NCBI RefSeq assembly: GCF_016629525.1 | Contig: NZ_AP024269.1 | Coordinates: 372,001-436,000 of the forward strand | DNA length: 64,000 bases | Origin: Kaistia sp. 32K | Lineage (GTDB): Bacteria; Pseudomonadota; Alphaproteobacteria; Rhizobiales; Kaistiaceae | Direction of reading: 5' to 3' | Shown: positions 1 to 64,000 of the stretch, piece by piece | Layout of the letters: the number at the start of each line of letters is the position of its first letter | Numbering within the stretch: position 1 is the first letter of the stretch | The notes under the pieces: model-generated | Told to the model about the DNA's origin: nothing | The model's database searches: none | The model's input: the letters and a program-made list of their open reading frames with translations, nothing else | Program-made: the position numbers and the translations under genes

Positions 1-344
1 AGGCCGATGCCCAGACGCGAAACTTCCCCGTCCGCGTCGGTCTCGACAATCCGCCGGAGGCGCTCCGTCTGGGTTCGACCGTGACCGGCACGATGGTCAC
101 GGACACGGTGCCGGTGATCGCCATTCCGGCATCCGCGCTGACCACCGCCGAGCAGAACCCGGCCGTCTGGATCGTCGATCCCGCCGCCTCGACCGTCTCG
201 CTCCGCAATGTCGAGATCGTCCGGCACGATCCGGCGACGGTGGTCGTGTCGCAGGGGCTCGATACGGGTGAGATCGTCGTCACCGCGGGTGTCCAGGCGC
301 TTCATCCGGGCCAGAAGGTCCGTCTGCTCGGTGCCACGCAATGA
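1..344 (+). CDS. RND efflux periplasmic adaptor (membrane fusion protein), C-terminal part
   Basis: The reading frame enters from the left edge of the window (first whole codon at 3) and ends in TGA at 342-344, so only about 113 C-terminal residues are seen. They show the end of the beta-barrel domain (the stretch around LRLGSTVTGT) and the membrane-proximal domain, with the usual alternation IPASAL, AVWIVD, GLDTGEIVVTAGVQAL and PGQKVRLL. In the HlyD/AcrA family this protein bridges the inner-membrane RND pump and an outer-membrane channel. The stop codon overlaps the start of the next gene (ATGA), which indicates translational coupling and one operon. Substrate unknown; the family call is secure. 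Confidence 0.9.
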   Translation, partial: ADAQTRNFPVRVGLDNPPEALRLGSTVTGTMVTDTVPVIAIPASALTTAEQNPAVWIVDPAASTVSLRNVEIVRHDPATVVVSQGLDTGEIVVTAGVQALHPGQKVRLLGATQ

Positions 345-3300
345 GCGGCTTCAACCTCTCCGCTTGGTCGCTCAACCATCGCTCCTTCGTCGTCTACTGG
401 ATGATCGCGGTGATGGTGGCGGGCATCGCCTCCTTCATCAACCTCGGCCGGAACGAAGATCCGCCGATCACCATCAAGACGATGGTCGTGCACGCCGTCT
501 GGCCGGGCGCGACGATCGAGGACACGCTCAACCAGCTCACCGAGCGGCTCGAGCGCAAGATCCAGGAGATCCCGGAGGTCGACGACGTCCGCTCCTCGAC
601 CAGCGCCGGCAGCACGACGCTGTTCGTCAATCTGCGCCAGGAAGTGACCTCGGCCGAGGTGCCGGATGTCTGGTACGAGGTCCGCAAGGGCATCGGCGAC
701 ATCCGCCAGACGCTGCCGACGGGCGTTCTCGGCCCCTTCTTCAACGATAGCTTCGGCGACACCTTCGGCATCATCTACGGCTTCACCGCGGACGGCTTCA
801 CCCATCGTGACCTGCGCGACTATGTCGAGGCGGCGCGCTCGCGCCTCCTGCAGGTGCCGGATGTCTCGCAGATCGAGATCATCGGCGCGCAGGACGAGAA
901 GATCTATGTCGAGTTCTCGACCAAGCAGCTCGCGGGCATGGGGATCGACCGCTCGGCGCTCTTGAACGCGCTGCGTGCGCAGAACATCGTCAGCCCGGCC
1001 GGCGTGCTCGAGACGGGCGAGGAGCGCATTTCGCTGCGCGTTTCCGGCGCCTTCGCCAGCGAGCAGGACCTGCTCGATCTCAATGTCGTCACCAATGGCC
1101 GGCTGGTCCGCCTGCGCGACATTGCCGAGATCCATCGCGGCTATTCCAGCCCGCCGCAGCCGCAGTTCCGCGTCGACGGCAAGCCGGCGATCGGCCTCGG
1201 CATCGCCATGCGCGAGGGCGGCGACATCCTCGCGCTCGGCGAGAACGTTCGCAAAGCCATGGCGGAGATCACCGCCGACCTGCCGCTCGGCATCGAGCCG
1301 ACGCTGGTGGCCGACCAGGCCGTCGTCGTCGACGAGGCGATCGGCGATTTCACCACCTCGCTCTGGCAGGCGATCGCCATCATCGCGGTGGTGAGCTTCG
1401 TCAGCCTCGGCATCCGCGCCGGCACCGTGGTGGCGCTCGCCATCCCGATCTCGCTCGCCATGGTGTTCGCCGTGATGAACGTCGTCGGCATCGATTTGCA
1501 GCGCATCTCGCTCGGCGCGCTGATCATCGCGCTCAGCCTGCTGGTCGACGATGCGATGACGACGGTCGATTCGATGACGTCGAGGCTGGCCGCGGGAGAG
1601 ACCAAGGAAGACGCGGCGGCGAACACGTTCAAGACGCTGGCGCTCGCCATGCTGACGGGAACGCTGGTGACGGCGGCCGGCTTCGTGCCGATCGGCTTCG
1701 CCCGCTCGTCGGCCGGCGAATACACCTTCTCGATCTTCGCCGTCGTCAGCATCGCGCTGGTGGTGTCGTGGCTCGGCGCGGTGATCTTCTCGCCGCTGAT
1801 CGGCGCGGTGCTGCTGAAGGCGCCGAAGCAGAAGCCGGATCCGAACAAGGTCAGCGTCATCGTGCGGGTGTTCCGGACGATCCTTCTGACTGCGATGCGG
1901 ATGCGCTGGGTTACCATCGGCCTGACGGTCGCCGCCTTCATCGGCGCGCTGCTGCTCTTGCCGCATGTTCCGCAACAGTTCTTCCCGGCCTCGGACCGGA
2001 CCGAACTGATGGTCGACCTGCGCCTGCCGCAGAACGCATCGATCTATCAGAGCGGCGACGTCTCCGCCCGCTTCGACGCCATCATGCGGGACGATCCCGA
2101 CGTCGAGCGCTGGAGCACCTATATCGGTCGCGGCGCGATCCGCTTCTACCTGCCGCTCAATGTCGAACTGCCGAACGAGTTCTTCGCCCAGGCGGTGGTG
2201 ATCGCCAAGGACGTCAATGCGCGATTGCGGCTCGAGGAACGGCTCGAAACCAAGCTGGCCGAGCAGTTCCCGGATTCCGTCTCGCGCGTCGCGCCGCTCG
2301 AGCTCGGCCCGCCTGTCGGCTGGCCGGTCCAGTATCGCGTCAGCGGACCGAACGTCGACCAGGTGCGCGACATCGCGATGCGCCTCGCCCAGGTCGTCTC
2401 GGCGAACCCGGATACCAAGCGCGTCAACTTCGACTGGATGGAGCCGGCGCGCATGGTGCGCGTCAAGATCGACCAGGACCAGGCGCGGCTTCTCGGCCTG
2501 AGCTCGCAGGCGCTCGCCTCCGCGCTGAACGCCGTGGTGACGGGAACGACGGTCACCCAGGTGCGCGACGACATCTATCTGGTGGATGTCATCGCCAGGG
2601 CGACCGACGAGCAGCGTGTTTCGCTCGCCAATCTGCAGACGTTGCAGGTGCCGCTGCCGAACGGACGGACCGTGCCGCTCAGCCAGTTCGCCACCTTCGA
2701 CTTCGGCCAGGAATATCCGCTGATCTGGCGGCGCGACCGCGTGCCGACGCTGACGGTGCAGTCCGACGTTCGCGCCGGCGGTTCGCCGGAGGCGGTGGTG
2801 GACGAGCTGACGGAACAGGTAGCCGCGCTGCAGGCGACCTTGCCCTCCGGCTACAGCATCGCCGTCGGCGGCGTCGTCGAGGAGAGCGCCCAGTCGCTCC
2901 AGTCGGTGATGGCCGTCGTGCCGATCATGCTGTTCCTGATGGTGTCGTTCCTGATGGCGCAGCTGCAGAGCTTCGGCCGGCTGTTCCTCGTCCTCTGCGT
3001 TGTGCCGATGGGCTTGATCGGCGTCGTCGGCGCGCTGTTCCTGTTCAACCGGCCGCTCGGCTTCGTCGCCATTCTCGGCATCCTCTCGCTGCTCGGCCTG
3101 ATCGCGAAGAACGCCGTGATCCTGATCGAGCAGATCGAGGCGGAGCGGAGACGCGGCCTGCCGACCTGGGACGCCGTCGTCGAGGCGACGGTGTCGCGCT
3201 TCCGGCCGATCATGCTGACGGCGATCTCGACCGTGCTCGGCATGATCCCGATCGCCGCGACGATCTTCTGGGGCCCGATGGCCTTCGCCATCATGGGCGG

Positions 3301-3430
3301 CCTGCTGGTCGCGACGCTCCTGACGCTGGTGTTCCTGCCCACCCTCTACGTCACCTTCTACCGGGGCAGGGAAGGCGAGGCGGCACCCGTGGCGGCAACT
3401 CCGGCACCTCCGGCCGCTGCGACGACCTGA
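341..3430 (+). CDS. RND efflux permease (AcrB/MexB superfamily)
   Basis: This 1029-residue protein has the usual length of a proton-driven RND pump. A first membrane helix lies near residues 18-37, a large periplasmic loop follows, a block of helices sits near 340-470 and another near 860-1010. The helix-4 segment SLLVDDAMTTVDSM carries the paired aspartates of the proton relay. The late segment LIAKNAVILIEQ carries the matching lysine. The early motif EDPPITIKT resembles the branch of RND pumps that begins with NEDP. It overlaps the adaptor gene by four bases. No outer-membrane channel gene follows; a strong terminator does, so the channel must be encoded elsewhere or upstream. Substrate is not predictable. 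Confidence 0.95.
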   Translation: MSGFNLSAWSLNHRSFVVYWMIAVMVAGIASFINLGRNEDPPITIKTMVVHAVWPGATIEDTLNQLTERLERKIQEIPEVDDVRSSTSAGSTTLFVNLRQEVTSAEVPDVWYEVRKGIGDIRQTLPTGVLGPFFNDSFGDTFGIIYGFTADGFTHRDLRDYVEAARSRLLQVPDVSQIEIIGAQDEKIYVEFSTKQLAGMGIDRSALLNALRAQNIVSPAGVLETGEERISLRVSGAFASEQDLLDLNVVTNGRLVRLRDIAEIHRGYSSPPQPQFRVDGKPAIGLGIAMREGGDILALGENVRKAMAEITADLPLGIEPTLVADQAVVVDEAIGDFTTSLWQAIAIIAVVSFVSLGIRAGTVVALAIPISLAMVFAVMNVVGIDLQRISLGALIIALSLLVDDAMTTVDSMTSRLAAGETKEDAAANTFKTLALAMLTGTLVTAAGFVPIGFARSSAGEYTFSIFAVVSIALVVSWLGAVIFSPLIGAVLLKAPKQKPDPNKVSVIVRVFRTILLTAMRMRWVTIGLTVAAFIGALLLLPHVPQQFFPASDRTELMVDLRLPQNASIYQSGDVSARFDAIMRDDPDVERWSTYIGRGAIRFYLPLNVELPNEFFAQAVVIAKDVNARLRLEERLETKLAEQFPDSVSRVAPLELGPPVGWPVQYRVSGPNVDQVRDIAMRLAQVVSANPDTKRVNFDWMEPARMVRVKIDQDQARLLGLSSQALASALNAVVTGTTVTQVRDDIYLVDVIARATDEQRVSLANLQTLQVPLPNGRTVPLSQFATFDFGQEYPLIWRRDRVPTLTVQSDVRAGGSPEAVVDELTEQVAALQATLPSGYSIAVGGVVEESAQSLQSVMAVVPIMLFLMVSFLMAQLQSFGRLFLVLCVVPMGLIGVVGALFLFNRPLGFVAILGILSLLGLIAKNAVILIEQIEAERRRGLPTWDAVVEATVSRFRPIMLTAISTVLGMIPIAATIFWGPMAFAIMGGLLVATLLTLVFLPTLYVTFYRGREGEAAPVAATPAPPAAATT

Positions 3431-3453
3431 GCGCGCTGGCTGGCTTCTCGAAT

Positions 3454-3486
3454 AAAAGGGCCGCGGTCTTCCGCGGCCCTTTTTCT
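3454..3486 (+). terminator. Rho-independent terminator after the RND permease gene
   Basis: A perfect 10-bp stem (AGGGCCGCGG at 3457-3466 and CCGCGGCCCT at 3471-3480) closes a four-base loop and is followed by TTTTCTTT. A short A-run precedes it, so it could also work in the other direction. Confidence 0.92.
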
Positions 3487-3548
3487 TTGGCTCGGTGGTC
3501 AGGCCTGCCTTTTCACCGCTGAGGGAACCTTTGTAAGGGCAGCGCGCC

Positions 3549-3669
3549 GTCGCCCCGGCGGAGGCCGGGGCCCATGAACACCGACCAAGAAAGCTTGGTC
3601 CAGCAAGCTGGCTCAGCCTATCGGCCACAGGCCGGTGTGTCTGGATCCCGGCCTCCGCCGGGATGACGG
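3549..3669. repeat. Dispersed intergenic palindromic repeat (VIPAEAGIQ type)
   Basis: Two 16-base arms, at 3554-3569 and 3647-3662, are perfect reverse complements of the form CCCGGCGGAGGCCGGG, and about 77 bases lie between them. Translated on the minus strand the right arm reads VIPAEAGIQ, a peptide that turns up in many spurious ORFs of Alphaproteobacteria because this repeat is scattered through their genomes. It sits between a terminator and the end of the next gene and has no coding role. Whether it acts in transcript stability, nucleoid binding or simply spreads is unknown. Confidence 0.75.
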
Positions 3670-3765
3670 CGGAGAGTGGCAAGATCCGATCTGCGCGATG
3701 AATGGGTGTTGCGCGAAGGTCCCCTCAGGGAGAGGTGAGGGGCCTGCCGGCAAGCCACCAGCCGT

Positions 3766-4968
3766 CTACTTTCGGGCGGCGCTTTCGAAGATCAGGATCG
3801 GGGCGGTCAGAACGGCGCCGGCGGCGGAGCCGATCACCTGTCCCGCGCCGAGCGTCGTCGAGCCGAGCGAATTGGTGCCGGCGAGGCTCGAATCCGTCAC
3901 CGATTGCCCCTGAATCAGCCGGTCTCCCATCAGCTGCACCACCTCCGGGCTGGTGGCGAACTTGCTGTGGTTGAGGCGATCGCCGTTCTGCAGCGCCGTC
4001 AGGTCGAGGATGGTGATGCCGGTGGCCGTTTCCATCTGCGAGAGATAGGGCTCGCGGGTGATGTCGACGGCGCCGAGCCGGGTCATGCGGCCCGAGAGCA
4101 GCCGGGACAGCCGCAGCGCCCGGTCGCTGGTGGAGACGAACAGCGTGATATGCGGCCGCTTCGGCCCCATCTCGAGGACCTGCTTGCGGAACACGTCGAT
4201 GTCGAGGTCGGGCGAGGCGAGGATCAGGTTCGACACCTTGGCCGGGACGCGGCCGTCCTGCAGCGCGATCTGCCGGAGCGCCTCGACGGCGAGCCAGCCG
4301 CCCATCGAATGCGCCATGATGGTGACGTCCGAGACGGCCGGGCTGGTGGCGGCGGCGCGGATCACGGTGGCGAGCTCGCTGCGCGAATAATTGGCGCTCT
4401 CGCGGTCGTAATTGTAGTCGAAGATGTTGCCGCGCGACGGCCACGAGAACAGGATCGGCGCCACATTGGCGTCGGTGTCGTGGACGATCTGGGCGAAGCG
4501 GAAGATGCTGTCGGCATATTGGGTGTTGAAGCCGTGCACGAAGATCAGCACGCGGCGCTTCTTGCCCGAGGTGCGCTTGAACCAGTCCTTGGCCTCGCTC
4601 GGCTGCATCGTCGTCACCTTGGTGGTGACGAAATCGCGCGCGGGGTCGCCGGGCACGCGGCTCGGCCACTGGATCGAGCCGACCTGGCGCTGTTCCGGGA
4701 TCGAGACGACGATGTTGTTGAGCGAAAGATCGGAGCCGCGCTCGCCATTGAAATAGACGCCGGGCGCGTCCGACCTGGCGCGGGTTGTGGCGACGAGCAG
4801 ATCGACCTTGTCCGCCGCTGCGGCATCGGCCTTGACCGGCGTCAGCACGCCTTGCGGCCGCGAGGCGCAGGCCGCCAGCACGATCGCCAATCCAAGGATG
4901 AGCATCGTCCGTGAAAGGACAGAGACCACTGACGACACACGCCCCCCGCACACAATTCCGACCAGCAC
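3766..4968 (-). CDS. DUF900 alpha/beta hydrolase, predicted lipoprotein
   Basis: The 400-residue product has a lipobox, LAAC, with Cys34 after a hydrophobic stretch starting at Met22, so it is probably a lipid-anchored envelope protein. The hydrolase core shows the oxyanion-side motif HGFNT (145-149) and the nucleophile elbow AHSMGG with Ser221. A downstream ASPDLD segment probably supplies the acid residue. These match the DUF900 family of esterase-like proteins, whose substrates are not known. The listed start is GTG; a start at Met22 would leave the signal peptide without positive charge, so an upstream GTG is preferred, but no ribosome-binding site settles it. The gene stands alone. Confidence 0.85.
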   Translation of the reverse strand: MLVGIVCGGRVSSVVSVLSRTMLILGLAIVLAACASRPQGVLTPVKADAAAADKVDLLVATTRARSDAPGVYFNGERGSDLSLNNIVVSIPEQRQVGSIQWPSRVPGDPARDFVTTKVTTMQPSEAKDWFKRTSGKKRRVLIFVHGFNTQYADSIFRFAQIVHDTDANVAPILFSWPSRGNIFDYNYDRESANYSRSELATVIRAAATSPAVSDVTIMAHSMGGWLAVEALRQIALQDGRVPAKVSNLILASPDLDIDVFRKQVLEMGPKRPHITLFVSTSDRALRLSRLLSGRMTRLGAVDITREPYLSQMETATGITILDLTALQNGDRLNHSKFATSPEVVQLMGDRLIQGQSVTDSSLAGTNSLGSTTLGAGQVIGSAAGAVLTAPILIFESAARK

Positions 4969-5137
4969 GACGCCCCAAGCTAGCCGGCGCTTCTGACGAC
5001 AGTGTTACACGGTGCGGAAGACGTGGTGAAGCGCGGCCGGCGTCGACGTCCCCATCGGCGCGTCGAACGTTGTGTCGCGCCCGAAATTTCGGCCGGACGT
5101 TGCAGTTTCGCCGCTAAGCGGGAGCGGTCGCGCCGGA

Positions 5138-5656
5138 TCAGGGGCCCGCGGTCAGGGTCAGTTCGGTAACGCCGGCCGCGATGTTGACGCCGATCTCGCC
5201 CTCGACGGAGATCGGCTGGAGCGCGAAGGCCTGGTTCGATCCGCCGACCAGCACATTGGCGCCGAGCCCGGGACCGAAGGCGGCGTCGGCGCTGGCGCCG
5301 ACATATTTCCCGGCCAGCGCGCCGACCGCCGGCGCATCATTGGTCTTCGCGACGACGCCCCAGACGAGATGGCCCTTCTCGACCGCGCCGAGCGTGACGC
5401 CGAAGGTCTCGATCTTGCCGGTGTAGGCGCCGGTGATATCGCTCTTCATGGGTTTGAACGAGCAGGTCATCGTCTGCTTCTCGACCACGAACATCCCGAT
5501 CCCCGACGAGACGTCGCAGGACAGCGTGCCGATCTTCGTGGCGGATTGCGCCATGGCGGCCGGAGCCATCGCGAGCAGGGCGGCCATCGCCAGGCCGGCG
5601 GCGAGCCCCGGCGAGCGGAGGGCAATCCGGGTCTTCCGGGTGGTTGCGAACGACAT
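5138..5656 (-). CDS. DUF992 family secreted protein
   Basis: The product is about 172 residues. A signal peptide ends near the sequence AAMAQ, and the mature part has the DUF992 pattern: an early Cys in GTLSCDVSSG, a second in MTCSFKP, then a glycine- and alanine-rich beta-type stretch (YVGASADAAFGPG, NVLVGGSNQAF). Proteins of this family are exported, common in Rhizobiales and of unknown function. Two ATG codons lie six bases apart; the second (5656) is chosen because the purine-rich AGGAAAGGGG touches the first one but is correctly spaced from the second. The gene is alone between two dispersed or intergenic stretches. Confidence 0.88.
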   Translation of the reverse strand: MSFATTRKTRIALRSPGLAAGLAMAALLAMAPAAMAQSATKIGTLSCDVSSGIGMFVVEKQTMTCSFKPMKSDITGAYTGKIETFGVTLGAVEKGHLVWGVVAKTNDAPAVGALAGKYVGASADAAFGPGLGANVLVGGSNQAFALQPISVEGEIGVNIAAGVTELTLTAGP

Positions 5657-5693
5657 GAGCATCCCCTTTCCTGATGAACGAAAGTTCTTTCCG

Positions 5694-5798
5694 CTAGAGC
5701 GTTTTCAAGCGAAGTGGATACCGGTTCGCGTCAAGAAAGCGCGATCAAACAAGTAGTTAGAGCCTTCATCGTTTCCGTGAACCGATGAAAGGTTCTAG
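5694..5798. repeat. Dispersed Rhizobiales intergenic repeat (CTAGAGCGTTTT type)
   Basis: The stretch begins CTAGAGCGTTTTCAAGCG and runs through GAAGTGGATACCGGTTCGCG, the recognisable core of a palindromic unit found between genes across Rhizobiales. It ends in GGTTCTAG, so both ends carry CTAG. The last four bases overlap the stop codon of the neighbouring outer-membrane protein gene. This copy is somewhat decayed. The family assignment is from memory of the motif and was not checked by a search. Confidence 0.65.
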
Positions 5799-6577
5799 AA
5801 ATGGAAGCCGACGCTGGTGAAGACGCCCTGTTCGGTCGTGTCGAAGACGAAGCCGTCCTTCTCATAGTCCGTATAGATGACGCGATAGCCGATCGCGGTC
5901 GAAATCGTCTTGGTCCAGTTGTAGCCGATCGTGGCGAAGCCCTGCGACGTGAAGTTGGAGCCGACGCTGAAGCCGCCGACGTCGGCGAGCGCGTTGATGA
6001 ACCAGCGTTCGTTGATGTCGTAATGCAGGCTGAGGCCGATCGTCGGGTCGATCCACTGCTTGGTTCCCTCGACGTCGAAGGAGAACCGGGGATCGGCCGC
6101 GTCGAGATCGAGCGACACGTTCAGGCGCTGGTAGCGAAAGCCGGCCGTCGCGCTCAGGTCGAGGTTCTGGATGTCGAGCGGCAGCCGGTAGCCGACGAGG
6201 GCCGAGGCGGTCAGCTGCTTCTGGACGAAGTCGAGCGAGCCGCCATTGCGGCCGACCTGCGCGTCGTCGCCGATCTTGACCCACATCAGGTCGGTCAGGA
6301 ACAGCCAGTCGCCATATTCCGCCCCGAAGGATCCCATCACCGCGCCCTTGAGATGCTGGAGCGCGTCCCAGGCGGTGACGTCGATGTCCTGTGGCGGCAG
6401 TCCGCGCACGCCGACATCGCCGGAGACACCCGCGGCCCAGCCATAGAGGGTGGCCTGGAAGCGCCAGTCCTGTACGGGCGCCACGGGCTCGACGGGCGTC
6501 GGCGTGATGTCCGCGGCGAGGGCAGGCGACATCGTCGCCGCCAGCAGGAGCGGGGCAGAAAGGCGGAGCAGGTTCAT
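5795..6577 (-). CDS. Outer-membrane beta-barrel protein
   Basis: This 260-residue protein starts with a clear signal peptide (MNLLRLSAPLLLAATMSPALA, cut before ADITP). The mature part is made of alternating beta-strand segments and ends in GFHF, the terminal aromatic residue expected of an outer-membrane barrel. Segments such as TLYGWAAGVSGDVGV and IGYNWTKTISTAIGYRV are typical of small porin-like proteins of unclear function. The start is fixed by GAGGGG just upstream. It is divergent from an AraC regulator, which may control it. The same frame stays open far upstream, but that part is antisense to the regulator and is not coding. Confidence 0.85.
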   Translation of the reverse strand: MNLLRLSAPLLLAATMSPALAADITPTPVEPVAPVQDWRFQATLYGWAAGVSGDVGVRGLPPQDIDVTAWDALQHLKGAVMGSFGAEYGDWLFLTDLMWVKIGDDAQVGRNGGSLDFVQKQLTASALVGYRLPLDIQNLDLSATAGFRYQRLNVSLDLDAADPRFSFDVEGTKQWIDPTIGLSLHYDINERWFINALADVGGFSVGSNFTSQGFATIGYNWTKTISTAIGYRVIYTDYEKDGFVFDTTEQGVFTSVGFHF

Positions 6578-6716
6578 GGTCCCCTCGTCCAGGATGCTGT
6601 CCGGTTGATGCTCCCGCCTGCGATCCGCCGCGGCGGCCCGAACGGGCGAAGCAGATCGCGGGCTGGAAGGGAATTGATTCACGAAACCGCGATGGCTGCT
6701 TGTTCGCGGGGGACAT

Positions 6717-6741
6717 GATCTTGTCTTTCGAGGACAAAAGA
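6717..6741. promoter_or_regulatory. Candidate operator between the barrel protein and AraC genes
   Basis: An inverted repeat TTGTC-N7-GACAA (6721-6737), extended loosely by ATC and AAGAT on the two sides, sits in the middle of the 243-base divergent intergenic region. It is a plausible binding site for the AraC protein encoded alongside, but nothing else supports it. Confidence 0.25.
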
Positions 6742-6820
6742 TGTGCCGCAGCGGAAAGTCAGATGAAGGCGCGCCGGATTTCATGCTAGCGTTGCATGGA
6801 AGCCCATATTTCGGTGCGCC

Positions 6821-7936
6821 ATGGCGAATTCTGAGCCAAACGGGGAATGCGCCTGGACGACCGCGTCCGACGACGTCGGCGCTCGTTCCGGCGCGGCGCG
6901 GCGTCGGAGCGAGGGAGAGGCCGCCGGTCCGCAGATCCTGGTGCGGCTTGGCATGGCGACGGCGATCCCCCGCCTGCTGCGCGAAAGCGGGCTCGATCCG
7001 GCGGCCGTTCTCGCAGGCGCCGGGCTGGACCTGCCCCTGTTCGACGATCCCGACGCGCTGGTTCCGCTCAGGGCGCTCGACGCCCTGCTGGGGCTCTGCC
7101 TCGAAGCGACGCAATGCGAGCATTTCGGCCTGCTGATGGGGCGTGCCTGCGGACCGTCCGCGCTCGGCGCCGTCGGCTGCCTCACCCTGCATTCGCCGAC
7201 GGTTGGTGCGGCGCTCGACAGTCTCGTCCGTCATTTCCGCCATCATGGCCAGGGCGCGGAGCTCCATCTCGGTCTCCGCAGCGATGTCGCCATGCTCGGC
7301 TTCCAGCTGCCGCTTGCGGCGCATGCCGACCAGATCGCCGACGGCGCGGTGGCCGTCGCCTGCAATCTCCTGCGCGCGCTTTGCGGCCCCGGCTGGCAGC
7401 CGGTGGAGGTGCTGCTGCAGCGCCGCGTTCCCAGCGAGCTCGGGCCCTTCCGCCAGCACCTCGGGCCGAACCTCCGCTTCAATCAGGAGGCGCCCACCAT
7501 CGTCTTCTCCGCGCACTGGCTTCGCAGCCCGGTCGAGGGCGCGGATCCCGTGATGCGGCGGATCCTGGAGCACCGGATCGCCGAGATGGAGGCGGAGGCG
7601 CCGGTGAGCCTGAGCGACAGCCTTCGAGGCTATCTGCGCTCCATGTTGCTCAAGGAGAACTGCTCGATCGAGGCGGCCGCCCGCCGGCTGGAGCTGCATC
7701 CGCGCGCCCTGCGCCGCCGGCTCGCCGAGGAGCGCACCACCTACAGCGCCCTGGTCGACGAGGTGCGTTTCGAGATCGCGCGCCAGCTCCTGTCCCTGAC
7801 GTCGCTGACGGCGGGGGAGATCTCGTCGGCGCTGGATTTCTGCGACGGCGCGGCCTTCACGCGGGCGTTCAAGCGCTGGTCGGGATGGACGCCCTCGGCC
7901 TGGCGCAGCCACGCGGCCGCCGCGCCGGGGCGTTGA
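6821..7936 (+). CDS. AraC-family transcriptional regulator (Arabinose_bd type N-domain)
   Basis: The 371-residue protein has an N-terminal ligand-binding region of the kind found in OruR/ArgR-like AraC members (about residues 45-250) and a C-terminal double helix-turn-helix (about 265-365). The first helix pair lies in CSIEAAARRLELHPRALRRRLAEE. The second lies in AGEISSALDFCDGAAFTRAFKRWSG, the usual AraC signature ending in TPSAWR. The first 40 residues are low in conservation and the true start could be later. It is divergent from the barrel protein and only 28 bases upstream of the DUF4239 gene, so it may govern either. Effector unknown. Confidence 0.88.
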   Translation: MANSEPNGECAWTTASDDVGARSGAARRRSEGEAAGPQILVRLGMATAIPRLLRESGLDPAAVLAGAGLDLPLFDDPDALVPLRALDALLGLCLEATQCEHFGLLMGRACGPSALGAVGCLTLHSPTVGAALDSLVRHFRHHGQGAELHLGLRSDVAMLGFQLPLAAHADQIADGAVAVACNLLRALCGPGWQPVEVLLQRRVPSELGPFRQHLGPNLRFNQEAPTIVFSAHWLRSPVEGADPVMRRILEHRIAEMEAEAPVSLSDSLRGYLRSMLLKENCSIEAAARRLELHPRALRRRLAEERTTYSALVDEVRFEIARQLLSLTSLTAGEISSALDFCDGAAFTRAFKRWSGWTPSAWRSHAAAAPGR

Positions 7937-7964
7937 AGGCTGGTCATCCTGCTAGGGGCTTCGG

Positions 7965-8735
7965 ATGATATTCGGACCAAATTTCAATTCGGTGTGGATC
8001 GGCGTGCTCGCCTTCGTCGCCATCTTCGGCGGCGTGCTCCTGGGCGTGTTGATGTCCAAGCGGCTACCCGAGCAGCACCTCGGCAGCGATACCCGCACGG
8101 CCGTGTCCGTCTCGATGGCCGTCGTCGGCACGCTTTCCGCCCTCGTCATCAGCCTGCTCATCTCCACGGCCAACAGCTCCTTCATGGCGCGGACCAACGC
8201 GATCGGCGATCTGGCGGTCGACATTCTCCGTCTCGACCGTTCCCTGGTGCGCTATGGCCCCGGCGCCGACGCGATCCGTTCGACGATCCACGAATATGCG
8301 ACGGCGAAGGTCGGCGAGCTGTCGAGAAACCGGCGCGAGGCTCTCGGGCTCGAAACGATGAGAGTGCTGGAGACGGTCAGCGACCAGATCACCAATCTCA
8401 AGCCCGTCGATGATCGCGAGCGGATCATCCAGGCCCAGGCGCTGCGGTTCGTCGAGGCGATTTCGGATGCGCGCTGGATCCTGCTGGAAAAGAACAGTAG
8501 CGCCGTGCCGGGGCCCTTCCTCATCCTGCTGATCTTCTGGCTCGCGATCCTGTTCGCGAGCTTCGGGCTTTTCGCGCCCCGCAACGCCACCGCGCTGGCG
8601 GCGCTGTTCCTCTGTTCCGTCGCCGTGGCGGGGGGGATCTTCATGATTCTGGAACTGGCGTCGCCGAGCGAAGGGATCATCCAGCCGTCGCTGAAACCCC
8701 TGCAGACAGCGATCGCGCAGCTCCGCGCCGACTGA
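7965..8735 (+). CDS. DUF4239 (bestrophin-like) integral membrane protein
   Basis: This 256-residue protein has two hydrophobic helices at the N-terminus (about 8-30 and 48-68), a charged central part with many Arg and Glu residues, and two more helices near 180-225. The segment TAVSVSMAVVGTLSALVISLLISTA and the layout match DUF4239, a family that resembles bestrophin channels and has no assigned role. It follows the AraC gene by 28 bases in the same direction and may be co-transcribed with it. Confidence 0.8.
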   Translation: MIFGPNFNSVWIGVLAFVAIFGGVLLGVLMSKRLPEQHLGSDTRTAVSVSMAVVGTLSALVISLLISTANSSFMARTNAIGDLAVDILRLDRSLVRYGPGADAIRSTIHEYATAKVGELSRNRREALGLETMRVLETVSDQITNLKPVDDRERIIQAQALRFVEAISDARWILLEKNSSAVPGPFLILLIFWLAILFASFGLFAPRNATALAALFLCSVAVAGGIFMILELASPSEGIIQPSLKPLQTAIAQLRAD

Positions 8736-9151
8736 GTCCGCCGGGCCGCAGGGCGGGGCGCGGGCTTCCCCGGCGAAGCGGGTACTTCAATATTGTGGAT
8801 AGTTGAGGTCCCATACGGCAAGCTTGGCGCGCATCGCGCCGGCGCGGGCGTGCCGCCTCGGAGAGGTTCGTCGCCCATTGTTCTGTATGAGATTGTTGGT
8901 GGTCCTCCAAAATCGGATGACCCTTTGCGATTCCAATCATTTGGCTGTCATGTCCAAAGCCCGCAAAGTTTTCTCCCGATTTTCCTGCGCTCTTGCGCAT
9001 TGACAGCCGCCGAACTTTCCCTTCAATCTCATAGGGCCACCAATGATATTGGCGATCAGGTGCAGGGAACGCGATCTGGTCGGCTCGACAATGTCGGAGA
9101 GGGCAGCGATAGCGAAAGCTTCTCATCAAGCTCCAGAGGTTGGATTCAATC
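8736..9151 (+). other. Non-coding stretch upstream of the nucleoside operon
   Basis: This 416-base gap should hold the promoter of the nucleoside uptake and hydrolysis operon. A TTGACA hexamer at 9000-9005 is a possible -35 box, but the matching -10 (TCAATC about 17 bases on) is poor. AGAGG at 9135-9139 is the likely ribosome-binding site, 12 bases before the ATG. No riboswitch consensus was recognised, and the small ORFs here look non-coding. Confidence 0.45.
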
Positions 9152-10165
9152 ATGTCTCGTTGGTCTCGTCGTCTCGTCGCGCTGTGTGGCGCTTCCGTCA
9201 TCGCGCTCGCCAGCCAGGCCGCGCTTGCTAAGGACGTCTCCGTCGCGGCGATCTCCGGCTACTTCTCCCAGGGCTTTGGCGTTGCCATCGTCGAGGGCCT
9301 GAAGAAGGCCGAGAAGGATCTCGGCGTGAAGGTCAAGCTGGTCGACACCGGCAACCGCGCCCTCGACTACGAGGAGCAGTTCAACAACCTCGCCAAGGGC
9401 GGCGAGTACGACATCGTCTTCGTCATGGGCTGGGAGCTGGTCGACGCGCTGCAGAAGACCGCCGCCGCCTATCCGAACACGAAGTTCGTCTTCATCGACG
9501 GCGTGCTCGATTCCAAGCACATCGTCTATGCCAACTTCGCCCAGAATGAGGGCTCGTTCCTGGCAGGCGCTCTGGCCTCGATGATGGCGGAGAAGGGCAG
9601 CGAGATCGACGGTCTCGGCGACGGCAAGGCTGTCGGCTTCGTCGGCGGCCGCGACATCCCGGTCATCCGCGACTTCCTCGTCGGCTACGAGCAGGGCGCC
9701 AAGACCGCCGCTCCCGACGTCCGCCTCGACGCCGTCTTCGCCGGCACCTTCGACGATCCGGCCAAGGGCAGCGAACTGACCATGGCCCTCTACGGCCAGG
9801 GTTCGGACATCGTCTACAACGTCGCCGGCCCCACGGGCGAGGGCGTGCTGCAGGCGAGCGCCGCCGCCGGCAAGTACTCGATCGGCGTCGACGTCAACCA
9901 GTGCAACGTCGCGCCGGGCCACGTCATGGCCTCGATGCTGAAGAACGCCAACGTCGCCGTCTATGACCTGGTCAAGGACGTCGTCGACGGCAAGACGCTC
10001 GAGCCCGGCAGCGTTCACACGGCGAACGTGAAGTCCGGCGGCGTCGAGCTGCTGCTCTGCCCCGACGTCGCGGACAAGATCCCGGCCGACGTCAAGGAGA
10101 AGCTCGAAGGCCTCAAGGCCGACATCGCTTCGGGCAAGATCAAGGTCGCCACGACCACCCAGTAG
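9152..10165 (+). CDS. BMP-family ABC transporter substrate-binding protein, probably nucleosides
   Basis: The 337-residue product is a periplasmic binding protein of the basic membrane protein (PnrA/Med) family. A signal peptide ends at AALAKDV; the mature part contains the family landmarks GYFSQGFGVAIVEGLKKAE, YANFAQNEGSFLAGALA, VGFVGGRDIPVIRDFLVGYEQG and YNVAGPTGEGVLQAS. BMP proteins paired with two-domain sugar-type ATPases usually bring in nucleosides, and the two nucleoside hydrolases downstream agree with this. A TTG lies 12 bases earlier in frame, but it abuts the AGAGG box, so the ATG is chosen. First gene of the operon; two stem-loops follow it. Confidence 0.93.
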   Translation: MSRWSRRLVALCGASVIALASQAALAKDVSVAAISGYFSQGFGVAIVEGLKKAEKDLGVKVKLVDTGNRALDYEEQFNNLAKGGEYDIVFVMGWELVDALQKTAAAYPNTKFVFIDGVLDSKHIVYANFAQNEGSFLAGALASMMAEKGSEIDGLGDGKAVGFVGGRDIPVIRDFLVGYEQGAKTAAPDVRLDAVFAGTFDDPAKGSELTMALYGQGSDIVYNVAGPTGEGVLQASAAAGKYSIGVDVNQCNVAPGHVMASMLKNANVAVYDLVKDVVDGKTLEPGSVHTANVKSGGVELLLCPDVADKIPADVKEKLEGLKADIASGKIKVATTTQ

Positions 10166-10180
10166 AGAGCTTCGGCTTGA

Positions 10181-10233
10181 ACCGGCCGGCCACCCACCTC
10201 TGCCCCTAGGGCGGGCGCGGCGGGCTGGCCGGT
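10181..10233 (+). promoter_or_regulatory. Intercistronic stem-loop 1 after the binding-protein gene
   Basis: ACCGGCCGGCC (10181-10191) pairs with GGCTGGCCGGT (10223-10233), an 11-bp stem with one G-U pair. There is no T-run, so it is more likely to stabilise the upstream message or reduce read-through than to stop transcription fully. Binding-protein genes are commonly expressed above their permeases in this way. Confidence 0.55.
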
Positions 10234-10248
10234 CGTCTACACTCGTTC

Positions 10249-10287
10249 CGTGCCTGCGTGCAGACAGTCGGTCTGTGCGCAGGCGCG
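10249..10287 (+). promoter_or_regulatory. Intercistronic stem-loop 2, 17-bp stem before the ATPase gene
   Basis: The 17 bases at 10249-10265 pair completely with 10271-10287, with three or fewer wobble pairs, around the five-base loop AGTCG. No T-run follows. It lies 60 bases before the ATPase start. With the first stem-loop it makes a double barrier between genes 1 and 2 of the operon, consistent with an mRNA processing or attenuation point. Confidence 0.6.
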
Positions 10288-10348
10288 TATCCGGGATTGG
10301 GCGCGGCCGGCGCATCCTTGCGCGGGTCTCTCCCAGGGGACAAATCTG

Positions 10349-11887
10349 ATGACACTTGCCATCGAACTGAAATCCATCACCAAGCGGTTCGGCGCCTTCG
10401 TCGCGAATGAAGACGTGAACCTCGCCGTCGAACGCGGCAAGATCCACGCGATCATCGGTGAGAACGGAGCCGGCAAGACCACCTTGATGAACGTCCTGTT
10501 CGGCTTGTTGCAGCCGGACGAGGGCGAAATCTGGATCGATGGCGAGAAGAAGTCGCTTCCCAACCCGGCCGCGGCGATCGCCGCCGGCATCGGCATGGTC
10601 CACCAGCACTTCAAGCTGGTGCCGTCGCTGACGGTGGCGGAGAACGTCTTCCTCGGCATGGAGATCCGCAAGGGCGGCCTGATCGACCACGCGGCCCAGA
10701 TCAAGAAGACCGCCGAGCTTTCGAAGCAGTTCGGCCTGCAGGTCGACCCGAACGAGCGCGTCGGGCTGCTCTCGGTCGGCATCGAGCAGCGCATCGAGAT
10801 CCTCAAGGTGCTGGTGCGCGGCGCGCGGACCATCATCCTCGACGAGCCGACCGCCGTGCTGACGCCGCAGGAAAGCCGCGAGCTGTTCCAGACGCTCCGC
10901 GGGTTCGTCGCGCAGGGCATGACCGTCATCTTCATCTCGCATCACCTGGAAGAGGTGATGGAGGTTTCCGACACCGTTTCGGTGCTGCGCCTCGGCAAGA
11001 ACGTCGCCTCGAAGCCGACCGCCGAGCTGACCAAGTCCGATCTCGTCCAGCTGATGGTCGGGCGCCTGGTCTCCTTTGATCGTCTGCCGCGTTCGCCGAG
11101 CCTCGGCAAGACGGTGCTCGAGGTCGAGGACCTGTGGTGCCGCGACGAGCGCCAGCTGCAGGCCTTGCGCGGCGTTTCCTTCAACGTCCGCGCCGGCGAG
11201 ATCGTCGGCATCGCCGGCGTCGCCGGCAACGGCCAGACCGAGCTCGCCGAGGTGCTTTCCGGCCTTCGGCCGTCGAGCCACGGCAAGTTCCGGCTCGCCG
11301 GTCGGGACATCACCGGCCGCTCGGCCCGCGACATCCGCGCCGCCGGCGTCGGCCATGTTCCGGGCGACCGGCTGGTGCGCGGCGTCGACCGCAATGCCTC
11401 GATCGCGCTCAATCTGCTGATGGGCCGGCAGGACCAGAGCCCCTGGTCGCGCCACGGCATCATCGACCAGAACTATCTGCAGCAGGAGACGAAGGCGCTG
11501 ATCAAGCGCTTCGACATCCGCGCCCGCGGACCGGAATCGACGGCGAAGAGCCTGTCGGGCGGCAACATCCAGAAGATCGTGCTCGCCCGCGAATTCACCG
11601 GCAGCGCCGATTGCCTGCTGATCGACCAGCCGACGCGCGGCGTCGACATCGGCGCGCAGGAATCGATCCACAGCGAGATCATGCGCCAGCGCGAGGCGGG
11701 CAAGGCGATCCTGCTGATCTCGGTCCAGCTGGACGAACTGATCGCGCTCGCCGATCGCATCCTCGTCATGTTCGGCGGCACCATCATGGGCGAAATCCCC
11801 GGTGACCGCGTCGACGAGGAAGAGATCGGCATGCTGATGGCCGGCGTCGTTCCGGAGCCTCGTTCCAAAACCGTGGGGGCCGCTTGA
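10349..11887 (+). CDS. Nucleoside ABC transporter ATP-binding protein with two ATPase domains
   Basis: This 512-residue protein contains two ATPase halves, as in sugar-type importers. The first half has Walker A GENGAGKTT (about 37-45), signature LSVGIEQRIEI and Walker B TIILDEPTAVL. The second half has a degenerate Walker A, GVAGNGQTE, signature LSGGNIQK and DQPTRGVD. Only one canonical nucleotide site is therefore predicted, which is normal for this subfamily. The ATG at 10349 follows AGGGGACAAATCTG, whereas the longer open frame upstream covers the stem-loop region and is rejected. Its TGA overlaps the next ATG by one base. It energises the two permeases downstream. Confidence 0.94.
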   Translation: MTLAIELKSITKRFGAFVANEDVNLAVERGKIHAIIGENGAGKTTLMNVLFGLLQPDEGEIWIDGEKKSLPNPAAAIAAGIGMVHQHFKLVPSLTVAENVFLGMEIRKGGLIDHAAQIKKTAELSKQFGLQVDPNERVGLLSVGIEQRIEILKVLVRGARTIILDEPTAVLTPQESRELFQTLRGFVAQGMTVIFISHHLEEVMEVSDTVSVLRLGKNVASKPTAELTKSDLVQLMVGRLVSFDRLPRSPSLGKTVLEVEDLWCRDERQLQALRGVSFNVRAGEIVGIAGVAGNGQTELAEVLSGLRPSSHGKFRLAGRDITGRSARDIRAAGVGHVPGDRLVRGVDRNASIALNLLMGRQDQSPWSRHGIIDQNYLQQETKALIKRFDIRARGPESTAKSLSGGNIQKIVLAREFTGSADCLLIDQPTRGVDIGAQESIHSEIMRQREAGKAILLISVQLDELIALADRILVMFGGTIMGEIPGDRVDEEEIGMLMAGVVPEPRSKTVGAA

Positions 11888-12930
11888 TGTCGGACCGCTT
11901 CGACAGTCTTTTCGGCCAGAGCCTGGCCATTCTCTTCGCGCTCGGACTGGGCGCGCTTGTCATCCTCACGGTCGACGAGAGCCCGGTCCGCGTCTTCGTC
12001 ACCCTCTTGAACGGCGCCTTCGGCAGCCCCGAGCGCATTGCCGGCACGCTGCTGCAGACGACGCCGATCCTGATCTGCGGCATCGCCGCCTGCATCTCGT
12101 TCCGCGGCGGCCTGTTCAACATCGGCATCGAAGGCCAGCTCTTCATGGGCGGCTTCTGGGCGACCTGGGTCGGCTTCTCGTTCAACCTGCCGCCGGTGCT
12201 GCATCTGCTCTTCGCCATGGCCGTCGCCATCTTCGCCGGCATGGCCTGGATCGCGATCCCCGCCTTTTTCCGGGCGCGCTACAAGACCAACGAGGTGGTC
12301 TCGACCATTCTCGCCAACTATGTCGCGATCCTGTTCACGTCCTATCTGACGATCAACATCTTCAAGCGCCCCGGCGGCCAGTCCGAGACGCCGCCGATCC
12401 TGGAGAGCGCCTACCTGCCGGAGCTGTTCTCGTTCTCGCGGCTGAACTGGGGCTTGATCATCGGCCTCGTGCTCGCGATTGGCGTGTACCTCTTCTTCAC
12501 CCGGACCGCGCGCGGCTATGCCGTCAGCGAGATGGGCGCCAACCCGAAGTTCGCCGAATATGGCGGCATCGACATCAAGAAGCAGACCTTCCTGGTGCTG
12601 ATCGCTTCCGGCGCGGTCGGCGGCCTTGCCGGCGGCGTCGAGGCGCTCGGCGTGCATCATCGCTTCATGGAAGGCTTCGCACCCGGCTTCGGCTTCGACG
12701 GCGTCATCGCCGCGCTGCTCGCCAACGGCAACCCGATCGGCACCATCTTCACGGCGCTGTTCTTCGGCGCGCTCAGGAGCGGCTCGCTGCTTCTGGAAGT
12801 CGACACCTCCGCCTCGCGCGAAATCATCACCGTCATCCAGGCGCTGATCATTCTCGCCGTCTCGGCCCAGATCACCATTCGCCGCAAGGCATCGGATTCG
12901 ACCGCGGGAGAGCGTCGATGGAAGTTCTAG
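11887..12930 (+). CDS. Nucleoside ABC transporter permease 1
   Basis: The 347-residue product is a BPD_transp_2 type inner-membrane permease, with about eight to ten hydrophobic helices. The segment CISFRGGLFNIGIEGQLFMGG is the family hallmark (the NIGxEGQ motif contacts the ATPase). The ATG overlaps the stop of the ATPase gene (TGATG). The gene overlaps the next permease by 13 bases. This tight packing of two unlike permeases is normal for BMP-type nucleoside importers. Confidence 0.93.
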   Translation: MSDRFDSLFGQSLAILFALGLGALVILTVDESPVRVFVTLLNGAFGSPERIAGTLLQTTPILICGIAACISFRGGLFNIGIEGQLFMGGFWATWVGFSFNLPPVLHLLFAMAVAIFAGMAWIAIPAFFRARYKTNEVVSTILANYVAILFTSYLTINIFKRPGGQSETPPILESAYLPELFSFSRLNWGLIIGLVLAIGVYLFFTRTARGYAVSEMGANPKFAEYGGIDIKKQTFLVLIASGAVGGLAGGVEALGVHHRFMEGFAPGFGFDGVIAALLANGNPIGTIFTALFFGALRSGSLLLEVDTSASREIITVIQALIILAVSAQITIRRKASDSTAGERRWKF

Positions 12931-13913
12931 AACGTCTCCTCAACGTTACGCTCGTCATCGCGACGATCCGCACGACCGCGCCGATCCTGCTCGTCGCGCT
13001 GGGCGGCTCCTTCACCACCAAGGCCGGCATCTTCAACATCGGCCTCGAAGGCCAGATGCTGGTCGGCGCGTTCTTCGCCGTGATCGGCACGATCGCCACC
13101 GGTTCGCCCTGGCTCGGCGTGCTCTGCGGCGTCGCCGCCGCGCTGACGCTGGCGCTGATCTTCGCGTTGCTCGTCGTCACCTTCAAGGCGAACGAGGTCG
13201 TCGTCGGCCTGGCGCTCAACATCCTGGCGGGTGGCATGACCATCTCGCTGATGAAGGCGATCTTCGGCACGCGCGGCTCGATCTTCGGCCACGGCCTGGT
13301 CGGCCTGCCGCCGTTGAAGCTGCCGAATGTCAAGGATCTCGGCTGGTTCGGCCAGATGATCTCCGGCTACACGCCGCTGGTCTATCTCGCCTTTATCCTC
13401 GTGCCCGTCCTGATCCTCTTCTACAACCGCTCGCGGCTCGGCCTCTATATCCGCGTCGTCGGCGAGAAGCCGGAAGCCGCGGAAGCGCTTGGCATCTCGA
13501 TCGTCCGCATCCGCTATGTGTCGTCGCTCCTCTGCGGCCTGCTGGCGGGCCTCGCCGGCGCGCATCTGTCGCTCGGCTACACGACGATGTTCACCGAGAA
13601 CATGTCGTCCGGCCGTGGCTTCATGGCCGTCGCGATCCTGATCTTCTCGAACGGCGATCCGCTCAAGATCCTGATCGGCTGCCTGCTGTTCGGCTTCTCG
13701 GACGCGCTGGCGCTGCGCCTGCAGACGCTTGGCATCTCGTCCTACCTCGTGCTCGCCGTGCCCTACCTGGTCGCGCTGATCGCACTGTTCGCACTCTCCT
13801 ACCGGTCACGCCCGCGCGTGATCCAGGAGACGCTGGCCAGCATGGGCCGCGCCCTTTCCGTCAAGTCCAACACCATCAAACCAGCTGCCGCCACGGACGC
13901 TTCCAAGCCGTGA
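12918..13913 (+). CDS. Nucleoside ABC transporter permease 2
   Basis: This 331-residue permease repeats the hallmark as GGSFTTKAGIFNIGLEGQMLVG near the N-terminus and has about nine hydrophobic helices. It is the partner of the preceding permease; the two form the heterodimeric channel. Its start lies inside the end of the upstream gene, behind the purine-rich GGGAGAG. The nucleoside hydrolase gene begins 12 bases after its stop. Confidence 0.93.
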   Translation: MEVLERLLNVTLVIATIRTTAPILLVALGGSFTTKAGIFNIGLEGQMLVGAFFAVIGTIATGSPWLGVLCGVAAALTLALIFALLVVTFKANEVVVGLALNILAGGMTISLMKAIFGTRGSIFGHGLVGLPPLKLPNVKDLGWFGQMISGYTPLVYLAFILVPVLILFYNRSRLGLYIRVVGEKPEAAEALGISIVRIRYVSSLLCGLLAGLAGAHLSLGYTTMFTENMSSGRGFMAVAILIFSNGDPLKILIGCLLFGFSDALALRLQTLGISSYLVLAVPYLVALIALFALSYRSRPRVIQETLASMGRALSVKSNTIKPAAATDASKP

Positions 13914-13925
13914 CGAGGGGATAAA

Positions 13926-14939
13926 ATGGAACGCATCATTCTCGACGTCGACTCCGCGGGCGACGACATTCTCGCGGTGCTCTTCGCGGCGATCTCGCCG
14001 TCGATCAAGCTCGAAGGTGTCACCACCTGTACCGGCGCCGCCGGTCCCATCGACCAGGTCACCAACGTCGTCCTCAACACGCTGGCGCTGGCCGGCAAGG
14101 GTGACGTTCCGGTCGCCAAGGGCGCCTGGCGCCCGATCGTCGGCAATTCCAAGGAAGACATGGAAGCGCCGGTGCATTTCGAGAAGCGCCTGGTCGCCCG
14201 CTTCGGCGACCGGCTGAAGAAGTTCAACCCGCCGGCCCCGACGCCGTCGCTGAAGGTGATCGACAAGCACGCCGTCGACTTCATCATCGACACGGCGCTC
14301 GCCAACCCTGGCGAGATCACGCTGGTTGTCACCGGCCCGATGACCAACGCCGCCATGGCGTTCCTGCAGGAGCCGGCGCTCGCCAAGGCGCTGAAGCGCA
14401 TGGTGCTGCTCGGCGGCAACTTCGTCACCCCCGGCAACATCACGCCGCTGTCGGAATACAACATCTGGGCCGATCCCGAAGCGGCCCGCGTGGTGCTCAA
14501 CCAGGGCGTCGACACGATCCTGGTGCCGCTCGACGTCTGCGAGGACAATCGCGCCGCCGCCAGCATGCTGACGCGTGACGACCTCGCCGATCTCAAGGAT
14601 CTGGGCGACCATGCGGTCCTCAAGATGATCCAGGAGACGTTCCCGATCTATATCGACATCTGGCGCGAGTTCTTCGATCTCGTCGGCTTCCCGATGGACG
14701 ATATCATCACGGTCGCGCTCGCCTTCGATCCGTCGCTCTGCACCATGACCGAACCGCTGTTCTGCGACATCGTGCTCGACGGGCGCCTCGCCCGCGGCCA
14801 GACGGTCGCCTATCGCGGTCGCCAGTTGCTTCCCGGCGGCGGCCCGAAGACGACGCGGATCTGCACCGACATCGACGGCCGCCGCTTCATGAAGCTCTTC
14901 AAGGAAACGATCGTCCGCTACCAGAGCGAAGCGGCGTAA
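13926..14939 (+). CDS. Nucleoside hydrolase family protein with altered active-site motifs
   Basis: The 337-residue protein belongs to the IunH family. The N-terminal calcium-binding motif reads DVDSAGDD, keeping the aspartates but replacing the usual Pro-Gly of DTDPGxDD by Ser-Ala. The C-terminal motif, normally HDPL, reads MDDI: the calcium-binding Asp is kept but the catalytic His is Met. Its neighbour downstream keeps both canonical motifs. This copy may therefore prefer a different ribosyl substrate, use another acid, or be weakly active. The middle part, VVTGPMTNAAMAF and LGGNFVTPGNITPLSEYNIWADPEAA, is typical of the family. AGGGG precedes the ATG. Confidence 0.88.
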   Translation: MERIILDVDSAGDDILAVLFAAISPSIKLEGVTTCTGAAGPIDQVTNVVLNTLALAGKGDVPVAKGAWRPIVGNSKEDMEAPVHFEKRLVARFGDRLKKFNPPAPTPSLKVIDKHAVDFIIDTALANPGEITLVVTGPMTNAAMAFLQEPALAKALKRMVLLGGNFVTPGNITPLSEYNIWADPEAARVVLNQGVDTILVPLDVCEDNRAAASMLTRDDLADLKDLGDHAVLKMIQETFPIYIDIWREFFDLVGFPMDDIITVALAFDPSLCTMTEPLFCDIVLDGRLARGQTVAYRGRQLLPGGGPKTTRICTDIDGRRFMKLFKETIVRYQSEAA

Positions 14940-14949
14940 GGGCACGAGA

Positions 14950-15903
14950 ATGACCACGACCGAAATGACCAGCACCCGCCCGACGCCGATCCTGCTCGAT
15001 TGCGATCCCGGCCATGACGACGCCATCGCGCTCGTGATGGCGCATCGCTCGAAGGCGATCGACCTCCTCGGCGTCACCGTCACCTGCGGCAATGCCGAGC
15101 CGGAGAAGACCGTCTCCAACACGCTCCGCATCCTGGAGTTCATCGGCGCGCATGACGTGCCGGTCGCGGCCGGCTGCGTGCGCCCGCTCGCCCGTCCGCT
15201 GGTGCTCGGCACCGCCGACGGCCCGAGCGGCCTCGAGGGTTCGCCCTACCTGCCGCAGGCGACCAAGAAGGTCGAGCCGATGCATGCGGTCGACTTCATC
15301 GCCAAGACGCTGCGCGAGCAGGACGAGCCGCTGCGCATCGTCGCCACCGGCCCGCTCTGCAATCTCGGCCTGTTCGTCCTGAAGTATCCGGAGCTTCTTC
15401 CGAAGATCAAGGATATCACCTGGATGGGTGGCGTGTTCTGGCGCAAGAGCGAGTACATCACGCCGACCGAGTTCAACGCCTTCTGCGATCCGGAAGCGCT
15501 GAAGATCGTCCTCGACAGCGGCGTGCCGATCACCATGGTCGGCCTCGACGTCACCATGAAGGTGCTGGTCGAGGAGCCGCAGTACCGCGAGTTCGAGAAG
15601 ATCGACACCGAGCTCGGCCGCGTCGTGCTCGACTGGCTGAAGTTCTACGAGAAGCTGCATCGCAACTCGATGGGCGTGGGCGGTGCGCTGCACGACCCGC
15701 TGGCGCTGGCGCTGATCATCGACCCGACGCTGGTCAAGACCCGTCCGGCCCATATCGGCGTCGACCTGACCGGCACCTACACCTTCGGCGCGACGGTCGC
15801 CGATTACTGGAACGAGCGCGGCCTGCCGCCGAATGCCCAGGTCTGCGAGGAGGTCGATTCCGACCGCTTCTTCGACCTGCTCTACAGCCTGCTTCGGGAC
15901 TGA
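14950..15903 (+). CDS. Nucleoside hydrolase (IunH family), canonical active site
   Basis: This 317-residue enzyme should hydrolyse the N-glycosidic bond of nucleosides to free base and ribose in the cytoplasm. The calcium site motif DCDPGHDDA lies at about residues 18-26 and the catalytic motif GGALHDPLALA at about 238-248; the middle motif is ATGPLCNLGLF. It is the last gene of the uptake operon, ten bases behind its divergent paralogue, and a strong terminator follows. Together the operon imports nucleosides and splits them. Purine or pyrimidine preference cannot be read from the sequence. Confidence 0.94.
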   Translation: MTTTEMTSTRPTPILLDCDPGHDDAIALVMAHRSKAIDLLGVTVTCGNAEPEKTVSNTLRILEFIGAHDVPVAAGCVRPLARPLVLGTADGPSGLEGSPYLPQATKKVEPMHAVDFIAKTLREQDEPLRIVATGPLCNLGLFVLKYPELLPKIKDITWMGGVFWRKSEYITPTEFNAFCDPEALKIVLDSGVPITMVGLDVTMKVLVEEPQYREFEKIDTELGRVVLDWLKFYEKLHRNSMGVGGALHDPLALALIIDPTLVKTRPAHIGVDLTGTYTFGATVADYWNERGLPPNAQVCEEVDSDRFFDLLYSLLRD

Positions 15904-15944
15904 TCCCCGGCTCCGGCCAGTCTGGCAAAGTCTGGCAACATCCG

Positions 15945-15987
15945 CGCCGGCATGACGACCCTCGGGCCGCCATGCCGGCGTTTTTGT
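15945..15987 (+). terminator. Rho-independent terminator of the nucleoside operon
   Basis: CGCCGGCATG (15945-15954) pairs perfectly with CATGCCGGCG (15971-15980) and is followed by TTTTTGTT. It lies between convergent genes, 42 bases after the nucleoside hydrolase stop. Confidence 0.93.
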
Positions 15988-15993
15988 TGGTGG

Positions 15994-17931
15994 TCAGGCC
16001 TTGGCGAAGCGATCGAGCACGGTCACCAGCTGGTCGATGGAATTCGGCCAGCTGAACTTCTCCGTCACCGTTTCGCGCAGGGAGTCGACGCCGAGCGGTG
16101 GCCCGTCAAAGGCGACGTGCCGCAAAGCGCGCGCCCAGGCATGCGGGCTATGCGGATCGCAGAAGAGGGCGCCGGCTTCGATAAGCTCGTTCATGGCCGG
16201 CGCATCGCTGCAGATCGACGGAATCCCGAGCAGGGCGGCCTCGAGCGGCGGCAAGCCGAACCCTTCATAGAGGCTCGGAAACACGAGCGCTTTGGCCCGG
16301 CTCAGGACATAGCCAAGGTCTCCGTCGTCCAGCGCGCCAAGCCAGTGGGCCCGCCCTGCGAGGCCATGGGCCTCGATGCGCTTCGCCATGCTGGGGCTAT
16401 CCCCGACGAGCACGAGGTCGACGCCCGCCGCGTCGGGAAACCGAAGCGCCTCCAGTACGACGCGGATGTTCTTGTTGTGGTCATCGGCCCCCACATAAAC
16501 GACGTAGGGTCGCTCCGGAATGGTGATGGTCGAGTTGGGCTCGACAGCGATGGGACTGACGCCGTTATGCACCACGCTGATCCGGTCGAGCGGAATGCCC
16601 AGCATGTCCGAAATGGCCTGTGCGCTGGAATGGCTGATCGTGACGATATGCTCGGCCTGCTGCGCGATCAGGCGATAGCGCTGATTCCATTCATCGATCA
16701 CGTCCTGTGGATACAAGTCCGGGAACAGTAGTGGGGTCACGTCGTGGACCATGACCACCGTTCCGGGCTCAAGGGGCGACTGGCACCAATGAAGGGTAGA
16801 ATGGAACCGGATCATTCGTCGGTGGCTAGGCCCTATCTCTGCCCCGTCCGAACGCTCGGTTGCGGCGAGCCGGCTTAGATAGCGGAACTGCTCGCGAGCG
16901 ATCCTTCCGATGCCTCGTCGATCCAACAGCGGCCCGTTGGCGAAGTGCAGGTCGAAATCCCGGAGATGCAAAACCGTGAAGCCGGCATCGTATTCAATCT
17001 TCGCCGGTTCTTCCTTGCGACGTCTCTTCCAACGTTTCCGGACTGGACGGGTCAGCGTCTTGCCGAGCCGTCGGATCCAGGAGGCCTTGTATCGTGTCCG
17101 CGCCCGCTCGATTACGCCCGCCAGCCGAAGCAGGCGTCTGGTGGTTCGCGATGACCGGATTGCCAGTAACGCTTGTTCGGCTGCCTGAGCTCTTTGATCC
17201 GCTAGCCCCGCGCGGATGGAGAGCAGTTCTGCCGCCTCCTGGGCGTGGAACTGCGCCTGCGTGACGAAGTCGTCGAACATGTTCGGCGGATGGCGGAGCC
17301 GCGCGGCGAGCTCGGCTTTCTCGCTCGCGAGATAAAATCGGTTCAACCCGTCGCCATAGACGAAGCCGTAGCCGGCCTCTGTCAGGATCGGCTCCCACTC
17401 GGAGCGGAGATCCTCTGGTGCAAGCGCAGGCGAGGTTTCGACGACGACGATCCAGGGGCGGTTCCGCTCCCAGTCGTTGCTGGCCAGCACGGATCCTTCC
17501 TGCCCCCGCGCGTCCACTTTCAGGAAATGCACGTCCTGGCCCATAGGAATATAGTCCGCCCAGATCGCGGCCAGGGTTCGGGTGGCGGAACGAGCGCGGA
17601 TCGGACCACTGCGTTCGAATTCCACGATGGTTTCGCTAACCGGCGAGTGAGAGACGTCGTTACCGACATCGAACTTGGTTTGCCCGTCAGCGGGGCCGGC
17701 GGCGAAGGGCAGGTTGAGATCATGTGTCCGGTCGCGCCGCAGCACGCGGGCGAGCGAGGGATCGGGCTCCAGATTGATGCCGCGCCAGCCTGCATCATAG
17801 AAGGCTTGAGTGATGGAAAATCCTGCCGTCCGCATCGGACCGGTGTCAACATAGAAGCCTGCCGTAACATCTTTCAGTGCACGCCACAGAAGGACGTCTT
17901 CGAAGTTCCGCGCGTGAGAAACAAACCTCAA
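15994..17931 (-). CDS. Fusion of FkbM-like methyltransferase and GT4-type glycosyltransferase
   Basis: The 645-residue protein has an N-terminal FkbM-like domain (about 1-220): FYVDTGPM, GWRGINLEPDPSLA and HFLKVDARGQEG correspond to the SAM-binding VDVGA, GWxGxxIEP and LKIDVEGxE motifs, although the first and last are altered. A basic, Arg-rich linker follows (about 230-310). The C-terminal part is a GT-B glycosyltransferase like bacterial mannosyltransferases, with MVHDVTPLLFP, VVHNGV, YVGADDHNKNI and the donor-binding EX7E motif in SLYEGFGLPPLE. Such fusions belong to surface polysaccharide assembly. The upstream 220 bases are AT-rich, and no other polysaccharide gene is near, so this may be a transferred single gene. 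Confidence 0.85.
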   Translation of the reverse strand: MRFVSHARNFEDVLLWRALKDVTAGFYVDTGPMRTAGFSITQAFYDAGWRGINLEPDPSLARVLRRDRTHDLNLPFAAGPADGQTKFDVGNDVSHSPVSETIVEFERSGPIRARSATRTLAAIWADYIPMGQDVHFLKVDARGQEGSVLASNDWERNRPWIVVVETSPALAPEDLRSEWEPILTEAGYGFVYGDGLNRFYLASEKAELAARLRHPPNMFDDFVTQAQFHAQEAAELLSIRAGLADQRAQAAEQALLAIRSSRTTRRLLRLAGVIERARTRYKASWIRRLGKTLTRPVRKRWKRRRKEEPAKIEYDAGFTVLHLRDFDLHFANGPLLDRRGIGRIAREQFRYLSRLAATERSDGAEIGPSHRRMIRFHSTLHWCQSPLEPGTVVMVHDVTPLLFPDLYPQDVIDEWNQRYRLIAQQAEHIVTISHSSAQAISDMLGIPLDRISVVHNGVSPIAVEPNSTITIPERPYVVYVGADDHNKNIRVVLEALRFPDAAGVDLVLVGDSPSMAKRIEAHGLAGRAHWLGALDDGDLGYVLSRAKALVFPSLYEGFGLPPLEAALLGIPSICSDAPAMNELIEAGALFCDPHSPHAWARALRHVAFDGPPLGVDSLRETVTEKFSWPNSIDQLVTVLDRFAKA

Positions 17932-18155
17932 TCGCTTGACCCATCCTCTTTTGGTGGCTGGAATTGGCCACGTAGATCAGGTCATCATTGGAGTGAGTTC
18001 GATGGGTGTTTGCAACCTATAAGTTGCATTATTCATTACATGTCCTGTAAATATGTAAAAGGACGTGCAAAATGAGCCAACCACGGCTCGTCCCGATAAG
18101 GCTTTATAGAACAAATGATTAGGAGAATTCACCGTCCGCTGACCGGATGAAATCC

Positions 18156-19700
18156 CTACGCCGGCGTTGCCAGAAGGCGGTCGATGCGGCGGCCTTCGAG
18201 GCCGACGACTTCGAAGCGCCAGCCTTCCCAGGTGAAGGCCTCGCCGACCGCCGGCAGGTGGCCGAGATGCTCCAGCGCGAAGCCGGCCAGCGTCGTGTAG
18301 TCGCCGTCGCCCTGCATGTCGCCCGTCTGCAGCGTGCGCTCGACCTCGTCGATCGGCATGCGCCCGTCGATCAGCCAGCTGCCGTCGTCGCGACGCGTGG
18401 CATAGGGCTCTTCCTCGCCGGCCCGCTCGGGCAGGTCGCCGGCGATCGAGATCAGGATGTCGGTCGGCGTCACGAGGCCCTCGAACGTGCCGTGCTCGTC
18501 GACGACGATCGCCATGTGCACCGGCGAGCTCTTGAACTGCTCGAGAAGCTTCAGGACGGGCATGGATTCGGTGACGTAGAGCGGCGGCCGCATCGCCGCC
18601 TCGAGCGCCAGGTCGTCCTCGTCCTGGCCGATCAAGTCCTTGGCGTGCACGATGCCGAGGATCTGGTCGACGTCGTGCCGGCACAGCGGAAAGCGCGACC
18701 GGCCGCTGTCGCGGATCTCGGCGAGGATCGTCTTCGGGTCGTCCTCGATGTCGAGCCAGATGGCGTCGACGCGCGGCACCATGATCGACCGCACCGGGCG
18801 TCCTGCCAGCGACAGAACCTGCTCGATCATCAGGCTTTCCTCGGCGCTGAAGGCGCTGGCGCCGCCGCTGTTCGCGACGATCGCCGCGACCTCTTCCGAC
18901 GCCTGCGGTGCCGACTGGCCGCCCCGCAGCATGCGCAGCACCGCCATCGCCGTCCGGTCTCGCAGGTCCGCCGTCGTCACCCGCCGCACCACGTTGCGGC
19001 GGCCTAGCTGGTTGGCCGCCTCGATCAGGATCGAGAAGGCGATCGCGGCGTAGAGATAGCCCTTCGGAATGTGGAAGCCGAGGCCCTCGACGATCAGGCT
19101 GAAGCCGATCATCAGCAGGAAGCCGAGGCAGAGGATGACGACGGTCGGATGCCGCGAGACGAAGGCCATCAGCGGCCGGCTCGCCAGCATCATGACGCCG
19201 ATCGCCACGACGACGGCGATCATCATGACCGAGAGATGGCTCGCCATGCCGACGGCCGTGATGACGCTGTCGAGCGAGAACACGGCGTCGAGAACGACGA
19301 TCTGCACCAGCACCTGCCAGAAGACGGCGTGGGCGCCGCCGCTCGACCTGGCGCCGTGGTCGCCCTCCAGCCTCTCGTGCAGCTCCATCGTGCCCTTGAA
19401 CAGCAGGAAGGCGCCGCCGACGATCAGGATGATGTCGCGCCAGGAGATGTCGGAGCCGAAGACGGAGAACAGCGGATAGGTGAGCTTGACGATCCAGGCG
19501 ATCGAGGCGAGCAGCACCAGCCGCATGACGAGCGCCAGCGACAGGCCGACGATGCGGGCGCGATCGCGCTGATGCGGCGGCAGCTTGTCGGCGAGGATCG
19601 CGATGAAGACGAGATTGTCGATGCCGAGCACGATCTCGAGGATGATGAGGGTCGCAAGGCCAGCCCAGGCGGCCGGATCGGCCATCCATTCGAGGATCAT
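18156..19700 (-). CDS. TerC-family membrane protein with CBS pair and CorC/HlyC domain
   Basis: The 514-residue protein starts with a TerC domain of about seven helices (1-240), including the conserved acidic motifs [12 protein letters not shown] and [15 protein letters not shown]. Two CBS domains follow (about 300-425; [15 protein letters not shown] begins the first), then a CorC_HlyC transporter-associated domain (about 440-510). This is the YoaE/YegH-like architecture. TerC proteins export metal ions, notably manganese, and CBS pairs often sense adenine nucleotides; both roles are inferred for this member. AGGAAAG precedes the ATG. The gene is alone. Confidence 0.9.
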
Positions 19701-20212
19701 CGGTTCTTTCCTGCGGCGGATCGGATCGATCGGCCAGATTGTCGGGATCGGTCGGCCATCGTCAGGCGGCCGGCGCTTCGGCCAGCATGAGGCATTCGCG
19801 CGACGCCGAGGCGACGCCCGCGAGGCGACCGGGGAATGGGATCAAGGGGACGAGCGGCGCGAGATCGACCCTGCGGGCGCGTCAAGGCGCGCGTCGGGGA
19901 ACGCGCCATCGCGCCGGAAACCGGCGCATAGCGGCGCGCGGGGCGGAATTCGTCCCGGGATGGAGTTCGCTGATAGCGGGGCGATCGATCGCTCGATCCG
20001 CCTCCGTCGCGGCCTTCGTTTCGGTTTGCCCCCTGCGCGCGTCGGCGGGAAGGGGGCTCGGTACTATCGGGGTCGTCGGATGGCATCAGGCGACAGGGCC
20101 GGGCAACGGAAGGATCCTCGGGGCATGTTGGCAAAGCGGTCAGACGACCGGTCGCCGCCAGATTAATACGGCTTGCGCGACAGGTCCATGGATTGTCTCG
20201 CGTGAAACGAGC
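19701..20212. other. Intergenic stretch upstream of the TerC gene
   Basis: About 510 bases lie between the TerC start and the terminator of the TonB receptor gene. The several ORFs overlapping here on both strands are Arg-rich and look like high-G+C chance frames. I looked for a manganese-type riboswitch, which precedes some terC genes, and saw no yybP-ykoY consensus. The promoter for the TerC gene must lie here but no clear box was found. Confidence 0.4.
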
Positions 20213-20254
20213 ACGGCCTTCCGCCCGCGGATAGGACCGCGGGCGGAAGGCCGT
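20213..20254 (-). terminator. Strong hairpin terminator of the TonB receptor gene
   Basis: Eighteen bases at 20213-20230 pair perfectly with 20237-20254 around a six-base loop. It lies just after the receptor stop codon on the minus strand. A T-rich tail (CATTTTCAC) is present on the plus strand only, so it may act mainly as an end-protecting structure for the receptor message or stop transcription in both directions. Confidence 0.8.
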
Positions 20255-20279
20255 CATTTTCACGAGGCGATGAGGCTGT

Positions 20280-23000
20280 TCAGAAGTTTGCGGTCAGGCC
20301 GGCCCAGATCGTGCGGCCGGGGCCGGGGACGTTCGAGAGGCCGAGCGGATCGACATAGTACTGGTCGGCAACGTTCTCGACGCGCAGTTCGGCGGTCAGG
20401 GTGTCGTTGACCTTGTACTCGGCGAACAGGTCGACCAGCGTGTAGGGATCCCAGTTGATCGGCAGGATGAACGGCGCGGCGCCCTGGACGGTCGGCTGAT
20501 CAGAGCCGATCGCCTTCGGCCCGATATAGCTGACGCGTCCGCCGATGGTCAGCGCCTCGTCGAAGAGCTTTTGCGAGACCGTGAGGCTGACGGAATATTC
20601 CGGCGGCACCTGATTGGTCGCATAGTCGCCATAGAGCGTGCTGTTGGAGCAGGTCGACGCGGTCGGGCAGAATTCGATGTCGGTGTAGTAGTTCGCCGCG
20701 AGATCCAGCGACAGACCGGCCAGCGCGTAGTGGCCGGTGAACTCGATGCCACGGAACCTGGCTTCGTCGATATTGCCGACGGCGAGACCCTTGGTGACGA
20801 TACCTCCGGTGTACTGGAGATCGACGACACGGCGGGCGATGTAGTCGGTGACGCGATTGTCGAACCAGCCGAGCTTCAGCCAGACTTCGTCCCCGGTCGC
20901 GACGACGTTGTCGCGCATCAGGTTCATGCCGAGCTCCCAATTGTGGGCGCGCTCTGGGACGATGTCCGGCGTCACATAGGTGAAGGCCATGCTGGCCGAT
21001 TCCGAAAGGGCCGGGGAGCGCAATCCTTCTGAATAACGGGCGAAGAGCTGCATGCCGTCCATCGGCGTCACCACGGCGCCGATCGCCGGCGCGATGCCCG
21101 AGCCGTCGCGATGGTCGGTCTGCCCGATGAACAGCTTGCCGTTGGTGTCGCGCGCCTCGGAGCGATCCAGGGTGTTGTAGCTCTGGTAGCGCAGTCCGGC
21201 ATCGAAGGTGAGCCAGTCCAGCGCCTTCCATTCGGCATTGGCATAGACAGCCGTCTCCTCGCGCGTGCCGTTGCGCGGGCCATAGGGATATTCGAGCACG
21301 CGCGTCAGCTCCGTCGGCCTGGCGTCCTCGCTCAGATACGAGGCGCCATAGTGCAGCGAGACATCGCCCAGGGGCGTCTGCCACAGCGAGGTATTGCCGA
21401 TATCGCCGCCCCACATCAGCGTATCGGATCCGATCAGGATGCGCTCCAGCAGGGGATTGGGCAGACCGAGCGGCGTTGTCTTGGACCGGCCCGCCGTGGT
21501 CGGATTGCGGGTCTCCAGGGCGCTGACCCAGAGACGGGCCTTGAGGTCGACGAGATCGTTGTCCTGCGGGTTCCAGGCGTAGGTCGCCGTTCCAGTGTCG
21601 GTGCGGGCCCGGGCAAGCCAGTTCTGGACCGGCCGGGAGGACATATCGGACATGATCGAGGCGCGGATGTCTCCCTGCTCGCTGCGGAACCCCGTATAGC
21701 CGAGCTCGAAGCTCTGGCCGTCGCCGAACAGGAGCTTGCCCTTGGCGAGCCAGGACTCGGTGTCGAGTGAGGTGTTCAGCACTTCCTCGCCGCGACGATA
21801 ATTGGTGAGGCCCAGATTCTTGTAGACGTTGTTCTGGGTCTGGCAGCCAAAGGTGTCGCAGACCTGGACAGGGCCGAGATTGCCGCTGGGCGCGGCGACG
21901 GGGCCATGGGTTCCGGCGTGGTAGTTGCCGTTTTCACGCCGGGCATAGGCGGCGACCACCTCGTAATTGTCGCCGCGCGCGGCGGCGGCCGCGCTGCCAT
22001 AGCCGCGCGTCGCCTCGAGCAGACCGGGCTTGTCGAGGCCGGCCGCGTCGCCCGGCCGGGGCGGCAGGCCGATATTGGGCAGGAAGAAGATCATGCCGCC
22101 CAGCGTGCCGCGATCGGGCACCGACGACGTGTTGGTGCCGACTCCGCCCTTGATCCGGAGGCCGATGTTCTTACCGTCCTTGATGATATCGTTGGCGTCG
22201 ATCGTGCGCATGGCGACGGATCCGCCGATGCCGCCAAAGGGGCCCGAGGCCGGGCCCTTGGAGATGTCGATGCCGCCGATCAGGTCCGGATCGACATAGG
22301 AGCGGTTGCTGACGCCCTGGTAGCCCTGATAGGCCGTGGTCGAGTTCATCGCGCCGTCGATCGTGACGGGGACGCGGCCCATGCCCTGCATGCCGCGGAT
22401 GTTGATGTCGATCGCCGCGCCGTTGCGGCTTTCGGCGGACATCACACCCGGCGTTCCGCGAAAAATGTCGCCGGGCGAACTGCCGCGGAAACGCTCTATC
22501 GTCTGCTGCGAGATGTAGGAGACGGCGGCCGGCGTCTCGAATACCTGCTCGGCCGAACGGATGCCGCCGCCTCCCCCCGTCACGTCGATCACGTCGAGAA
22601 CGGTCGAGCCGTCGGTCGCGACGGGCGCGGCCGGCGATCCGGCGGCGCCGATTGCCGCCGTCGTGGCGTTCGGGAAGGAGAAGGCGAGGCCGGAGCCGGC
22701 GAGGATGCGCGCCAGCGCCTCGTCGCGCGTGGCGCGGCCGGTGATCCCCGGCGAGGTCTTGCCGGTGGCAGAGGCGGCGAGATAAGTCACCTGCAGGCCG
22801 GACTGGCGGCCGAAGGCGGCCAGCGCCTGATTGAGCGGGCCGGCCGGAACCTTGAAGTCGACCGTCTCTACCGCAGCCGATTGCGCCTGCGCCGGGGTGC
22901 TCATGACCCAGCCCGCGCCGATCGCCGACGTCAGCATCAGCGCAGCCGCGAGCGTCTTGCGCGCCACTCGCCGGCGCACCGCATTGTCCGAATTCCGCAT
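20280..23000 (-). CDS. TonB-dependent outer-membrane receptor with STN signalling domain
   Basis: The 906-residue protein has a signal peptide (to about residue 40), an STN domain (about 48-115, VDFKVPAGPLNQALAAFGRQSG), a plug (about 150-280, ending in GGSVAMRTIDANDI) and a 22-strand barrel ending in AGLTANF with a terminal Phe. The plug and the segment YRRGEEVLNTSLD resemble receptors for haem or haem proteins, so that is the best guess for substrate. STN domains usually signal through a FecR-type anti-sigma factor, yet no fecI or fecR homologue is in this window. Monocistronic, with a strong hairpin behind it. No Fur box was identified. Confidence 0.9.
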   Translation of the reverse strand: MRNSDNAVRRRVARKTLAAALMLTSAIGAGWVMSTPAQAQSAAVETVDFKVPAGPLNQALAAFGRQSGLQVTYLAASATGKTSPGITGRATRDEALARILAGSGLAFSFPNATTAAIGAAGSPAAPVATDGSTVLDVIDVTGGGGGIRSAEQVFETPAAVSYISQQTIERFRGSSPGDIFRGTPGVMSAESRNGAAIDINIRGMQGMGRVPVTIDGAMNSTTAYQGYQGVSNRSYVDPDLIGGIDISKGPASGPFGGIGGSVAMRTIDANDIIKDGKNIGLRIKGGVGTNTSSVPDRGTLGGMIFFLPNIGLPPRPGDAAGLDKPGLLEATRGYGSAAAAARGDNYEVVAAYARRENGNYHAGTHGPVAAPSGNLGPVQVCDTFGCQTQNNVYKNLGLTNYRRGEEVLNTSLDTESWLAKGKLLFGDGQSFELGYTGFRSEQGDIRASIMSDMSSRPVQNWLARARTDTGTATYAWNPQDNDLVDLKARLWVSALETRNPTTAGRSKTTPLGLPNPLLERILIGSDTLMWGGDIGNTSLWQTPLGDVSLHYGASYLSEDARPTELTRVLEYPYGPRNGTREETAVYANAEWKALDWLTFDAGLRYQSYNTLDRSEARDTNGKLFIGQTDHRDGSGIAPAIGAVVTPMDGMQLFARYSEGLRSPALSESASMAFTYVTPDIVPERAHNWELGMNLMRDNVVATGDEVWLKLGWFDNRVTDYIARRVVDLQYTGGIVTKGLAVGNIDEARFRGIEFTGHYALAGLSLDLAANYYTDIEFCPTASTCSNSTLYGDYATNQVPPEYSVSLTVSQKLFDEALTIGGRVSYIGPKAIGSDQPTVQGAAPFILPINWDPYTLVDLFAEYKVNDTLTAELRVENVADQYYVDPLGLSNVPGPGRTIWAGLTANF

Positions 23001-23102
23001 TATGACCCGGCCGTTCCCGTTGTTTGCATGAGGGCGGGATGCCGTGCCTGGTTGCTGGGTAGTGCAGTCCCTGGGGCTGATACAATCGGGATCCGGCGTT
23101 TT

Positions 23103-24530
23103 TCACCCGCAAGGGGAAGATTCGGATCTCGGCTCTGGTGCTCGGCTCGGCCGACCCAGGCAGGCGAGAACGAGGGCGAGCATCGTCAGGCCGGCGGCGA
23201 CCAGAAATGTCGTCGCGAAGGCGTCGCCGATACGATGCGCCGGCACCTCGGCGATCGACCCGTTCCCGGCCACGACGGCGAACAACGTCGCCATCGCGGA
23301 GGCGCCGGTCATGAAGCCGAGGTTCCGTGACAGGCCGAGCAGTCCCGACAGCATCCCGCGCTGCTCTTCCCTGGAGGCCAGCATCACGACCGTGTTGTTC
23401 GCCGCCAGGAACAGCTGGAAGCCGGGCGTCAGGAGGATCAATGCGGCGACATATCCGGCAGCGCCGAATACCCTCGGCAGGAAGGCCAGACAGGCGAGGC
23501 CGACGCTCATCTGCAGCAATCCGGCCAGAAGGACACGCGGCGCGCCGAACCGGTCGGCGAAGCGTCCCGCCGGAACGCCGGCCAGGGCTGCCGTGACCGG
23601 CCCCACCGCCATGACGAGGCCGACGAGCGCCTCGTTCAGGCGCAGACCGAACGCCAGAAAGAATGGCCCGACGACCAGGGTCGACATCATGGCGGTGGAA
23701 ACGAGCAGGTTCATCGTCAGCGACACGCCGAATACCCGGTCGCGCAGGATCGAGACGGGCACCAGCGGCGATGCGGATCGCGCCTCGACCATAATGAAGA
23801 GCGCGAGAGCCGCGATCGCGACGGGGAGATGCAGATCCGAGCTCCAGGCCAACGAGACCCTCCCGCCGGCTGTCGCAAGCGCATAGGCCGTCAGGGCCAC
23901 GGCGAGCAGGGCGAGGCCGGGCCAGTCCGTCGTCCCGTCCGTTCGGCGGCGGCCGGGCGGCGTGGCCGGGATGGCCCTGAGGGCGAGGCCGAGCACGAGG
24001 ACGGACAGGCCGGACAAGAGGACGAAGGCCGATCGCCATCCGAAGCCGGCGAGCAGCAGGCCGCCGAGCGAAGGGCCAAGCGCCGTTCCGATCGCCGACA
24101 TCGTGCCGAGGAGCCCCATCGCCGACCCGACCCGTTCCTTGGCGACCGTTTCCCGCACGATCGAGATCGGCAGCGCCATGAGGATCGCGCCCCCGATGCC
24201 CTGGACGGCGCGAGCCGCGATCAGGGTTCCGAGCGTCGGGGCGGCCGCGCAGAGGATCGAGGCGACCGCAAACAGCGCCAGTCCGGCGATCATCACGCGA
24301 CGATGGCCCAGTCGATCGCCCAGCCGCCCCGCCGATACGATCACCACCGTTCCCGTGATCAGATAGGCGAGAACCACCCACTGGACGTTCGAGACCGGTG
24401 CCGAGAAGGCCCGGCTCAGGGTTGGAAGCGCCACCGAGGCCATGCTGGTTCCGAGCGACGCGAGCAGCATCGCCCCGGCAAGCGCGGTTTGCGCGGCCGG
24501 CGCTCCGTCTCTCCGGATCATCCGTTTCAT
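23103..24530 (-). CDS. MFS drug-exporter-like transporter (DHA2, EmrB/QacA type)
   Basis: The 475-residue membrane protein has about 14 hydrophobic helices, the length and layout of DHA2 drug:proton antiporters. The loop 2-3 motif GRLGDRLGHRRVMIAG is motif A of the superfamily, and ALGPSLGGLLLAGFGWR is the helix 5 motif C that marks antiporters. It diverges from a MerR-type regulator across a 68-base gap holding a dyad of MerR spacing, so it is very likely induced by that regulator in response to a compound it exports. Which compound is unknown. Confidence 0.93.
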   Translation of the reverse strand: MKRMIRRDGAPAAQTALAGAMLLASLGTSMASVALPTLSRAFSAPVSNVQWVVLAYLITGTVVIVSAGRLGDRLGHRRVMIAGLALFAVASILCAAAPTLGTLIAARAVQGIGGAILMALPISIVRETVAKERVGSAMGLLGTMSAIGTALGPSLGGLLLAGFGWRSAFVLLSGLSVLVLGLALRAIPATPPGRRRTDGTTDWPGLALLAVALTAYALATAGGRVSLAWSSDLHLPVAIAALALFIMVEARSASPLVPVSILRDRVFGVSLTMNLLVSTAMMSTLVVGPFFLAFGLRLNEALVGLVMAVGPVTAALAGVPAGRFADRFGAPRVLLAGLLQMSVGLACLAFLPRVFGAAGYVAALILLTPGFQLFLAANNTVVMLASREEQRGMLSGLLGLSRNLGFMTGASAMATLFAVVAGNGSIAEVPAHRIGDAFATTFLVAAGLTMLALVLACLGRPSRAPEPRSESSPCG

Positions 24531-24568
24531 GGCAGTTTTCCTTGTCGCCGTCTCAGGTCGCGGCTAGG

Positions 24569-24599
24569 TTGCCACTTCAAGTCAACTTGAGGTCAAGCA
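24569..24599. promoter_or_regulatory. MerR-type operator-promoter between the MFS and MerR genes
   Basis: Nine-base arms ACTTCAAGT (24574-24582) and ACTTGAGGT (24585-24593) form a dyad with one mismatch and a two-base centre, very like the SoxR and related boxes. On the minus strand TTGACC (24591-24596) and CAACCT (24566-24571) are 19 bases apart, the over-long spacing that MerR proteins correct. On the plus strand TTGCCA and CAAGCA are also 19 apart, which would leave the regulator message almost leaderless. Confidence 0.7.
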
Positions 24600-25024
24600 T
24601 GCTTCTTCTCGACATCGGCGTCCTGGCGGAGAGAAGCGGCGTGCCGGCCTCGACGCTGCGCTACTACGAGGAGATCGGGCTGATCCGGTCGGTGGCGCGG
24701 CACGGATTGCGACGCCAGTTCGACGCCGAGGCGCTGACACAGCTTGCCTTGATCTCGCTTGGCAAGACGGCGGGTTTCTCGCTCGAGGAAATCCGGGGGA
24801 TGTTCGGCAAGGACGGCTCCGCCGATCTGCCTCGCACGGCCCTGCACCAGCGGGCCGACCAGATCGAACGGCAGATCCGCGAACTCACGACGCTCCGGAA
24901 CGCACTCCGCCACGTGGCCGAATGCCCGGCCGAGCAGCATATGGAGTGCCCGAAATTCCGGAGGCTGTTGCGGCTGGCATCGCCACCTCCGAAGCCACGG
25001 CGAGCGCCCCGCCGCGAAGGCTAG
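24599..25024 (+). CDS. MerR-family transcriptional regulator
   Basis: The 141-residue protein has the winged helix-turn-helix at its start (LLLDIGVLAERSGVPASTLRYYEEIGLI), the dimerisation helix in the middle (HQRADQIERQIRELTTLRNAL) and a C-terminal effector part with two cysteines in ECPAEQHMECPKF. It lacks the four-cysteine iron-sulphur motif of SoxR, so it is not SoxR itself despite a SoxR-like operator. The ATG at 24599 is chosen because translation from the longer open frame would cross the operator. It presumably controls the divergent exporter gene. The paired Cys residues could bind metal or sense thiol-reactive compounds; this is inference. Confidence 0.88.
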   Translation: MLLLDIGVLAERSGVPASTLRYYEEIGLIRSVARHGLRRQFDAEALTQLALISLGKTAGFSLEEIRGMFGKDGSADLPRTALHQRADQIERQIRELTTLRNALRHVAECPAEQHMECPKFRRLLRLASPPPKPRRAPRREG

Positions 25025-25057
25025 GCCAGTCCCGAAGCCAGGATGGAGCGCGACAGC

Positions 25058-25417
25058 TCATTCGTCCAGGTACAGGTCGTGTCGCGTGAGCTCGACGGTC
25101 AGGAGCGCGGTCAGGACGGCGTGGAGCACGACCGCGGGCCAGAGCAGCACGCCGGCGAAACCTCCCGCGAGACCGAGATAGGCGAGATACAAGGTGGCCA
25201 GGGCACTGTAGGTCAGCATGCCGACCAGCGGCCAGCCGCAGGCAATCCCCAGCGAGATCAGGGCGATCCCAACCAGGCGGGCGGTCGGTATCGCCACGCC
25301 GGTCAGCGTCGCGCCGAACAGCAGCCACGCGACGAGCGACGGCGCGACGAGCAGGGCAAGACCCGTCGCGATTTCGGCCGCGGCGGCTACCGTCAGCGCC
25401 CATTTGCCCGCCCACAT
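25058..25417 (-). CDS. Small four-helix membrane protein of unknown function
   Basis: The 119-residue protein is almost entirely hydrophobic, with four predicted helices (about 4-24, 38-60, 65-85 and 88-110) and a short charged tail ELTRHDLYLDE. It was not recognised as a named family. It lies 64 bases downstream of the arylsulfatase gene on the same strand and is probably transcribed with it; small membrane proteins of this kind often sit next to this class of sulfatase. It faces the MerR gene tail to tail. Confidence 0.65.
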   Translation of the reverse strand: MWAGKWALTVAAAAEIATGLALLVAPSLVAWLLFGATLTGVAIPTARLVGIALISLGIACGWPLVGMLTYSALATLYLAYLGLAGGFAGVLLWPAVVLHAVLTALLTVELTRHDLYLDE

Positions 25418-25481
25418 CGCTTTCTCGCCCCTCTTGGCTTTCTCGCCTCTCTTGGCACTCTCGCGCCCGTCGCCGCGCGGC

Positions 25482-27920
25482 CTAGTTGGCGCTCGCCGCC
25501 GGCTGCAGTCGGAACGTCAGCTTGTCGATCTTGCCGGTGAACCTGAACGGCGGGTCGTAGCGATATTCGGCCAGCGCGACGCCGGTGCGGGTATCGAGGC
25601 CGACGTCGAAGGTCTCGTCCTCCGGGAAGGTGACGGGAATGCCGTGCTCGAGTGTGTTAGTGGCAACCGCCTTGCCGTCGACCGACAGGACGCCTGTGCC
25701 GCCCTTGCCGAGGCCCGGGCCGGCCGAGGTGAAGTCGAAGACGATCGTGTGCTTGCCGGGCTCCAGTTCGGGCCCCTCCCACATCGTCCGCTTCAGGTCG
25801 AGGAGGTTATAGAGGAACACGACCCGGCCGCGCCCGACGCCGAAATCGCCCTTGCTGAGGAAAAGGCCGTAGCCGCCGAAACGCCCGCCCTCGGTGACGA
25901 TCATGCCTTCGGCGCCGCCCTCGGGAATCTCGACCTCGGCGGTGATCGTGTAGGACTTGTTCAGGGTGCTGGGTGCGGCGCTCCCCGGCACGCCGCTCAA
26001 TTCGCCGGAATAGGTGAACTCCGTGCGCCCCGCCGTCAGGCTCGGCCGCGGCGTGTTCCAGCGCGCGAGCGTCGAGTTGTCGAGCGGCAGCACGCCATAT
26101 TTCCGCGCTTCCTCGTAGAAGAGATCCTGCATCTGCTTGAGCCTGTCGGGCTCCGCGGCGGCGAGATCGGTGGACTGCGTCGGATCTGCGTCGACGTTGT
26201 AGAGCTCCCAATTGTAGCCGGTGATCACGTCGGGCGGCGTCTTGGTGCTGAGCTCCCAGGGGAGCGTCGCCGGCGTCGTCGCAGCCACCCAGCCATCGTG
26301 ATAGATGGCGCGATTGCCGAGCATCTCGAAATATTGCGTGCTGTGCCGGGTCGGGACGTCGGCATGGGCCTTGTCCCAGGTGTACATCATGCTCACGCCC
26401 TCGATCGGGCGCTGCGCGATGCCGTTGATCGTGTCCGGCGCCGGAATGCCGGTCGCCTCCAGGATGGTCGGCACGATGTCGATCACGTGGTGGAACTGGT
26501 TGCGGATGCCGCCGGCGTCCGTGATGTGCCCGGGCCAGGACATGGCGACGCCCTGCGCGGTGCCGCCGAAATGCGAAGGCACCTGCTTCACCCATTGGAA
26601 CGGCGTATCCATCGCCCAGGCCCAGCCGGCGGAATAATGCGGGAAGGTCCGTTCCGAACCCCAGAACGGATACCAGAGGAACTGGTCCTTCACCGGCACG
26701 GCGATGCCGTTGAAGGTGGTGAACTCGTTCGGCGTGCCGTTGATCATGCCCTCGGCGCTCGCGCCGTTGTCGCCGCCGATATAGATAATCAGGGTATTGT
26801 CGAGCTCGCCGAGATCCTCGACCGCCTGGATGACCCGGCCGATCTCATGATCGGCATAGGCGAGGTAGGCGCCGTAGACATCGGCCTGCCGGATGAAGAG
26901 CTTCTTCTCCTCGAAGCCGAGCGTGTCCCATTCGGGCAGCCCCTTCGGCCACGCCGTCAGCCTGGCGTTCTCCGGCATGATGCCGAGCCGCTTCTGGTTG
27001 GCGAAGATCGTCTCGCGCAGCTTGTTCCAGCCCTGGTCGAACAGGTGCATGTCGCTGATCTTCTTGAACCACTCGGGCGTCGGATGATGCGGCGCGTGGG
27101 TGGCGCCCGGCACGTAGTAGACAAACCAGGGCTTGTCCGGCGCGATCTCCTTCAGTTGCTGGATGTGCTGGATCGCGTCGTCGGCCATCGCCGTCTCGAG
27201 GTTCCAGCCCGGATTGCCCTCGAACGGGTAGATCGCGGTGGTGTTGCGGAAGAGGTTCGGCTGCCACTGGCTCGCGTCGCCGCCGACGAAACCATAGAAA
27301 TAGTCGAACCCCATCCCCGTCGGCCACTGGTTGAACGGTCCCGCCTGGCTCGACTGGTAGGAGGGCGTGTTGTGGTCCTTGCCGAACCACGACGTGGCGT
27401 AGCCGTTCTCCTTGAGGATGGTCCCGATCGTGCCCTTCTCGATCGGAATGATGGAATCATAGCCCGGATAGCCGGTCGCGATCTCGCCGACGACGCCGAA
27501 GCCGACCGAATGATGATTGCGCCCAGTGATCAGCGCCGCGCGGGTCGGCGAGCAGAGCGAGGTGGAATGGAAATTGGTGAAGCGCAGCCCGGAACGGGCG
27601 ATGCGATCCATAGCCGGCGTCGGAATGACGCCGCCGAACGTGCTCGGCGCGCCGAAACCCTGATCGTCCGTCATGATGAGGAGGACGTTGGGGGCGCCCT
27701 TCGGCGGCACAACGCGGGGCGCCCACCAGGGCGTCGAGTCCGACGCCCTTTCCTTGATCACGCCGCCGAACTTCGGGTCCGGCGGCGGCAGCTGCTTGCC
27801 CGTTATGGTGGTCGTGGCCCCGGGAGATCCGACGTCTCCGGTCGTCTGCTGGGCCGAGGCGGCGACGCAACCAAGGGCGATGAAAACCGAACTCGCAAGG
27901 ATTTTTCGAAGGCTGTTCAT
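25482..27920 (-). CDS. Arylsulfatase, exported
   Basis: The 812-residue enzyme has a signal peptide (to about residue 24) and the type I sulfatase core. The metal-binding DDQGFG starts near residue 85. The sequence SLCSPTRAALITGR holds the CxPxR formylglycine motif, Cys near 123, which must be converted by a formylglycine-generating enzyme before export. GGDNGAS supplies the later metal and substrate residues. The last 200 residues form a jelly-roll, concanavalin-like domain seen in the large bacterial arylsulfatases. The ATG at 27920 follows GGAGG with good spacing; the upstream TTG is not used. It releases sulphate from organic esters in the periplasm; natural substrate unknown. Confidence 0.94.
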   Translation of the reverse strand: MNSLRKILASSVFIALGCVAASAQQTTGDVGSPGATTTITGKQLPPPDPKFGGVIKERASDSTPWWAPRVVPPKGAPNVLLIMTDDQGFGAPSTFGGVIPTPAMDRIARSGLRFTNFHSTSLCSPTRAALITGRNHHSVGFGVVGEIATGYPGYDSIIPIEKGTIGTILKENGYATSWFGKDHNTPSYQSSQAGPFNQWPTGMGFDYFYGFVGGDASQWQPNLFRNTTAIYPFEGNPGWNLETAMADDAIQHIQQLKEIAPDKPWFVYYVPGATHAPHHPTPEWFKKISDMHLFDQGWNKLRETIFANQKRLGIMPENARLTAWPKGLPEWDTLGFEEKKLFIRQADVYGAYLAYADHEIGRVIQAVEDLGELDNTLIIYIGGDNGASAEGMINGTPNEFTTFNGIAVPVKDQFLWYPFWGSERTFPHYSAGWAWAMDTPFQWVKQVPSHFGGTAQGVAMSWPGHITDAGGIRNQFHHVIDIVPTILEATGIPAPDTINGIAQRPIEGVSMMYTWDKAHADVPTRHSTQYFEMLGNRAIYHDGWVAATTPATLPWELSTKTPPDVITGYNWELYNVDADPTQSTDLAAAEPDRLKQMQDLFYEEARKYGVLPLDNSTLARWNTPRPSLTAGRTEFTYSGELSGVPGSAAPSTLNKSYTITAEVEIPEGGAEGMIVTEGGRFGGYGLFLSKGDFGVGRGRVVFLYNLLDLKRTMWEGPELEPGKHTIVFDFTSAGPGLGKGGTGVLSVDGKAVATNTLEHGIPVTFPEDETFDVGLDTRTGVALAEYRYDPPFRFTGKIDKLTFRLQPAASAN

Positions 27921-28182
27921 TTCGAATGCCTCCAAATATCAGTCCTTAGTTAGAATACTCGCAGTCAAAAGGTCTTTTATTCTCAAAGTAATAGATGGGA
28001 TATGGATCACCGCGGCGGGCCGGCAAGCTCGCCGTCGTGACGACAGCGGTAAACTTGTGGAGAGCCGCCGGCTTCTGGGGCATGGCCGCCGGGCTCGAGC
28101 GACAGATCGCGCCCTTGCCATGCGCCGGCCTGCCATGCGAGGGGCGGGAGGAAACCAGTCCGATCCGGTATGTGAAGGAACC

Positions 28183-28812
28183 ATGCAGTTGACCAGCGCC
28201 GTCGCCCCCGCCCTTCCCAACGGCTATTCCTCGGTCGCGGCCGGCCATCTCGCCGCCGTCGTGACCAGCCTCGAGATGAGGGAGCGCCCGGCGCCACGGT
28301 CCGCGCAGGCGTTTCCCGCGGGGATCAGCCTGCAGCCCCTAGGACGGCCTTCGGTCGAGCGCTATCGCGCCCTTTATCGCGCGGTCGGCGAGGATTGGCT
28401 GTGGGTGTCCCGGCTCGTCATGCCGGACGACAAGCTGCGCGCCATCCTGGAGGACCCTCTGGTCGAGATCTTCGCGCTGCAGAAGGACGGCGTCGACGCG
28501 GGCATCCTCGAACTCGATTTTCGCGAGCCGGATACCTGCGAGCTCGCCTTCTTCGGCGTGACCATGGCCGTGCAGGGAAGCGGCATGGGCCGGGCGCTGA
28601 TGAACCAGGCGATCGAACGGGCCTGGTCGCGCCCGATCCGGCGCTTCTGGGTCCACACCTGCACGCTCGATCACCCCGCCGCGCTCGACTTCTACCGCCG
28701 CTCGGGCTTCACGCCCTTCGCGTTCCAGGTGGAAGTCATGCCGGACCCGCGCCTGACCGGTGCGATGCCGAGAAACTGCGCGCCGCAAATCCCGATTGTC
28801 GAAGCCGATTGA
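28183..28812 (+). CDS. GNAT-family N-acetyltransferase
   Basis: This 209-residue protein has the GNAT fold. The acetyl-CoA loop reads VQGSGMGRALMNQAI, a variant of the Q/RxxGxG/A motif. DFYRRSGFTPF is the usual C-terminal motif B. The first 45 residues are unconserved. AAGGAA precedes the ATG at 28183; the much longer open frame upstream runs antisense to the sulfatase and is rejected. It is divergent from the sulfatase gene. The acyl acceptor cannot be predicted. Confidence 0.88.
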   Translation: MQLTSAVAPALPNGYSSVAAGHLAAVVTSLEMRERPAPRSAQAFPAGISLQPLGRPSVERYRALYRAVGEDWLWVSRLVMPDDKLRAILEDPLVEIFALQKDGVDAGILELDFREPDTCELAFFGVTMAVQGSGMGRALMNQAIERAWSRPIRRFWVHTCTLDHPAALDFYRRSGFTPFAFQVEVMPDPRLTGAMPRNCAPQIPIVEAD

Positions 28813-28865
28813 GGGAGGCGCGCCTCCCTCTCGCTGGATGTTCCCGATCGACCGGCGCTGCCGTC

Positions 28866-29867
28866 CTATCCCAGCCTGGATCGATCGCGAAACTGTCGCG
28901 GTGTAACGCCGGATATCCGGCGGAAGGCGCGGCTGAAATGCGCCGGATCCGTGTATCCAGAAGAATAGGCGATATCGATGATCTTCGAATCCGTGCTGCG
29001 CAGCAGCTTGCTGGCGTTCTCGTATCGAACGGTCTCCAGTATATCGGAGTAGGTCAGGCCGATATGGTAGAGCTTTCGTTGCAGGGTCCGCGTGCTGACG
29101 CCCGCCATCTCCGCGACAACAGCCAGAGTCGGCGTGTTCTCGTCGAGATAGGCCGGCAGCATCAGCTTGATCAGCTCGACGATGTCGTAGCCCGAAGGGC
29201 CGTCTTCCGTGTCTAACGGAGGCGGAATGGATGCTCCGGCGCGAATGGAGAGACTGAGATGCGCGATCGGCACGCTGATCCAGGAGGCGTGTTGGCCTGA
29301 CAGAAACCGCACGTTTGGCCAGAGGGCCAGGGTCGCGCGACCGGGCGTATAGCGGGCTTCAAAGGCAATCGTATCCGGCATCCAGTCGGGCCCGGCAAAT
29401 TGGCGGACGATGTAGACGGGAAAGACGAGCTGGAGCCATTGCGAATGCTCCAGATGCCGCAGCGCACTCGTCCCGGAAAGCCTGCTGCAGATGCGCACGT
29501 GATCGACATGGTGCTCGATCCACAGGCTCAGAATGGTATCCTCGCGCGCGGCCCATTTGCAGGCGTGCTGCAGAGCCACGAGCAGTGTCGGAGAGTGCTC
29601 GATCAGCGCCCGAGTCTTGTCTCGCAGATGCGAATAATGCAGCCGCTGTGTGGCCAGAAAGCCGAAGTCCTCAATGCCCTGGGACCTCTGCGCGGCTTCG
29701 ATGAAGCGGATGGCCGGCATCAGCGGAATATAAAGCTGGCTTTTTTCTTCCAGCGCCGAAGGAAGGCGAAACTTCTCCAAAGTTGAACTGACGGGGGAGC
29801 CGCTATCGCGAAGAATCCCGACGAAAGGAAGAAGAAACTGGCCTCGCGTCAAAGGGATGTTCGCCAA
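28866..29867 (-). CDS. AraC-family transcriptional regulator
   Basis: The 333-residue protein has an Arabinose_bd-type N-terminal half (about 15-210) and a C-terminal AraC DNA-binding domain (about 235-330). The first HTH lies in PTLAVVAEMAGVSTRTLQRKLYHIG and the second in IIDIAYSSGYTDPAHFSRAFRRISG. It ends with TPRQFRDRSRLG. It is divergent from the acid phosphatase gene across a 250-base gap that contains GGCAA-N9-TTGCC (29957-29975), a possible but weak operator. It may regulate the phosphatase. Confidence 0.9.
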   Translation of the reverse strand: MANIPLTRGQFLLPFVGILRDSGSPVSSTLEKFRLPSALEEKSQLYIPLMPAIRFIEAAQRSQGIEDFGFLATQRLHYSHLRDKTRALIEHSPTLLVALQHACKWAAREDTILSLWIEHHVDHVRICSRLSGTSALRHLEHSQWLQLVFPVYIVRQFAGPDWMPDTIAFEARYTPGRATLALWPNVRFLSGQHASWISVPIAHLSLSIRAGASIPPPLDTEDGPSGYDIVELIKLMLPAYLDENTPTLAVVAEMAGVSTRTLQRKLYHIGLTYSDILETVRYENASKLLRSTDSKIIDIAYSSGYTDPAHFSRAFRRISGVTPRQFRDRSRLG

Positions 29868-30117
29868 TGGATTTCGCCGCGCTTACGGGGTTAGTCCCTG
29901 CACCGGGTTCCTGTACCGGCAAGGTTGACGATAGCAAGCCGTGATTGGCGCGAAATGGCAAGATTGCGATTTGCCTTTGCCCGAAATGAATCGCGTGGAA
30001 CTCGCTTGTCGACACGAAAATCGACCGGCCGCTGGTATCCGCGAACGATCCGCCGGACGGCTGGTGGCGACATCGTCGCTTTGCCTGTCCGCGAGCATAA
30101 AGGGACTGGGAATATCA

Positions 30118-30942
30118 ATGATCGGGAATGCAGTTCGGGCCGTTGCCGTCTCCGTGTCTGCCCTGCTGGGGGTTTGCGGGCAGAGTTTCGCCCAATCAGA
30201 TGAAGCCCAGCCCAACGTCACCGATCCGCATTTCAAGATTGCGCCGGGCTATCTGCAGCGGTCCGATCTGCCCGACAGCCTGATGCTGCTCGGCCCGCCT
30301 CCCGCGCCGGACTCGGCTGCGCTGGCGAGAGACGAGGAGGCGCGCAAGGCGACGCTCGCTCTGCGCACCACCGACCGCTGGAAGCTTGCCGCCAGCGACG
30401 CCGATCTCTCCTTCCCGCAGGCGGCGGATAATTTCTCCTGCGCGATGGGTGTCGGCATCAACGAAACGGACACGCCGCGTCTCTATGCGATGATGCAGAA
30501 GATGTTGTCGGATCTTGGCCTGTCGACCTATGGCGTGAAGAACAAATACAACCGGACGCGCCCCTTCGTCGTGCACAGTGAAGCGACCTGCAGGGCGGAT
30601 CAGGAGCCAATTCTGCGGGAGGACGGCTCTTATCCCTCGGGCCATACGGCCGCGGGATGGGGATGGGCGCTGGTCTTCGCGGAGATCAATCCCGAGCGGG
30701 CGAACGAGTTGCTCCGGCGTGGCATCGAGTTCGGCCAGAGCCGAGTGATCTGCGACGCGCATTGGCAGAGCGATGTCGACGCGGGCCGCATCATGGGCGC
30801 GGCGACCGTCGCGCGGCTGCAGACCGATCCGGTCTTCCTTGCCGATCTGGAAGCAGCCAAGGCCGAGGTGGCGCAGGCGAAGCTGAAGCAGACCGCGGCG
30901 CCGGATTGCAAGGCCGAGGCATCCGCCCTGTCCCAGCCATAA
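30118..30942 (+). CDS. Class A non-specific acid phosphatase (PhoN-like, PAP2 superfamily)
   Basis: The 274-residue product has a signal peptide ending at QSFAQ, so it acts in the periplasm. The three PAP2 motifs are complete. They are KNKYNRTRP (KX6RP), YPSGHTA (PSGH) and SRVICDAHWQSD (SRX5HX3D), whose two histidines are the catalytic nucleophile and acid. Enzymes of this class remove phosphate from many organic esters, often on phosphate starvation. The C-terminal 30 residues are an Ala- and Lys-rich tail. The ATG at 30118 follows AAAGGGACTGGG. Confidence 0.92.
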   Translation: MIGNAVRAVAVSVSALLGVCGQSFAQSDEAQPNVTDPHFKIAPGYLQRSDLPDSLMLLGPPPAPDSAALARDEEARKATLALRTTDRWKLAASDADLSFPQAADNFSCAMGVGINETDTPRLYAMMQKMLSDLGLSTYGVKNKYNRTRPFVVHSEATCRADQEPILREDGSYPSGHTAAGWGWALVFAEINPERANELLRRGIEFGQSRVICDAHWQSDVDAGRIMGAATVARLQTDPVFLADLEAAKAEVAQAKLKQTAAPDCKAEASALSQP

Positions 30943-31007
30943 GCCAGGCCTGATCGAAGGACGCATCCCTAAAGGTCCGCCCATCTCAAGCGAGGGGAGC
31001 CAAGGCC

Positions 31008-32021
31008 GTGTTCGAAACGATGCTTGCGGCCCTCGGGCAGGATATGCGGAACAGAGGCGAGGGCTCGCGAGCCCTCGCGTCCAGCCCCGGCGTCCCAGCC
31101 TCTCCCCCGCACTCCGACGCATCGATGCGCCTCTGCATGCCCACGGCGGCAGAGGCGGCGCGCGACCCCTCCAAGCCTCTGGCCCGAACCGAGCCCCTTC
31201 AACCCGCGCCAGGGGATGGTGGCTTGGCCATGAAATCACGGCTTCTCGCTGAGATCGAAAGCGGATTGCGGCAGAACACCTTCGAGCTTCACTACCAACC
31301 CATCGTGTCCCTGACGGTCGAACGCGCCCCCTCGCTGGAGGCGCTCATGCGCTGGCGCCATCCGGATCGCGGCCTCTTGTTGCCCGCCGCGTTCAGGAGG
31401 GGTTTTGCCGAGCCGCGCATCCGCGCGGCTTTTGGCATGTACATGCTCGACAGGGTCTTCAGCGACCTCGTCGCCTTCCAGGAGCAAGGCCTCGCGCTCG
31501 ACCGCGTCGCCATCAATCTGACCGGTTCCGATTTTCGGTCGCCGGACTTCCTGGATCGCTTCTTCGAGTTGAGCGCGAGAACGGGCATTCCGCCCACGGC
31601 CTTCTGCGCCGAGGTCACGGAGAGCATGTTTATCGGTCGCCGCCAGACCTCCCTTCAACGGGGGCTTCGCTGCCTTCATGACGCTGGCGTCGAGATCGCG
31701 CTCGACGATTTCGGGACGGGCTTTGCTTCGTTGACGCATCTGCGCCAGCTGCCGATTGACCGGCTGAAGATCGACCGAAGCTTCGTTGCGAACATGGTCG
31801 CCTCGAGGAGGGATCAGTCGATTATCCGCGGCATCATTGAAATCGCCCACAACTTGGACGCGATTGTCGTGGCCGAAGGGGTTGAGACCCTCGAGCAGGT
31901 CGAGCTACTCGCTGAGTTCGGCTGCGACATGGTGCAGGGCTGGTATTTCGGCAAGGCGTGCGAAGGGGGCTGCCTGACGGAAGTGCTCAACGCCATGCCG
32001 TCAGGGCGAAATCGCAAATAA
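31008..32021 (+). CDS. EAL-domain cyclic-di-GMP phosphodiesterase
   Basis: The 337-residue protein has an unconserved, Pro- and Ala-rich first 75 residues and a single EAL domain (about 80-325) without GGDEF or a membrane segment. The catalytic residues are all present: Glu of LEALMRW, Asn of AINLTG, Glu of EVTES, the DDFGTG aspartates, Lys of LKIDRSF, Glu of VAEGVET and Gln of VQGWYFG. It should therefore linearise cyclic di-GMP in the cytoplasm. The start is GTG; an internal ATG at about residue 75 (MKSRLLAEIE) is an alternative that fits the domain edge. It is alone. Confidence 0.9.
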   Translation: MFETMLAALGQDMRNRGEGSRALASSPGVPASPPHSDASMRLCMPTAAEAARDPSKPLARTEPLQPAPGDGGLAMKSRLLAEIESGLRQNTFELHYQPIVSLTVERAPSLEALMRWRHPDRGLLLPAAFRRGFAEPRIRAAFGMYMLDRVFSDLVAFQEQGLALDRVAINLTGSDFRSPDFLDRFFELSARTGIPPTAFCAEVTESMFIGRRQTSLQRGLRCLHDAGVEIALDDFGTGFASLTHLRQLPIDRLKIDRSFVANMVASRRDQSIIRGIIEIAHNLDAIVVAEGVETLEQVELLAEFGCDMVQGWYFGKACEGGCLTEVLNAMPSGRNRK

Positions 32022-32194
32022 ATAGGGTCACTTATCTCGGTTGATATGAGGCATGGGAAACGGTCGGTCCGCTGACCGTCTCCCGACCGCATTGACCCTT
32101 CTGCACGCTCCATGGCGTCGGCTTGATGTGGCTCTCCGGACCTGTCCCTCCAGGATACAGGCTGGTCCAAGAGCCTATTCCTATGCGGCGAGGA

Positions 32195-33031
32195 TCAGGT
32201 CGGATCGGCGCCCATGACGAGGCCTTCGATGTCGTGCTTCTGGGTAATCGGCACCAGCTCGTCGACGACCCGGCAGACGAGATGCTGCCTGGCGATTTCG
32301 GGGAGGGCGTCATGCCACTCCCGCGTCACCATCATGTCGTGCAGCTCGGCGTGCCCGGCGCCCGGCCTGTCGACGCCGAGCACCATGACCGGTCGAGCGA
32401 TCGGCGACTGGTGTTCCGTGCCGCGATGGACCGTCAGGGCCGAGCGACAGGAAATGTCGCCGCGTTTCGGAAATTTGCGCGTCGCGCGGTCCTGGAAGCG
32501 GCCCCAGAGCGCCTTGTCCGGGAACATCTCATGCTTCCACTCGCGGCCATCGTCATATTGCGTTCCCGGAGCCACTTCGAACGGCCCCATGTCCTCGGTG
32601 ACATCGACGCCCGTCAAGTTGAAGGCGAGCGAAGTGATCCGGCGGTCGCGATAGGTATCGACGGGTGAGGGGAAGTCGCGGTGCCACGGCTGGTATTTGG
32701 CGCCCTGGAACGGCACGTCAAAGCCGATCTCGACGATCTGGTAGTCCGATCCGAGCACGTTGGTGCAGACATCGACGACCCACGGATGGGTGATGAGGTC
32801 GACGAAGCCGCGAAGCGCCTGCGGGTGGATCTCGACATACCAGCGGCGGGGGCCGCGGCCAACCGCGCCTCCCGGCCTTTGAATGGCCGACCAGAAGGCG
32901 GTCATCATGTCCTCGCGCATCTCGTCGGCCCATGCCGGACTGAAGGCCCCCTTCAGTCCGATGATGCCGTCCTCCGCGAGCAGCGCTCTCTGTGCGGCAA
33001 TATCGTAGTCAAATGCCGGCGTCGTGTTCAT
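32195..33031 (-). CDS. Phytanoyl-CoA dioxygenase family protein (Fe(II)/2-oxoglutarate oxygenase)
   Basis: The 278-residue protein has the double-stranded beta-helix of the PhyH family. The iron-binding facial triad is visible as WHRDFP (HxD, about residues 118-120) and a distal His in LTVHRGTEH. An Arg in that region would bind 2-oxoglutarate. Such enzymes hydroxylate small secondary metabolites or lipids; the substrate here is unknown. A very strong GGAGGAG precedes the ATG. The gene diverges from a LacI-type regulator, which probably represses it until a small sugar-like or other ligand is present. Confidence 0.86.
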   Translation of the reverse strand: MNTTPAFDYDIAAQRALLAEDGIIGLKGAFSPAWADEMREDMMTAFWSAIQRPGGAVGRGPRRWYVEIHPQALRGFVDLITHPWVVDVCTNVLGSDYQIVEIGFDVPFQGAKYQPWHRDFPSPVDTYRDRRITSLAFNLTGVDVTEDMGPFEVAPGTQYDDGREWKHEMFPDKALWGRFQDRATRKFPKRGDISCRSALTVHRGTEHQSPIARPVMVLGVDRPGAGHAELHDMMVTREWHDALPEIARQHLVCRVVDELVPITQKHDIEGLVMGADPT

Positions 33032-33056
33032 CTGGTTCTCCTCCCGATTTCGGAGA

Positions 33057-33086
33057 AGCCTACCGGTGCTAATAATTATTAGTCAA
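33057..33086. promoter_or_regulatory. Divergent promoter with a perfect 14-bp palindrome, likely LacI operator
   Basis: CTAATAATTATTAG at 33069-33082 is its own reverse complement. On the minus strand it lies inside the spacer between TTGACT (33081-33086) and TAGGCT (33057-33062), 18 bases apart, so a bound repressor would block the dioxygenase promoter. The centre is AT rather than the CG common in LacI sites. Confidence 0.6.
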
Positions 33087-33133
33087 TGGTCGATTTTTAT
33101 CACGTGGTGTAGAGGAGCAGGGCGGGGGACAGC

Positions 33134-34180
33134 ATGAGCGGCGGCAAAACGATGAAGCGCGTGACCATGATGGATGTGGCCAAGGCGGCGGGCTGCTCCC
33201 AGGCGACGGTCTCCGTCGTCCTCAACAATGTCACGGACATCAAGATATCGCCCGACCTCCGCACGCGCGTGCTGGAAGCGGCGCGCAGGCTTGGCTACGG
33301 GCTCGCAAGCCCCATCCGTCGCGCCGGCCTCGGAGACCTCCGGGGCGGCTGCATCGGCTTCATCGTCGACCAGCTCGCGACGACGCCGGAAGCGGTCAAC
33401 GCGATCGAGGGCGCCCGGCATGCCTCCTGGGAAAACGACGTGACCATTCTGGTCGCGCAGACGCAGGGGCGGGCCGAGCATGAGCGCAAGGCGGTGGCGC
33501 GCCTTCTGCAGGCCGGCGCACAGGGCATCGTTTATATGTCGATCTTTACCCGCCGCGTATCGATCGACGCGGTCTTCGACGACCTGCCCGTACCGCTCGT
33601 CCTGCTCAACTGCTATACCAGCGACAATCGCTTTCCCGCGGTCGTGCCGGACGAGGCGACCGGCGGACACATGGCAACGGCCTCTCTGATCGGGAAGGGG
33701 CACAGACGCATCGCCACGATCGTCGGCGAAAGCTTCATGGAAGCCGCACAGGACCGGCTCGCCGGCTATCGCCAGGCGCTCGCCGAGGCAGGGCTCGCCT
33801 ATGACGACCGTCTGGTGGTCGAGGGAAACTGGACGCCGACCTCCGGCTTCGAGTCGACCCAGAAGCTCCTGTCGCTCGAGGAACCGCCGACAGCGATTTT
33901 TTGCCAGAATGACAAGATGGCCATGGGTTGCTTCAACGCCATCACAGAGGCGGGGATGCGGATCCCGGACGATCTTTCCGTCGTCGGCTATGACGACGAC
34001 GAGATTTCCCGCCATCTGCGCCCGCAACTGACAACGCTGGAACTGCCCCATCGCCCGATGGGCGCCTGGGCAATCGAACAGCTTGCAAGGAAGCCGCTCG
34101 CGGGCCGGCATGAAATCCACAAGGTCGGATGCACGCTCATCGAGCGAGCCTCCACAAAAGGTTGCGTCACTCGTCAGTAG
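33134..34180 (+). CDS. LacI-family transcriptional regulator
   Basis: The 348-residue protein starts with the LacI helix-turn-helix (MMDVAKAAGCSQATVSVVLNN) and the hinge helix (RTRVLEAARRLGYG). A periplasmic-binding-protein-like sensor domain fills residues 70-345; AIFCQNDKMAMGCFNAITEAG and DDLSVVGYDDDEIS are typical. It is divergent from the dioxygenase gene and probably its repressor as well as its own. GGGGGA precedes the ATG; a second ATG six codons on is possible. It is the last chromosomal gene before the island. Confidence 0.92.
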   Translation: MSGGKTMKRVTMMDVAKAAGCSQATVSVVLNNVTDIKISPDLRTRVLEAARRLGYGLASPIRRAGLGDLRGGCIGFIVDQLATTPEAVNAIEGARHASWENDVTILVAQTQGRAEHERKAVARLLQAGAQGIVYMSIFTRRVSIDAVFDDLPVPLVLLNCYTSDNRFPAVVPDEATGGHMATASLIGKGHRRIATIVGESFMEAAQDRLAGYRQALAEAGLAYDDRLVVEGNWTPTSGFESTQKLLSLEEPPTAIFCQNDKMAMGCFNAITEAGMRIPDDLSVVGYDDDEISRHLRPQLTTLELPHRPMGAWAIEQLARKPLAGRHEIHKVGCTLIERASTKGCVTRQ

Positions 34181-34319
34181 GGGGCTCTGGGGTCGGGCCC
34201 CACCGATCGGCCAAGCTCTATAGCTTCGGGCTCAGCTCAGGGGCTTCCGGATCGTCCCGACAAGCGGGAACGGCCGAACCCTTTGCGGCACAAGAACTTC
34301 AGCAGAGTCGGTTGGGAAA

Positions 34320-34345
34320 TGGTGCTGCAAGAGAGGATTGAACTC
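34320..34345. repeat. attL, left 26-bp attachment repeat
   Basis: This 26-base stretch is identical to 51222-51247, the tRNA-Thr 3' end including CCA. Outside it no tRNA structure continues, as expected for the copy displaced by integration. Confidence 0.9.
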
Positions 34346-34360
34346 GCTTCGCACGCTCCA

Positions 34361-34426
34361 AACCCTAGGAAAACTGCGGGCTTCCGAGAGGTGGCCCGCT
34401 AGGCTGTGGCACGGTCCTGTAGCACG
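34361..34426. repeat. Left-arm repeats shared with the right island end
   Basis: AACCCTAGGAA at 34361-34371 recurs at 51176-51186. Two tandem nine-base units, TGTGGCACG (34405-34413) and TGTAGCACG (34418-34426), recur as TGTGGCACG twice at 51141-51162 with the same 13-base period. Lying at both ends near the cores, they look like arm-type integrase or excisionase binding sites. Confidence 0.55.
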
Positions 34427-34546
34427 ATGTGGGTTGAAGGAACAAGAGTGCAGTACGAGAGTTCAGGCCGTCAACGAAACTCCTCCGACACCACCAAAAT
34501 GGCGCTTGCAAGGTGCCGCGAGACGCTCATGGTGGGCAACAAGCGC

Positions 34547-34675
34547 GCCGGAAGAAGGCGCAGCCCCGTCAATTTCCATTCTTTCCGCCGTTGGTTTGTC
34601 ACAAGGGCGGAGCGACCGGGCCAGCCGAAGAGTGAGCGGCTACTCGGGTGAACCTCAATTCAGCAAAATAGGGGC
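34547..34675 (+). pseudogene. Tyrosine integrase C-terminal remnant A
   Basis: The frame from 34547 reads RAGRRRSPVNFHSFRRWFVT and then RAERPGQP, the catalytic HxxR segment of DUF6538-type alphaproteobacterial integrases. It then breaks; a shifted frame a few bases on gives SGYSGEP, matching the conserved YSGG segment near the catalytic Tyr, with the intervening 20 or so codons deleted. It is a decayed relic of another integrase. The remaining bases to 34926 hold no recognisable gene. Confidence 0.65.
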
Positions 34676-34926
34676 ACGTGGAAGCTGTGGGCCTCGTGCC
34701 CTCCAATTGCGATCGAGGCTAAAGATCGCTGGGATTTCAAGCCTACGTTTGTTGCCCAGACAAAAAGAAGTGAAAGCAAGTTTCTCGCGCTATGCTCGGC
34801 AATTCGATGAAGCCGAATGATTTCCTGCCTTGTTTGATGGGCGGACCAACCTCCCGGCTTATGCTGCGTCGGTGCCATTGACTGGAGGCGGCCACGTCTT
34901 CCATCTTGCCCTAGACGAGAAGGGCA

Positions 34927-36366
34927 ATGCTGGGGGGAAAAGTGCCGCGTTTTTCAGATTTTTTCGGGCTGGGCCTGAGCCAGGCTCAGCTGGACTTTGT
35001 CGATGTCAGTAACGAGTATGATACACCCGTCTACGTTGACCCATATGCTATCGAAGTCCAAGACGACGAGTGGGCGGGGACCGCATCTGATTATATCAGG
35101 ATTTTCTTTAACGAAGTACTGGAGGCGCTGACTTCAGGTGATAAAGAACGTGCGCGCAATCTCATGGCTAATCTTCGTGAGCCAGCAGAAACGTTCCTAG
35201 GTGTATCTAATATGGAACCGAAGGGCCGAGGTGTCGGGTCTCATCAAGCAAATCAACTAATCAATGCCATCCTAGGAAGTAAAGCATTCTCAACAAAACT
35301 TTTGACAGATCTCTCTGAAATGGCTCTCTATGTGGAGGGGATCGATAGGGACAAAATATCCGATCTGACGACTAACGTAATCAGAGAGTTGCTGGTTGAC
35401 TACACTCAAAGCCAATGCGAACTCTACGATATAGAGACGCGGCCTTACAATGGACCTCCTCTCTGGGATGCGTCCCGCAGAAACTGGCGATCTAAACATG
35501 TAAACCTTCCATACATTGAAAACGATGCCGTAATTCTGGTCCCTAAATACATTGTTCGTAGGAAGTTGTCTCTGAATAGTCAGGATTTCTATAACAAACA
35601 AATAACTGACTTCTTGGTTTCTGAGAATATTAAAGCCAATAGCTCGCTCGTCCAGACCATAAAGGGGCGACAAAAAGTCTACAAGAAGGACATTCATACT
35701 CAGCATCCGAAGTCAAAAAATTTGATTGCGGATATGGTTGGGGCTCATCCAGACTTACTTGAGATGTACAAAGAGGTTGCTAAAAAGTACAGATCAATGG
35801 TCGTTATAGGTGACGATGACCCCACAGTGACCGCTGTTTGTGGGGATCTGGCATCGTTATTCGAACGAATTCCGGCCGGTGCCAAGACAGCAAGTGACTA
35901 TCATCGCCTAATTGTTGGGTCTTTCACCGCGCTGTTTTATCCATCTCTCATTTTACCTCGCAAAGAATGGGAGATACATGATGGGCGAAAACGTATCGAT
36001 ATAGCCTTCATGAATTCGGCTGACGGCGGCTTCTTTGGCCAAAGGCGCGACGATCGAACAATGAACGCCAATATGGTCCTCGTTGAATGCAAGAATTATA
36101 CCGACGACTTGGCGAATGAAGAAGTAGATCAGTTGCTCGGCCGCTTCGATGAAAACATAGGCAAGTTCGGGTTTATAACGTGCCGATCCGTCGACAATCT
36201 GGGGAGGCTGGAAGCCAGGCTGCGGGACGCTGCGGTGCGGAAGCAGGGCTATATTATTTGTCTGACGGATGAAGACATGAAGGCGATGCTCATCGCGAAG
36301 TCACAACTCCGAGATGAGGAGGTGGACCTGCTTCTATATGCAAAATTTCGAGACTTGATCAGCTAG
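34927..36366 (+). CDS. Uncharacterised protein with C-terminal PD-(D/E)xK nuclease-like domain
   Basis: The 479-residue protein has a long N-terminal part without recognised domain (SDFFGLGLSQAQLDFVDVS, TPVYVDPYAIEVQDDEWAG, NMEPKGRGVG) that I have seen as a widespread but unnamed family in accessory regions. Its C-terminus (about 340-440) reads HDGRKRIDIAFMN and NANMVLVECKNYTDD, giving the Asp and the ExK of a restriction-endonuclease fold, followed by a Gln-bearing helix EEVDQLLGRF. Base composition is clearly richer in A+T than the chromosome. A GTG at 34942 behind GGGGGGAAAA is an alternative start. With its neighbour it forms a two-gene, two-nuclease cassette. A role in phage defence is inference. 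Confidence 0.72.
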   Translation: MLGGKVPRFSDFFGLGLSQAQLDFVDVSNEYDTPVYVDPYAIEVQDDEWAGTASDYIRIFFNEVLEALTSGDKERARNLMANLREPAETFLGVSNMEPKGRGVGSHQANQLINAILGSKAFSTKLLTDLSEMALYVEGIDRDKISDLTTNVIRELLVDYTQSQCELYDIETRPYNGPPLWDASRRNWRSKHVNLPYIENDAVILVPKYIVRRKLSLNSQDFYNKQITDFLVSENIKANSSLVQTIKGRQKVYKKDIHTQHPKSKNLIADMVGAHPDLLEMYKEVAKKYRSMVVIGDDDPTVTAVCGDLASLFERIPAGAKTASDYHRLIVGSFTALFYPSLILPRKEWEIHDGRKRIDIAFMNSADGGFFGQRRDDRTMNANMVLVECKNYTDDLANEEVDQLLGRFDENIGKFGFITCRSVDNLGRLEARLRDAAVRKQGYIICLTDEDMKAMLIAKSQLRDEEVDLLLYAKFRDLIS

Positions 36367-36464
36367 TGGGCCCAGAACGGCCGAAAAATGCGAGGGGGCC
36401 AAACTCGATCGTTGCGGCCCCCACTTCCCCCCGAGGGGCTACCTTACTGAACAGCGAGAGTTAA

Positions 36465-37040
36465 ATGAGGCTTAGCTGGAGTGGCGCGCCCGACAGGATG
36501 CCGGAGGCCGAAGTTGCGATCCGCCTTGCTGAGTACTTAACGGAGCGGCCGGACTTTCAGGGTACGGTTGACGTGGCAATAGATGGTGCGTCTGTGTCCG
36601 TCGGTGGAGTGGAGGTCTTTGACATTCGGGGGTACCTCAGGGCTTATGGCTGGCAAGCTGTGCAGGGCACTGCGGTTGGACGCAATGATTGGACCGCAGA
36701 ATACACTAGAGATGCTGCGGCGATGCGCATCCACTCCCGTTCCGGCGTAGGCGATGTAGAAGCCTTAGTTGGCGGGCGGCGCCTCATTGCGGAATGTAAG
36801 AAGGGGCCGCTTGTGAAGAAGCCCGGCAGTCCGGAATATCCGTTACTGACGGCCGCCATTGGCCAAGCGCTACTTTTTCCGGCCCGCCCTGAGGATATTC
36901 TAGTTGCGGCGGTCCCGGACACGCCGACCTTTCAACGTATTGCTGCTGACTGGCGGAACCGCCCTCGACTGATCGCGTCTGGTATCCAGATTGCGCTTGT
37001 GAGTAGGCGAGGCCCGGTGACAGGGCTGGATCTCTCCTAA
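36465..37040 (+). CDS. Small PD-(D/E)xK nuclease-like protein
   Basis: The 191-residue product was not recognised as a named family. Its middle (about 90-120) reads HSRSGVGDVEALVGGRRLIAE followed by CKKGPL, giving the D...ExK core of a nuclease fold, with ECKK as the ExK element. The rest is mixed alpha/beta; the C-terminus contains DILVAAVPDTPTFQRIAADW. It starts 98 bases after the preceding nuclease-like gene; that gap has a GGGGGCC/GGCCCCC stem (36394-36422) with no T-run. Both genes point the same way. The pairing suggests a joint job, possibly DNA restriction. Confidence 0.62.
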   Translation: MRLSWSGAPDRMPEAEVAIRLAEYLTERPDFQGTVDVAIDGASVSVGGVEVFDIRGYLRAYGWQAVQGTAVGRNDWTAEYTRDAAAMRIHSRSGVGDVEALVGGRRLIAECKKGPLVKKPGSPEYPLLTAAIGQALLFPARPEDILVAAVPDTPTFQRIAADWRNRPRLIASGIQIALVSRRGPVTGLDLS

Positions 37041-37112
37041 GTTGGCATTTGGCTATACCCTGAGAGCACATGAGAAAGGTCGCCCATGGGGTAATGAACG
37101 CGCGAGCACCGT

Positions 37113-37330
37113 CAGGTGTCAGCAAGTGCAATTTAATGTTCGGTTCCGCCATTGGTTTGTCACCGAGGCCGAGCGGACGGGCCAGCCTAGAGCATCATTG
37201 CGGAAGTGGTGGGGCACGAGGAGGGCCGGAAGTCGATCACCCTGAGCATCTACTCGGGCGGCCCATCGATGCAGCAAAAGCGGAGCTGTGTGGGAGCTGT
37301 AAGTCTTCCGTCGCAGCAAGAGATCGACCG
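37113..37330 (+). pseudogene. Tyrosine integrase C-terminal remnant B
   Basis: One frame gives FRHWFVTEAERTGQP (37143-37187). After a frameshift a second frame continues with SIIAEVVGHEEGRKSITL and SIYSGGPSMQQKRSCVGAV to about 37300. Joined, these are the last 60 residues of an integrase of the DUF6538 class, including GHE and the catalytic Tyr of IYSGG. The HxxR box is damaged: its His has been lost. The rest of the 392-base gap before 37433 shows no gene. Confidence 0.8.
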
Positions 37331-37432
37331 CCCATAGCGGTCAAGAGCCGGTTTAAATCAGCGAAATTCGAGTTTAGCGTCTCGACTTGAGAAGTCCCCG
37401 GCGAATTCAATACGCGCCGAGGCCCGAGCGGC

Positions 37433-38515
37433 CTAGAAAGGGATTTCCTCGTCAAGATCAGGTTCGGCGGGAGGAGAGATTGCCGTCAGTCCCCGTCTCA
37501 GGATGAAATTTGGGACCTCCTGCTCGGCAAATTGATGGCGGCGCGCGATTTTCTTGGCGATCTCCGTGAATGGTGATTTTTCGCCATCGGGGGCCATCAA
37601 GCCGGCTTCGATATAGTAACCGAGAAGTTTTTGGAGGGTTCCCTTGCTTATCCTGAAAAATTCAGTTGTGTCATCGTCGGAGACTTCTTGAACGATAGCC
37701 GATCCTATCCTGACACAGCTGTCCTCGTCGTCAATCCAATATTCTCCGGTATAATCGTGTGTCCCCCATGCGAGATTTCCATGAACGATGGGGAACATCG
37801 TCATCCACGTTGTCCGGATCGTGCCACCACTGCCACGTCGGCCTCGGCCGGAGCGTGGTTGGTTGGGCAGAAAGTCAATGTCGATTGTAGCCGTTATTTC
37901 GGGGAGTTTTATGATGGGGATGTCAACTTCCAAGTTGCCAATAGTGTCTCGGAATTTGGCGTTTTCCTTCCTCACCTCATTTAGTTGCTCTAGAGCGTCG
38001 ACACTCGCAATTGCATCCCCTCGAACCCAACCGACGCGGGGCCTGGTTTGTTTTGCATTCACTAAGGCAGCCAAGACTGTCGCCTGAAGCTCGCCGGAGG
38101 ATGTCCATTGCGATCGGGTTCGCCCGCCTGATGCCTCTGTAATGAATGCTTCTAGGAGCTGCTTGCCCTCCAATGTGGGCTCAGTCTTGTCGGCGCTGAT
38201 CTGACCGCGCGCGCCGTGCAGCATTACAAGCACCGGTATATTCTGCGAAACAGCGTAGCGGAACTCCTTATGGGTGTAACTCAGTCCGTCCTCTGCAACG
38301 GAACCGTAGCGCCCCCCGATGATCAGCACGTAGTAGTCGCATTTGTCGAGAAGGGATTTGATCAAGGCAAAAGCCGTCTCGTCTGACGCGGGGAACGACT
38401 CCATCTGCACCGGAAAATCGCCCGCTTTTATAACGGTATCCTGCACCGCCCTCCGTTCGTCCTTAAGATCCTCATAGGTGGAGCTTATGAAGATGGAATA
38501 TCGCTTATCGTGCAC
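37433..38515 (-). CDS. DUF4062-domain protein (TIR-like fold)
   Basis: The 360-residue protein begins with DUF4062 (about 5-100): YSIFISSTYEDLKDER, DYYVLIIGGRYGSV and SYTHKEFRYAVSQNIPVLVM are its standard motifs. DUF4062 resembles TIR domains and is frequent at the front of STAND NTPases in bacterial defence. Here no NTPase follows; residues 150-360 are an unrecognised region with a coiled-coil-like stretch (LEQLNEVRKENAKFRDTIG) and a mixed C-terminus. The start is GTG behind TTAGG. It is second in an operon, 18 bases after the DUF4145 gene. Effector or sensor function is inference. Confidence 0.82.
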   Translation of the reverse strand: MHDKRYSIFISSTYEDLKDERRAVQDTVIKAGDFPVQMESFPASDETAFALIKSLLDKCDYYVLIIGGRYGSVAEDGLSYTHKEFRYAVSQNIPVLVMLHGARGQISADKTEPTLEGKQLLEAFITEASGGRTRSQWTSSGELQATVLAALVNAKQTRPRVGWVRGDAIASVDALEQLNEVRKENAKFRDTIGNLEVDIPIIKLPEITATIDIDFLPNQPRSGRGRRGSGGTIRTTWMTMFPIVHGNLAWGTHDYTGEYWIDDEDSCVRIGSAIVQEVSDDDTTEFFRISKGTLQKLLGYYIEAGLMAPDGEKSPFTEIAKKIARRHQFAEQEVPNFILRRGLTAISPPAEPDLDEEIPF

Positions 38516-38533
38516 TATATTACCTAACGCCCA

Positions 38534-39295
38534 TCAGTATTTTCCCTTGCTGCTATTCAGTTTTGTTATCTTGGCCTTGATAGATTTCTTGTCATAGACC
38601 CCCAGCAGAACGTCTTCGAGAACGTCGACCGCATCAAAGAAGGCTTCATCTGAAACGGCCGTTCCGTGTGTGCCAAGGTTGCCTATGTGGCGCAATGCGT
38701 CGAGAGCATCCTTGGAGTCGGAGCCATTGGCTGTCGCTGCGAAAACGTCGATCCGCGAAGCAAGGTCCATCCTTGTTGTTTTTCCGGAAGCACTGCCTTT
38801 GTCTCGCGGAATATTCTGATCGTCAAGCATCTGCTCAACAGCAGTGCGAAGTCGGCCGATAGATGCCGCGAGGTCTACCCAATAGAGCTGAAATGCCAGT
38901 TGAAGCTGTTGCTGGACGTCGGATGGGGTGTCGACGGGCGGACGAAATAGCGGTGGCGCGGGGAAAACAGCGTGAGGTTGTAGGTGATCTATGTAACCCC
39001 AGCCTTTGTACCCTGGCTCGTCGTGGTAGAATGGAACCATTTCCGTGTTCCCTGCAAGGGACACTACTTCACCGCAAGTGGTCTCATCACATTTCAACCG
39101 GAGTGCGAACCGCTTCTCGGACCACTCTGGCTCCCAGTCGTCATGCTGCTGTGCCAATGTTGAAAATTTTGGCTCATCGACATTCAAGCTGCCGGGTATT
39201 GCTTTCAATTTTCCCGGGGTACAACGGGGACAGGGTAGTCCGGGGACCATGTCCTGCGGAAAGGAAGGCTTCCACAACTCTCGATTGGCTGGCAT
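38534..39295 (-). CDS. DUF4145-domain protein
   Basis: The 253-residue protein has an N-terminal zinc-ribbon-like part (CPRC near residue 22, then CDETTC near 89) and a C-terminal DUF4145 domain (about 130-235), with IGRLRTAVEQMLDDQNIP and LRHIGNLGTHG. DUF4145 domains are thought to belong near the HEPN superfamily and occur attached to restriction enzymes; the RHIGNLGTH segment resembles the HEPN Arg-His motif. AAGGGG precedes the ATG. It is the first gene of a two-gene operon with DUF4062. The pair may act as sensor and effector; that is inference. Confidence 0.78.
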   Translation of the reverse strand: MPANRELWKPSFPQDMVPGLPCPRCTPGKLKAIPGSLNVDEPKFSTLAQQHDDWEPEWSEKRFALRLKCDETTCGEVVSLAGNTEMVPFYHDEPGYKGWGYIDHLQPHAVFPAPPLFRPPVDTPSDVQQQLQLAFQLYWVDLAASIGRLRTAVEQMLDDQNIPRDKGSASGKTTRMDLASRIDVFAATANGSDSKDALDALRHIGNLGTHGTAVSDEAFFDAVDVLEDVLLGVYDKKSIKAKITKLNSSKGKY

Positions 39296-39696
39296 TTATA
39301 GCCCCTTACTAATGCGGGTCTATATTTATTCGCGCCCAATCCAGTTAATCAATGCGCTTGGCTCTGGAAATGCGGGGAAACTGGCGGAAAAATCCGAAGG
39401 GGTGAAATCCAGCATTGCGGAGCGCGCATCACCCCCCCGCCGCCCATCGGCCACCCACAAGCCCACCATCGGCTACCCGTTCTCAGTCACCATAGGCCAA
39501 TGCCACGACGGCCATCGCCTCCTGGCCCATCGGGACCACATCTATCGCCACCGGTTGCGCGACAGGTAGCACGCCGCGCCGCGCCGTCCCCGGCGATGCC
39601 GCGCTCATCCCCGCCACTCTTCCCGTTTCACGCCGCTTCGATTTGGCTGTGCTTCAGGAGAAGCGCCAGAGCTGCCCCCGAACACGGCCATGCTTC
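39296..39696. other. Gap between the defence-like operon and the serine recombinase
   Basis: About 400 bases between divergent genes. A short frame from 39312 starts MRVYIYSR, which resembles the first residues of serine recombinases, but it loses similarity at once; it may be a 5' scrap of an older recombinase. Nothing else was recognised. Confidence 0.35.
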
Positions 39697-39747
39697 GCTT
39701 CGATAATTCCGCTTGACCATTCAAATCGCAGCGATATTAATCGAAGC
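39697..39747 (+). promoter_or_regulatory. Serine recombinase promoter inside an inverted repeat
   Basis: GCTTCGATAAT (39697-39707) and ATTAATCGAAGC (39736-39747) are near-complementary arms. Between and within them lie TTGACC (39713-39718) and TATTAA (39735-39740), 16 bases apart, a good sigma-70 promoter. A further CGAAGC (39756-39761 region) follows. The recombinase made from the next gene could bind here as at a res site and repress itself. Confidence 0.6.
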
Positions 39748-39774
39748 ATCTAAAACGAAGCAGAGCAGTCCCTG

Positions 39775-40419
39775 ATGTTCATTCGAGCCTATCTCCGCGC
39801 GTCCACGAAAGAGCAGGACGCAACGCGGGCTCAGTCCGACCTTCACAAGTTTGCTGAGGAGCGCGGGCTGAAGATCGCGGCCACCTACGTCGAGAACGAG
39901 AGCGGCGCATCGCTCAAGCGTCCGGAACTCTTTCGCCTCCTGGCTGATTGTTCGCCCGGCGACGTGCTGCTGATCGAACAGGTGGACCGCTTGAGCCGCC
40001 TGAATGCCACCGATTGGGAGCGCCTCAAGGACGAGATCAGGTCCCGCAGGGTGAAGGTCGTAGCGCTCGACCTCCCGACATCGTGGAGCATGATCCAGTC
40101 GAACCCCGACGATATCCAGAGCCGGATGCTCGACGCGATCAACGCCATGATGCTCGACATGCTCGCCGCCATCGCCCGTAAGGACTACGAGGACCGGCTC
40201 CGTCGTCAGGCTCAAGGGATCGCCAAGGCGAAGGAGGAAGGGGCCTATCGTGGACGCCCTGAGGACACCGAGCGGAACGCCGCTATCCTTCAGATGCTCC
40301 GGGGCGGGCAGAAGTGGCGTGACATCGCTGTGGCGACAGGCTGTTCCATGTCCACGCTGTCGCGGCTGGCGAAGCGGCTGGCTGACGAGCCCATGCAGAC
40401 GAACACGACGGAGGCTTGA
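39775..40419 (+). CDS. Serine recombinase (resolvase/invertase family)
   Basis: The 214-residue protein has the small serine recombinase layout. The catalytic Ser is in YLRAST (about residue 10), and conserved arginines lie in LIEQVDRLSRL. The long E helix is around NAMMLDMLAAIARKDYEDRLRRQAQG. A C-terminal helix-turn-helix (LRGGQKWRDIAVATGCSMSTLSRLAK) follows the GRP linker. Such proteins resolve or invert DNA between two short sites. The length and motifs are complete, so it should be active. It begins the phage-like part of the island. Confidence 0.9.
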   Translation: MFIRAYLRASTKEQDATRAQSDLHKFAEERGLKIAATYVENESGASLKRPELFRLLADCSPGDVLLIEQVDRLSRLNATDWERLKDEIRSRRVKVVALDLPTSWSMIQSNPDDIQSRMLDAINAMMLDMLAAIARKDYEDRLRRQAQGIAKAKEEGAYRGRPEDTERNAAILQMLRGGQKWRDIAVATGCSMSTLSRLAKRLADEPMQTNTTEA

Positions 40420-40424
40420 GGGCC

Positions 40425-40526
40425 ATGGTTGAGGTGATCGTCATGGTGATCGTGGGCGCAATCGCGGGCGTCTTCGCGGTCGGCGGACTGGCTGGCGTTC
40501 TGCGAGGCTTCGGGCTCTTCGATTAA
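40425..40526 (+). CDS. 33-residue single-helix membrane peptide
   Basis: Just after the recombinase stop an ATG behind GGAGG opens a 33-codon frame ending TAA. The product is a nearly continuous hydrophobic helix (VEVIVMVIVGAIAGVFAVGG) with Arg near the end and the tail GLFD. Its spacing and ribosome-binding site suggest it is co-translated with the recombinase. Function unknown. Confidence 0.45.
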   Translation: MVEVIVMVIVGAIAGVFAVGGLAGVLRGFGLFD

Positions 40527-40586
40527 GGGCGGACGGGGCAAGGTCGGTCCGACCGTACTAGCAGCGGGGCTGTCGAGGGGCCCGTC

Positions 40587-40738
40587 GTGATCGAGGCGGT
40601 GCAGATCGAGAACATCGACTTCAGCGACACCTACGAGGCCAAGATCGAAGAGCGCATGAGCGCGGAGATCGAGGTCCAGAAGCTGAAGCAGAACGCCGAG
40701 CGCGAGAAGGTTCAGGCGGCGATCACCGTCACCCAGGC
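40587..40738 (+). pseudogene. SPFH/prohibitin-family gene fragment
   Basis: From a GTG the frame reads IEAVQIENIDFSDTYEAKIE and then AEIEVQKLKQNAEREKVQAA, the last part of the SPFH domain and the start of its coiled coil in prohibitin-like proteins. Similarity stops at ITVTQA, at the junction with the BRO-like sequence. Both the N-terminal and C-terminal parts are missing, so this is a deletion remnant. Confidence 0.65.
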
Positions 40739-41137
40739 ACGCCGTGGTTCCTCGCCGCTGACATCTGCCGCGCGCTCGGCCTTTCGTTGATCGGGGGTGC
40801 CGGGCGTCATCTCTTGAAGTTGGGGAAGGAGGAAGTCCGGCGCATTCCCCGCAATATTATTGCTGGGAAGGGAATGACCCAAGCCTCGCTTGTCACCGAA
40901 AGTGGCCTCTACAAGTTGGTCCTGCGGGCAAGCGGCGAGGACGCCAAGGAGTTCCAGAACTGGGTCACTCAGGTGGTCCTCCCGTCGATCCGGAAGGACG
41001 GCGGCTATGTCATGGGCGAGGAGAAGCTCGCGACTGGCGCGATGACTGAGGACCAGTTCATCCTGACCGCGATGCGGATGATGGAGGGCAAGGTGGCGCG
41101 CTACCGTGCGACAATATGTCAACACTTCACCATATGA
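40739..41137 (+). pseudogene. BRO-family phage antirepressor fragment
   Basis: In another frame from about 40742, PWFLAADICRALGLSLIGGAG, LVTESGLYKLVLRASGEDA, KEFQNWVTQVVLPSIRKDGG and YVMGEEKLATGAMTEDQ are the hallmarks of the BRO-N domain. The first residues are replaced by the SPFH fragment, and the reading frame leaves the family after MEGKVARY near 41105. The protein that regulates phage lysogeny is thus truncated at both ends. Translation could begin only at an internal TTG near 40787. Confidence 0.75.
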
Positions 41138-41199
41138 TGACTATCGAAATGGGCCGATCTTTCCTAGCAAATACGCACTCTGCAATAGTCGTCATCATA
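41133..41199. repeat. Inverted repeat after the truncated BRO gene
   Basis: TATGATGACTAT (41133-41144) and ATAGTCGTCATCATA (41185-41199) match as reverse complements except for three extra bases in the right arm. They flank 40 bases of AT-rich DNA at the place where the BRO sequence is lost. It could be a small inserted element end or an operator pair for the genes that follow. Confidence 0.4.
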
Positions 41200-41320
41200 C
41201 GGTGACGATGTCTAGCTCAGTCATAAGCAGCGCTGACCGTCGATCCTATTTCCGCATTGCCGAACGAATATTTAGGTCACACAAATCCGGGGCCAAATAA
41301 CAATACCTCGGAGATCCGCC

Positions 41321-41674
41321 ATGCCACCCAAGCATACGTACTGCCGCGCAAATTCGCGACCGCAAGACCAGATCACGGCACACCTTGTGGCCGCCCATGA
41401 CCTCCTCACGGACTTAGCCACAAGCTCCGGGCTCACCTATCCCGAGAAGGACGCTGTGGCAGCACTGCGGGTAGTCAACGGCTTCCTCTTCGAGGCGGCG
41501 GTTGCGATGGCCTCAGGTGCCCCGATTGGCGCTAGCGGGGTCCTAGAGCCGCACCGATGGGCCCTCATGAAGCTCATCGAGTTCAACAGCCTCCTGCCCG
41601 AAGAGGCGCAGACGCTCCCCGCGCAGTGGCTCGCCTCGCTTGGCGCTTCCAAGCCCACCAAGGGGAGCAAGTGA
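41321..41674 (+). CDS. Hypothetical protein next to the phage integrase
   Basis: The 117-residue product is soluble and mostly helical (ITAHLVAAHDLLTDLATSSG, DAVAALRVVNGFLFEAAVAMA). I do not recognise a family. Its stop lies one base before the integrase ATG, so the two are translationally close and probably one operon; small helical proteins here are sometimes excisionase-like, but no winged helix is evident. Confidence 0.55.
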   Translation: MPPKHTYCRANSRPQDQITAHLVAAHDLLTDLATSSGLTYPEKDAVAALRVVNGFLFEAAVAMASGAPIGASGVLEPHRWALMKLIEFNSLLPEEAQTLPAQWLASLGASKPTKGSK

Positions 41675-41675
41675 C

Positions 41676-42698
41676 ATGGCGCGGATGAGAGGACGACGCT
41701 GGCAGGGCGATGTGACCACGGCTGACGGAAAGCGGCTAAGACCGACCTTCGCGACCGAGGCGGCGGCGATGCAATGGGAGGACGAAGCGCGGGACGCCGT
41801 GCAACTCGGAAAGCCGATCCCGAAGGCGCTGGACATGCCCCGCGCCGAAGCCGCTCGGGACCTGACCCGGTTGGGCGTCCTGTACGACTTCGTTTGCAGA
41901 ACCGAGTGGGACGCCATGCGCGCCGCTGCCGACCTGAAGCGCAACGGGCTCCATGTGGTCGAGTATTTCGGGCGGAACAAGGATGTCCGGGAGATCCAGA
42001 TGCCCGACATCGCTGACCTCAAGACCCACTTCGCCAAGCGCGGCAACTCGACGGCGACGATCAACCGGAAGTGCGCAGCGCTGTCGAAGATGCTGCATGT
42101 GGCGGTCGAGGCCAGCGTTCTCGCGAAGGTCCCGAAGATCAAGCGCAACGTCGAGGTGAAGACGCGCTTCCGCTATATCGATGAGACCGAAGAGCGGGCG
42201 ATCATGGCTTACTGGAACGCCCGAGGGTGGACTGACTACGCCGACCTGACGACGCTCTTGGTGGACACCGGGGCGCGCTGCTTCTCGGAGATGATCTCGG
42301 CGCACTGGGACGCCTTCGGGCCGCACAATGCCTCCGTCACCTTCTGGGACACGAAGACGAACCAGCCGCGCACCGTTCCGCTCACCAAGCGGTGCCGGGA
42401 GATCATTGCCAAGCGCCAAGGCCATCACGGCCACAATGCGGGCCCGTTCACGATGATGAAGAAGGGGACGATGGCCGTCCGCTGGGATGCCATGCAGGAG
42501 ACGTTGGGGCTGCACGACGTGACGCCGCACACTCTGCGCCATACCTGCTGCACCCGGCTGATCCTCGGCGGCGTGGACGTGAAGCGCGTCATGGAATGGA
42601 TGGGGCACAACAACCTGACTACGACGATGCGATATATGCAGATCCGGCCGGATGCTCTTCAGGAGGCGCTTCAGGTGCTTGAGCGGGCACAGGCGTAG
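41676..42698 (+). CDS. Phage-type tyrosine integrase
   Basis: The 340-residue recombinase has an N-terminal arm-binding part (DVTTADGKRLRPTFATEAAA), a core-binding helical domain (about 70-150) and the catalytic domain (about 165-335). The active-site residues are present: Arg in DTGARCFSEM, the HxxR of PHTLRHTCC, His in MEWMGHNN and Tyr in TTMRYMQ. AGGGGAGCAAG precedes the ATG; the few codons upstream are not used. It does not lie at a visible att boundary, so it is the integrase of the phage whose remnants surround it, not of the present island ends. Confidence 0.92.
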   Translation: MARMRGRRWQGDVTTADGKRLRPTFATEAAAMQWEDEARDAVQLGKPIPKALDMPRAEAARDLTRLGVLYDFVCRTEWDAMRAAADLKRNGLHVVEYFGRNKDVREIQMPDIADLKTHFAKRGNSTATINRKCAALSKMLHVAVEASVLAKVPKIKRNVEVKTRFRYIDETEERAIMAYWNARGWTDYADLTTLLVDTGARCFSEMISAHWDAFGPHNASVTFWDTKTNQPRTVPLTKRCREIIAKRQGHHGHNAGPFTMMKKGTMAVRWDAMQETLGLHDVTPHTLRHTCCTRLILGGVDVKRVMEWMGHNNLTTTMRYMQIRPDALQEALQVLERAQA

Positions 42699-42933
42699 AG
42701 CGCGGGTCTCGGCATTTTCTGGACGGTCCTGACGACGTGGCGGGCATTACGCCGTCCACTAGGTACGAGAAGCTCCTGACGCTCCTCGGATAGCCGCGAA
42801 TAAGGACGCCCAATAGGACACGACAGGCATCCGCGCCGGGCTCATCTCCACGCCTGTGTCTGCCTATCTGTCTACAGGCATGTATTGCGTTCAGGCGCTG
42901 ATGCCGCCGCCACCATCATCGATCCACCCCATG

Positions 42934-42966
42934 GGCCTCGAAGGGACAACCTTCGGGGCCTTCTTC
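42934..42966 (+). terminator. Probable terminator between the integrase and phage replication genes
   Basis: GGCCTCGAAGG (42934-42944) pairs with CCTTCGGGGCC (42950-42960), 11 bp with one G-U, around GACAA; TTCTTCATTT follows. It lies 236 bases after the integrase stop and 20 bases before the next start codon. Confidence 0.7.
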
Positions 42967-42985
42967 ATTTCACGAAAGGAAATCA

Positions 42986-43420
42986 GTGACTTCCGACCAG
43001 TTGCATCAACCCAAGACGCCTCGCAGCGTCAAGCGTCCCAGCCGCCGTCAGCCCATCCCCTTCATTGACGAGTTCGGCGCGGAGGCGCTCAAGATCCCCC
43101 TCGACGGCCACGGATTGCGCCATGCGATCGTGAGCCCTCGCGACTATCAGGGTGTCCTTGACAGCGGCCTGACGGGCGCATGGTTCACGAACGGCAACGG
43201 TCATGGACGGCGCTATGTCCGTACCTGGGCACCCGGCAGCCCCGGCACGCTCGCGCTCATTGCGCGGGTTATCTTGGAAGCGGGGCCCGGCGAGATCATT
43301 CGCTACGCTAACGGCGACAGCCTCGACCTGCGCGGTTCGAACCTGATGATCATGCGTGGCAGGGCAAAGCGGCGGGATAGCTTGTTGGCATCTACGGGCG
43401 GCCCCACTCTTGCCGCCTGA
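42986..43420 (+). CDS. Phage hypothetical protein
   Basis: The 144-residue product starts at GTG behind AAAGGAAATCA. Its C-terminal half, EIIRYANGDSLDLRGSNLMIM, resembles the NGDxLDNRxxNL segment that ends many phage HNH and AP2-like proteins, but the first metal-binding half is not evident. It overlaps the start of the polymerase-like gene by 65 bases. A DNA-binding role is a guess from that motif. Confidence 0.55.
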   Translation: MTSDQLHQPKTPRSVKRPSRRQPIPFIDEFGAEALKIPLDGHGLRHAIVSPRDYQGVLDSGLTGAWFTNGNGHGRRYVRTWAPGSPGTLALIARVILEAGPGEIIRYANGDSLDLRGSNLMIMRGRAKRRDSLLASTGGPTLAA

Positions 43421-44672
43421 CAGGCCCGTTCGCGACCTGCGGTTCCGACATGAACTGTATCCCGCGAGCGAGAAGCTTGCCGACCTCGCTTCCGACATCG
43501 TGGAGCAGGTTTTACAGCGCGAGTACAACCTCCGTCTCAGGCTTCGACAACGGAAGCCGGACGCTCTCGCCGGGCTGTACAATGCCATCGCCGTCATCGT
43601 CGCCAACCTCGCCCACTTCGTTGTGTTTCCGGGGGAGGAGCCAGCCATTCTTCTGCCTCTCGGACATGCCCGAACGGTGCAGAGCGAGCCCATTCAGCCG
43701 GGGTTTGGCAAGGGGCTTACGGCGGCCGTGGAGGGGCTTCAGGCGGTCGGAGTGGCTGTCGTTGCCCTGCCAACGGAACACCATCAGGCGACCACGATAG
43801 CGCCCTCTGCGGGCATCCGGGAACTGGTCTTGTCGCTCGCTCTAGCGAAGGAAGATTTCCGCTGGAGACACGTCCGGGACTGCATACGCCTGACCAGAAA
43901 GGACCACCAAGGAAGACGATGGGCGGTGCCCGTTCCGATGACCTCGGAGGCGGAGACACACCGAGAGGAAATGAGGGCGATCAACGGCCACCTGACCTCA
44001 GCCGATATCACCTATGTCGGCAATGATCCTGTCGATACCAGCGACAGGCTGATGACCCGCCACTTCAATCACCCGCTTCATGAGCCCAAGCCCTCCCTCG
44101 ACCTCGGCGGGCGACTGTTCGGCGGCTTCTGGCAAAGGCTCAGGCGGGGGGCTCGTCAGCATATCCGTATCAACGGAGAGGCCACTATCGAACTCGACTA
44201 CGGGCAGATGTTTCCCCGGCTAGCCTATGCCCATGTTCAAGCCAGTCCGCCCTCCGGCGACCTGTACGCGCTCCCGAAGCTTACCGAGGTCGGGCCGGAG
44301 CATCGGAGCGCGGTCAAGAAGGCTTTCAATGCCCTCATGTTCAAGGCCGGGGTCATGCGGATATGGCCGCCGGAGATTGCCAAGGGGCTTCCTTCGGACT
44401 GCTCCGTGGGGAAGTTCCGGAAGGCGCTCCTCGCCCGACATCCATTCCTCACGGACATCCTGAACACGGGCATCGGCTATCGGCTGATGAACCGGGAAAG
44501 CTGCATCATGTGCCGCGTGCTCATGGGCTGCATCGCTCTCGGCATCACCGTCTTGCCAATCCACGACGCTGTGCTCTGCCCCGCATCCGCAGCCTTCATG
44601 GTGCAGCAGATCATGGCCGATGCTGCTCTCCATATCGCGGGCCACACGGTCCCTGTCTCTGTGAAGACCTAA
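43356..44672 (+). CDS. Polymerase-like phage protein with family A palm motifs
   Basis: The 438-residue protein carries three motifs in polymerase order. RINGEATIELDYGQMFPRLAY (Asp281) resembles motif A. EHRSAVKKAFNALMF (about 315-328) resembles motif B, with Arg, Lys and Asn. VLPIHDAVLCP (His403-Asp404) resembles motif C. There is no exonuclease domain, and the first 240 residues are unlike PolA. I recall similar proteins, unnamed, in alphaproteobacterial plasmids and phages. The start is uncertain: GTG at 43356 has no clear ribosome-binding site and lies inside the previous gene. With RNase H next door, a role in phage replication or priming is likely but unproved. Confidence 0.6.
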   Translation: MAGQSGGIACWHLRAAPLLPPDRPVRDLRFRHELYPASEKLADLASDIVEQVLQREYNLRLRLRQRKPDALAGLYNAIAVIVANLAHFVVFPGEEPAILLPLGHARTVQSEPIQPGFGKGLTAAVEGLQAVGVAVVALPTEHHQATTIAPSAGIRELVLSLALAKEDFRWRHVRDCIRLTRKDHQGRRWAVPVPMTSEAETHREEMRAINGHLTSADITYVGNDPVDTSDRLMTRHFNHPLHEPKPSLDLGGRLFGGFWQRLRRGARQHIRINGEATIELDYGQMFPRLAYAHVQASPPSGDLYALPKLTEVGPEHRSAVKKAFNALMFKAGVMRIWPPEIAKGLPSDCSVGKFRKALLARHPFLTDILNTGIGYRLMNRESCIMCRVLMGCIALGITVLPIHDAVLCPASAAFMVQQIMADAALHIAGHTVPVSVKT

Positions 44673-44831
44673 CCGGATCGGACCTGCGTCCGTCCCCGAT
44701 GGCAGGTGCCACCTCATGGAACCGAGCCAACAACTCTACCACCCCCCCCTCTTCTCTACCTTAGTGAGGCCCATAAGGCTGACCTAGGGGAACATTCATT
44801 CATAGAACCAACGAAAGCGAAGCTGACAACC

Positions 44832-45353
44832 ATGAACATCATCAATCCGACGACCGCGAACTCCGACCTCGCTCGCATCACCGTTCACACCGATGGAGCC
44901 TGTTCCGGCAATCCCGGCCCCGGTGGATGGGCCGCTATTATCGTTGCCCGCCATGACGGCATCGAAGCGCCCCGGCAGGATATCAGCGGCGGCGAGCGCG
45001 AGCCGACCACGAATAACCGAATGGAACTGATGGCCGCCATCAAGGCGCTCGGCTGGATCAAGGATCGGAAGAGCTTCTCGGCAGCAGTCCCGATCCACGT
45101 TCGCAGCGACAGCCAGTATGTCGTCAACGGTATGAACGTCTGGCTGGCGAAATGGCTCTCGAACGGCTGGCGGGGCTCCGACAAGCGACCGGTCAAGAAC
45201 CGCGACCTCTGGACCGAACTCCATGGTTTGGCGGGTGACATGGACGTGACGTGGCAATGGGTCCGAGGACATTCCGGCGACCCGTTGAACGAGGCCGTAG
45301 ACGCTCTGGCTGTTGCGGCAATCCCGAAGGACGAAAGCCGCCACGCCACCTGA
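44832..45353 (+). CDS. rnhA: Ribonuclease HI, phage-borne
   Basis: The 173-residue enzyme has the RNase H fold with its four acidic residues: Asp in HTDGACSGNPGPGGW, Glu in NNRMELMAAI, Asp in RSDSQYVVNG and Asp in NEAVDALA. The basic-protrusion helix (WLAKWLSNGWRGSDKRPVKN) is present. It cuts the RNA strand of RNA-DNA hybrids, for example primers in phage replication. The ATG at 44832 is chosen over a long upstream frame that crosses a poly-C tract. A terminator follows. Confidence 0.93.
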   Translation: MNIINPTTANSDLARITVHTDGACSGNPGPGGWAAIIVARHDGIEAPRQDISGGEREPTTNNRMELMAAIKALGWIKDRKSFSAAVPIHVRSDSQYVVNGMNVWLAKWLSNGWRGSDKRPVKNRDLWTELHGLAGDMDVTWQWVRGHSGDPLNEAVDALAVAAIPKDESRHAT

Positions 45354-45388
45354 CCGCCGCGCCCATCCTTCTCTCAGCACACCTCTCC

Positions 45389-45422
45389 GGCCTCCGAGTG
45401 TCACCCGCTCGGGGGCCTTTTC
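45389..45422 (+). terminator. Terminator after the phage RNase H gene
   Basis: GGCCTCCGAG (45389-45398) pairs with CTCGGGGGCC (45408-45417) with one G-U; TTTTCGTATT follows. Confidence 0.82.
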
Positions 45423-45455
45423 GTATTCATCATCAGCACAAGGAATAATGCACCC

Positions 45456-47852
45456 ATGGCCAACGGCCTCTTTGGAACCAATATCGCCGCCCCGGAAATC
45501 CGACAGGCGCAGCTACAGCCCACCGCCGTCCCCGGAAGCACCTTCGTCCGTCCGCAACAGCGCGACGCGGGTGGCAACCTCCGGGCCCTAGCGGACGCCC
45601 TCGGCGGCCTCAATGGTGCCCTCCAAACCTACGGCACCGTCGTTGCTAAGGAGGAGCAGGACCCGCAGTCCCGCGCCAATCAGGAGTGGATCGCCAAGCG
45701 GCAACTGATGTCCGCCGAGGAGCTTCGTCAGGAAGCCAAGATCGGCTCCCCTGCGGGCGTTAGGATCCGCGAGGATGCCCTCAACTCGCTCCTGGGCGAG
45801 AAGGCCAACGAGGATTTCCGCACGAACTGGTCGACCTTCTACAACACCGGCTTCGATCGTTCGACCGGCAACGCCGCCGCCGAGTTTGACCGGATGCGCG
45901 AGGAGACCGCCGCCGCTCTCCCGAACGACCTGGCACGCGCAAACTTCTACCGGCTGACCGGGGATTACCGTTCTGCGTGGATGCAGAAGGACACAGAGGA
46001 GAAGACGGGGTACGTCAAGCAGCAGATCAATACGACGGTCATCGACAGCTTCCGAAACTCGATCGATGACAGCCTCAACATCCACAAGCTCGACCCCGCC
46101 AAGGCCGCCGAGATCGTCTTCACTAAGTCGGCTTCGAACCGAGATTTCCTCGGGCTCTCGGGGCAGGAGCAGAACGAAACGATCTTCGCGATTGCCGAGG
46201 AGTACGCCCTCAAGGGCAACGAGGAGTTGGCCCGAGCGCTGCTGGATGGTGTCCGGAAGGGCGCTGACGGCAAGGACCTTCCGCCCCTCTCCAAGATTGC
46301 TGGCTACGCGGACAAGTCCATCCGCCTGATCGAACAGGCCGGGGCCATCCGGGACAAGAACGCCCGCGAGGGCAGCTTCAAGGTCCGCGTCGAGGATGAC
46401 GATCTGATCCTGCGCGGGGCCTTCACGGAGGCTGAGGCAGAGAAGCGGCGGGGCAGTGGCGTCTATACCGACCCGGAACTGGCGAACATGGTCGACCAGT
46501 CCAAGCGGGCGGGCATCGCCATCCAGAACAAGAAGGCCACCGGCGAGCAGAAGCGGGCCCTTAGGGTCAACTCAGAGCGCGAGGAGGGGCGCGTTATCGC
46601 CCAAGCGTACAGCGCCATGCAGCGCGTCGGCGGCATCACCAGCATCAGGGACGTGGAAATCCCCAGCCCGACTGGCGAGGGCACGACGACGCTCTCCCGC
46701 GCCCGGTCCATCGAACTCGTGACGGACCTGTTCGAAGAGAACCTTGACGACCAGAAGGCGCAGAAGATCGCGCAAGGCACCCCGGAGGACGTGGCGGCGA
46801 AGCAGGTACAGAGCGCCCGCATCGCTTGGTACTCCATGAACAGGCTGGACAATGCCGAGTGGTCCCATGCCCTCAACGGCATTGCCAGTCTCGTCACCCC
46901 TGAGACCATCGCGGAGCGCGGCCAGCTTCTGCCTCAGATGACGGCCAACGCGGAGCTCTACCGGAACCTGAAGGCGGCCAATCCTGGCTACCTCTCGACC
47001 CTCATCACCGACAAGGCGTCGCGGGAGTTCCTGGAGGTCTACGATAGGGCGATCACAACGCGGAGGATGCAGCCGGACGAAGCGCTGTTGATGGCGGCGC
47101 ACGAGGTCGCCAAGGACGAGATCATGAAGGTGCGGTCGATGGTGTCACAACAGGACGCCGGGAAGATCGCGGACCGCCTTCTCCGGGATCTTGGGCTCAA
47201 GCGTGAGGGCGCGAATGCCGCCTTCGTGATGGGCCGCATCCATGACATGTCCCGCTCGGGGGCTTCAGAGAAGGAGATCAAGGCCGAGCTTCAGAAGGAA
47301 ATCGAGGACACGTCCGTGCCGATCAACGGGGTGCTGGTGTTTGACCATCGGGACCTTCCGGCTGACTTCCCAGAGCTTGTTCGGGATGAGCTCAAAGGCG
47401 TCTTCGAGGTGTTCGGGAAGCGCTACGGTCTCCCGGATGTCAGCGACCTCTTCATCGTGGCGGAGAGCGGTGAGAGCCGGTGGTCAGTATGGAGCAAGCA
47501 GCTGCGGCGGCCCGTTGGGGCGAGCATGATCACCCCGTCGATCCTCGACAGGCGCCGGGGCATCCGTCAGACGGCCCAAGACGCACTTACCCGCGAGATG
47601 GTGGCCAAGGACGACGCGAAGCGCGCCGCCGCAGAGAAGAAGTTCAACGAGGAGATCGCCTACGAGCGGGCCCGCTTGGCGGAGACCCGAAGGAACGGCG
47701 GCCGCTTCATGAACTGGCTGGCTGACGACCATGAGGCCCGCCTCAACAAGCGCATCGCGGAAGCACAGGCGGTCCGCCTCAGGGGCGAGCAGGAGCGCGC
47801 TAAGGCACTCCGAGAGGAGCGTCAGAGGCGGAACAACGGCGGCCGTCAGTAG
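45456..47852 (+). CDS. Internal virion protein of a T7-like podovirus (gp15-like)
   Basis: The 798-residue protein is long, helical and highly charged, with an unstructured start (MANGLFGTNIAAPEIRQAQL) and an Arg/Lys/Glu-rich end (RLRGEQERAKALREERQRR). Its size, layout, an internal segment on cargo chains (ANPGYLSTLITDKASREFLEV) and the C-terminal basic helix resemble T7 gp15, an ejected inner-core protein of 747 residues. It is the only virion gene here; capsid, tail, terminase and lysis genes are missing, so the phage is a remnant. The reading frame is nevertheless intact. No gp14 or gp16 is adjacent. Confidence 0.62.
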   Translation: MANGLFGTNIAAPEIRQAQLQPTAVPGSTFVRPQQRDAGGNLRALADALGGLNGALQTYGTVVAKEEQDPQSRANQEWIAKRQLMSAEELRQEAKIGSPAGVRIREDALNSLLGEKANEDFRTNWSTFYNTGFDRSTGNAAAEFDRMREETAAALPNDLARANFYRLTGDYRSAWMQKDTEEKTGYVKQQINTTVIDSFRNSIDDSLNIHKLDPAKAAEIVFTKSASNRDFLGLSGQEQNETIFAIAEEYALKGNEELARALLDGVRKGADGKDLPPLSKIAGYADKSIRLIEQAGAIRDKNAREGSFKVRVEDDDLILRGAFTEAEAEKRRGSGVYTDPELANMVDQSKRAGIAIQNKKATGEQKRALRVNSEREEGRVIAQAYSAMQRVGGITSIRDVEIPSPTGEGTTTLSRARSIELVTDLFEENLDDQKAQKIAQGTPEDVAAKQVQSARIAWYSMNRLDNAEWSHALNGIASLVTPETIAERGQLLPQMTANAELYRNLKAANPGYLSTLITDKASREFLEVYDRAITTRRMQPDEALLMAAHEVAKDEIMKVRSMVSQQDAGKIADRLLRDLGLKREGANAAFVMGRIHDMSRSGASEKEIKAELQKEIEDTSVPINGVLVFDHRDLPADFPELVRDELKGVFEVFGKRYGLPDVSDLFIVAESGESRWSVWSKQLRRPVGASMITPSILDRRRGIRQTAQDALTREMVAKDDAKRAAAEKKFNEEIAYERARLAETRRNGGRFMNWLADDHEARLNKRIAEAQAVRLRGEQERAKALREERQRRNNGGRQ

Positions 47853-47971
47853 ACCGGAGAGCGGCCCCGTCATTTTGGCGGGGTCGCCCCAACTGCGTCA
47901 CGCGGGTTGCGCTCATGTGATGCGATTTTTACGCAAAGATGCTTAGCTAAGGGCCGAAACGTCGCTACGTC

Positions 47972-48731
47972 ATGATTTGGGGCAAAATGCTGAACGCGAT
48001 CCTCTCAGGCAAGGCCGGGTCTGTATCGACAGGGGCTGAAGAAAACGTTTCATGGAAGCATATATTTAGGGCGAATGAGGATCTTCTAACGGCGACGATC
48101 TTCGAGCGTCTTTCGTACCTCGATGGAACGACGTGTTGGCAGATACTGCGTTCAACATTCGGCCCTGCGTTGCCCGAGCATCATGTTGCCATCATGAGAA
48201 AAATTGAGTTTTGGCCTAGGTGGTCAGACAGTTTGAATGAAGGGAGAAGTGTGGAGCCCGATGTCCTGCTCCAATTTGAACTTGGTGATGATCCTCCACT
48301 AAAAGTTGACCTTATCGTTGAGGCAAAGCTGGGTGGACAGCAATATGCCGGCCAATGGCGTCGTCAAATACAGTCCTACAGGAAGCGATCGATGGATGAT
48401 GGGGGGGCTGGAAGTAGACGCCGCCTATTTTCTCGCAATCGGAGGACTTGACGCCCCCGCTCGCCAGGTAATCGCTCGCCTTTTAGACCCCGCCCCGGCA
48501 GCCCCAGATAAGCACATCCGAGTTGTCGCCGCAGCGGCCGAGTGGAGCAAATTGGCCACAGCTATCCAAGAGACGAAGGCGATCAACCAGCAAACCCAGA
48601 GGGTGCTTGATGATGTAGCTCAAGCGCTTGAACTATTTGGGCAGGGGCACATCCATGCAATCAGTACTCTCGTGAATTTTGAGGCATTGAGATCCCTAGA
48701 CAGTCTCGGCTTTTTGAGGGGCCCCTTGTAA
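47972..48731 (+). pseudogene. PD-(D/E)xK nuclease-like gene interrupted at a G7 tract
   Basis: The first frame (47972-48451) reads EPDVLLQFELGDDPP, VDLIVEAKLGGQQYAGQW and RRQIQSYRKRSMDDGG, giving the Asp, ExK and trailing Gln of a nuclease fold. At seven G residues (48401-48407) it shifts out of frame. The second frame (to 48731) continues smoothly with LEVDAAYFLAIGGLD and a helical C-terminus. Removing one G joins them into about 252 residues. The tract could be a phase-variation switch, a recent mutation or an assembly error. It is followed ten bases later by an uncharacterised gene in the same direction. Confidence 0.68.
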
Positions 48732-48741
48732 GGATATTTCG

Positions 48742-49386
48742 ATGCCTATACCGAAGGAAACGTTGGCCGATGTTCGCCGTGCTTACCGGCTGATCTGGGG
48801 CTACCAGCGTCGTATTATGGATATCCTGAATTTGATGGCCGATGAGTTCGATAGCCACGAATTCTACTGTTGGAAAACTTTAGACAGGGATCCCCCTGCG
48901 AAGCGAGGGACGAACCCGCTCAAGAAGTGGGCCTGGGATCTCCTACCCCTCTACCAGGCCTCGTTCTTGTACACCTCTGTCGGTAGTGATCTTGGGGCAC
49001 TCAAGGCGGGGGAGTGGCTGCTCGAATTCTATGTAAATTCGGACAGCATCGATTTGAAGCGCTACCAGCCCGGCGAGCCTGATGCCCTGAAATTTGGCAG
49101 TGCTGAGAAGACCAATTCTACGATCTCGTTGGTGGCTTGGAAGTGTACATCAGATACCAAGGCTGATTGGTTTCGTGACGTCTGGAGTTATTCCGGGTGG
49201 CCGACGGGGAGCGATGTTTTGCAGATAGAGGATTACCCCGTTCGAGCAGTCAAACTCGAGTTTCCAATCGAGGATTTGGACGATAAGCCGGCTATCAAAG
49301 CGGCGGTCTCCGACTTTCGGGCCCTTCTGAAGGCGAAGCTTGAGATTGCAGATCCCACGATAGCTCAATTTGATAGTCCGCGGTGA
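48742..49386 (+). CDS. Uncharacterised protein paired with the G-tract nuclease
   Basis: The 214-residue product is soluble. It starts with a helical region (LADVRRAYRLIWGYQRRIMD) followed by alpha/beta segments with several aromatic residues (FYCWKTLDRDPPAKRG, EWLLEFYVNSDSIDLKRYQP). I recognise no family. The spacing of ten bases after the nuclease gene and shared A+T-richer composition point to a two-gene unit, possibly nuclease and specificity or immunity partner. Confidence 0.6.
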   Translation: MPIPKETLADVRRAYRLIWGYQRRIMDILNLMADEFDSHEFYCWKTLDRDPPAKRGTNPLKKWAWDLLPLYQASFLYTSVGSDLGALKAGEWLLEFYVNSDSIDLKRYQPGEPDALKFGSAEKTNSTISLVAWKCTSDTKADWFRDVWSYSGWPTGSDVLQIEDYPVRAVKLEFPIEDLDDKPAIKAAVSDFRALLKAKLEIADPTIAQFDSPR

Positions 49387-49465
49387 CTTTATGCATTTGG
49401 GGATGGGTGGTGCAGGTCGCGGCGAGGCGCACTGGGGCCGCTATTGGCCCTTTCCCCTCTGGCAA

Positions 49466-51140
49466 TTACCCCAACGGCTCCTTCGGGTACTTGTCCATCT
49501 CAGCCCGAAGGCCGCCCATGTCGCCATAGGTGTCGCCCAAGCCGGGCAGACGATGGCCCACGATATATTCGCGCTTCTCGTGGTCAATCCCTGCGGCTCG
49601 GGCACGTGTCACGAAGCGGTGCCGCCAACCGTGGTTAGGCTGTACCTCGGTATCCGTCACTCCAACGACCCCGCGCACCCACTCGCTCAAGCGGCCGCCA
49701 GCCGCCTTAGCTCGTGCCGAGTTCTTCTCTTGGTTTCCGGCGTCATTGATGAAAAGCGGACCGGCCCCGACTGCATCGATCATTGCCAGAAAGCCACGCT
49801 CCACGAGGTCAGCATGAACCGGCACGTCTCGATAGATGCCCGACTTGGTAGACCCCGCCTCGGGCTTCAATCGCATCACCCACCCGTCCGCTTCCTTACG
49901 GACATCGGAGCCGCGAAGCTGGGCCACCTCTGCGACGCGCGCGCCTGAATAAGCCATAAGCCACGGTAGCCATTGAAGGGCCCTGTGCGACGCGGAGACT
50001 CGCCGTCCCTTCTCGACACTGAGAGACGCAGACAGGATTGCCTTTGCCTCGGCATCGGTAAAACCCCTCTCGCGGTTTCGCTGCTTCTTGTCTGCGCCTA
50101 TGAATGTACCGCTGGCAGGGTTGACGTCCAAAGCGCCGTCAGCGACTTGGCGTCCATAGACCGTCCGCACACATGCAAGCTTCTTCGCGCTGATCGTTTT
50201 TGCCGACAGTCCCAAGGCCAGTAGATGGTCGCGCCAAGCGGCAATGTCGGCCCGAGATACGCGCAGCGGATCAGCGAGCTTCCGCTCTTTCTGGACGAAG
50301 CCCCCGAACTCCTCAACGAAGATGCTCCGGTAGGAGCGGATGGTTCTTGTGGACCGGGAGCCGTGTTTGCCGGGAACGCGCGCATAGGCAGCAAACACAT
50401 CTTCGAACGATCCCGCTTCACCAACGACAGCGACGGCGGTGGGAGGCACCAGTGGCACGAAGCGCTGCTCTACCGGATCAGGAGAATAGTCATCGCGCGA
50501 ATAACGTTTCAGCGTCACGGCAGCGTCAGTTGAGGCGCGCTCGACAGCCAGCAGGAGCCGCGCCCGACTAGCGGCGTCAACAACTTCGCCGTAGCGCGCC
50601 AATACCCAGTCCGCGAGCCAGCCAAAGCGGCGCTCCATGCCCTCAAGGGCCGCCGAGGGCACGCGGGGCAGGGCGTCGATAGCTCCGCTCATATCGGCAC
50701 CAAAGGCATTCAGCGCATCCTGTGCGGCGTCTCCGATATCCGATGAGAGGAACGGCGGCGATCCACATTTCGGGCGTTCCGGGGTTCTCCTCGAAGCGGT
50801 CCTTGAACAGCCGGTAGACCTCCCCGGACAGGGCGTTGATGCGCCGCTGCGACAGCGTTGCGGGGCCGGTTCTTAGGTTCTGCCAAACGGTCTCTAGGTG
50901 GGCCAGAGCGAGCCCTTGACGCTGACGGCCAACCGCCTCGTCGCTCGTCGCCAAGGAACAGCGCACGGTGTCGCCTAGGGTGACGACAACGCAATGCTCG
51001 GGGGAATTTCCGTTTGCGGGGAAGTCAAATCGGACTGGGAGGCCCCTCGCACGTTCTCGGATATCGGCGGGAACACGGAGCTTCAATTGGTGCCGAGAGC
51101 TATCTCGGCGGGCTGTCGGACGCGGCATTCTGAGCACCAT
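49466..51140 (-). pseudogene. Island tyrosine integrase with DUF6538-like N-domain, frameshifted
   Basis: The ATG at 51140 follows AGGAG and gives LRMPRPTARRDSSRHQLKLRV, the N-terminal domain found in alphaproteobacterial integrases. That frame reaches ENPGTPEMWIAA and then goes astray near 50753. The next frame carries on with FLSSDIGDAAQDALNAFGAD and the complete core-binding and catalytic domains: Arg in SGARVAE, HxxR in NHGWRHRF, Tyr in GDTYGDMGG. Removing one G in the GCCGCCG stretch would give a full protein of about 557 residues. The catalytic part alone (from 50692, 408 residues) remains open. It lies between its tRNA target and the cargo, reading away from the tRNA. Confidence 0.85.
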
Positions 51141-51186
51141 TGTGGCACGCTCCTGTGGCACGGTGGAGCAAGCCGAACCCTAGGAA
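51141..51186. repeat. Right-arm repeats overlapping the integrase ribosome-binding site
   Basis: TGTGGCACG occurs at 51141-51149 and 51154-51162, separated by four bases. On the minus strand this reads CGTGCCACA-GGAG-CGTGCCACA, so the integrase Shine-Dalgarno GGAG is the spacer. AACCCTAGGAA follows at 51176-51186. The same set is found near attL. Confidence 0.55.
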
Positions 51187-51221
51187 TGGCGCAGTCTTCT
51201 AACGATATCAACAGGATGAAG

Positions 51222-51296
<75 letters not shown>

Positions 51297-51327
51297 GCTG
51301 TCGGGGAAGTGTCCCGGAACGGGGGTC

Positions 51328-51356
51328 TTACTGCCACAGCGGTGCGGCGCGATCAA
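51328..51356 (-). promoter_or_regulatory. Candidate tRNA-Thr promoter
   Basis: On the minus strand TTGATC (51351-51356) and CAGTAA (51328-51333) are 17 bases apart, with the tRNA 5' end about 30 bases further on. Confidence 0.4.
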
Positions 51357-51898
51357 GCGGGTCGGCGAAGTTTCCCAGCCTTTCGCGCAGACGGGGATAA
51401 GTTGGTGCGCTGCAATGCTCTTTTGCGGGCGGAAATCGCCCGCCTGTGGACATCTCCGCCGCGGTCGCAGGCGGTGGAGCACGCAGCGCCAGGGTGGCGC
51501 ACCATGGTCGCCGCCGACGGGATCCGGATATTGTGGCCCACAAGTCGGAATCGGGCCGAATTGATGCTCCAGGTGCCGAGCGGCGGCCCGCCAAGCCATT
51601 GTCTGAGCGCTCCCTGATCGACGCGGATTGGCGAAATCCGCGTGCAGATCGGCGTCCTTCCGACATTGCGGGCCAGACGCTGAGGAGGGGACGCTCGTCG
51701 CGGCACTTCGCGCGCTGGATCCCCCCGGAATTCTCGCGGGCCGCAGAGGATCCTCGCCGGCTCGGCGCGCCGCCATGCTCCGGATGGAAGACGAGCGGGC
51801 GGCGAGGGGATATGTTGGCTTTAGATCGAATCCCGCCTCCGACGCGTTCGGCAGGGGGATCCAGAGACAGTCACTCAAGACCACGACCCGCTAAAACC
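51357..51898. other. Intergenic stretch between tRNA-Thr and the murA block
   Basis: About 540 bases beyond the tRNA promoter region. Several Arg-rich frames overlap on both strands; none has a convincing ribosome-binding site or a known relative. An 88-codon frame at 51628-51894 is the best of them but was not recognised. Beyond this I see nothing definite. Confidence 0.4.
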
Positions 51899-52126
51899 AT
51901 GATGACGACGCCAAAGCCCGATCCGAACGCCCCGCAGACATCCGATGCCGACACGAAGGACGAGCCGGCGGCTGCCCCGTCCGCCGCGAAGGCCTCGTTG
52001 GCGCGGGCGCAGAAGGCGCAGGAGGAACGGCTGGCGGCAGCGCTTCGGGCCAATCTCGCCCGCCGCAAGGCGGCGACGCGGGCGGCGCGCCAGGCGGGAC
52101 GCGCCTCCGACGACGACGAGGCGTGA
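51899..52126 (+). CDS. Conserved small basic protein upstream of murA
   Basis: The 75-residue product has an acidic, Pro- and Ala-rich start and a basic helical end (EERLAAALRANLARRKAATR). Short proteins ending in an LRxNLxRRKxQxR motif sit just before murA in many Rhizobiales and are annotated only as hypothetical; this fits that position and pattern. Two ATG codons are adjacent. The longer frame to the left is not conserved. Confidence 0.7.
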   Translation: MMTTPKPDPNAPQTSDADTKDEPAAAPSAAKASLARAQKAQEERLAAALRANLARRKAATRAARQAGRASDDDEA

Positions 52127-52251
52127 CGCGAAGCCGGCTTTTCCTTGTATCAGCCGCAATCCTGCATTAGAGCGACAGAAATCCGGGGTGGGGCACGCTC
52201 GTCAACGTTCGCCGCTGCTCGTCACCTTCGCTTCGAAAGGCTTGGCTGGTC

Positions 52252-53541
<1,290 letters not shown>

Positions 53542-53583
53542 TCTTCCACACGCGACCTGTTGCGGAGCGGCCACACAGTGACT

Positions 53584-53616
53584 ACCTGTCGGATCAAGTA
53601 ACACAGGCCGACAGGT
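53584..53616 (+). promoter_or_regulatory. Hairpin sequestering the DUF2948 ribosome-binding site
   Basis: ACCTGTCGG (53584-53592) pairs perfectly with CCGACAGGT (53608-53616) over a 15-base loop. The right arm contains the AGG (53613-53615) that serves as Shine-Dalgarno for the ATG at 53624. No T-run follows, so a translational role is likelier than termination. Confidence 0.55.
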
Positions 53617-53623
53617 GTCTCTC

Positions 53624-54076
53624 ATGGATCAGCTGAAACTCGCCGCGTTCGACGCCGAGGACCTCGCCGTCGTTTCCGCCCACGTCCAGGACGCGGTGCT
53701 GAAGGTCGGCGACATCGCCTTCATTCCGAAGGAAAAGCGCTTCGCCGGCGTCATCAACCGCTTCGTCTGGGAAAAAGAGGCGGAGGGGCGCGCCGCGAAG
53801 AAGAACTGGGAGCGTCGCCGTTCCGGCTTCCATTTCGACCGCGTGCTCGCGGTCCGCTCGACCGGTATCGACCGCACCCGGCCCGACGCCGTTCTCGACC
53901 TTCTCGCCATCGCCTTCGAGCCCGGCGAAGAGCCGGCCGGCACGATCACGCTGATCTTCGCCGGTGGCGGCGCCATCGCGCTCGACGTCGAGTGCATCGA
54001 GGCCGCCGTCCGCGATCTCGGCCCCGCCTGGGCCACCCAGTGCTGCCCCGAGCACAAGCTCGACCAGACCGCCTGA
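53624..54076 (+). CDS. DUF2948 family protein
   Basis: The 150-residue protein matches DUF2948, found next to murA and hisD across Alphaproteobacteria: DLAVVSAHVQDAVLKVGDIA, FAGVINRFVWE, RRSGFHFDRVLAV and GGGAIALDVECIEAAVRDLG are its conserved parts. Function unknown. An in-frame GTG lies nine bases earlier but sits in the hairpin, so the ATG is preferred. It lies 82 bases after murA. Confidence 0.9.
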   Translation: MDQLKLAAFDAEDLAVVSAHVQDAVLKVGDIAFIPKEKRFAGVINRFVWEKEAEGRAAKKNWERRRSGFHFDRVLAVRSTGIDRTRPDAVLDLLAIAFEPGEEPAGTITLIFAGGGAIALDVECIEAAVRDLGPAWATQCCPEHKLDQTA

Positions 54077-54094
54077 CGGCGCTCCGACACCCGG

Positions 54095-54130
54095 AAGGCC
54101 GCCCGCCCATCCCCGTGCGGCCTTTCCCCT
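54095..54130 (+). terminator. Weak terminator-like hairpin before hisD
   Basis: AAGGCCGC (54095-54102) pairs with GCGGCCTT (54117-54124); TCCCCTCC follows instead of a T-run. It may lower read-through into hisD. Confidence 0.45.
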
Positions 54131-54179
54131 CCGGCCGAACCGCGCTAGAGACGTCGCTCGCATTGAAGGAGCCGTCGTC

Positions 54180-55472
54180 TTGGCCATTCGCCTGTCCCAA
54201 ACCGATCCCGATTTCGAGACGCGCTTCCGGGCGCTGCTCGCCGCCAAGCGCGAGGTCTCGGAAGATGTCGACGCCACGGTGCGCGGCATTCTCGCCGACG
54301 TGCGGGTGCGCGGCGACGCCGCCGTGCTCGATTACACGGCGCGCTTCGACCGGCTGCAGCTGACGGCGGAGGGCCTTCGCGTCTCCGAGGCTGAATTCGA
54401 GGCGGCGGAAAAGGCCGTCGACGAGAGGACCCGCGCCGCGCTGGTGCTCGCCCGCGACCGCATCCGCTCGCACCACGCCCGCCAGAAGCCGCAGGACGAC
54501 CGCTACACGGACGCGCTCGGCGTCGAGCTCGGCTCGCGCTGGACGGCGATCGAGGCGGTCGGCCTCTATGTGCCGGGCGGCACCGCCTCCTATCCGAGCT
54601 CCGTGCTGATGAACGCGGTTCCGGCCAAGGTCGCCGGCGTCGATCGCCTCGTCATGGTGGTGCCGACGCCCGACGGCGTGATCAATCCGCTGGTGCTGGT
54701 CGCGGCCCGCCTCGCCGGCGTCGACGAGCTCTACCGCATCGGCGGCGCGCAGGCGGTGGCGGCGCTCGCCTATGGCACGGACACCATCCAGCCCGTCTAC
54801 AAGATCGTCGGCCCCGGTAACGCCTATGTCGCGGCGGCGAAGCGCCAGGTGTTCGGCACGGTCGGCATCGACATGATCGCCGGGCCTTCGGAAGTGCTCG
54901 TTATCGCCGATGGCGCCAACGATCCCGACTGGATCGCGGCCGACTTGTTGGCCCAGGCGGAGCATGACACGGCGGCGCAGTCGATCCTGATGACCGACGA
55001 TCCCAAGCTCGCCGACGCGGTCGAGCGGGCGGTCGAGCGCCAGCTGAAATCCCTGCCGCGCGGCGAGACAGCCGCGGCGAGCTGGCGCGATTTCGGCGCC
55101 GTCATCGTCGTTTCGTCGCTCGACGACGCCGTGCCGCTTTCCGACCGCATCGCCCCGGAGCATCTCGAGATCGCCGTCGCCGATCCGGATCCGCTGGTCG
55201 AGAAGGTGCGCAATGCCGGCGCCATCTTCGTCGGCCGCACCACGCCGGAAGTGATCGGCGACTATGTCGGCGGCTCCAACCACGTGCTGCCGACGGCGCG
55301 CTCGGCCCGCTTCTCGTCGGGCCTGTCGGTGCTCGACTTCATGAAGCGCACCTCGATCCTTCGGACCGGGCCGGAGCAGCTGCGCGTGCTCGGGCCGGCG
55401 GCGATCGCGCTGGCCGAGGCCGAGGGACTGGGCGCGCATGCCCGCTCGGTGGCGATCCGCCTCAATCTGTAG
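54180..55472 (+). CDS. hisD: Histidinol dehydrogenase
   Basis: The 430-residue enzyme performs the last two oxidations of histidine synthesis, L-histidinol to L-histidine, with NAD and zinc. The family signature IVGPGNAYVAAAKRQVFG is present. DMIAGPSEVLVIAD follows, AQAEHDTAAQ supplies zinc-binding Gln and His, and GLGAHARSV near the end supplies another His. The start is TTG, set by GAAGGAG eight bases before it; the longer frame upstream overlaps DUF2948 in another phase. It is separate from other his genes, as is usual in this block. Confidence 0.97.
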   Translation: MAIRLSQTDPDFETRFRALLAAKREVSEDVDATVRGILADVRVRGDAAVLDYTARFDRLQLTAEGLRVSEAEFEAAEKAVDERTRAALVLARDRIRSHHARQKPQDDRYTDALGVELGSRWTAIEAVGLYVPGGTASYPSSVLMNAVPAKVAGVDRLVMVVPTPDGVINPLVLVAARLAGVDELYRIGGAQAVAALAYGTDTIQPVYKIVGPGNAYVAAAKRQVFGTVGIDMIAGPSEVLVIADGANDPDWIAADLLAQAEHDTAAQSILMTDDPKLADAVERAVERQLKSLPRGETAAASWRDFGAVIVVSSLDDAVPLSDRIAPEHLEIAVADPDPLVEKVRNAGAIFVGRTTPEVIGDYVGGSNHVLPTARSARFSSGLSVLDFMKRTSILRTGPEQLRVLGPAAIALAEAEGLGAHARSVAIRLNL

Positions 55473-55491
55473 CAGGATCGGCCCGCGATCG

Positions 55492-56001
55492 ATGGAAGCG
55501 GATCCAACCATGGCGGAAGCGACGGCGCCCGGGATCGACGGCCGGCTCGTCGCCGTCGATCTCGACGGCGCGACGCTTGGCCGTGCCTCGGCCGATGTCG
55601 ACCATGAGCGCAAGATCGCCATCTACGATCTGGTCGAGGACAACCGCTTCACGCTGCCCGATCATCCCGCCAAGGCGTACCGGCTGCATCTCGCCATCCG
55701 CGAGAACCGGCTGGTCTTCGACGTGCGCGACGAGAAAGATGCGCCGCTCGTCCTGCATGCGCTGTCGCTAACGCCGCTCCGGAAGATCGTGCGCGACTAT
55801 TTCCTGATCTGCGACAGCTACTACGCCGCCATCCGCACGGCGACGCCGAGCCAGATCGAGACCATCGACATGGGCCGCCGGGGCGTGCACGATGATGGCT
55901 CCCGTCTCCTGATGCAGCGCCTCGCCGGCAAGATCCTCGTCGATTTCGAGACGGCGCGACGCCTGTTCACGCTGATCTGCGCGCTGCACTGGAAAGGCTG
56001 A
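55492..56001 (+). CDS. UPF0262 family protein
   Basis: The 169-residue product carries the UPF0262 pattern: VDLDGATLGRASADVDHERK, AIYDLVEDNRF, HLAIRENRLVFDVRD and the C-terminal RLLMQRLAGKILVDFETARR. The family is restricted to Alphaproteobacteria and unexplained. The ATG at 55492 lies 19 bases after hisD; a second ATG at 55510 gives a protein that begins closer to the conserved part and is equally possible. The next gene begins three bases after its stop. Confidence 0.9.
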   Translation: MEADPTMAEATAPGIDGRLVAVDLDGATLGRASADVDHERKIAIYDLVEDNRFTLPDHPAKAYRLHLAIRENRLVFDVRDEKDAPLVLHALSLTPLRKIVRDYFLICDSYYAAIRTATPSQIETIDMGRRGVHDDGSRLLMQRLAGKILVDFETARRLFTLICALHWKG

Positions 56002-56004
56002 ACC

Positions 56005-56484
56005 TTGGTAACAGCCGATGCTCCGGGTGTGTTCCTGCCCCGCGACGCGCGGCCACCGACTTCGGTCCTTTTCATGTGCGGCATGAATGCGATCCGCTCG
56101 CCGATGGCGGCGGCGATCACCGGCCAGCTGTTCCCCCGCCTCTATGTCGCCTCGGCCGGCGTGCGCAAGAGCGATCCCGATCCCTTCGTCACGGCCGTGA
56201 TGGAGGAGAGCGGGCTCGATCTCTCGCGCCATCGCCCGCACACGATCGAGGAACTCGAGGACACGAATTTCGATCTCGTGGTGACGCTGTCGCCGCAGGC
56301 GCATCACCGCGCGCTGGAGCTGACGCGGACCATGGCCGTGGTGGTCGAATACTGGCCGACCCCGGACCCGACACTCGTCTCCGGTTCGCGCGAGCAGATC
56401 CTCGACGCCTATCGCGACGTGCGCGACCAGTTGCGGACGCGGATCAAGGAGCGCTTCGGCTGGGCGCCGCTGCCGAGCGGCTAG
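56005..56484 (+). CDS. Low-molecular-weight phosphotyrosine phosphatase/arsenate reductase-like protein
   Basis: The 159-residue protein has the LMW-PTP fold. The P-loop CGMNAIRSP is the CX5RS motif, with nucleophilic Cys near residue 25. The acid-loop Asp is in YWPTPDPT. Members of this gene position are annotated as LMW phosphatases; the substrate is unknown. The start is TTG three bases after UPF0262, behind GGAAAGG, so the two are translationally coupled. Confidence 0.9.
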   Translation: MVTADAPGVFLPRDARPPTSVLFMCGMNAIRSPMAAAITGQLFPRLYVASAGVRKSDPDPFVTAVMEESGLDLSRHRPHTIEELEDTNFDLVVTLSPQAHHRALELTRTMAVVVEYWPTPDPTLVSGSREQILDAYRDVRDQLRTRIKERFGWAPLPSG

Positions 56485-56653
56485 GCGAGGGGCGACGGAG
56501 GGGCAAGGGGAGAGGTCAGGGGAGGGGCAGGCCGCGCCAGCGGCGACGCTGTTTCCTTGATCGGGCAATTCGGCTACGGTCCGGCCGCCGCGCGCCGCAT
56601 TCCGGCGTTTCCTGGCGGCACTCTCTCTCTTGGATCCTCGACCGGACGGAAGA

Positions 56654-57277
56654 ATGACAGGCACCCCCAAACTCCTGCTTGCATCGGGCAGCCCGCGACG
56701 GCTGCAACTCCTCGCCCAGGCAGGGTTGGAACCGGACAGCCTGCTGCCGACCTCGGTCGACGAGACGCCGCTGAAGAACGAGCTGCCGAGGAGCCTCGCC
56801 AAGCGGCTCGCCCGCAGCAAGGCGGACGCCGCCCGCGCCATGGCGGCGCGCACGCCGGAATTCGCCGACAGCTACATTTTGGCGGCCGACACCGTCGTCG
56901 CGGTCGGCCGGCGCATCCTGCCCAAGGCCGAATTCCACGACCAGGCGGCGGAATGCATCCGCCTGCTTTCCGGCCGCTCGCACCGCGTCTACACCGCCGT
57001 CTGCCTGCTGACGCCGAAGGGCATCATCCGCCAGCGCCTGGTCGAGACCAAGGTGCGCTTCAAGCGGCTTGGCCGGCCGGAGATCGATACCTATCTTGGT
57101 TCCGGAGAATGGCGCGACAAGGCCGGCGGCTATGCGATCCAGGGCATCGCCGGCACCTTCGTCGTCAAGCTGGTCGGCTCCTACACCTCGGTCGTCGGCC
57201 TGCCGCTCTTCGAGACGATCGCGATGCTGGACGGGGAAGGGTATCCCGTCCGCAAGGGCTGGCTCGGGCCGGCCTGA
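56654..57277 (+). CDS. maf: Maf nucleotide pyrophosphatase
   Basis: The 207-residue enzyme has the Maf motifs: [10 protein letters not shown] at the N-terminus, [22 protein letters not shown] and [19 protein letters not shown]. Maf proteins hydrolyse non-canonical or modified nucleoside triphosphates to monophosphates and keep them out of nucleic acids; some members affect septum formation. ATG follows GGACGGAAGA. In relatives infA usually lies just before maf; here the 169-base gap holds no infA. Confidence 0.93.
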
Positions 57278-57292
57278 CGAGGACAGAATCTC

Positions 57293-57508
57293 ATGACTGA
57301 CGAAAAGAAGCCCGCCGCCCCGAAGGCCGCGGAAATCCTGCCGCTGCGCGCGCCGCGCCCCTGCGCCAATTGCGGCAAGGACACGGTTCGCGCCTTCTAT
57401 CCGTTCTGCTCGAAGCGCTGCAAGGACATCGACCTGCACCGCTGGCTTTCGGGCGCCTATGCGATCCCCGTGGTCGAGCGGGACGCCGGCGACGGCGAGG
57501 AAGACTAA
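57293..57508 (+). CDS. yacG: DNA gyrase inhibitor YacG, zinc-binding
   Basis: The 71-residue protein carries the YacG zinc finger, two Cys pairs in CANCG and [14 protein letters not shown], with an Ala- and Pro-rich start. YacG in E. coli binds GyrB and blocks gyrase. It begins 15 bases after maf and shares its operon. The acidic tail [10 protein letters not shown] is typical. Confidence 0.94.
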
Positions 57509-57520
57509 GCCGGCGCGAGG

Positions 57521-57554
57521 CGGTTCGGCCGGCCTCTGCGGGCCGCCCGAACCG
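57521..57554 (+). terminator. Stem-loop terminator after yacG
   Basis: Fourteen bases (57521-57534) pair with 57541-57554 with one mismatch, around TCTGCG. No T-run follows, so it is a transcript-end hairpin rather than a classical terminator. Confidence 0.55.
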
Positions 57555-57675
57555 ATATTCGCGAGGTTGTTCACAGGCCTGCATCTTCTGCGCAACGCCT
57601 CTGGACACGTTCTGAAGCGTCGCCTATAAGGCCGTGACTTCGCGAGCGGGCCACCTCATCGGCCCCGCTCGCTGG

Positions 57676-57751
57676 GCCCGGATAGCTCAGTTGGTAGAGC
57701 AGCGGATTGAAAATCCGCGTGTCGGTGGTTCGAATCCGCCTCCGGGCACCA
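57676..57751 (+). tRNA. tRNA-Phe (anticodon GAA)
   Basis: A 76-nt cloverleaf: acceptor GCCCGGA/TCCGGGC, D-arm TAGCTCAGTTGGTAGAGCA, anticodon stem GCGGA/TCCGC around TTGAAAA (GAA), T-loop GGTTCGAATCC and encoded CCA. Its place after yacG is conserved in Rhizobiales. Confidence 0.97.
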
Positions 57752-58038
57752 CTTATTTCTCAGGAAAATTCAATGACTTGAGTGGTGCGCATCGTCCCGA
57801 GCGGCGAAGCGCATGGCGCAATTGTTTTGCGCGCGATTTCCCCGGTTTTCGTCCCCTTCGCCTGCGCCGCGCCTGCCTGACGCCGGAGGAAACGCCATCT
57901 GGCGTCTTGCTGCCTTCCTAGGGCAATTCTTCATTTCTTTACATCGATCGCTATAGTGTCCTCGCGCTGCGGAATGATCCCTCTGCTTGTGGAGGATGAT
58001 CCCGGCGGCCTTTGCCATGCTTGAACAGGATATCGAAG

Positions 58039-59151
58039 ATGAGAATGCAGATCATCGCGGTGGCGGCGGTTCTCGCTGGAAGCCTGACGTTCGGGCAGCC
58101 GGCCGAGGCCCAGGACGCCGCGTCGCTTCGCGTCGGTACCCTGGCGGCGACGCCGCAGCCCATCAACCCGGCCAAGGAGTTCGTCGGTCGCATCGAGGCG
58201 CGCGAGCGCGTCGATGTTCGCGCCCGCATCACCGGCTTCCTGCAGGACGTGCAGTTCGAGGACGGCCAGATGGTCAAGGAGGGCGATCTCCTCTACCGGA
58301 TCGAGCCGGAGCCGTTCCAGGCAGCGCTGTCGCGCGCACAGGGCGCGCTCGACCAGGCGCGCGGCCAGGCGGCCTATGCCGACCAGCAATATGCGCGGGC
58401 CGAGGAACTCCTGAAGACCCAGACCGGCACCGTCGCGTCGCGCGACCAGCGCCTCGCCGAGCAGCTGACCGCCAAGGGCAACGTCCAGATCGCCGAGGCG
58501 AACGTCCAGACCGCGCAGATCGATCTCGGCTACACGGAGATCAAGTCGCCGATCTCCGGCCTGATCGGCCGCACCGCCGTGACCAAGGGCAATGTCGTCG
58601 GCCCCGACCGCGGCGTGCTGACGACGATCGTCAGCCAGGATCCCATGAATGTGGTGATCCCGGTCAGCCAGCGCGAATTCCTGAAATTGAAGAGCGACGA
58701 TCGCACGGCGGCCAAGCAGGAACTCACCGCGCTGATCCGCTTTTCCGACGGCTCGGCCTATGATTTCCCCGGCAAGATCGACTTCGTCGACGTCTCCGTC
58801 GATCGCGCCACCGACAGCGTGACGATCCGGGCGGTGGTGCCCAATCCGAACGGGCGGCTCATCGACGGCCAGCTGGTCAAGGTGACGATGGAGCTCGAGA
58901 AGCCGGTCGAGAAGATCCTGGTGCCGCAATCGGCGTTGCTCGCCGACCAGCAGGGCTTCTACGTTTTCGTGGTGGAAGACGGCAAGGCCGCCATCCGCCG
59001 CGTGACGCTCGGGCGTGAAGTCGGCGTCAACGCCAGCGTCGAAACCGGCCTTTCGTCGGGCGACCAAGTGATCGTCGAGGGCATCGCGGCGCTGCGCCCC
59101 GGCGCGCCGGTCTCGGCCTATCCGGCCACCGTGCTGCCGAAGGCGGGCTGA
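58039..59151 (+). CDS. RND efflux periplasmic adaptor (AcrA/MexA type)
   Basis: The 370-residue product has a signal peptide ending QPAEAQ and the four-part layout of AcrA: lipoyl-like halves ([20 protein letters not shown] and [12 protein letters not shown]), an alpha-hairpin rich in Gln and Ala (about 95-155), a beta-barrel, and a membrane-proximal end ([19 protein letters not shown]). It lacks a lipobox, so it is held by its complex. The ATG at 58039 follows AGGATATCGAAG. Four bases separate it from the permease gene. A TATAGT at about 57951 may be its -10 box. Confidence 0.93.
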
Positions 59152-59155
59152 GCCG

Positions 59156-62100
59156 ATGATCTCCTCGCTCTTCGTCGACCGGCCGCGCTTCGCCATCGTC
59201 ATCGCGCTGGTGACGGTGATCGCCGGCCTGCTGTCGCTCTTCGCCATTCCGATCGCGCAATATCCCGACATCGTGCCGCCGCAGGTGTCGGTGACGACCT
59301 TCTATCCCGGCGCCTCGGCCGCCGTGGTGGAATCGACCGTCGCCCAGCCGCTCGAAAGCCAGATCGTCGGCGTCGACAAGTCGATCTACATGAAGAGCGT
59401 GTCGGGCAATGACGGCAGCTATACGCTGACCGTGTCGTTCGAGCTCGGCTCGGACGCCGACATCAACGCCGTCAACGTCAACAACCGCGTCCAGGTGGCG
59501 CTCTCCAAGCTGCCGCAGGACGTGCAGAAGCAGGGCGTGACCGTCAAGAAGCAGTCCTCCGCGATGCTGGGCGTCATCGCGCTGACGTCGCCCAAGGGCA
59601 GCCACGACCAGCTGTTCATCTCGAACTACGCCACGATCAACCTGATCGACGAGATCCGCTCGACGCCGGGTGTCGGCGAGGCGACCTTGTTCGGGCCGCA
59701 GGACTATGCCGTCCGCGCCTGGGTGCAGACCGACCGGCTGACCGGCCTCGGCCTGACCACCTCCGACATCGTCCAGGCGATCCAGGGGCAGAACGTGCAG
59801 GCCGCCGTCGGCCGCATCGGCGCGCGCCCGATCTCGGACGACCAGCAGCTGCAGCTCAACATCCAGACCAAGGGCCGCCTGTCCTCGGTCGACGAGTTCA
59901 ACCAGATTATCATCCGCACCAATCAGGACGGTTCGGTGCTGCGTCTCTCCGACGTCGCCCGCGTCGAGCTCGGCGCCGCCAATCTCGACCGCTCGACCCG
60001 CCTGAACGGCCAGCCGGCGACGCTGATCGGCATCTACCAGTCGCCCGGCGCCAATGCGCTGACGACGCTCGCCGCCGTCAAGCAGAAGCTCGCCGAGGCG
60101 CAGAAGCAGTTCCCCGACGACCTCGCCTGGAGCGTCACCTACGATCCCACCACCTTCGTCACGGCGACGATCGACATCGTCATGCACACGCTGTTCGAGG
60201 CGTTCGTGCTCGTCGTGCTGGTGGTGTTCCTCTTCCTCGGCAGTTTCCGCGCCACGCTGATCCCGACCATCGCCGTGCCGGTCAGCCTGATCGGCACCTT
60301 CATCGTGCTGAACGCCATCGGCTATTCGGCGAATACGGTGTCGCTGCTCGCGCTGGTGCTCGCGATCGGCATCGTCGTCGACGACGCGATCGTCGTGGTC
60401 GAGGCGGTGGAAGCGAAGATGGAGGCCGAGCCTCACCTGACGCCCGCCGAGGCCACCAAGGCGGCGATGGGCGAGATCACGGCGCCGATCATCGGCATCA
60501 CGCTCGTGCTGCTGTCGGTCTTCGTGCCGGTCGCCTTCATTCCCGGCATCACCGGCGAGCTGTTCCGCCAGTTCGCGGTCACCGTCGCCGTCTCGATGCT
60601 GCTCTCCGCCATCAACGCGCTGACGCTGTCGCCGGCGCTCTGCGCGATCCTGCTCAAGCCGCATCACGGTCCCCGTCGGGGTCCGATGGGCGCGGTGATG
60701 CGCGGCATCGACCGCGTGCGCGATGCCTATGGCTCGGTCGTCGCCCGGCTGCTCCGCATCTCGATCATCGGCCTCGTCATGGTGGTCGCGTCCGGCATCG
60801 GCATCTACCTGCTGAACGGCGTCACGCCGACCGGCTTCCTGCCGGAAGAGGACCAGGGCGCCTTCTTCGTCGTCGTCCAGACGCCGGACGGCGCCTCGGT
60901 CGGCCGCACCAGCGCGGCCGTCGCCGAGGTCGAGGCGATCCTGAAGCAGGAAGAGACCATCGCCGACACGTCGTCGATCATCGGCTTCAACTTCGTCGAC
61001 GGCTATTCGCAGCCGAACGCCGCCTTCGTCATCGCCACGCTGAAGCCGTTCGACGAGCGCAAGGGCGCCGATCAGTCGGCCGCGGCGGTGATCGAGCGGC
61101 TCGGTCCGAAGTTGAAGACCATCACCGGCGGCTTCGCGCTGCCGCTCGCGCCGCCGCCGATCATCGGCCTCGGCACCGGCGGCGGCTTCACCTACATGCT
61201 GCGCGCGCTCTCCAACAACGACCCGACGGCGCTGGCGCAGACGCTGCGCGGCTTCCTGGTCGCCGCCAATCAGGATCCGCGCCTCGCAAACGTGTTCTCG
61301 TCCTTCTCGGCTTCGAACCCGTCGATCTATCTCGACATCGACCGCGACAAGGCCGAGATCCTCGGCGTCGACATCTCGGCGATCTTCCAGGCGCTGCAGA
61401 CCTCGCTCGGCGGCGGCTATGTCAACGACATGAACCTGTTCGGCCGCACCTGGCAGGTGCAGGTTCAGGCCGAGGCGCAGGATCGCCGCGCGATCACGGA
61501 CATTGACCGCATCAATGTGCGCAGCCGGACCGGCGAGATGATCGCGTTGCGCAGTCTGGTCGAACCGAGGCTGGTGCTCGGCCCGCAGGCGCTGATCCGC
61601 TACGACAACAAGCTCGCCGTCACGATCCAGGGCAGCCCGGCGCCCGGCGTCTCGTCCGGCCAGGCGCTCGCGGCCATGGAAGAAGTCGCCGCCCGCGCCT
61701 TGCCCACCGGCTATGGCGGCGCCTGGACCGACATCGCATTCCAGGAGAAGCGGGCCGAGGGGCAGACCGCCATCATCCTCGGCTTCGCGCTGCTGTTCGC
61801 CTTCCTGTTCCTGGTGGCGCTCTACGAGAGCTGGACCATTCCGGTGCCGGTGCTGCTCTCCGTCTCGGTCGCGGTGCTCGGGGCGTTCTTCGCCATCCTC
61901 GTCGGTCGCCTGACGCTCGATCTCTATGCCCAGATCGGCCTGATCGTGCTGATCGGCCTCGCGGCCAAGAACGGCATCCTGATCATCGAGTTCGCCAAGG
62001 AGCGGCGCGAGCACGGCATGCCGCTGATCGAAGCGGCGATCGAAGGCGCGCGGCTGCGCTTCCGCCCGGTGATGATGACGTCGTTCGCCTTCATCCTCGG

Positions 62101-62296
62101 GCTGGTGCCGCTCGTCTTCGGCACGGGCGCGGCCATGCTCGCCCGCCGCCACGTCTCGACGCCGGTGTTCGGCGGCATGCTGGCGGCCTCGCTGGTCGGC
62201 ATCTTCGCCATCCCCGCGCTCTACGTGATCTTCCAGGGACTGCGGGAGCGCATCAAGGGAACGGGTGTGGCGAAGGCCGGCGGATCCGAGAAATGA
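59156..62296 (+). CDS. RND multidrug efflux permease (AcrB/MexB, HAE-1 type)
   Basis: The 1046-residue pump is collinear with AcrB. Residues [20 protein letters not shown] open the first pore domain. [20 protein letters not shown] carries the proton-relay aspartates (about 404-405), and [16 protein letters not shown] the lysine (about 937). [20 protein letters not shown] marks the second half. It is a proton-driven exporter of amphipathic compounds. The stop overlaps the ATG of a short stub resembling the start of an outer-membrane factor. No TetR regulator is adjacent. Confidence 0.96.
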
Positions 62297-62376
62297 GGAA
62301 GATCGTATTTCTGGGTCTGGCGGCCATGGCGATCATCGCAGCCGGACCTCGACGGGGACCGATCCGTCGGGCCTAG
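62293..62376 (+). pseudogene. 27-codon remnant, likely start of a lost outer-membrane-factor gene
   Basis: An ATG overlaps the permease stop in ATGA fashion and opens [19 protein letters not shown], a good signal-peptide start, then eight unrelated residues and TAG. In adaptor-permease-channel operons a NodT-type lipoprotein channel begins exactly here. The TAG meets the stop of the convergent LuxR gene. The rest of the channel gene appears deleted, perhaps when the LuxR gene arrived. Confidence 0.5.
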
Positions 62377-63518
62377 CGGTCGCGCAGGGCGTGGGTGAGC
62401 GCCACCAGTTCATGCTGCTTGTGCGTGTCGGTCTTTGCGAAGGCGGAGCGGAGCTGGGCCCGGATGGTATGGGGGGAGACACCCCAGGCGGCGGCGAGGC
62501 TGCCGAGATTTTCGCCCTGGCTGAGGGCGACGACGATGCGGATTTCCGCCGGCGTCAATCTGAAGTGTTTTTCCAGTTTCTCGACGAGGGCGCCGCAGGG
62601 CGCCAGGAGCGGCTGTCGGCGCAGCAGGACGAGGAAGTTCCTGTCGGAGGTGAACAGGGAGCCGACGCCCTTTGTGTCGGGCGGCCGTCCGGTGAAGGGA
62701 AGAACCGAGATGGTGAGCGGCATCTCCGGGTGATCCAGGTGCAGATCGCCGGCCGATCCCGTCGCGGCTTCGCCGAGGCGTTGCTGGAACTGCGCCTGGA
62801 AGCGCGTCGAGGCGAAGCGGAACCGGTCCGCCCCGTCGATGGTGACCGCATTGTGCTGGCCGAGGAGTTCCGTCGCGGCCGTATTCAATGCGAGCACGCG
62901 CCCCTCCTGGTCGATGATGAGGGCGGGGAGTGCGAGTGAATGCAGCAAGGATGTGTTCTCGTTGAAGGTGTTGGCGTATTTTGCAAGCGCGCGATTGACG
63001 TTCAGCGTCTGACGCATCCGTCTCGTCAGGCCGTCCAGGATGGGGGCCACCTTGGCATGCATGGCTTCGGCGTCCTGGCTGCTGAAATGGACGGCCAGCG
63101 TGGCCTTCCGGTTGCTTTCGCTGAACAGATGGACGCCGGTAGCGCTGTCCGCCGCGCCTTCCGGGCGAAGCATGTCGTTGTAGAACTCCGTCCGGTGAAG
63201 CTCCGGGAGCGGCAGATGGTGGTCCGTCAAGGCGATCTCACCCAGCCGGATTCGGCCGAGCAGAGGGAGCCAGGGCGAAATCGAGGCGAAATATCCGGCA
63301 TAGTTGCGGAGGCTTTGCTCGCTAAAGCCGGCGCTGTGCATGGGCGTGCACCAGGTGAGATCATCGTCGAAAGCCTGGAAGATGATCTTGCTGTCGCCGG
63401 TGTGGCGGCTGAGGCGATCGATGAACTCGCTCCAGCGGGACGGGTCGAGGGCGGCGGAATCGAGGATCTCGCTCAATTCCGAAACGATCGCTGTCGTCGT
63501 CGCTTTCATTCCGGTCAT
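62373..63518 (-). CDS. LuxR-type transcriptional regulator with PAS-like sensor region
   Basis: The 381-residue protein ends in a LuxR helix-turn-helix (about 318-375), with FRLTPAEIRIVVALSQGENL and WGVSPHTIRAQLRSAFAKT. The middle (about 195-300) contains ALPALIIDQEGRVLALNTAA, a PAS-like segment. The first 190 residues form an alpha/beta sensor region of unknown ligand. It lacks the acyl-homoserine-lactone domain, so it is not a quorum sensor of the classic kind. It runs convergent to the efflux operon and head to head with the DUF1294 gene. Confidence 0.85.
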   Translation of the reverse strand: MTGMKATTTAIVSELSEILDSAALDPSRWSEFIDRLSRHTGDSKIIFQAFDDDLTWCTPMHSAGFSEQSLRNYAGYFASISPWLPLLGRIRLGEIALTDHHLPLPELHRTEFYNDMLRPEGAADSATGVHLFSESNRKATLAVHFSSQDAEAMHAKVAPILDGLTRRMRQTLNVNRALAKYANTFNENTSLLHSLALPALIIDQEGRVLALNTAATELLGQHNAVTIDGADRFRFASTRFQAQFQQRLGEAATGSAGDLHLDHPEMPLTISVLPFTGRPPDTKGVGSLFTSDRNFLVLLRRQPLLAPCGALVEKLEKHFRLTPAEIRIVVALSQGENLGSLAAAWGVSPHTIRAQLRSAFAKTDTHKQHELVALTHALRDR

Positions 63519-63676
63519 ATCCGTCTCTCCGGTAGAGAGAATAGCCGATCCATGGTTGTGGATGAAGCGTTCGTTTCCGGAGGTTGTTCGGATCCGAAGA
63601 AGGCCGGCGGCGGGGTCGGCGTTTGGCGGGCGCGCGCAACCTGCAGGATCCCGGCGACCCGCGAGGCCCCGATTTC

Positions 63677-63982
63677 ATGGTGATGTCCATCGACCCCAGG
63701 CTGCTCGCCGTCGCGCTCTATTGGGTCGCCGTCAATCTCGCCTGCTTCGTCGCCTTCGCATGGGACAAGCGATGCGCCCGGCGGGGGCTCCGGCGCATCC
63801 CGGAGCGAACGCTTCTGATACTTGCCGGCATCGGCGGTTCGATCGGCGCCCTGGCAGGCCAGCGCCTGCTTCGCCACAAGACGCGCAAGCAGCCATTTCG
63901 CGCGCGGCTGATGGCCATCGTCGTCCTGCAGGTCACGGCTCTTGCGGCGCTCGGAGCGGTGTCCGCCTGGGCCGGGGCGTGA
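63677..63982 (+). CDS. DUF1294 small membrane protein
   Basis: The 101-residue protein has three to four hydrophobic helices and the DUF1294 motifs [20 protein letters not shown] and [26 protein letters not shown]. Its function is unknown. The ATG at 63677 is preferred over the longer frame, whose first 31 residues are Arg/Gly-rich and unconserved. AGGCC lies a little upstream. It is complete within the window. Confidence 0.88.
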
Positions 63983-64000
63983 CCAACGGCACAGCAATTC

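What the first reader, a model, noticed from the sequence alone, without database searches (positions are those of the whole stretch)
34320..51247. Composite integrative island in tRNA-Thr with a perfect 26-bp att repeat
The sequence shows a 26-base direct repeat, one copy forming the 3' end of an intact tRNA-Thr(GGT), with an integrase gene next to it and abrupt changes in base composition and gene content. Integration of islands at tRNA 3' ends by tyrosine integrases is well established. The cargo mixes defence-like genes with a T7-like phage remnant and has no conjugation genes, so it was probably assembled by serial acquisition.
Basis: partly seen in the sequence, partly recalled or inferred. 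Interest (0 to 1): 0.75.

Follow-up and report, generated by a model that had tools for sequence, protein, structure and literature searches.

The report
T7-like phage satellite in tRNA gene
This stretch of a soil bacterium's chromosome looks like a hitchhiker that steals the machinery of T7-like viruses: it carries look-alikes of the virus's DNA-packaging signal, of its gene switches and of one of its DNA-injection proteins, along with anti-virus genes.

Summary
The 26-bp att pair, tRNA-Thr and adjacent integrase are real; relatives show the tRNA occupied or apparently empty. The 'T7-like phage remnant', however, is a conserved module under purifying selection in three Kaistia genomes (gp15 dN/dS 0.11). 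Overlapping gene sets occur at other tRNAs in other Alphaproteobacteria with different cargo, often defence genes. In 14 such elements, searches found no capsid, portal, tail, terminase or RNA polymerase of a T7-like phage; only gp15, sometimes with gp14/gp16 pieces. The elements are enriched in T3/T7-type promoter sites (26 in 13 of 14 elements, 23 in the operon's sense; 5 in 65 control stretches). Ten of 14 match, in non-coding DNA, the sequence where these phages' genome ends are cut (0 of 66 host control loci). gp15 rows of phages and elements interleave. Best reading: an undescribed family of satellites of T7-like phages (Autographiviridae), expressed by the helper's RNA polymerase and packaged by its terminase. 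Induction, excision, replication and packaging are inferred. In this genome the integrase frame is broken.

The parts
34267..34319 (+). sequence left of attL that resembles the tRNA-proximal end of another island (G013); likely relic of an earlier tandem insertion
   Evidence: blastn window 34267-34345 vs G013 locus, 79%
34320..34345 (+). attL core, 26 bp
   Evidence: perfect repeat; same core at the left end of the G004 and G005 elements
34405..34429 (+). paired TGTGGCAC-like repeats, candidate integrase arm sites (left)
   Evidence: direct repeat D19 with 51141-51165; octamers at 34405 and 34418
34583..34626 (+). relic that reads like an integrase 3' end (by eye only), 84% like 37144-37187
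   Evidence: repeat family D7; 37048-37313 also in G004, 82%
34927..36366 (+). left cargo: candidate defence protein PDC-M36A, 479 aa
   Evidence: PADLOC 5.3e-45, phrog_27295 8e-96
36377..36436 (+). second phage-packaging-junction-like sequence, weaker
   Evidence: E 0.5 with the phage-only profile; 2.3e-7 with the iterated profile, which is not independent
36465..37040 (+). left cargo: 191-aa protein, nuclease-like by eye only
   Evidence: no Pfam or PADLOC match
37433..38515 (-). left cargo: DUF4062 protein
   Evidence: Pfam 1.4e-28
38534..39295 (-). left cargo: DUF4145 protein
   Evidence: Pfam 1.6e-11
39378..39444 (+). phage-packaging-junction-like sequence (candidate terminase site), 331 bp upstream of the resolvase
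   Evidence: 39378-39441 E 1.1e-3 with the phage-only profile; extent to 39444 from the iterated profile; geometry
39775..40419 (+). serine recombinase (resolvase/invertase family), 214 aa
   Evidence: Pfam 4.7e-24; dN/dS about 0.04
40568..40738 (+). fragment similar to the SPFH gene of phage Pasto
   Evidence: blastn 72% to Pasto 7432-7602; annotation
40787..41137 (+). BRO/anti-repressor fragment
   Evidence: Pfam Bro-N 5.7e-8, phrog_130 6.6e-19
41321..41674 (+). conserved small gene (orf117) next to Yint2
   Evidence: ORF cluster C5 in 6 of 8 elements
41676..42698 (+). second tyrosine integrase (Yint2), homologue of phage Pasto's own integrase
   Evidence: 55% identity; Pfam 4.7e-20 for the ORF from 41640
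42745..42766 (+). T3/T7-type promoter-like site 1
   Evidence: score 13.9; conserved in G004 and G005
42799..42820 (+). T3/T7-type promoter-like site 2
   Evidence: score 15.2; core conserved in G004 and G005, though the G005 copy scores only 8.0
42986..43420 (+). conserved orf144
   Evidence: ORF cluster C9 in 5 of 8 elements
43356..44672 (+). compact family-A polymerase-like protein, 438 aa (longest frame)
44832..45353 (+). RNase H, 173 aa
   Evidence: Pfam 9.2e-40 for the longer ORF 44706-45353; frame checked
45456..47852 (+). gp15-type internal virion (ejection) protein, 798 aa
   Evidence: 50% to Pasto over 98%; the only PDB matches below 1e-3 are three T7 core/gp15 entries; dN/dS 0.11
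47972..48731 (+). right cargo: PDC-M15A, split over two frames here (47972-48451, 48306-48731); one 253-aa frame in G005
   Evidence: PADLOC 7.8e-56 and 1.5e-11
48742..49386 (+). right cargo: PDC-M15B
   Evidence: PADLOC 1.6e-67
49466..50692 (-). tRNA-targeting tyrosine integrase (Yint1), main part
   Evidence: phrog_1 1.2e-26; Pfam 1.1e-3, below its cut-off; 91-92% in G005 and G004
50643..51161 (-). N-terminal part of the same integrase, in another frame here; one 580-aa frame in G004 and G005
   Evidence: cluster C4
51141..51165 (+). candidate integrase arm sites (right)
   Evidence: D19; octamers at 51141 and 51154
51222..51247 (+). attR core within the tRNA-Thr 3' end
51222..51296 (-). tRNA-Thr(GGT), integration target
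   Evidence: ARAGORN

Best explanation
The island is one member of an undescribed family of phage satellites that parasitise T7-like podoviruses (Autographiviridae related to Rhizobium phages Pasto and RHEph01). Proposed cycle: the element sits in a tRNA 3' end and carries defence cargo. When a T7-like helper infects, the helper's single-subunit RNA polymerase transcribes the orf144 - polymerase - RNase H - gp15 operon from promoters like the helper's own. The element excises through its tyrosine integrase and multiplies with its compact family-A polymerase and RNase H, perhaps primed by helper transcripts. The helper's terminase recognises the phage-type packaging junction beside the resolvase and loads the element into helper particles, to which the element supplies its own gp15 ejection-core protein. 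Shown by sequence: the att pair and tRNA, the conserved backbone, the gp15 homology and fold, the promoter-like sites, the junction-like site, no detected capsid/portal/tail/terminase/RNA-polymerase genes, purifying selection, and exchangeable cargo. Inferred: induction, excision, replication, packaging, and what gp15 does. The copy in this genome may be stuck, because its integrase frame is broken.
For: Related elements with att pairs: G004, G005; Rhizobiales AFS066368 tRNA-Arg, Paracoccus tRNA-Thr, Devosia psychrophila tRNA-Phe, Nitratireductor tRNA-Thr; G348 tRNA-Leu, 16 bp. Of 14 Pasto proteins plus T7 RNA polymerase searched in 14 elements, only gp14 (1 element) and gp16 (4 elements, two as short fragments) were found. 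gp15: 50% to Pasto over 98%; the only PDB matches below 1e-3 are three T7 core/gp15 entries; dN/dS 0.11. In the gp15 tree phage and element rows interleave: 7 label changes, at least 5 forced by well-supported branches. Promoters: a matrix from 10 phage sites gives 26 sites in 13 of 14 elements vs 5 in 65 control stretches at threshold 12, 23 of the 26 in the operon's sense; at threshold 14, 16 of 16. Enrichment remains with only the 5 Pasto sites (18 vs 6) or only the 5 others (14 vs 3) (threshold 12). Junction: a profile from 4 phage packaging ends hits 10 of 14 elements and one gp15-less element at E<0.01, but 0 of 66 host control loci; reversed sequences give one hit, E 5.1; same strand as the resolvase in the 11 of 12 loci where a resolvase match was found. 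Pasto's terminal repeat is annotated by its depositors from PhageTerm.
Against: No experiment, and no reads for a circular or packaged form. I recognised no terminase small subunit, capsid-remodelling gene or excisionase (the first, the others not searched for). Junction profile: nothing at E<=10 in 3 of 14 elements (L113, L114, L115), L111 only E 0.28; the window hit is modest (1.1e-3); two phage sequences are weak too (L096 0.064, RHEph01 1.0). One of 14 elements (L115) has no promoter site; in L086 the best site is antisense and in L084 it lies downstream of gp15/gp16. Controls are not silent: best control score 19.2, above the window's 15.2. The promoter training set is partly circular: the Pasto sites were first noticed through a seven-base word shared with the window, and RHEph01/L089 sites through a T3 matrix. 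T3 or T7 matrices alone gave few sites (T3, threshold 10: 4 in elements vs 1 in controls; T7: 2 vs 2). Of 25 further loci of the polymerase family only 2 had sense sites of 12 or more within 1.5 kb upstream. No helper of Kaistia was found; the RNA-polymerase family search was uninformative (controls silent). One element (Nitratireductor) keeps only about 60 aa of gp15. The integrase is frame-broken here.
Confidence: 0.75

Rival explanations
1. Degraded prophage of a temperate T7-like phage (such as Pasto, which has an integrase) that has lost most genes and sits in a defence hotspot.
For: Yint2 is 55% to Pasto's integrase, gp15 50%; an SPFH fragment matches Pasto; the BRO and SPFH pieces here look truncated.
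Against: Overlapping gene sets recur at tRNA-Thr, -Arg, -Phe and -Leu in different genera; purifying selection without stops in the backbone of three genomes; gp15 was exchanged several times; resolvase, polymerase, orf144 and RNase H gave no match in Pasto or the part of RHEph01 held.
Confidence: 0.1
2. A phage-triggered defence island, not a mobile satellite: helper RNA polymerase switches on gp15, which poisons the helper's ejection core so that progeny particles are dead.
For: Promoter sites upstream of gp15; defence cargo; several element gp15s pair with particular phage lineages.
Against: Does not explain the packaging-junction sequence, the integrases, the polymerase or RNase H.
Confidence: 0.1
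3. Ordinary integrative (mobilizable) element with a conjugative helper; phage-like pieces incidental.
For: tRNA att site, tyrosine integrase, cargo.
Against: No relaxase family in the Pfam scans of 18 element ORFs; phage promoter and packaging-end sequences unexplained.
Confidence: 0.05

Closest known systems
PICMI (phage-inducible chromosomal minimalist islands, Vibrionaceae; PMC10803314, abstract and section list read)
   Same: Small chromosomal element, dependent on virulent phage particles, protects the host from other phages, replication genes but no capsid-remodelling genes.
   Different: PICMIs sit next to fis and have three core proteins for excision and replication (abstract); here tRNA sites, a family-A polymerase with RNase H, phage-type promoters, a phage junction sequence and a gp15 ejection protein.
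P4-like satellites with defence hotspots (PMC9122126, search listing only)
   Same: Satellite with a variable slot of anti-phage genes.
   Different: P4-like satellites are described with P2-like phages; here the helper signals are those of T7-like podoviruses.
Temperate T7-like phages such as Rhizobium phage Pasto (MT708545)
   Same: Homologous integrase and gp15, same promoter type, same packaging-end sequence.
   Different: Elements lack, by tblastn, the phage's RNA polymerase, replisome proteins tested, portal, capsid, tail and terminase.
Mulch and Flayer satellites of Streptomyces (PMC10690885, search listing only)
   Same: Satellites of phages in soil bacteria.
   Different: Described as encoding encapsidation functions; no T7-like signals mentioned in the part seen.

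Membership tests
Phage satellite (general) | Integrates and can excise: integrase plus att pair | tested here: met
   Integrase and att pairs in several genera; excision itself not tested; integrase frame broken in this genome
Phage satellite (general) | Lacks the genes for a whole virion | tested here: met
   14 Pasto proteins and T7 RNA polymerase vs 14 elements: only gp14/gp16 pieces beside gp15
Phage satellite (general) | Genes or signals homologous to those of the helper | tested here: met
   gp15, Yint2, promoter type, packaging junction; the actual helper is unknown
Phage satellite (general) | Induced by helper infection | not testable with these tools
   Only promoter-like sites seen
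Phage satellite (general) | Packaged in helper particles | not testable with these tools
   Only the junction-like sequence seen
PICMI | Integration next to fis | tested here: not met
   tRNA-Thr site; other tRNAs in relatives
P4-like, PICI, cfPICI, PLE | Marker genes of these families | not tested
   No marker-specific search was made
T7-like prophage (Autographiviridae) | RNA polymerase, portal, capsid, tail, terminase | tested here: not met
   None in 14 elements at E<=0.01; a like scan finds portal, capsid and tail genes in the true prophage L116
Integrative conjugative/mobilizable element | Relaxase, oriT or type IV secretion genes | tested here: inconclusive
   None in Pfam scans of 18 ORFs; no dedicated search

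The most novel reading that the evidence does not exclude
A family of satellites built around threefold mimicry of T7-like phages: (i) a copy of the helper's genome-end cut site makes helper terminase package the element; (ii) copies of the helper's RNA-polymerase promoters drive its operon and prime its replication, finished by its own compact family-A polymerase and RNase H; (iii) it brings its own ejection-core protein (gp15, in some members with gp16 and gp14), swapped to match successive helpers, to re-purpose or sabotage the helper virion's DNA-injection machine. Satellites using ejection proteins in this way were not found in print (searches).
Probability: 0.45. Interest if true: 0.92.

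Novelty: new variant of a known kind. Interest (0 to 1): 0.85.

Why it matters
If true, T7-like phages, a model group of phages, have their own class of satellites in Hyphomicrobiales and at least one Paracoccus. They would show a new way to depend on a helper (borrowing its single-subunit RNA polymerase promoters and its concatemer cut site) and a new stolen part (the ejection core). They would also suggest how some defence genes travel in these bacteria, and give a handle on how gp15 works. In a sample of the order, gp15 was found in 11 of 397 genomes (9 element-like, 1 true prophage, 1 unclear) and the polymerase family in 36 of 397.

Tried and rejected
Rejected: a random T7 remnant (see rivals). 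T3-only or T7-only promoter matrices gave few sites. A first matrix from five Pasto sites was noisy: single shuffles reached scores of 14-21, above the best site of most elements other than L114. The search for single-subunit RNA polymerase in Kaistia was uninformative. The polymerase profile had no PDB sequence match; the fold search gave family-A polymerases. The gp15 profile's only PDB sequence match was a designed repeat protein. Promoter sites are not general to the polymerase family (2 of 25 unseen loci). Scanning viral contigs with the polymerase found 4 loci, none with a gp15 match in the DNA held. Two queries of my protein set were out of frame and (RNase H only) 85: a Pasto RNA-polymerase fragment and RNase H. 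The RNA polymerase was tested properly, RNase H (8 of 14 elements; none in Pasto). Rows left out: L082 duplicates L064; L085 is a phage-like contig and L116 a true prophage, so neither counts among the 14 elements; L117 (G187) was left out because its gp15 was not recovered by tblastn; L088 (truncated gp15) and L114 (interrupted gp15) are not in the gp15 tree, which also has long branches flagged by the program. No att pair was found for L087 or L112-L115, and none was sought for L111 (no tRNA held); their borders in the scans, and the right border of L110, were set by me. The iterated junction profile was trained partly on relatives of the window, so its E-value for the window is not independent. 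Papers seen in passages only: PMC12324425, PMC11389934.
Full report
OBSERVATION. The 26-bp repeat at 34320-34345 and 51222-51247 is exact, unexpected by chance (mean 0.00 over 100 shuffles) and occurs only twice in the 5.35-Mb genome. The right copy is the 3' end of tRNA-Thr(GGT). Further direct repeats inside both ends (D19, D20; octamers at 34405, 34418, 51141, 51154) look like integrase arm sites. The genus is Kaistia: G004 contig 12 has the same length (773,329 bp) as the Kaistia defluvii JCM 18034 contig.

COMPARISON WITHIN THE GENUS. All 13 relatives match at least part of the right flank. Two carry a related element between the same 26-bp cores: G004 (17.1 kb) and G005 (19.4 kb). G007 and G010 carry other islands at the same tRNA with 47-bp repeats, and G013 another 26-bp-core island. 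G001, G002, G003, G006, G008, G011 and G012 show no second core in the 17-20 kb fetched; G009 (720 contigs) cannot be judged. G001 and the G007 contig that ends in the core share their left flank. In G000 the left flank is not ancestral: window 3763-15909 corresponds to the left neighbour of the G004 element, and 34267-34345 resembles the end of the G013 island. So this is an integration hotspot with tandem history, and a clean 34319|51248 empty site is not to be expected.

A CONSERVED MODULE WITH CARGO. Between G000 and G004 the blocks 39.4-40.5, 40.9-47.9 and 49.5-51.4 kb are conserved; with G005, 39.4-40.5 and 40.9-51.4 kb. The stretch 34.4-39.4 kb differs in all three except for a 0.27-kb relic shared with G004. 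Left slot: PDC-M36A, DUF4062 and DUF4145 here; an Old-type ATPase in G004; PDC-M60A/C in G005. Right slot: PDC-M15A/B here and in G005, almost nothing in G004. Codon comparisons show purifying selection and no stops in the backbone genes: resolvase dN/dS 0.04, Yint2 0.09-0.12, gp15 0.11, Yint1 0.14-0.16, RNase H 0.19-0.29, polymerase 0.32-0.34.

BEYOND THE GENUS. The genome-contig scan with the gp15 alignment gave 7 loci: K. defluvii (= G004), Rhizobiales AFS066368, Paracoccus sediminis, a Mesorhizobium contig that reads as a phage, Devosia psychrophila, Devosia Root685 and Nitratireductor B36. In the bacterial elements gp15 lies with resolvase, orf117, Yint2, orf144, polymerase, RNase H and a tRNA-end integrase in varying subsets, four of them bounded by exact repeats of a tRNA end: tRNA-Arg (17 bp), tRNA-Thr (24 bp), tRNA-Phe (17 bp) and tRNA-Thr (23 bp). 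A search of 397 genomes of the order found gp15 in 11; I examined the 8 places not yet seen: one true prophage (G115), six element-like loci, and one (G187) where tblastn did not recover gp15. A class-level sample gave 2 of 385 including G000. Cargo elsewhere: Drt2 reverse transcriptase (Paracoccus), HNH effector-like (AFS066368), and a type II methyltransferase left of the Devosia Root685 module, whose left border is unknown; several other cargo ORFs had no family match. Fourteen Pasto proteins and T7 RNA polymerase were searched in the 14 elements: only gp14 (one element) and gp16 (four elements, two as short fragments) appeared.

PROMOTERS. Pasto has five same-strand copies of an 18-22-bp word with at most four mismatches (none on the other strand; shuffles give 0.25 at four mismatches); one lies some 420 bp before the portal gene, one just after the RNA-polymerase gene and one just after the terminase gene. 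RHEph01 and L089 have copies 400-470 bp before the portal gene and after the terminase gene, L093 one after the terminase gene. A matrix from these ten sites has annotated T3 promoters as its top four hits in T3 and annotated T7 promoters as its top three in T7. This recovery is not fully independent, as the RHEph01 and L089 sites were picked with a T3 matrix and Pasto's were first noticed through a seven-base word also present in the window. In the elements the matrix gives 26 sites of score 12 or more in 13 of 14 (13.8 per 100 kb) against 5 in 65 control stretches (1.1 per 100 kb). Of the 26, 23 lie in the sense of the operon; at 14 or more, 16 of 16. With the Pasto sites alone: 18 vs 6; with the other five alone: 14 vs 3 (threshold 12). 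In the window the two sites (42745, 42799) lie 54 bp apart between Yint2 and orf144, and their cores are kept in G004 and G005. Two elements without a gp15 match (L156, L078) also have a strong site some 300-340 bp upstream of the polymerase match, but most further polymerase loci do not (2 of 25).

PACKAGING JUNCTION. A blastn of the 14 elements against 12 phage sequences turned up short (30-72 bp) non-coding matches between the region after the phage terminase gene and the region upstream of the element resolvase, in 7 elements. In Pasto this sequence is split exactly between the record's last bases and the start of its annotated terminal repeat, so it should be the concatemer cut site. A profile from four phage junctions was run on all 164 sequences held (1.67 Mb). 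Leaving aside the training phages and duplicate copies, every hit at E<0.01 is in an element: 10 of 14 (window, L064, L066, L083, L084, L086, L087, L088, L110, L112) plus L156. Of 66 host control loci (458 kb) the best hit is E 9.2; reversed sequences give one hit, E 5.1. The T7 record's weak, not significant hit (E 5.7) ends at 39775, and its right terminal repeat starts at 39778. Of 12 loci compared, 11 have a resolvase match, and there the site is on its strand, 169-1701 bp upstream (L111 and L156 included). A pattern scan of the viral contigs gave three, all T7-like phages with the site some 290 bp (two) and 410 bp (one) after the terminase match; two of the three are contigs already seen as L091 and L098.

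EVOLUTION OF gp15. In a 25-row tree, element and phage rows interleave (7 changes; at least 5 forced by starred branches; clustering by label no better than shuffles; some long branches). AFS066368 pairs with phage L089 (100/100), G348 with the L085/L093/L095/L098 phages (100/100), Paracoccus with L092/L096 (97/90). gp15 has thus moved repeatedly between phages and elements that keep a related backbone, as expected if it must fit the helper's virion.

LIMITS. Nothing here shows induction, excision, replication or packaging. In this genome the integrase and PDC-M15A frames are broken; unbroken copies exist in G005 (both) and G004 (integrase). The helper of the Kaistia elements is unknown. Ten literature searches found no description of such satellites in the held open-access library; most subscription journals are not covered.

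Noticed in passing
G000 contig 1, 4541500-4561400 (L162): A second possible element in the same genome: polymerase-family gene, a resolvase 75% identical to the window's, a gp15-like N-terminal fragment and a tRNA-Ser.
   Followed up: partly
L115 (G397), 2613-16500: Element with gp14, gp15 and gp16 pieces together, i.e. most of the T7 ejection core, and no other virion gene detected.
   Followed up: partly
L088, 9857-11161: Nitratireductor element keeps about 60 aa of the gp15 N-terminus, followed by an HNH-like (by eye) 295-aa gene without a PADLOC match.
   Followed up: partly
window 36377-36436 and 39378-39444; L064 6210-6285 and 8791-8863; L087 2783-2831 and 3592-3644: Two junction-like sequences per element flank part of the cargo; cargo may turn over by recombination between them.
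   Followed up: no
G007 contig 15 (L070, L071) and G010 contig 4 (L075): Other, larger islands (about 41 and 45 kb) at the same tRNA-Thr with a longer (47-bp) core repeat.
   Followed up: no
window 40568-40738: SPFH-gene fragment like that of phage Pasto, next to a truncated BRO gene: perhaps a decayed part of the module in this genome.
   Followed up: partly
window 15909-34267: Lineage-specific region (glycosyltransferase, TonB receptor, MFS transporter, AraC and LacI regulators) between the G004-like flank and attL.
   Followed up: partly
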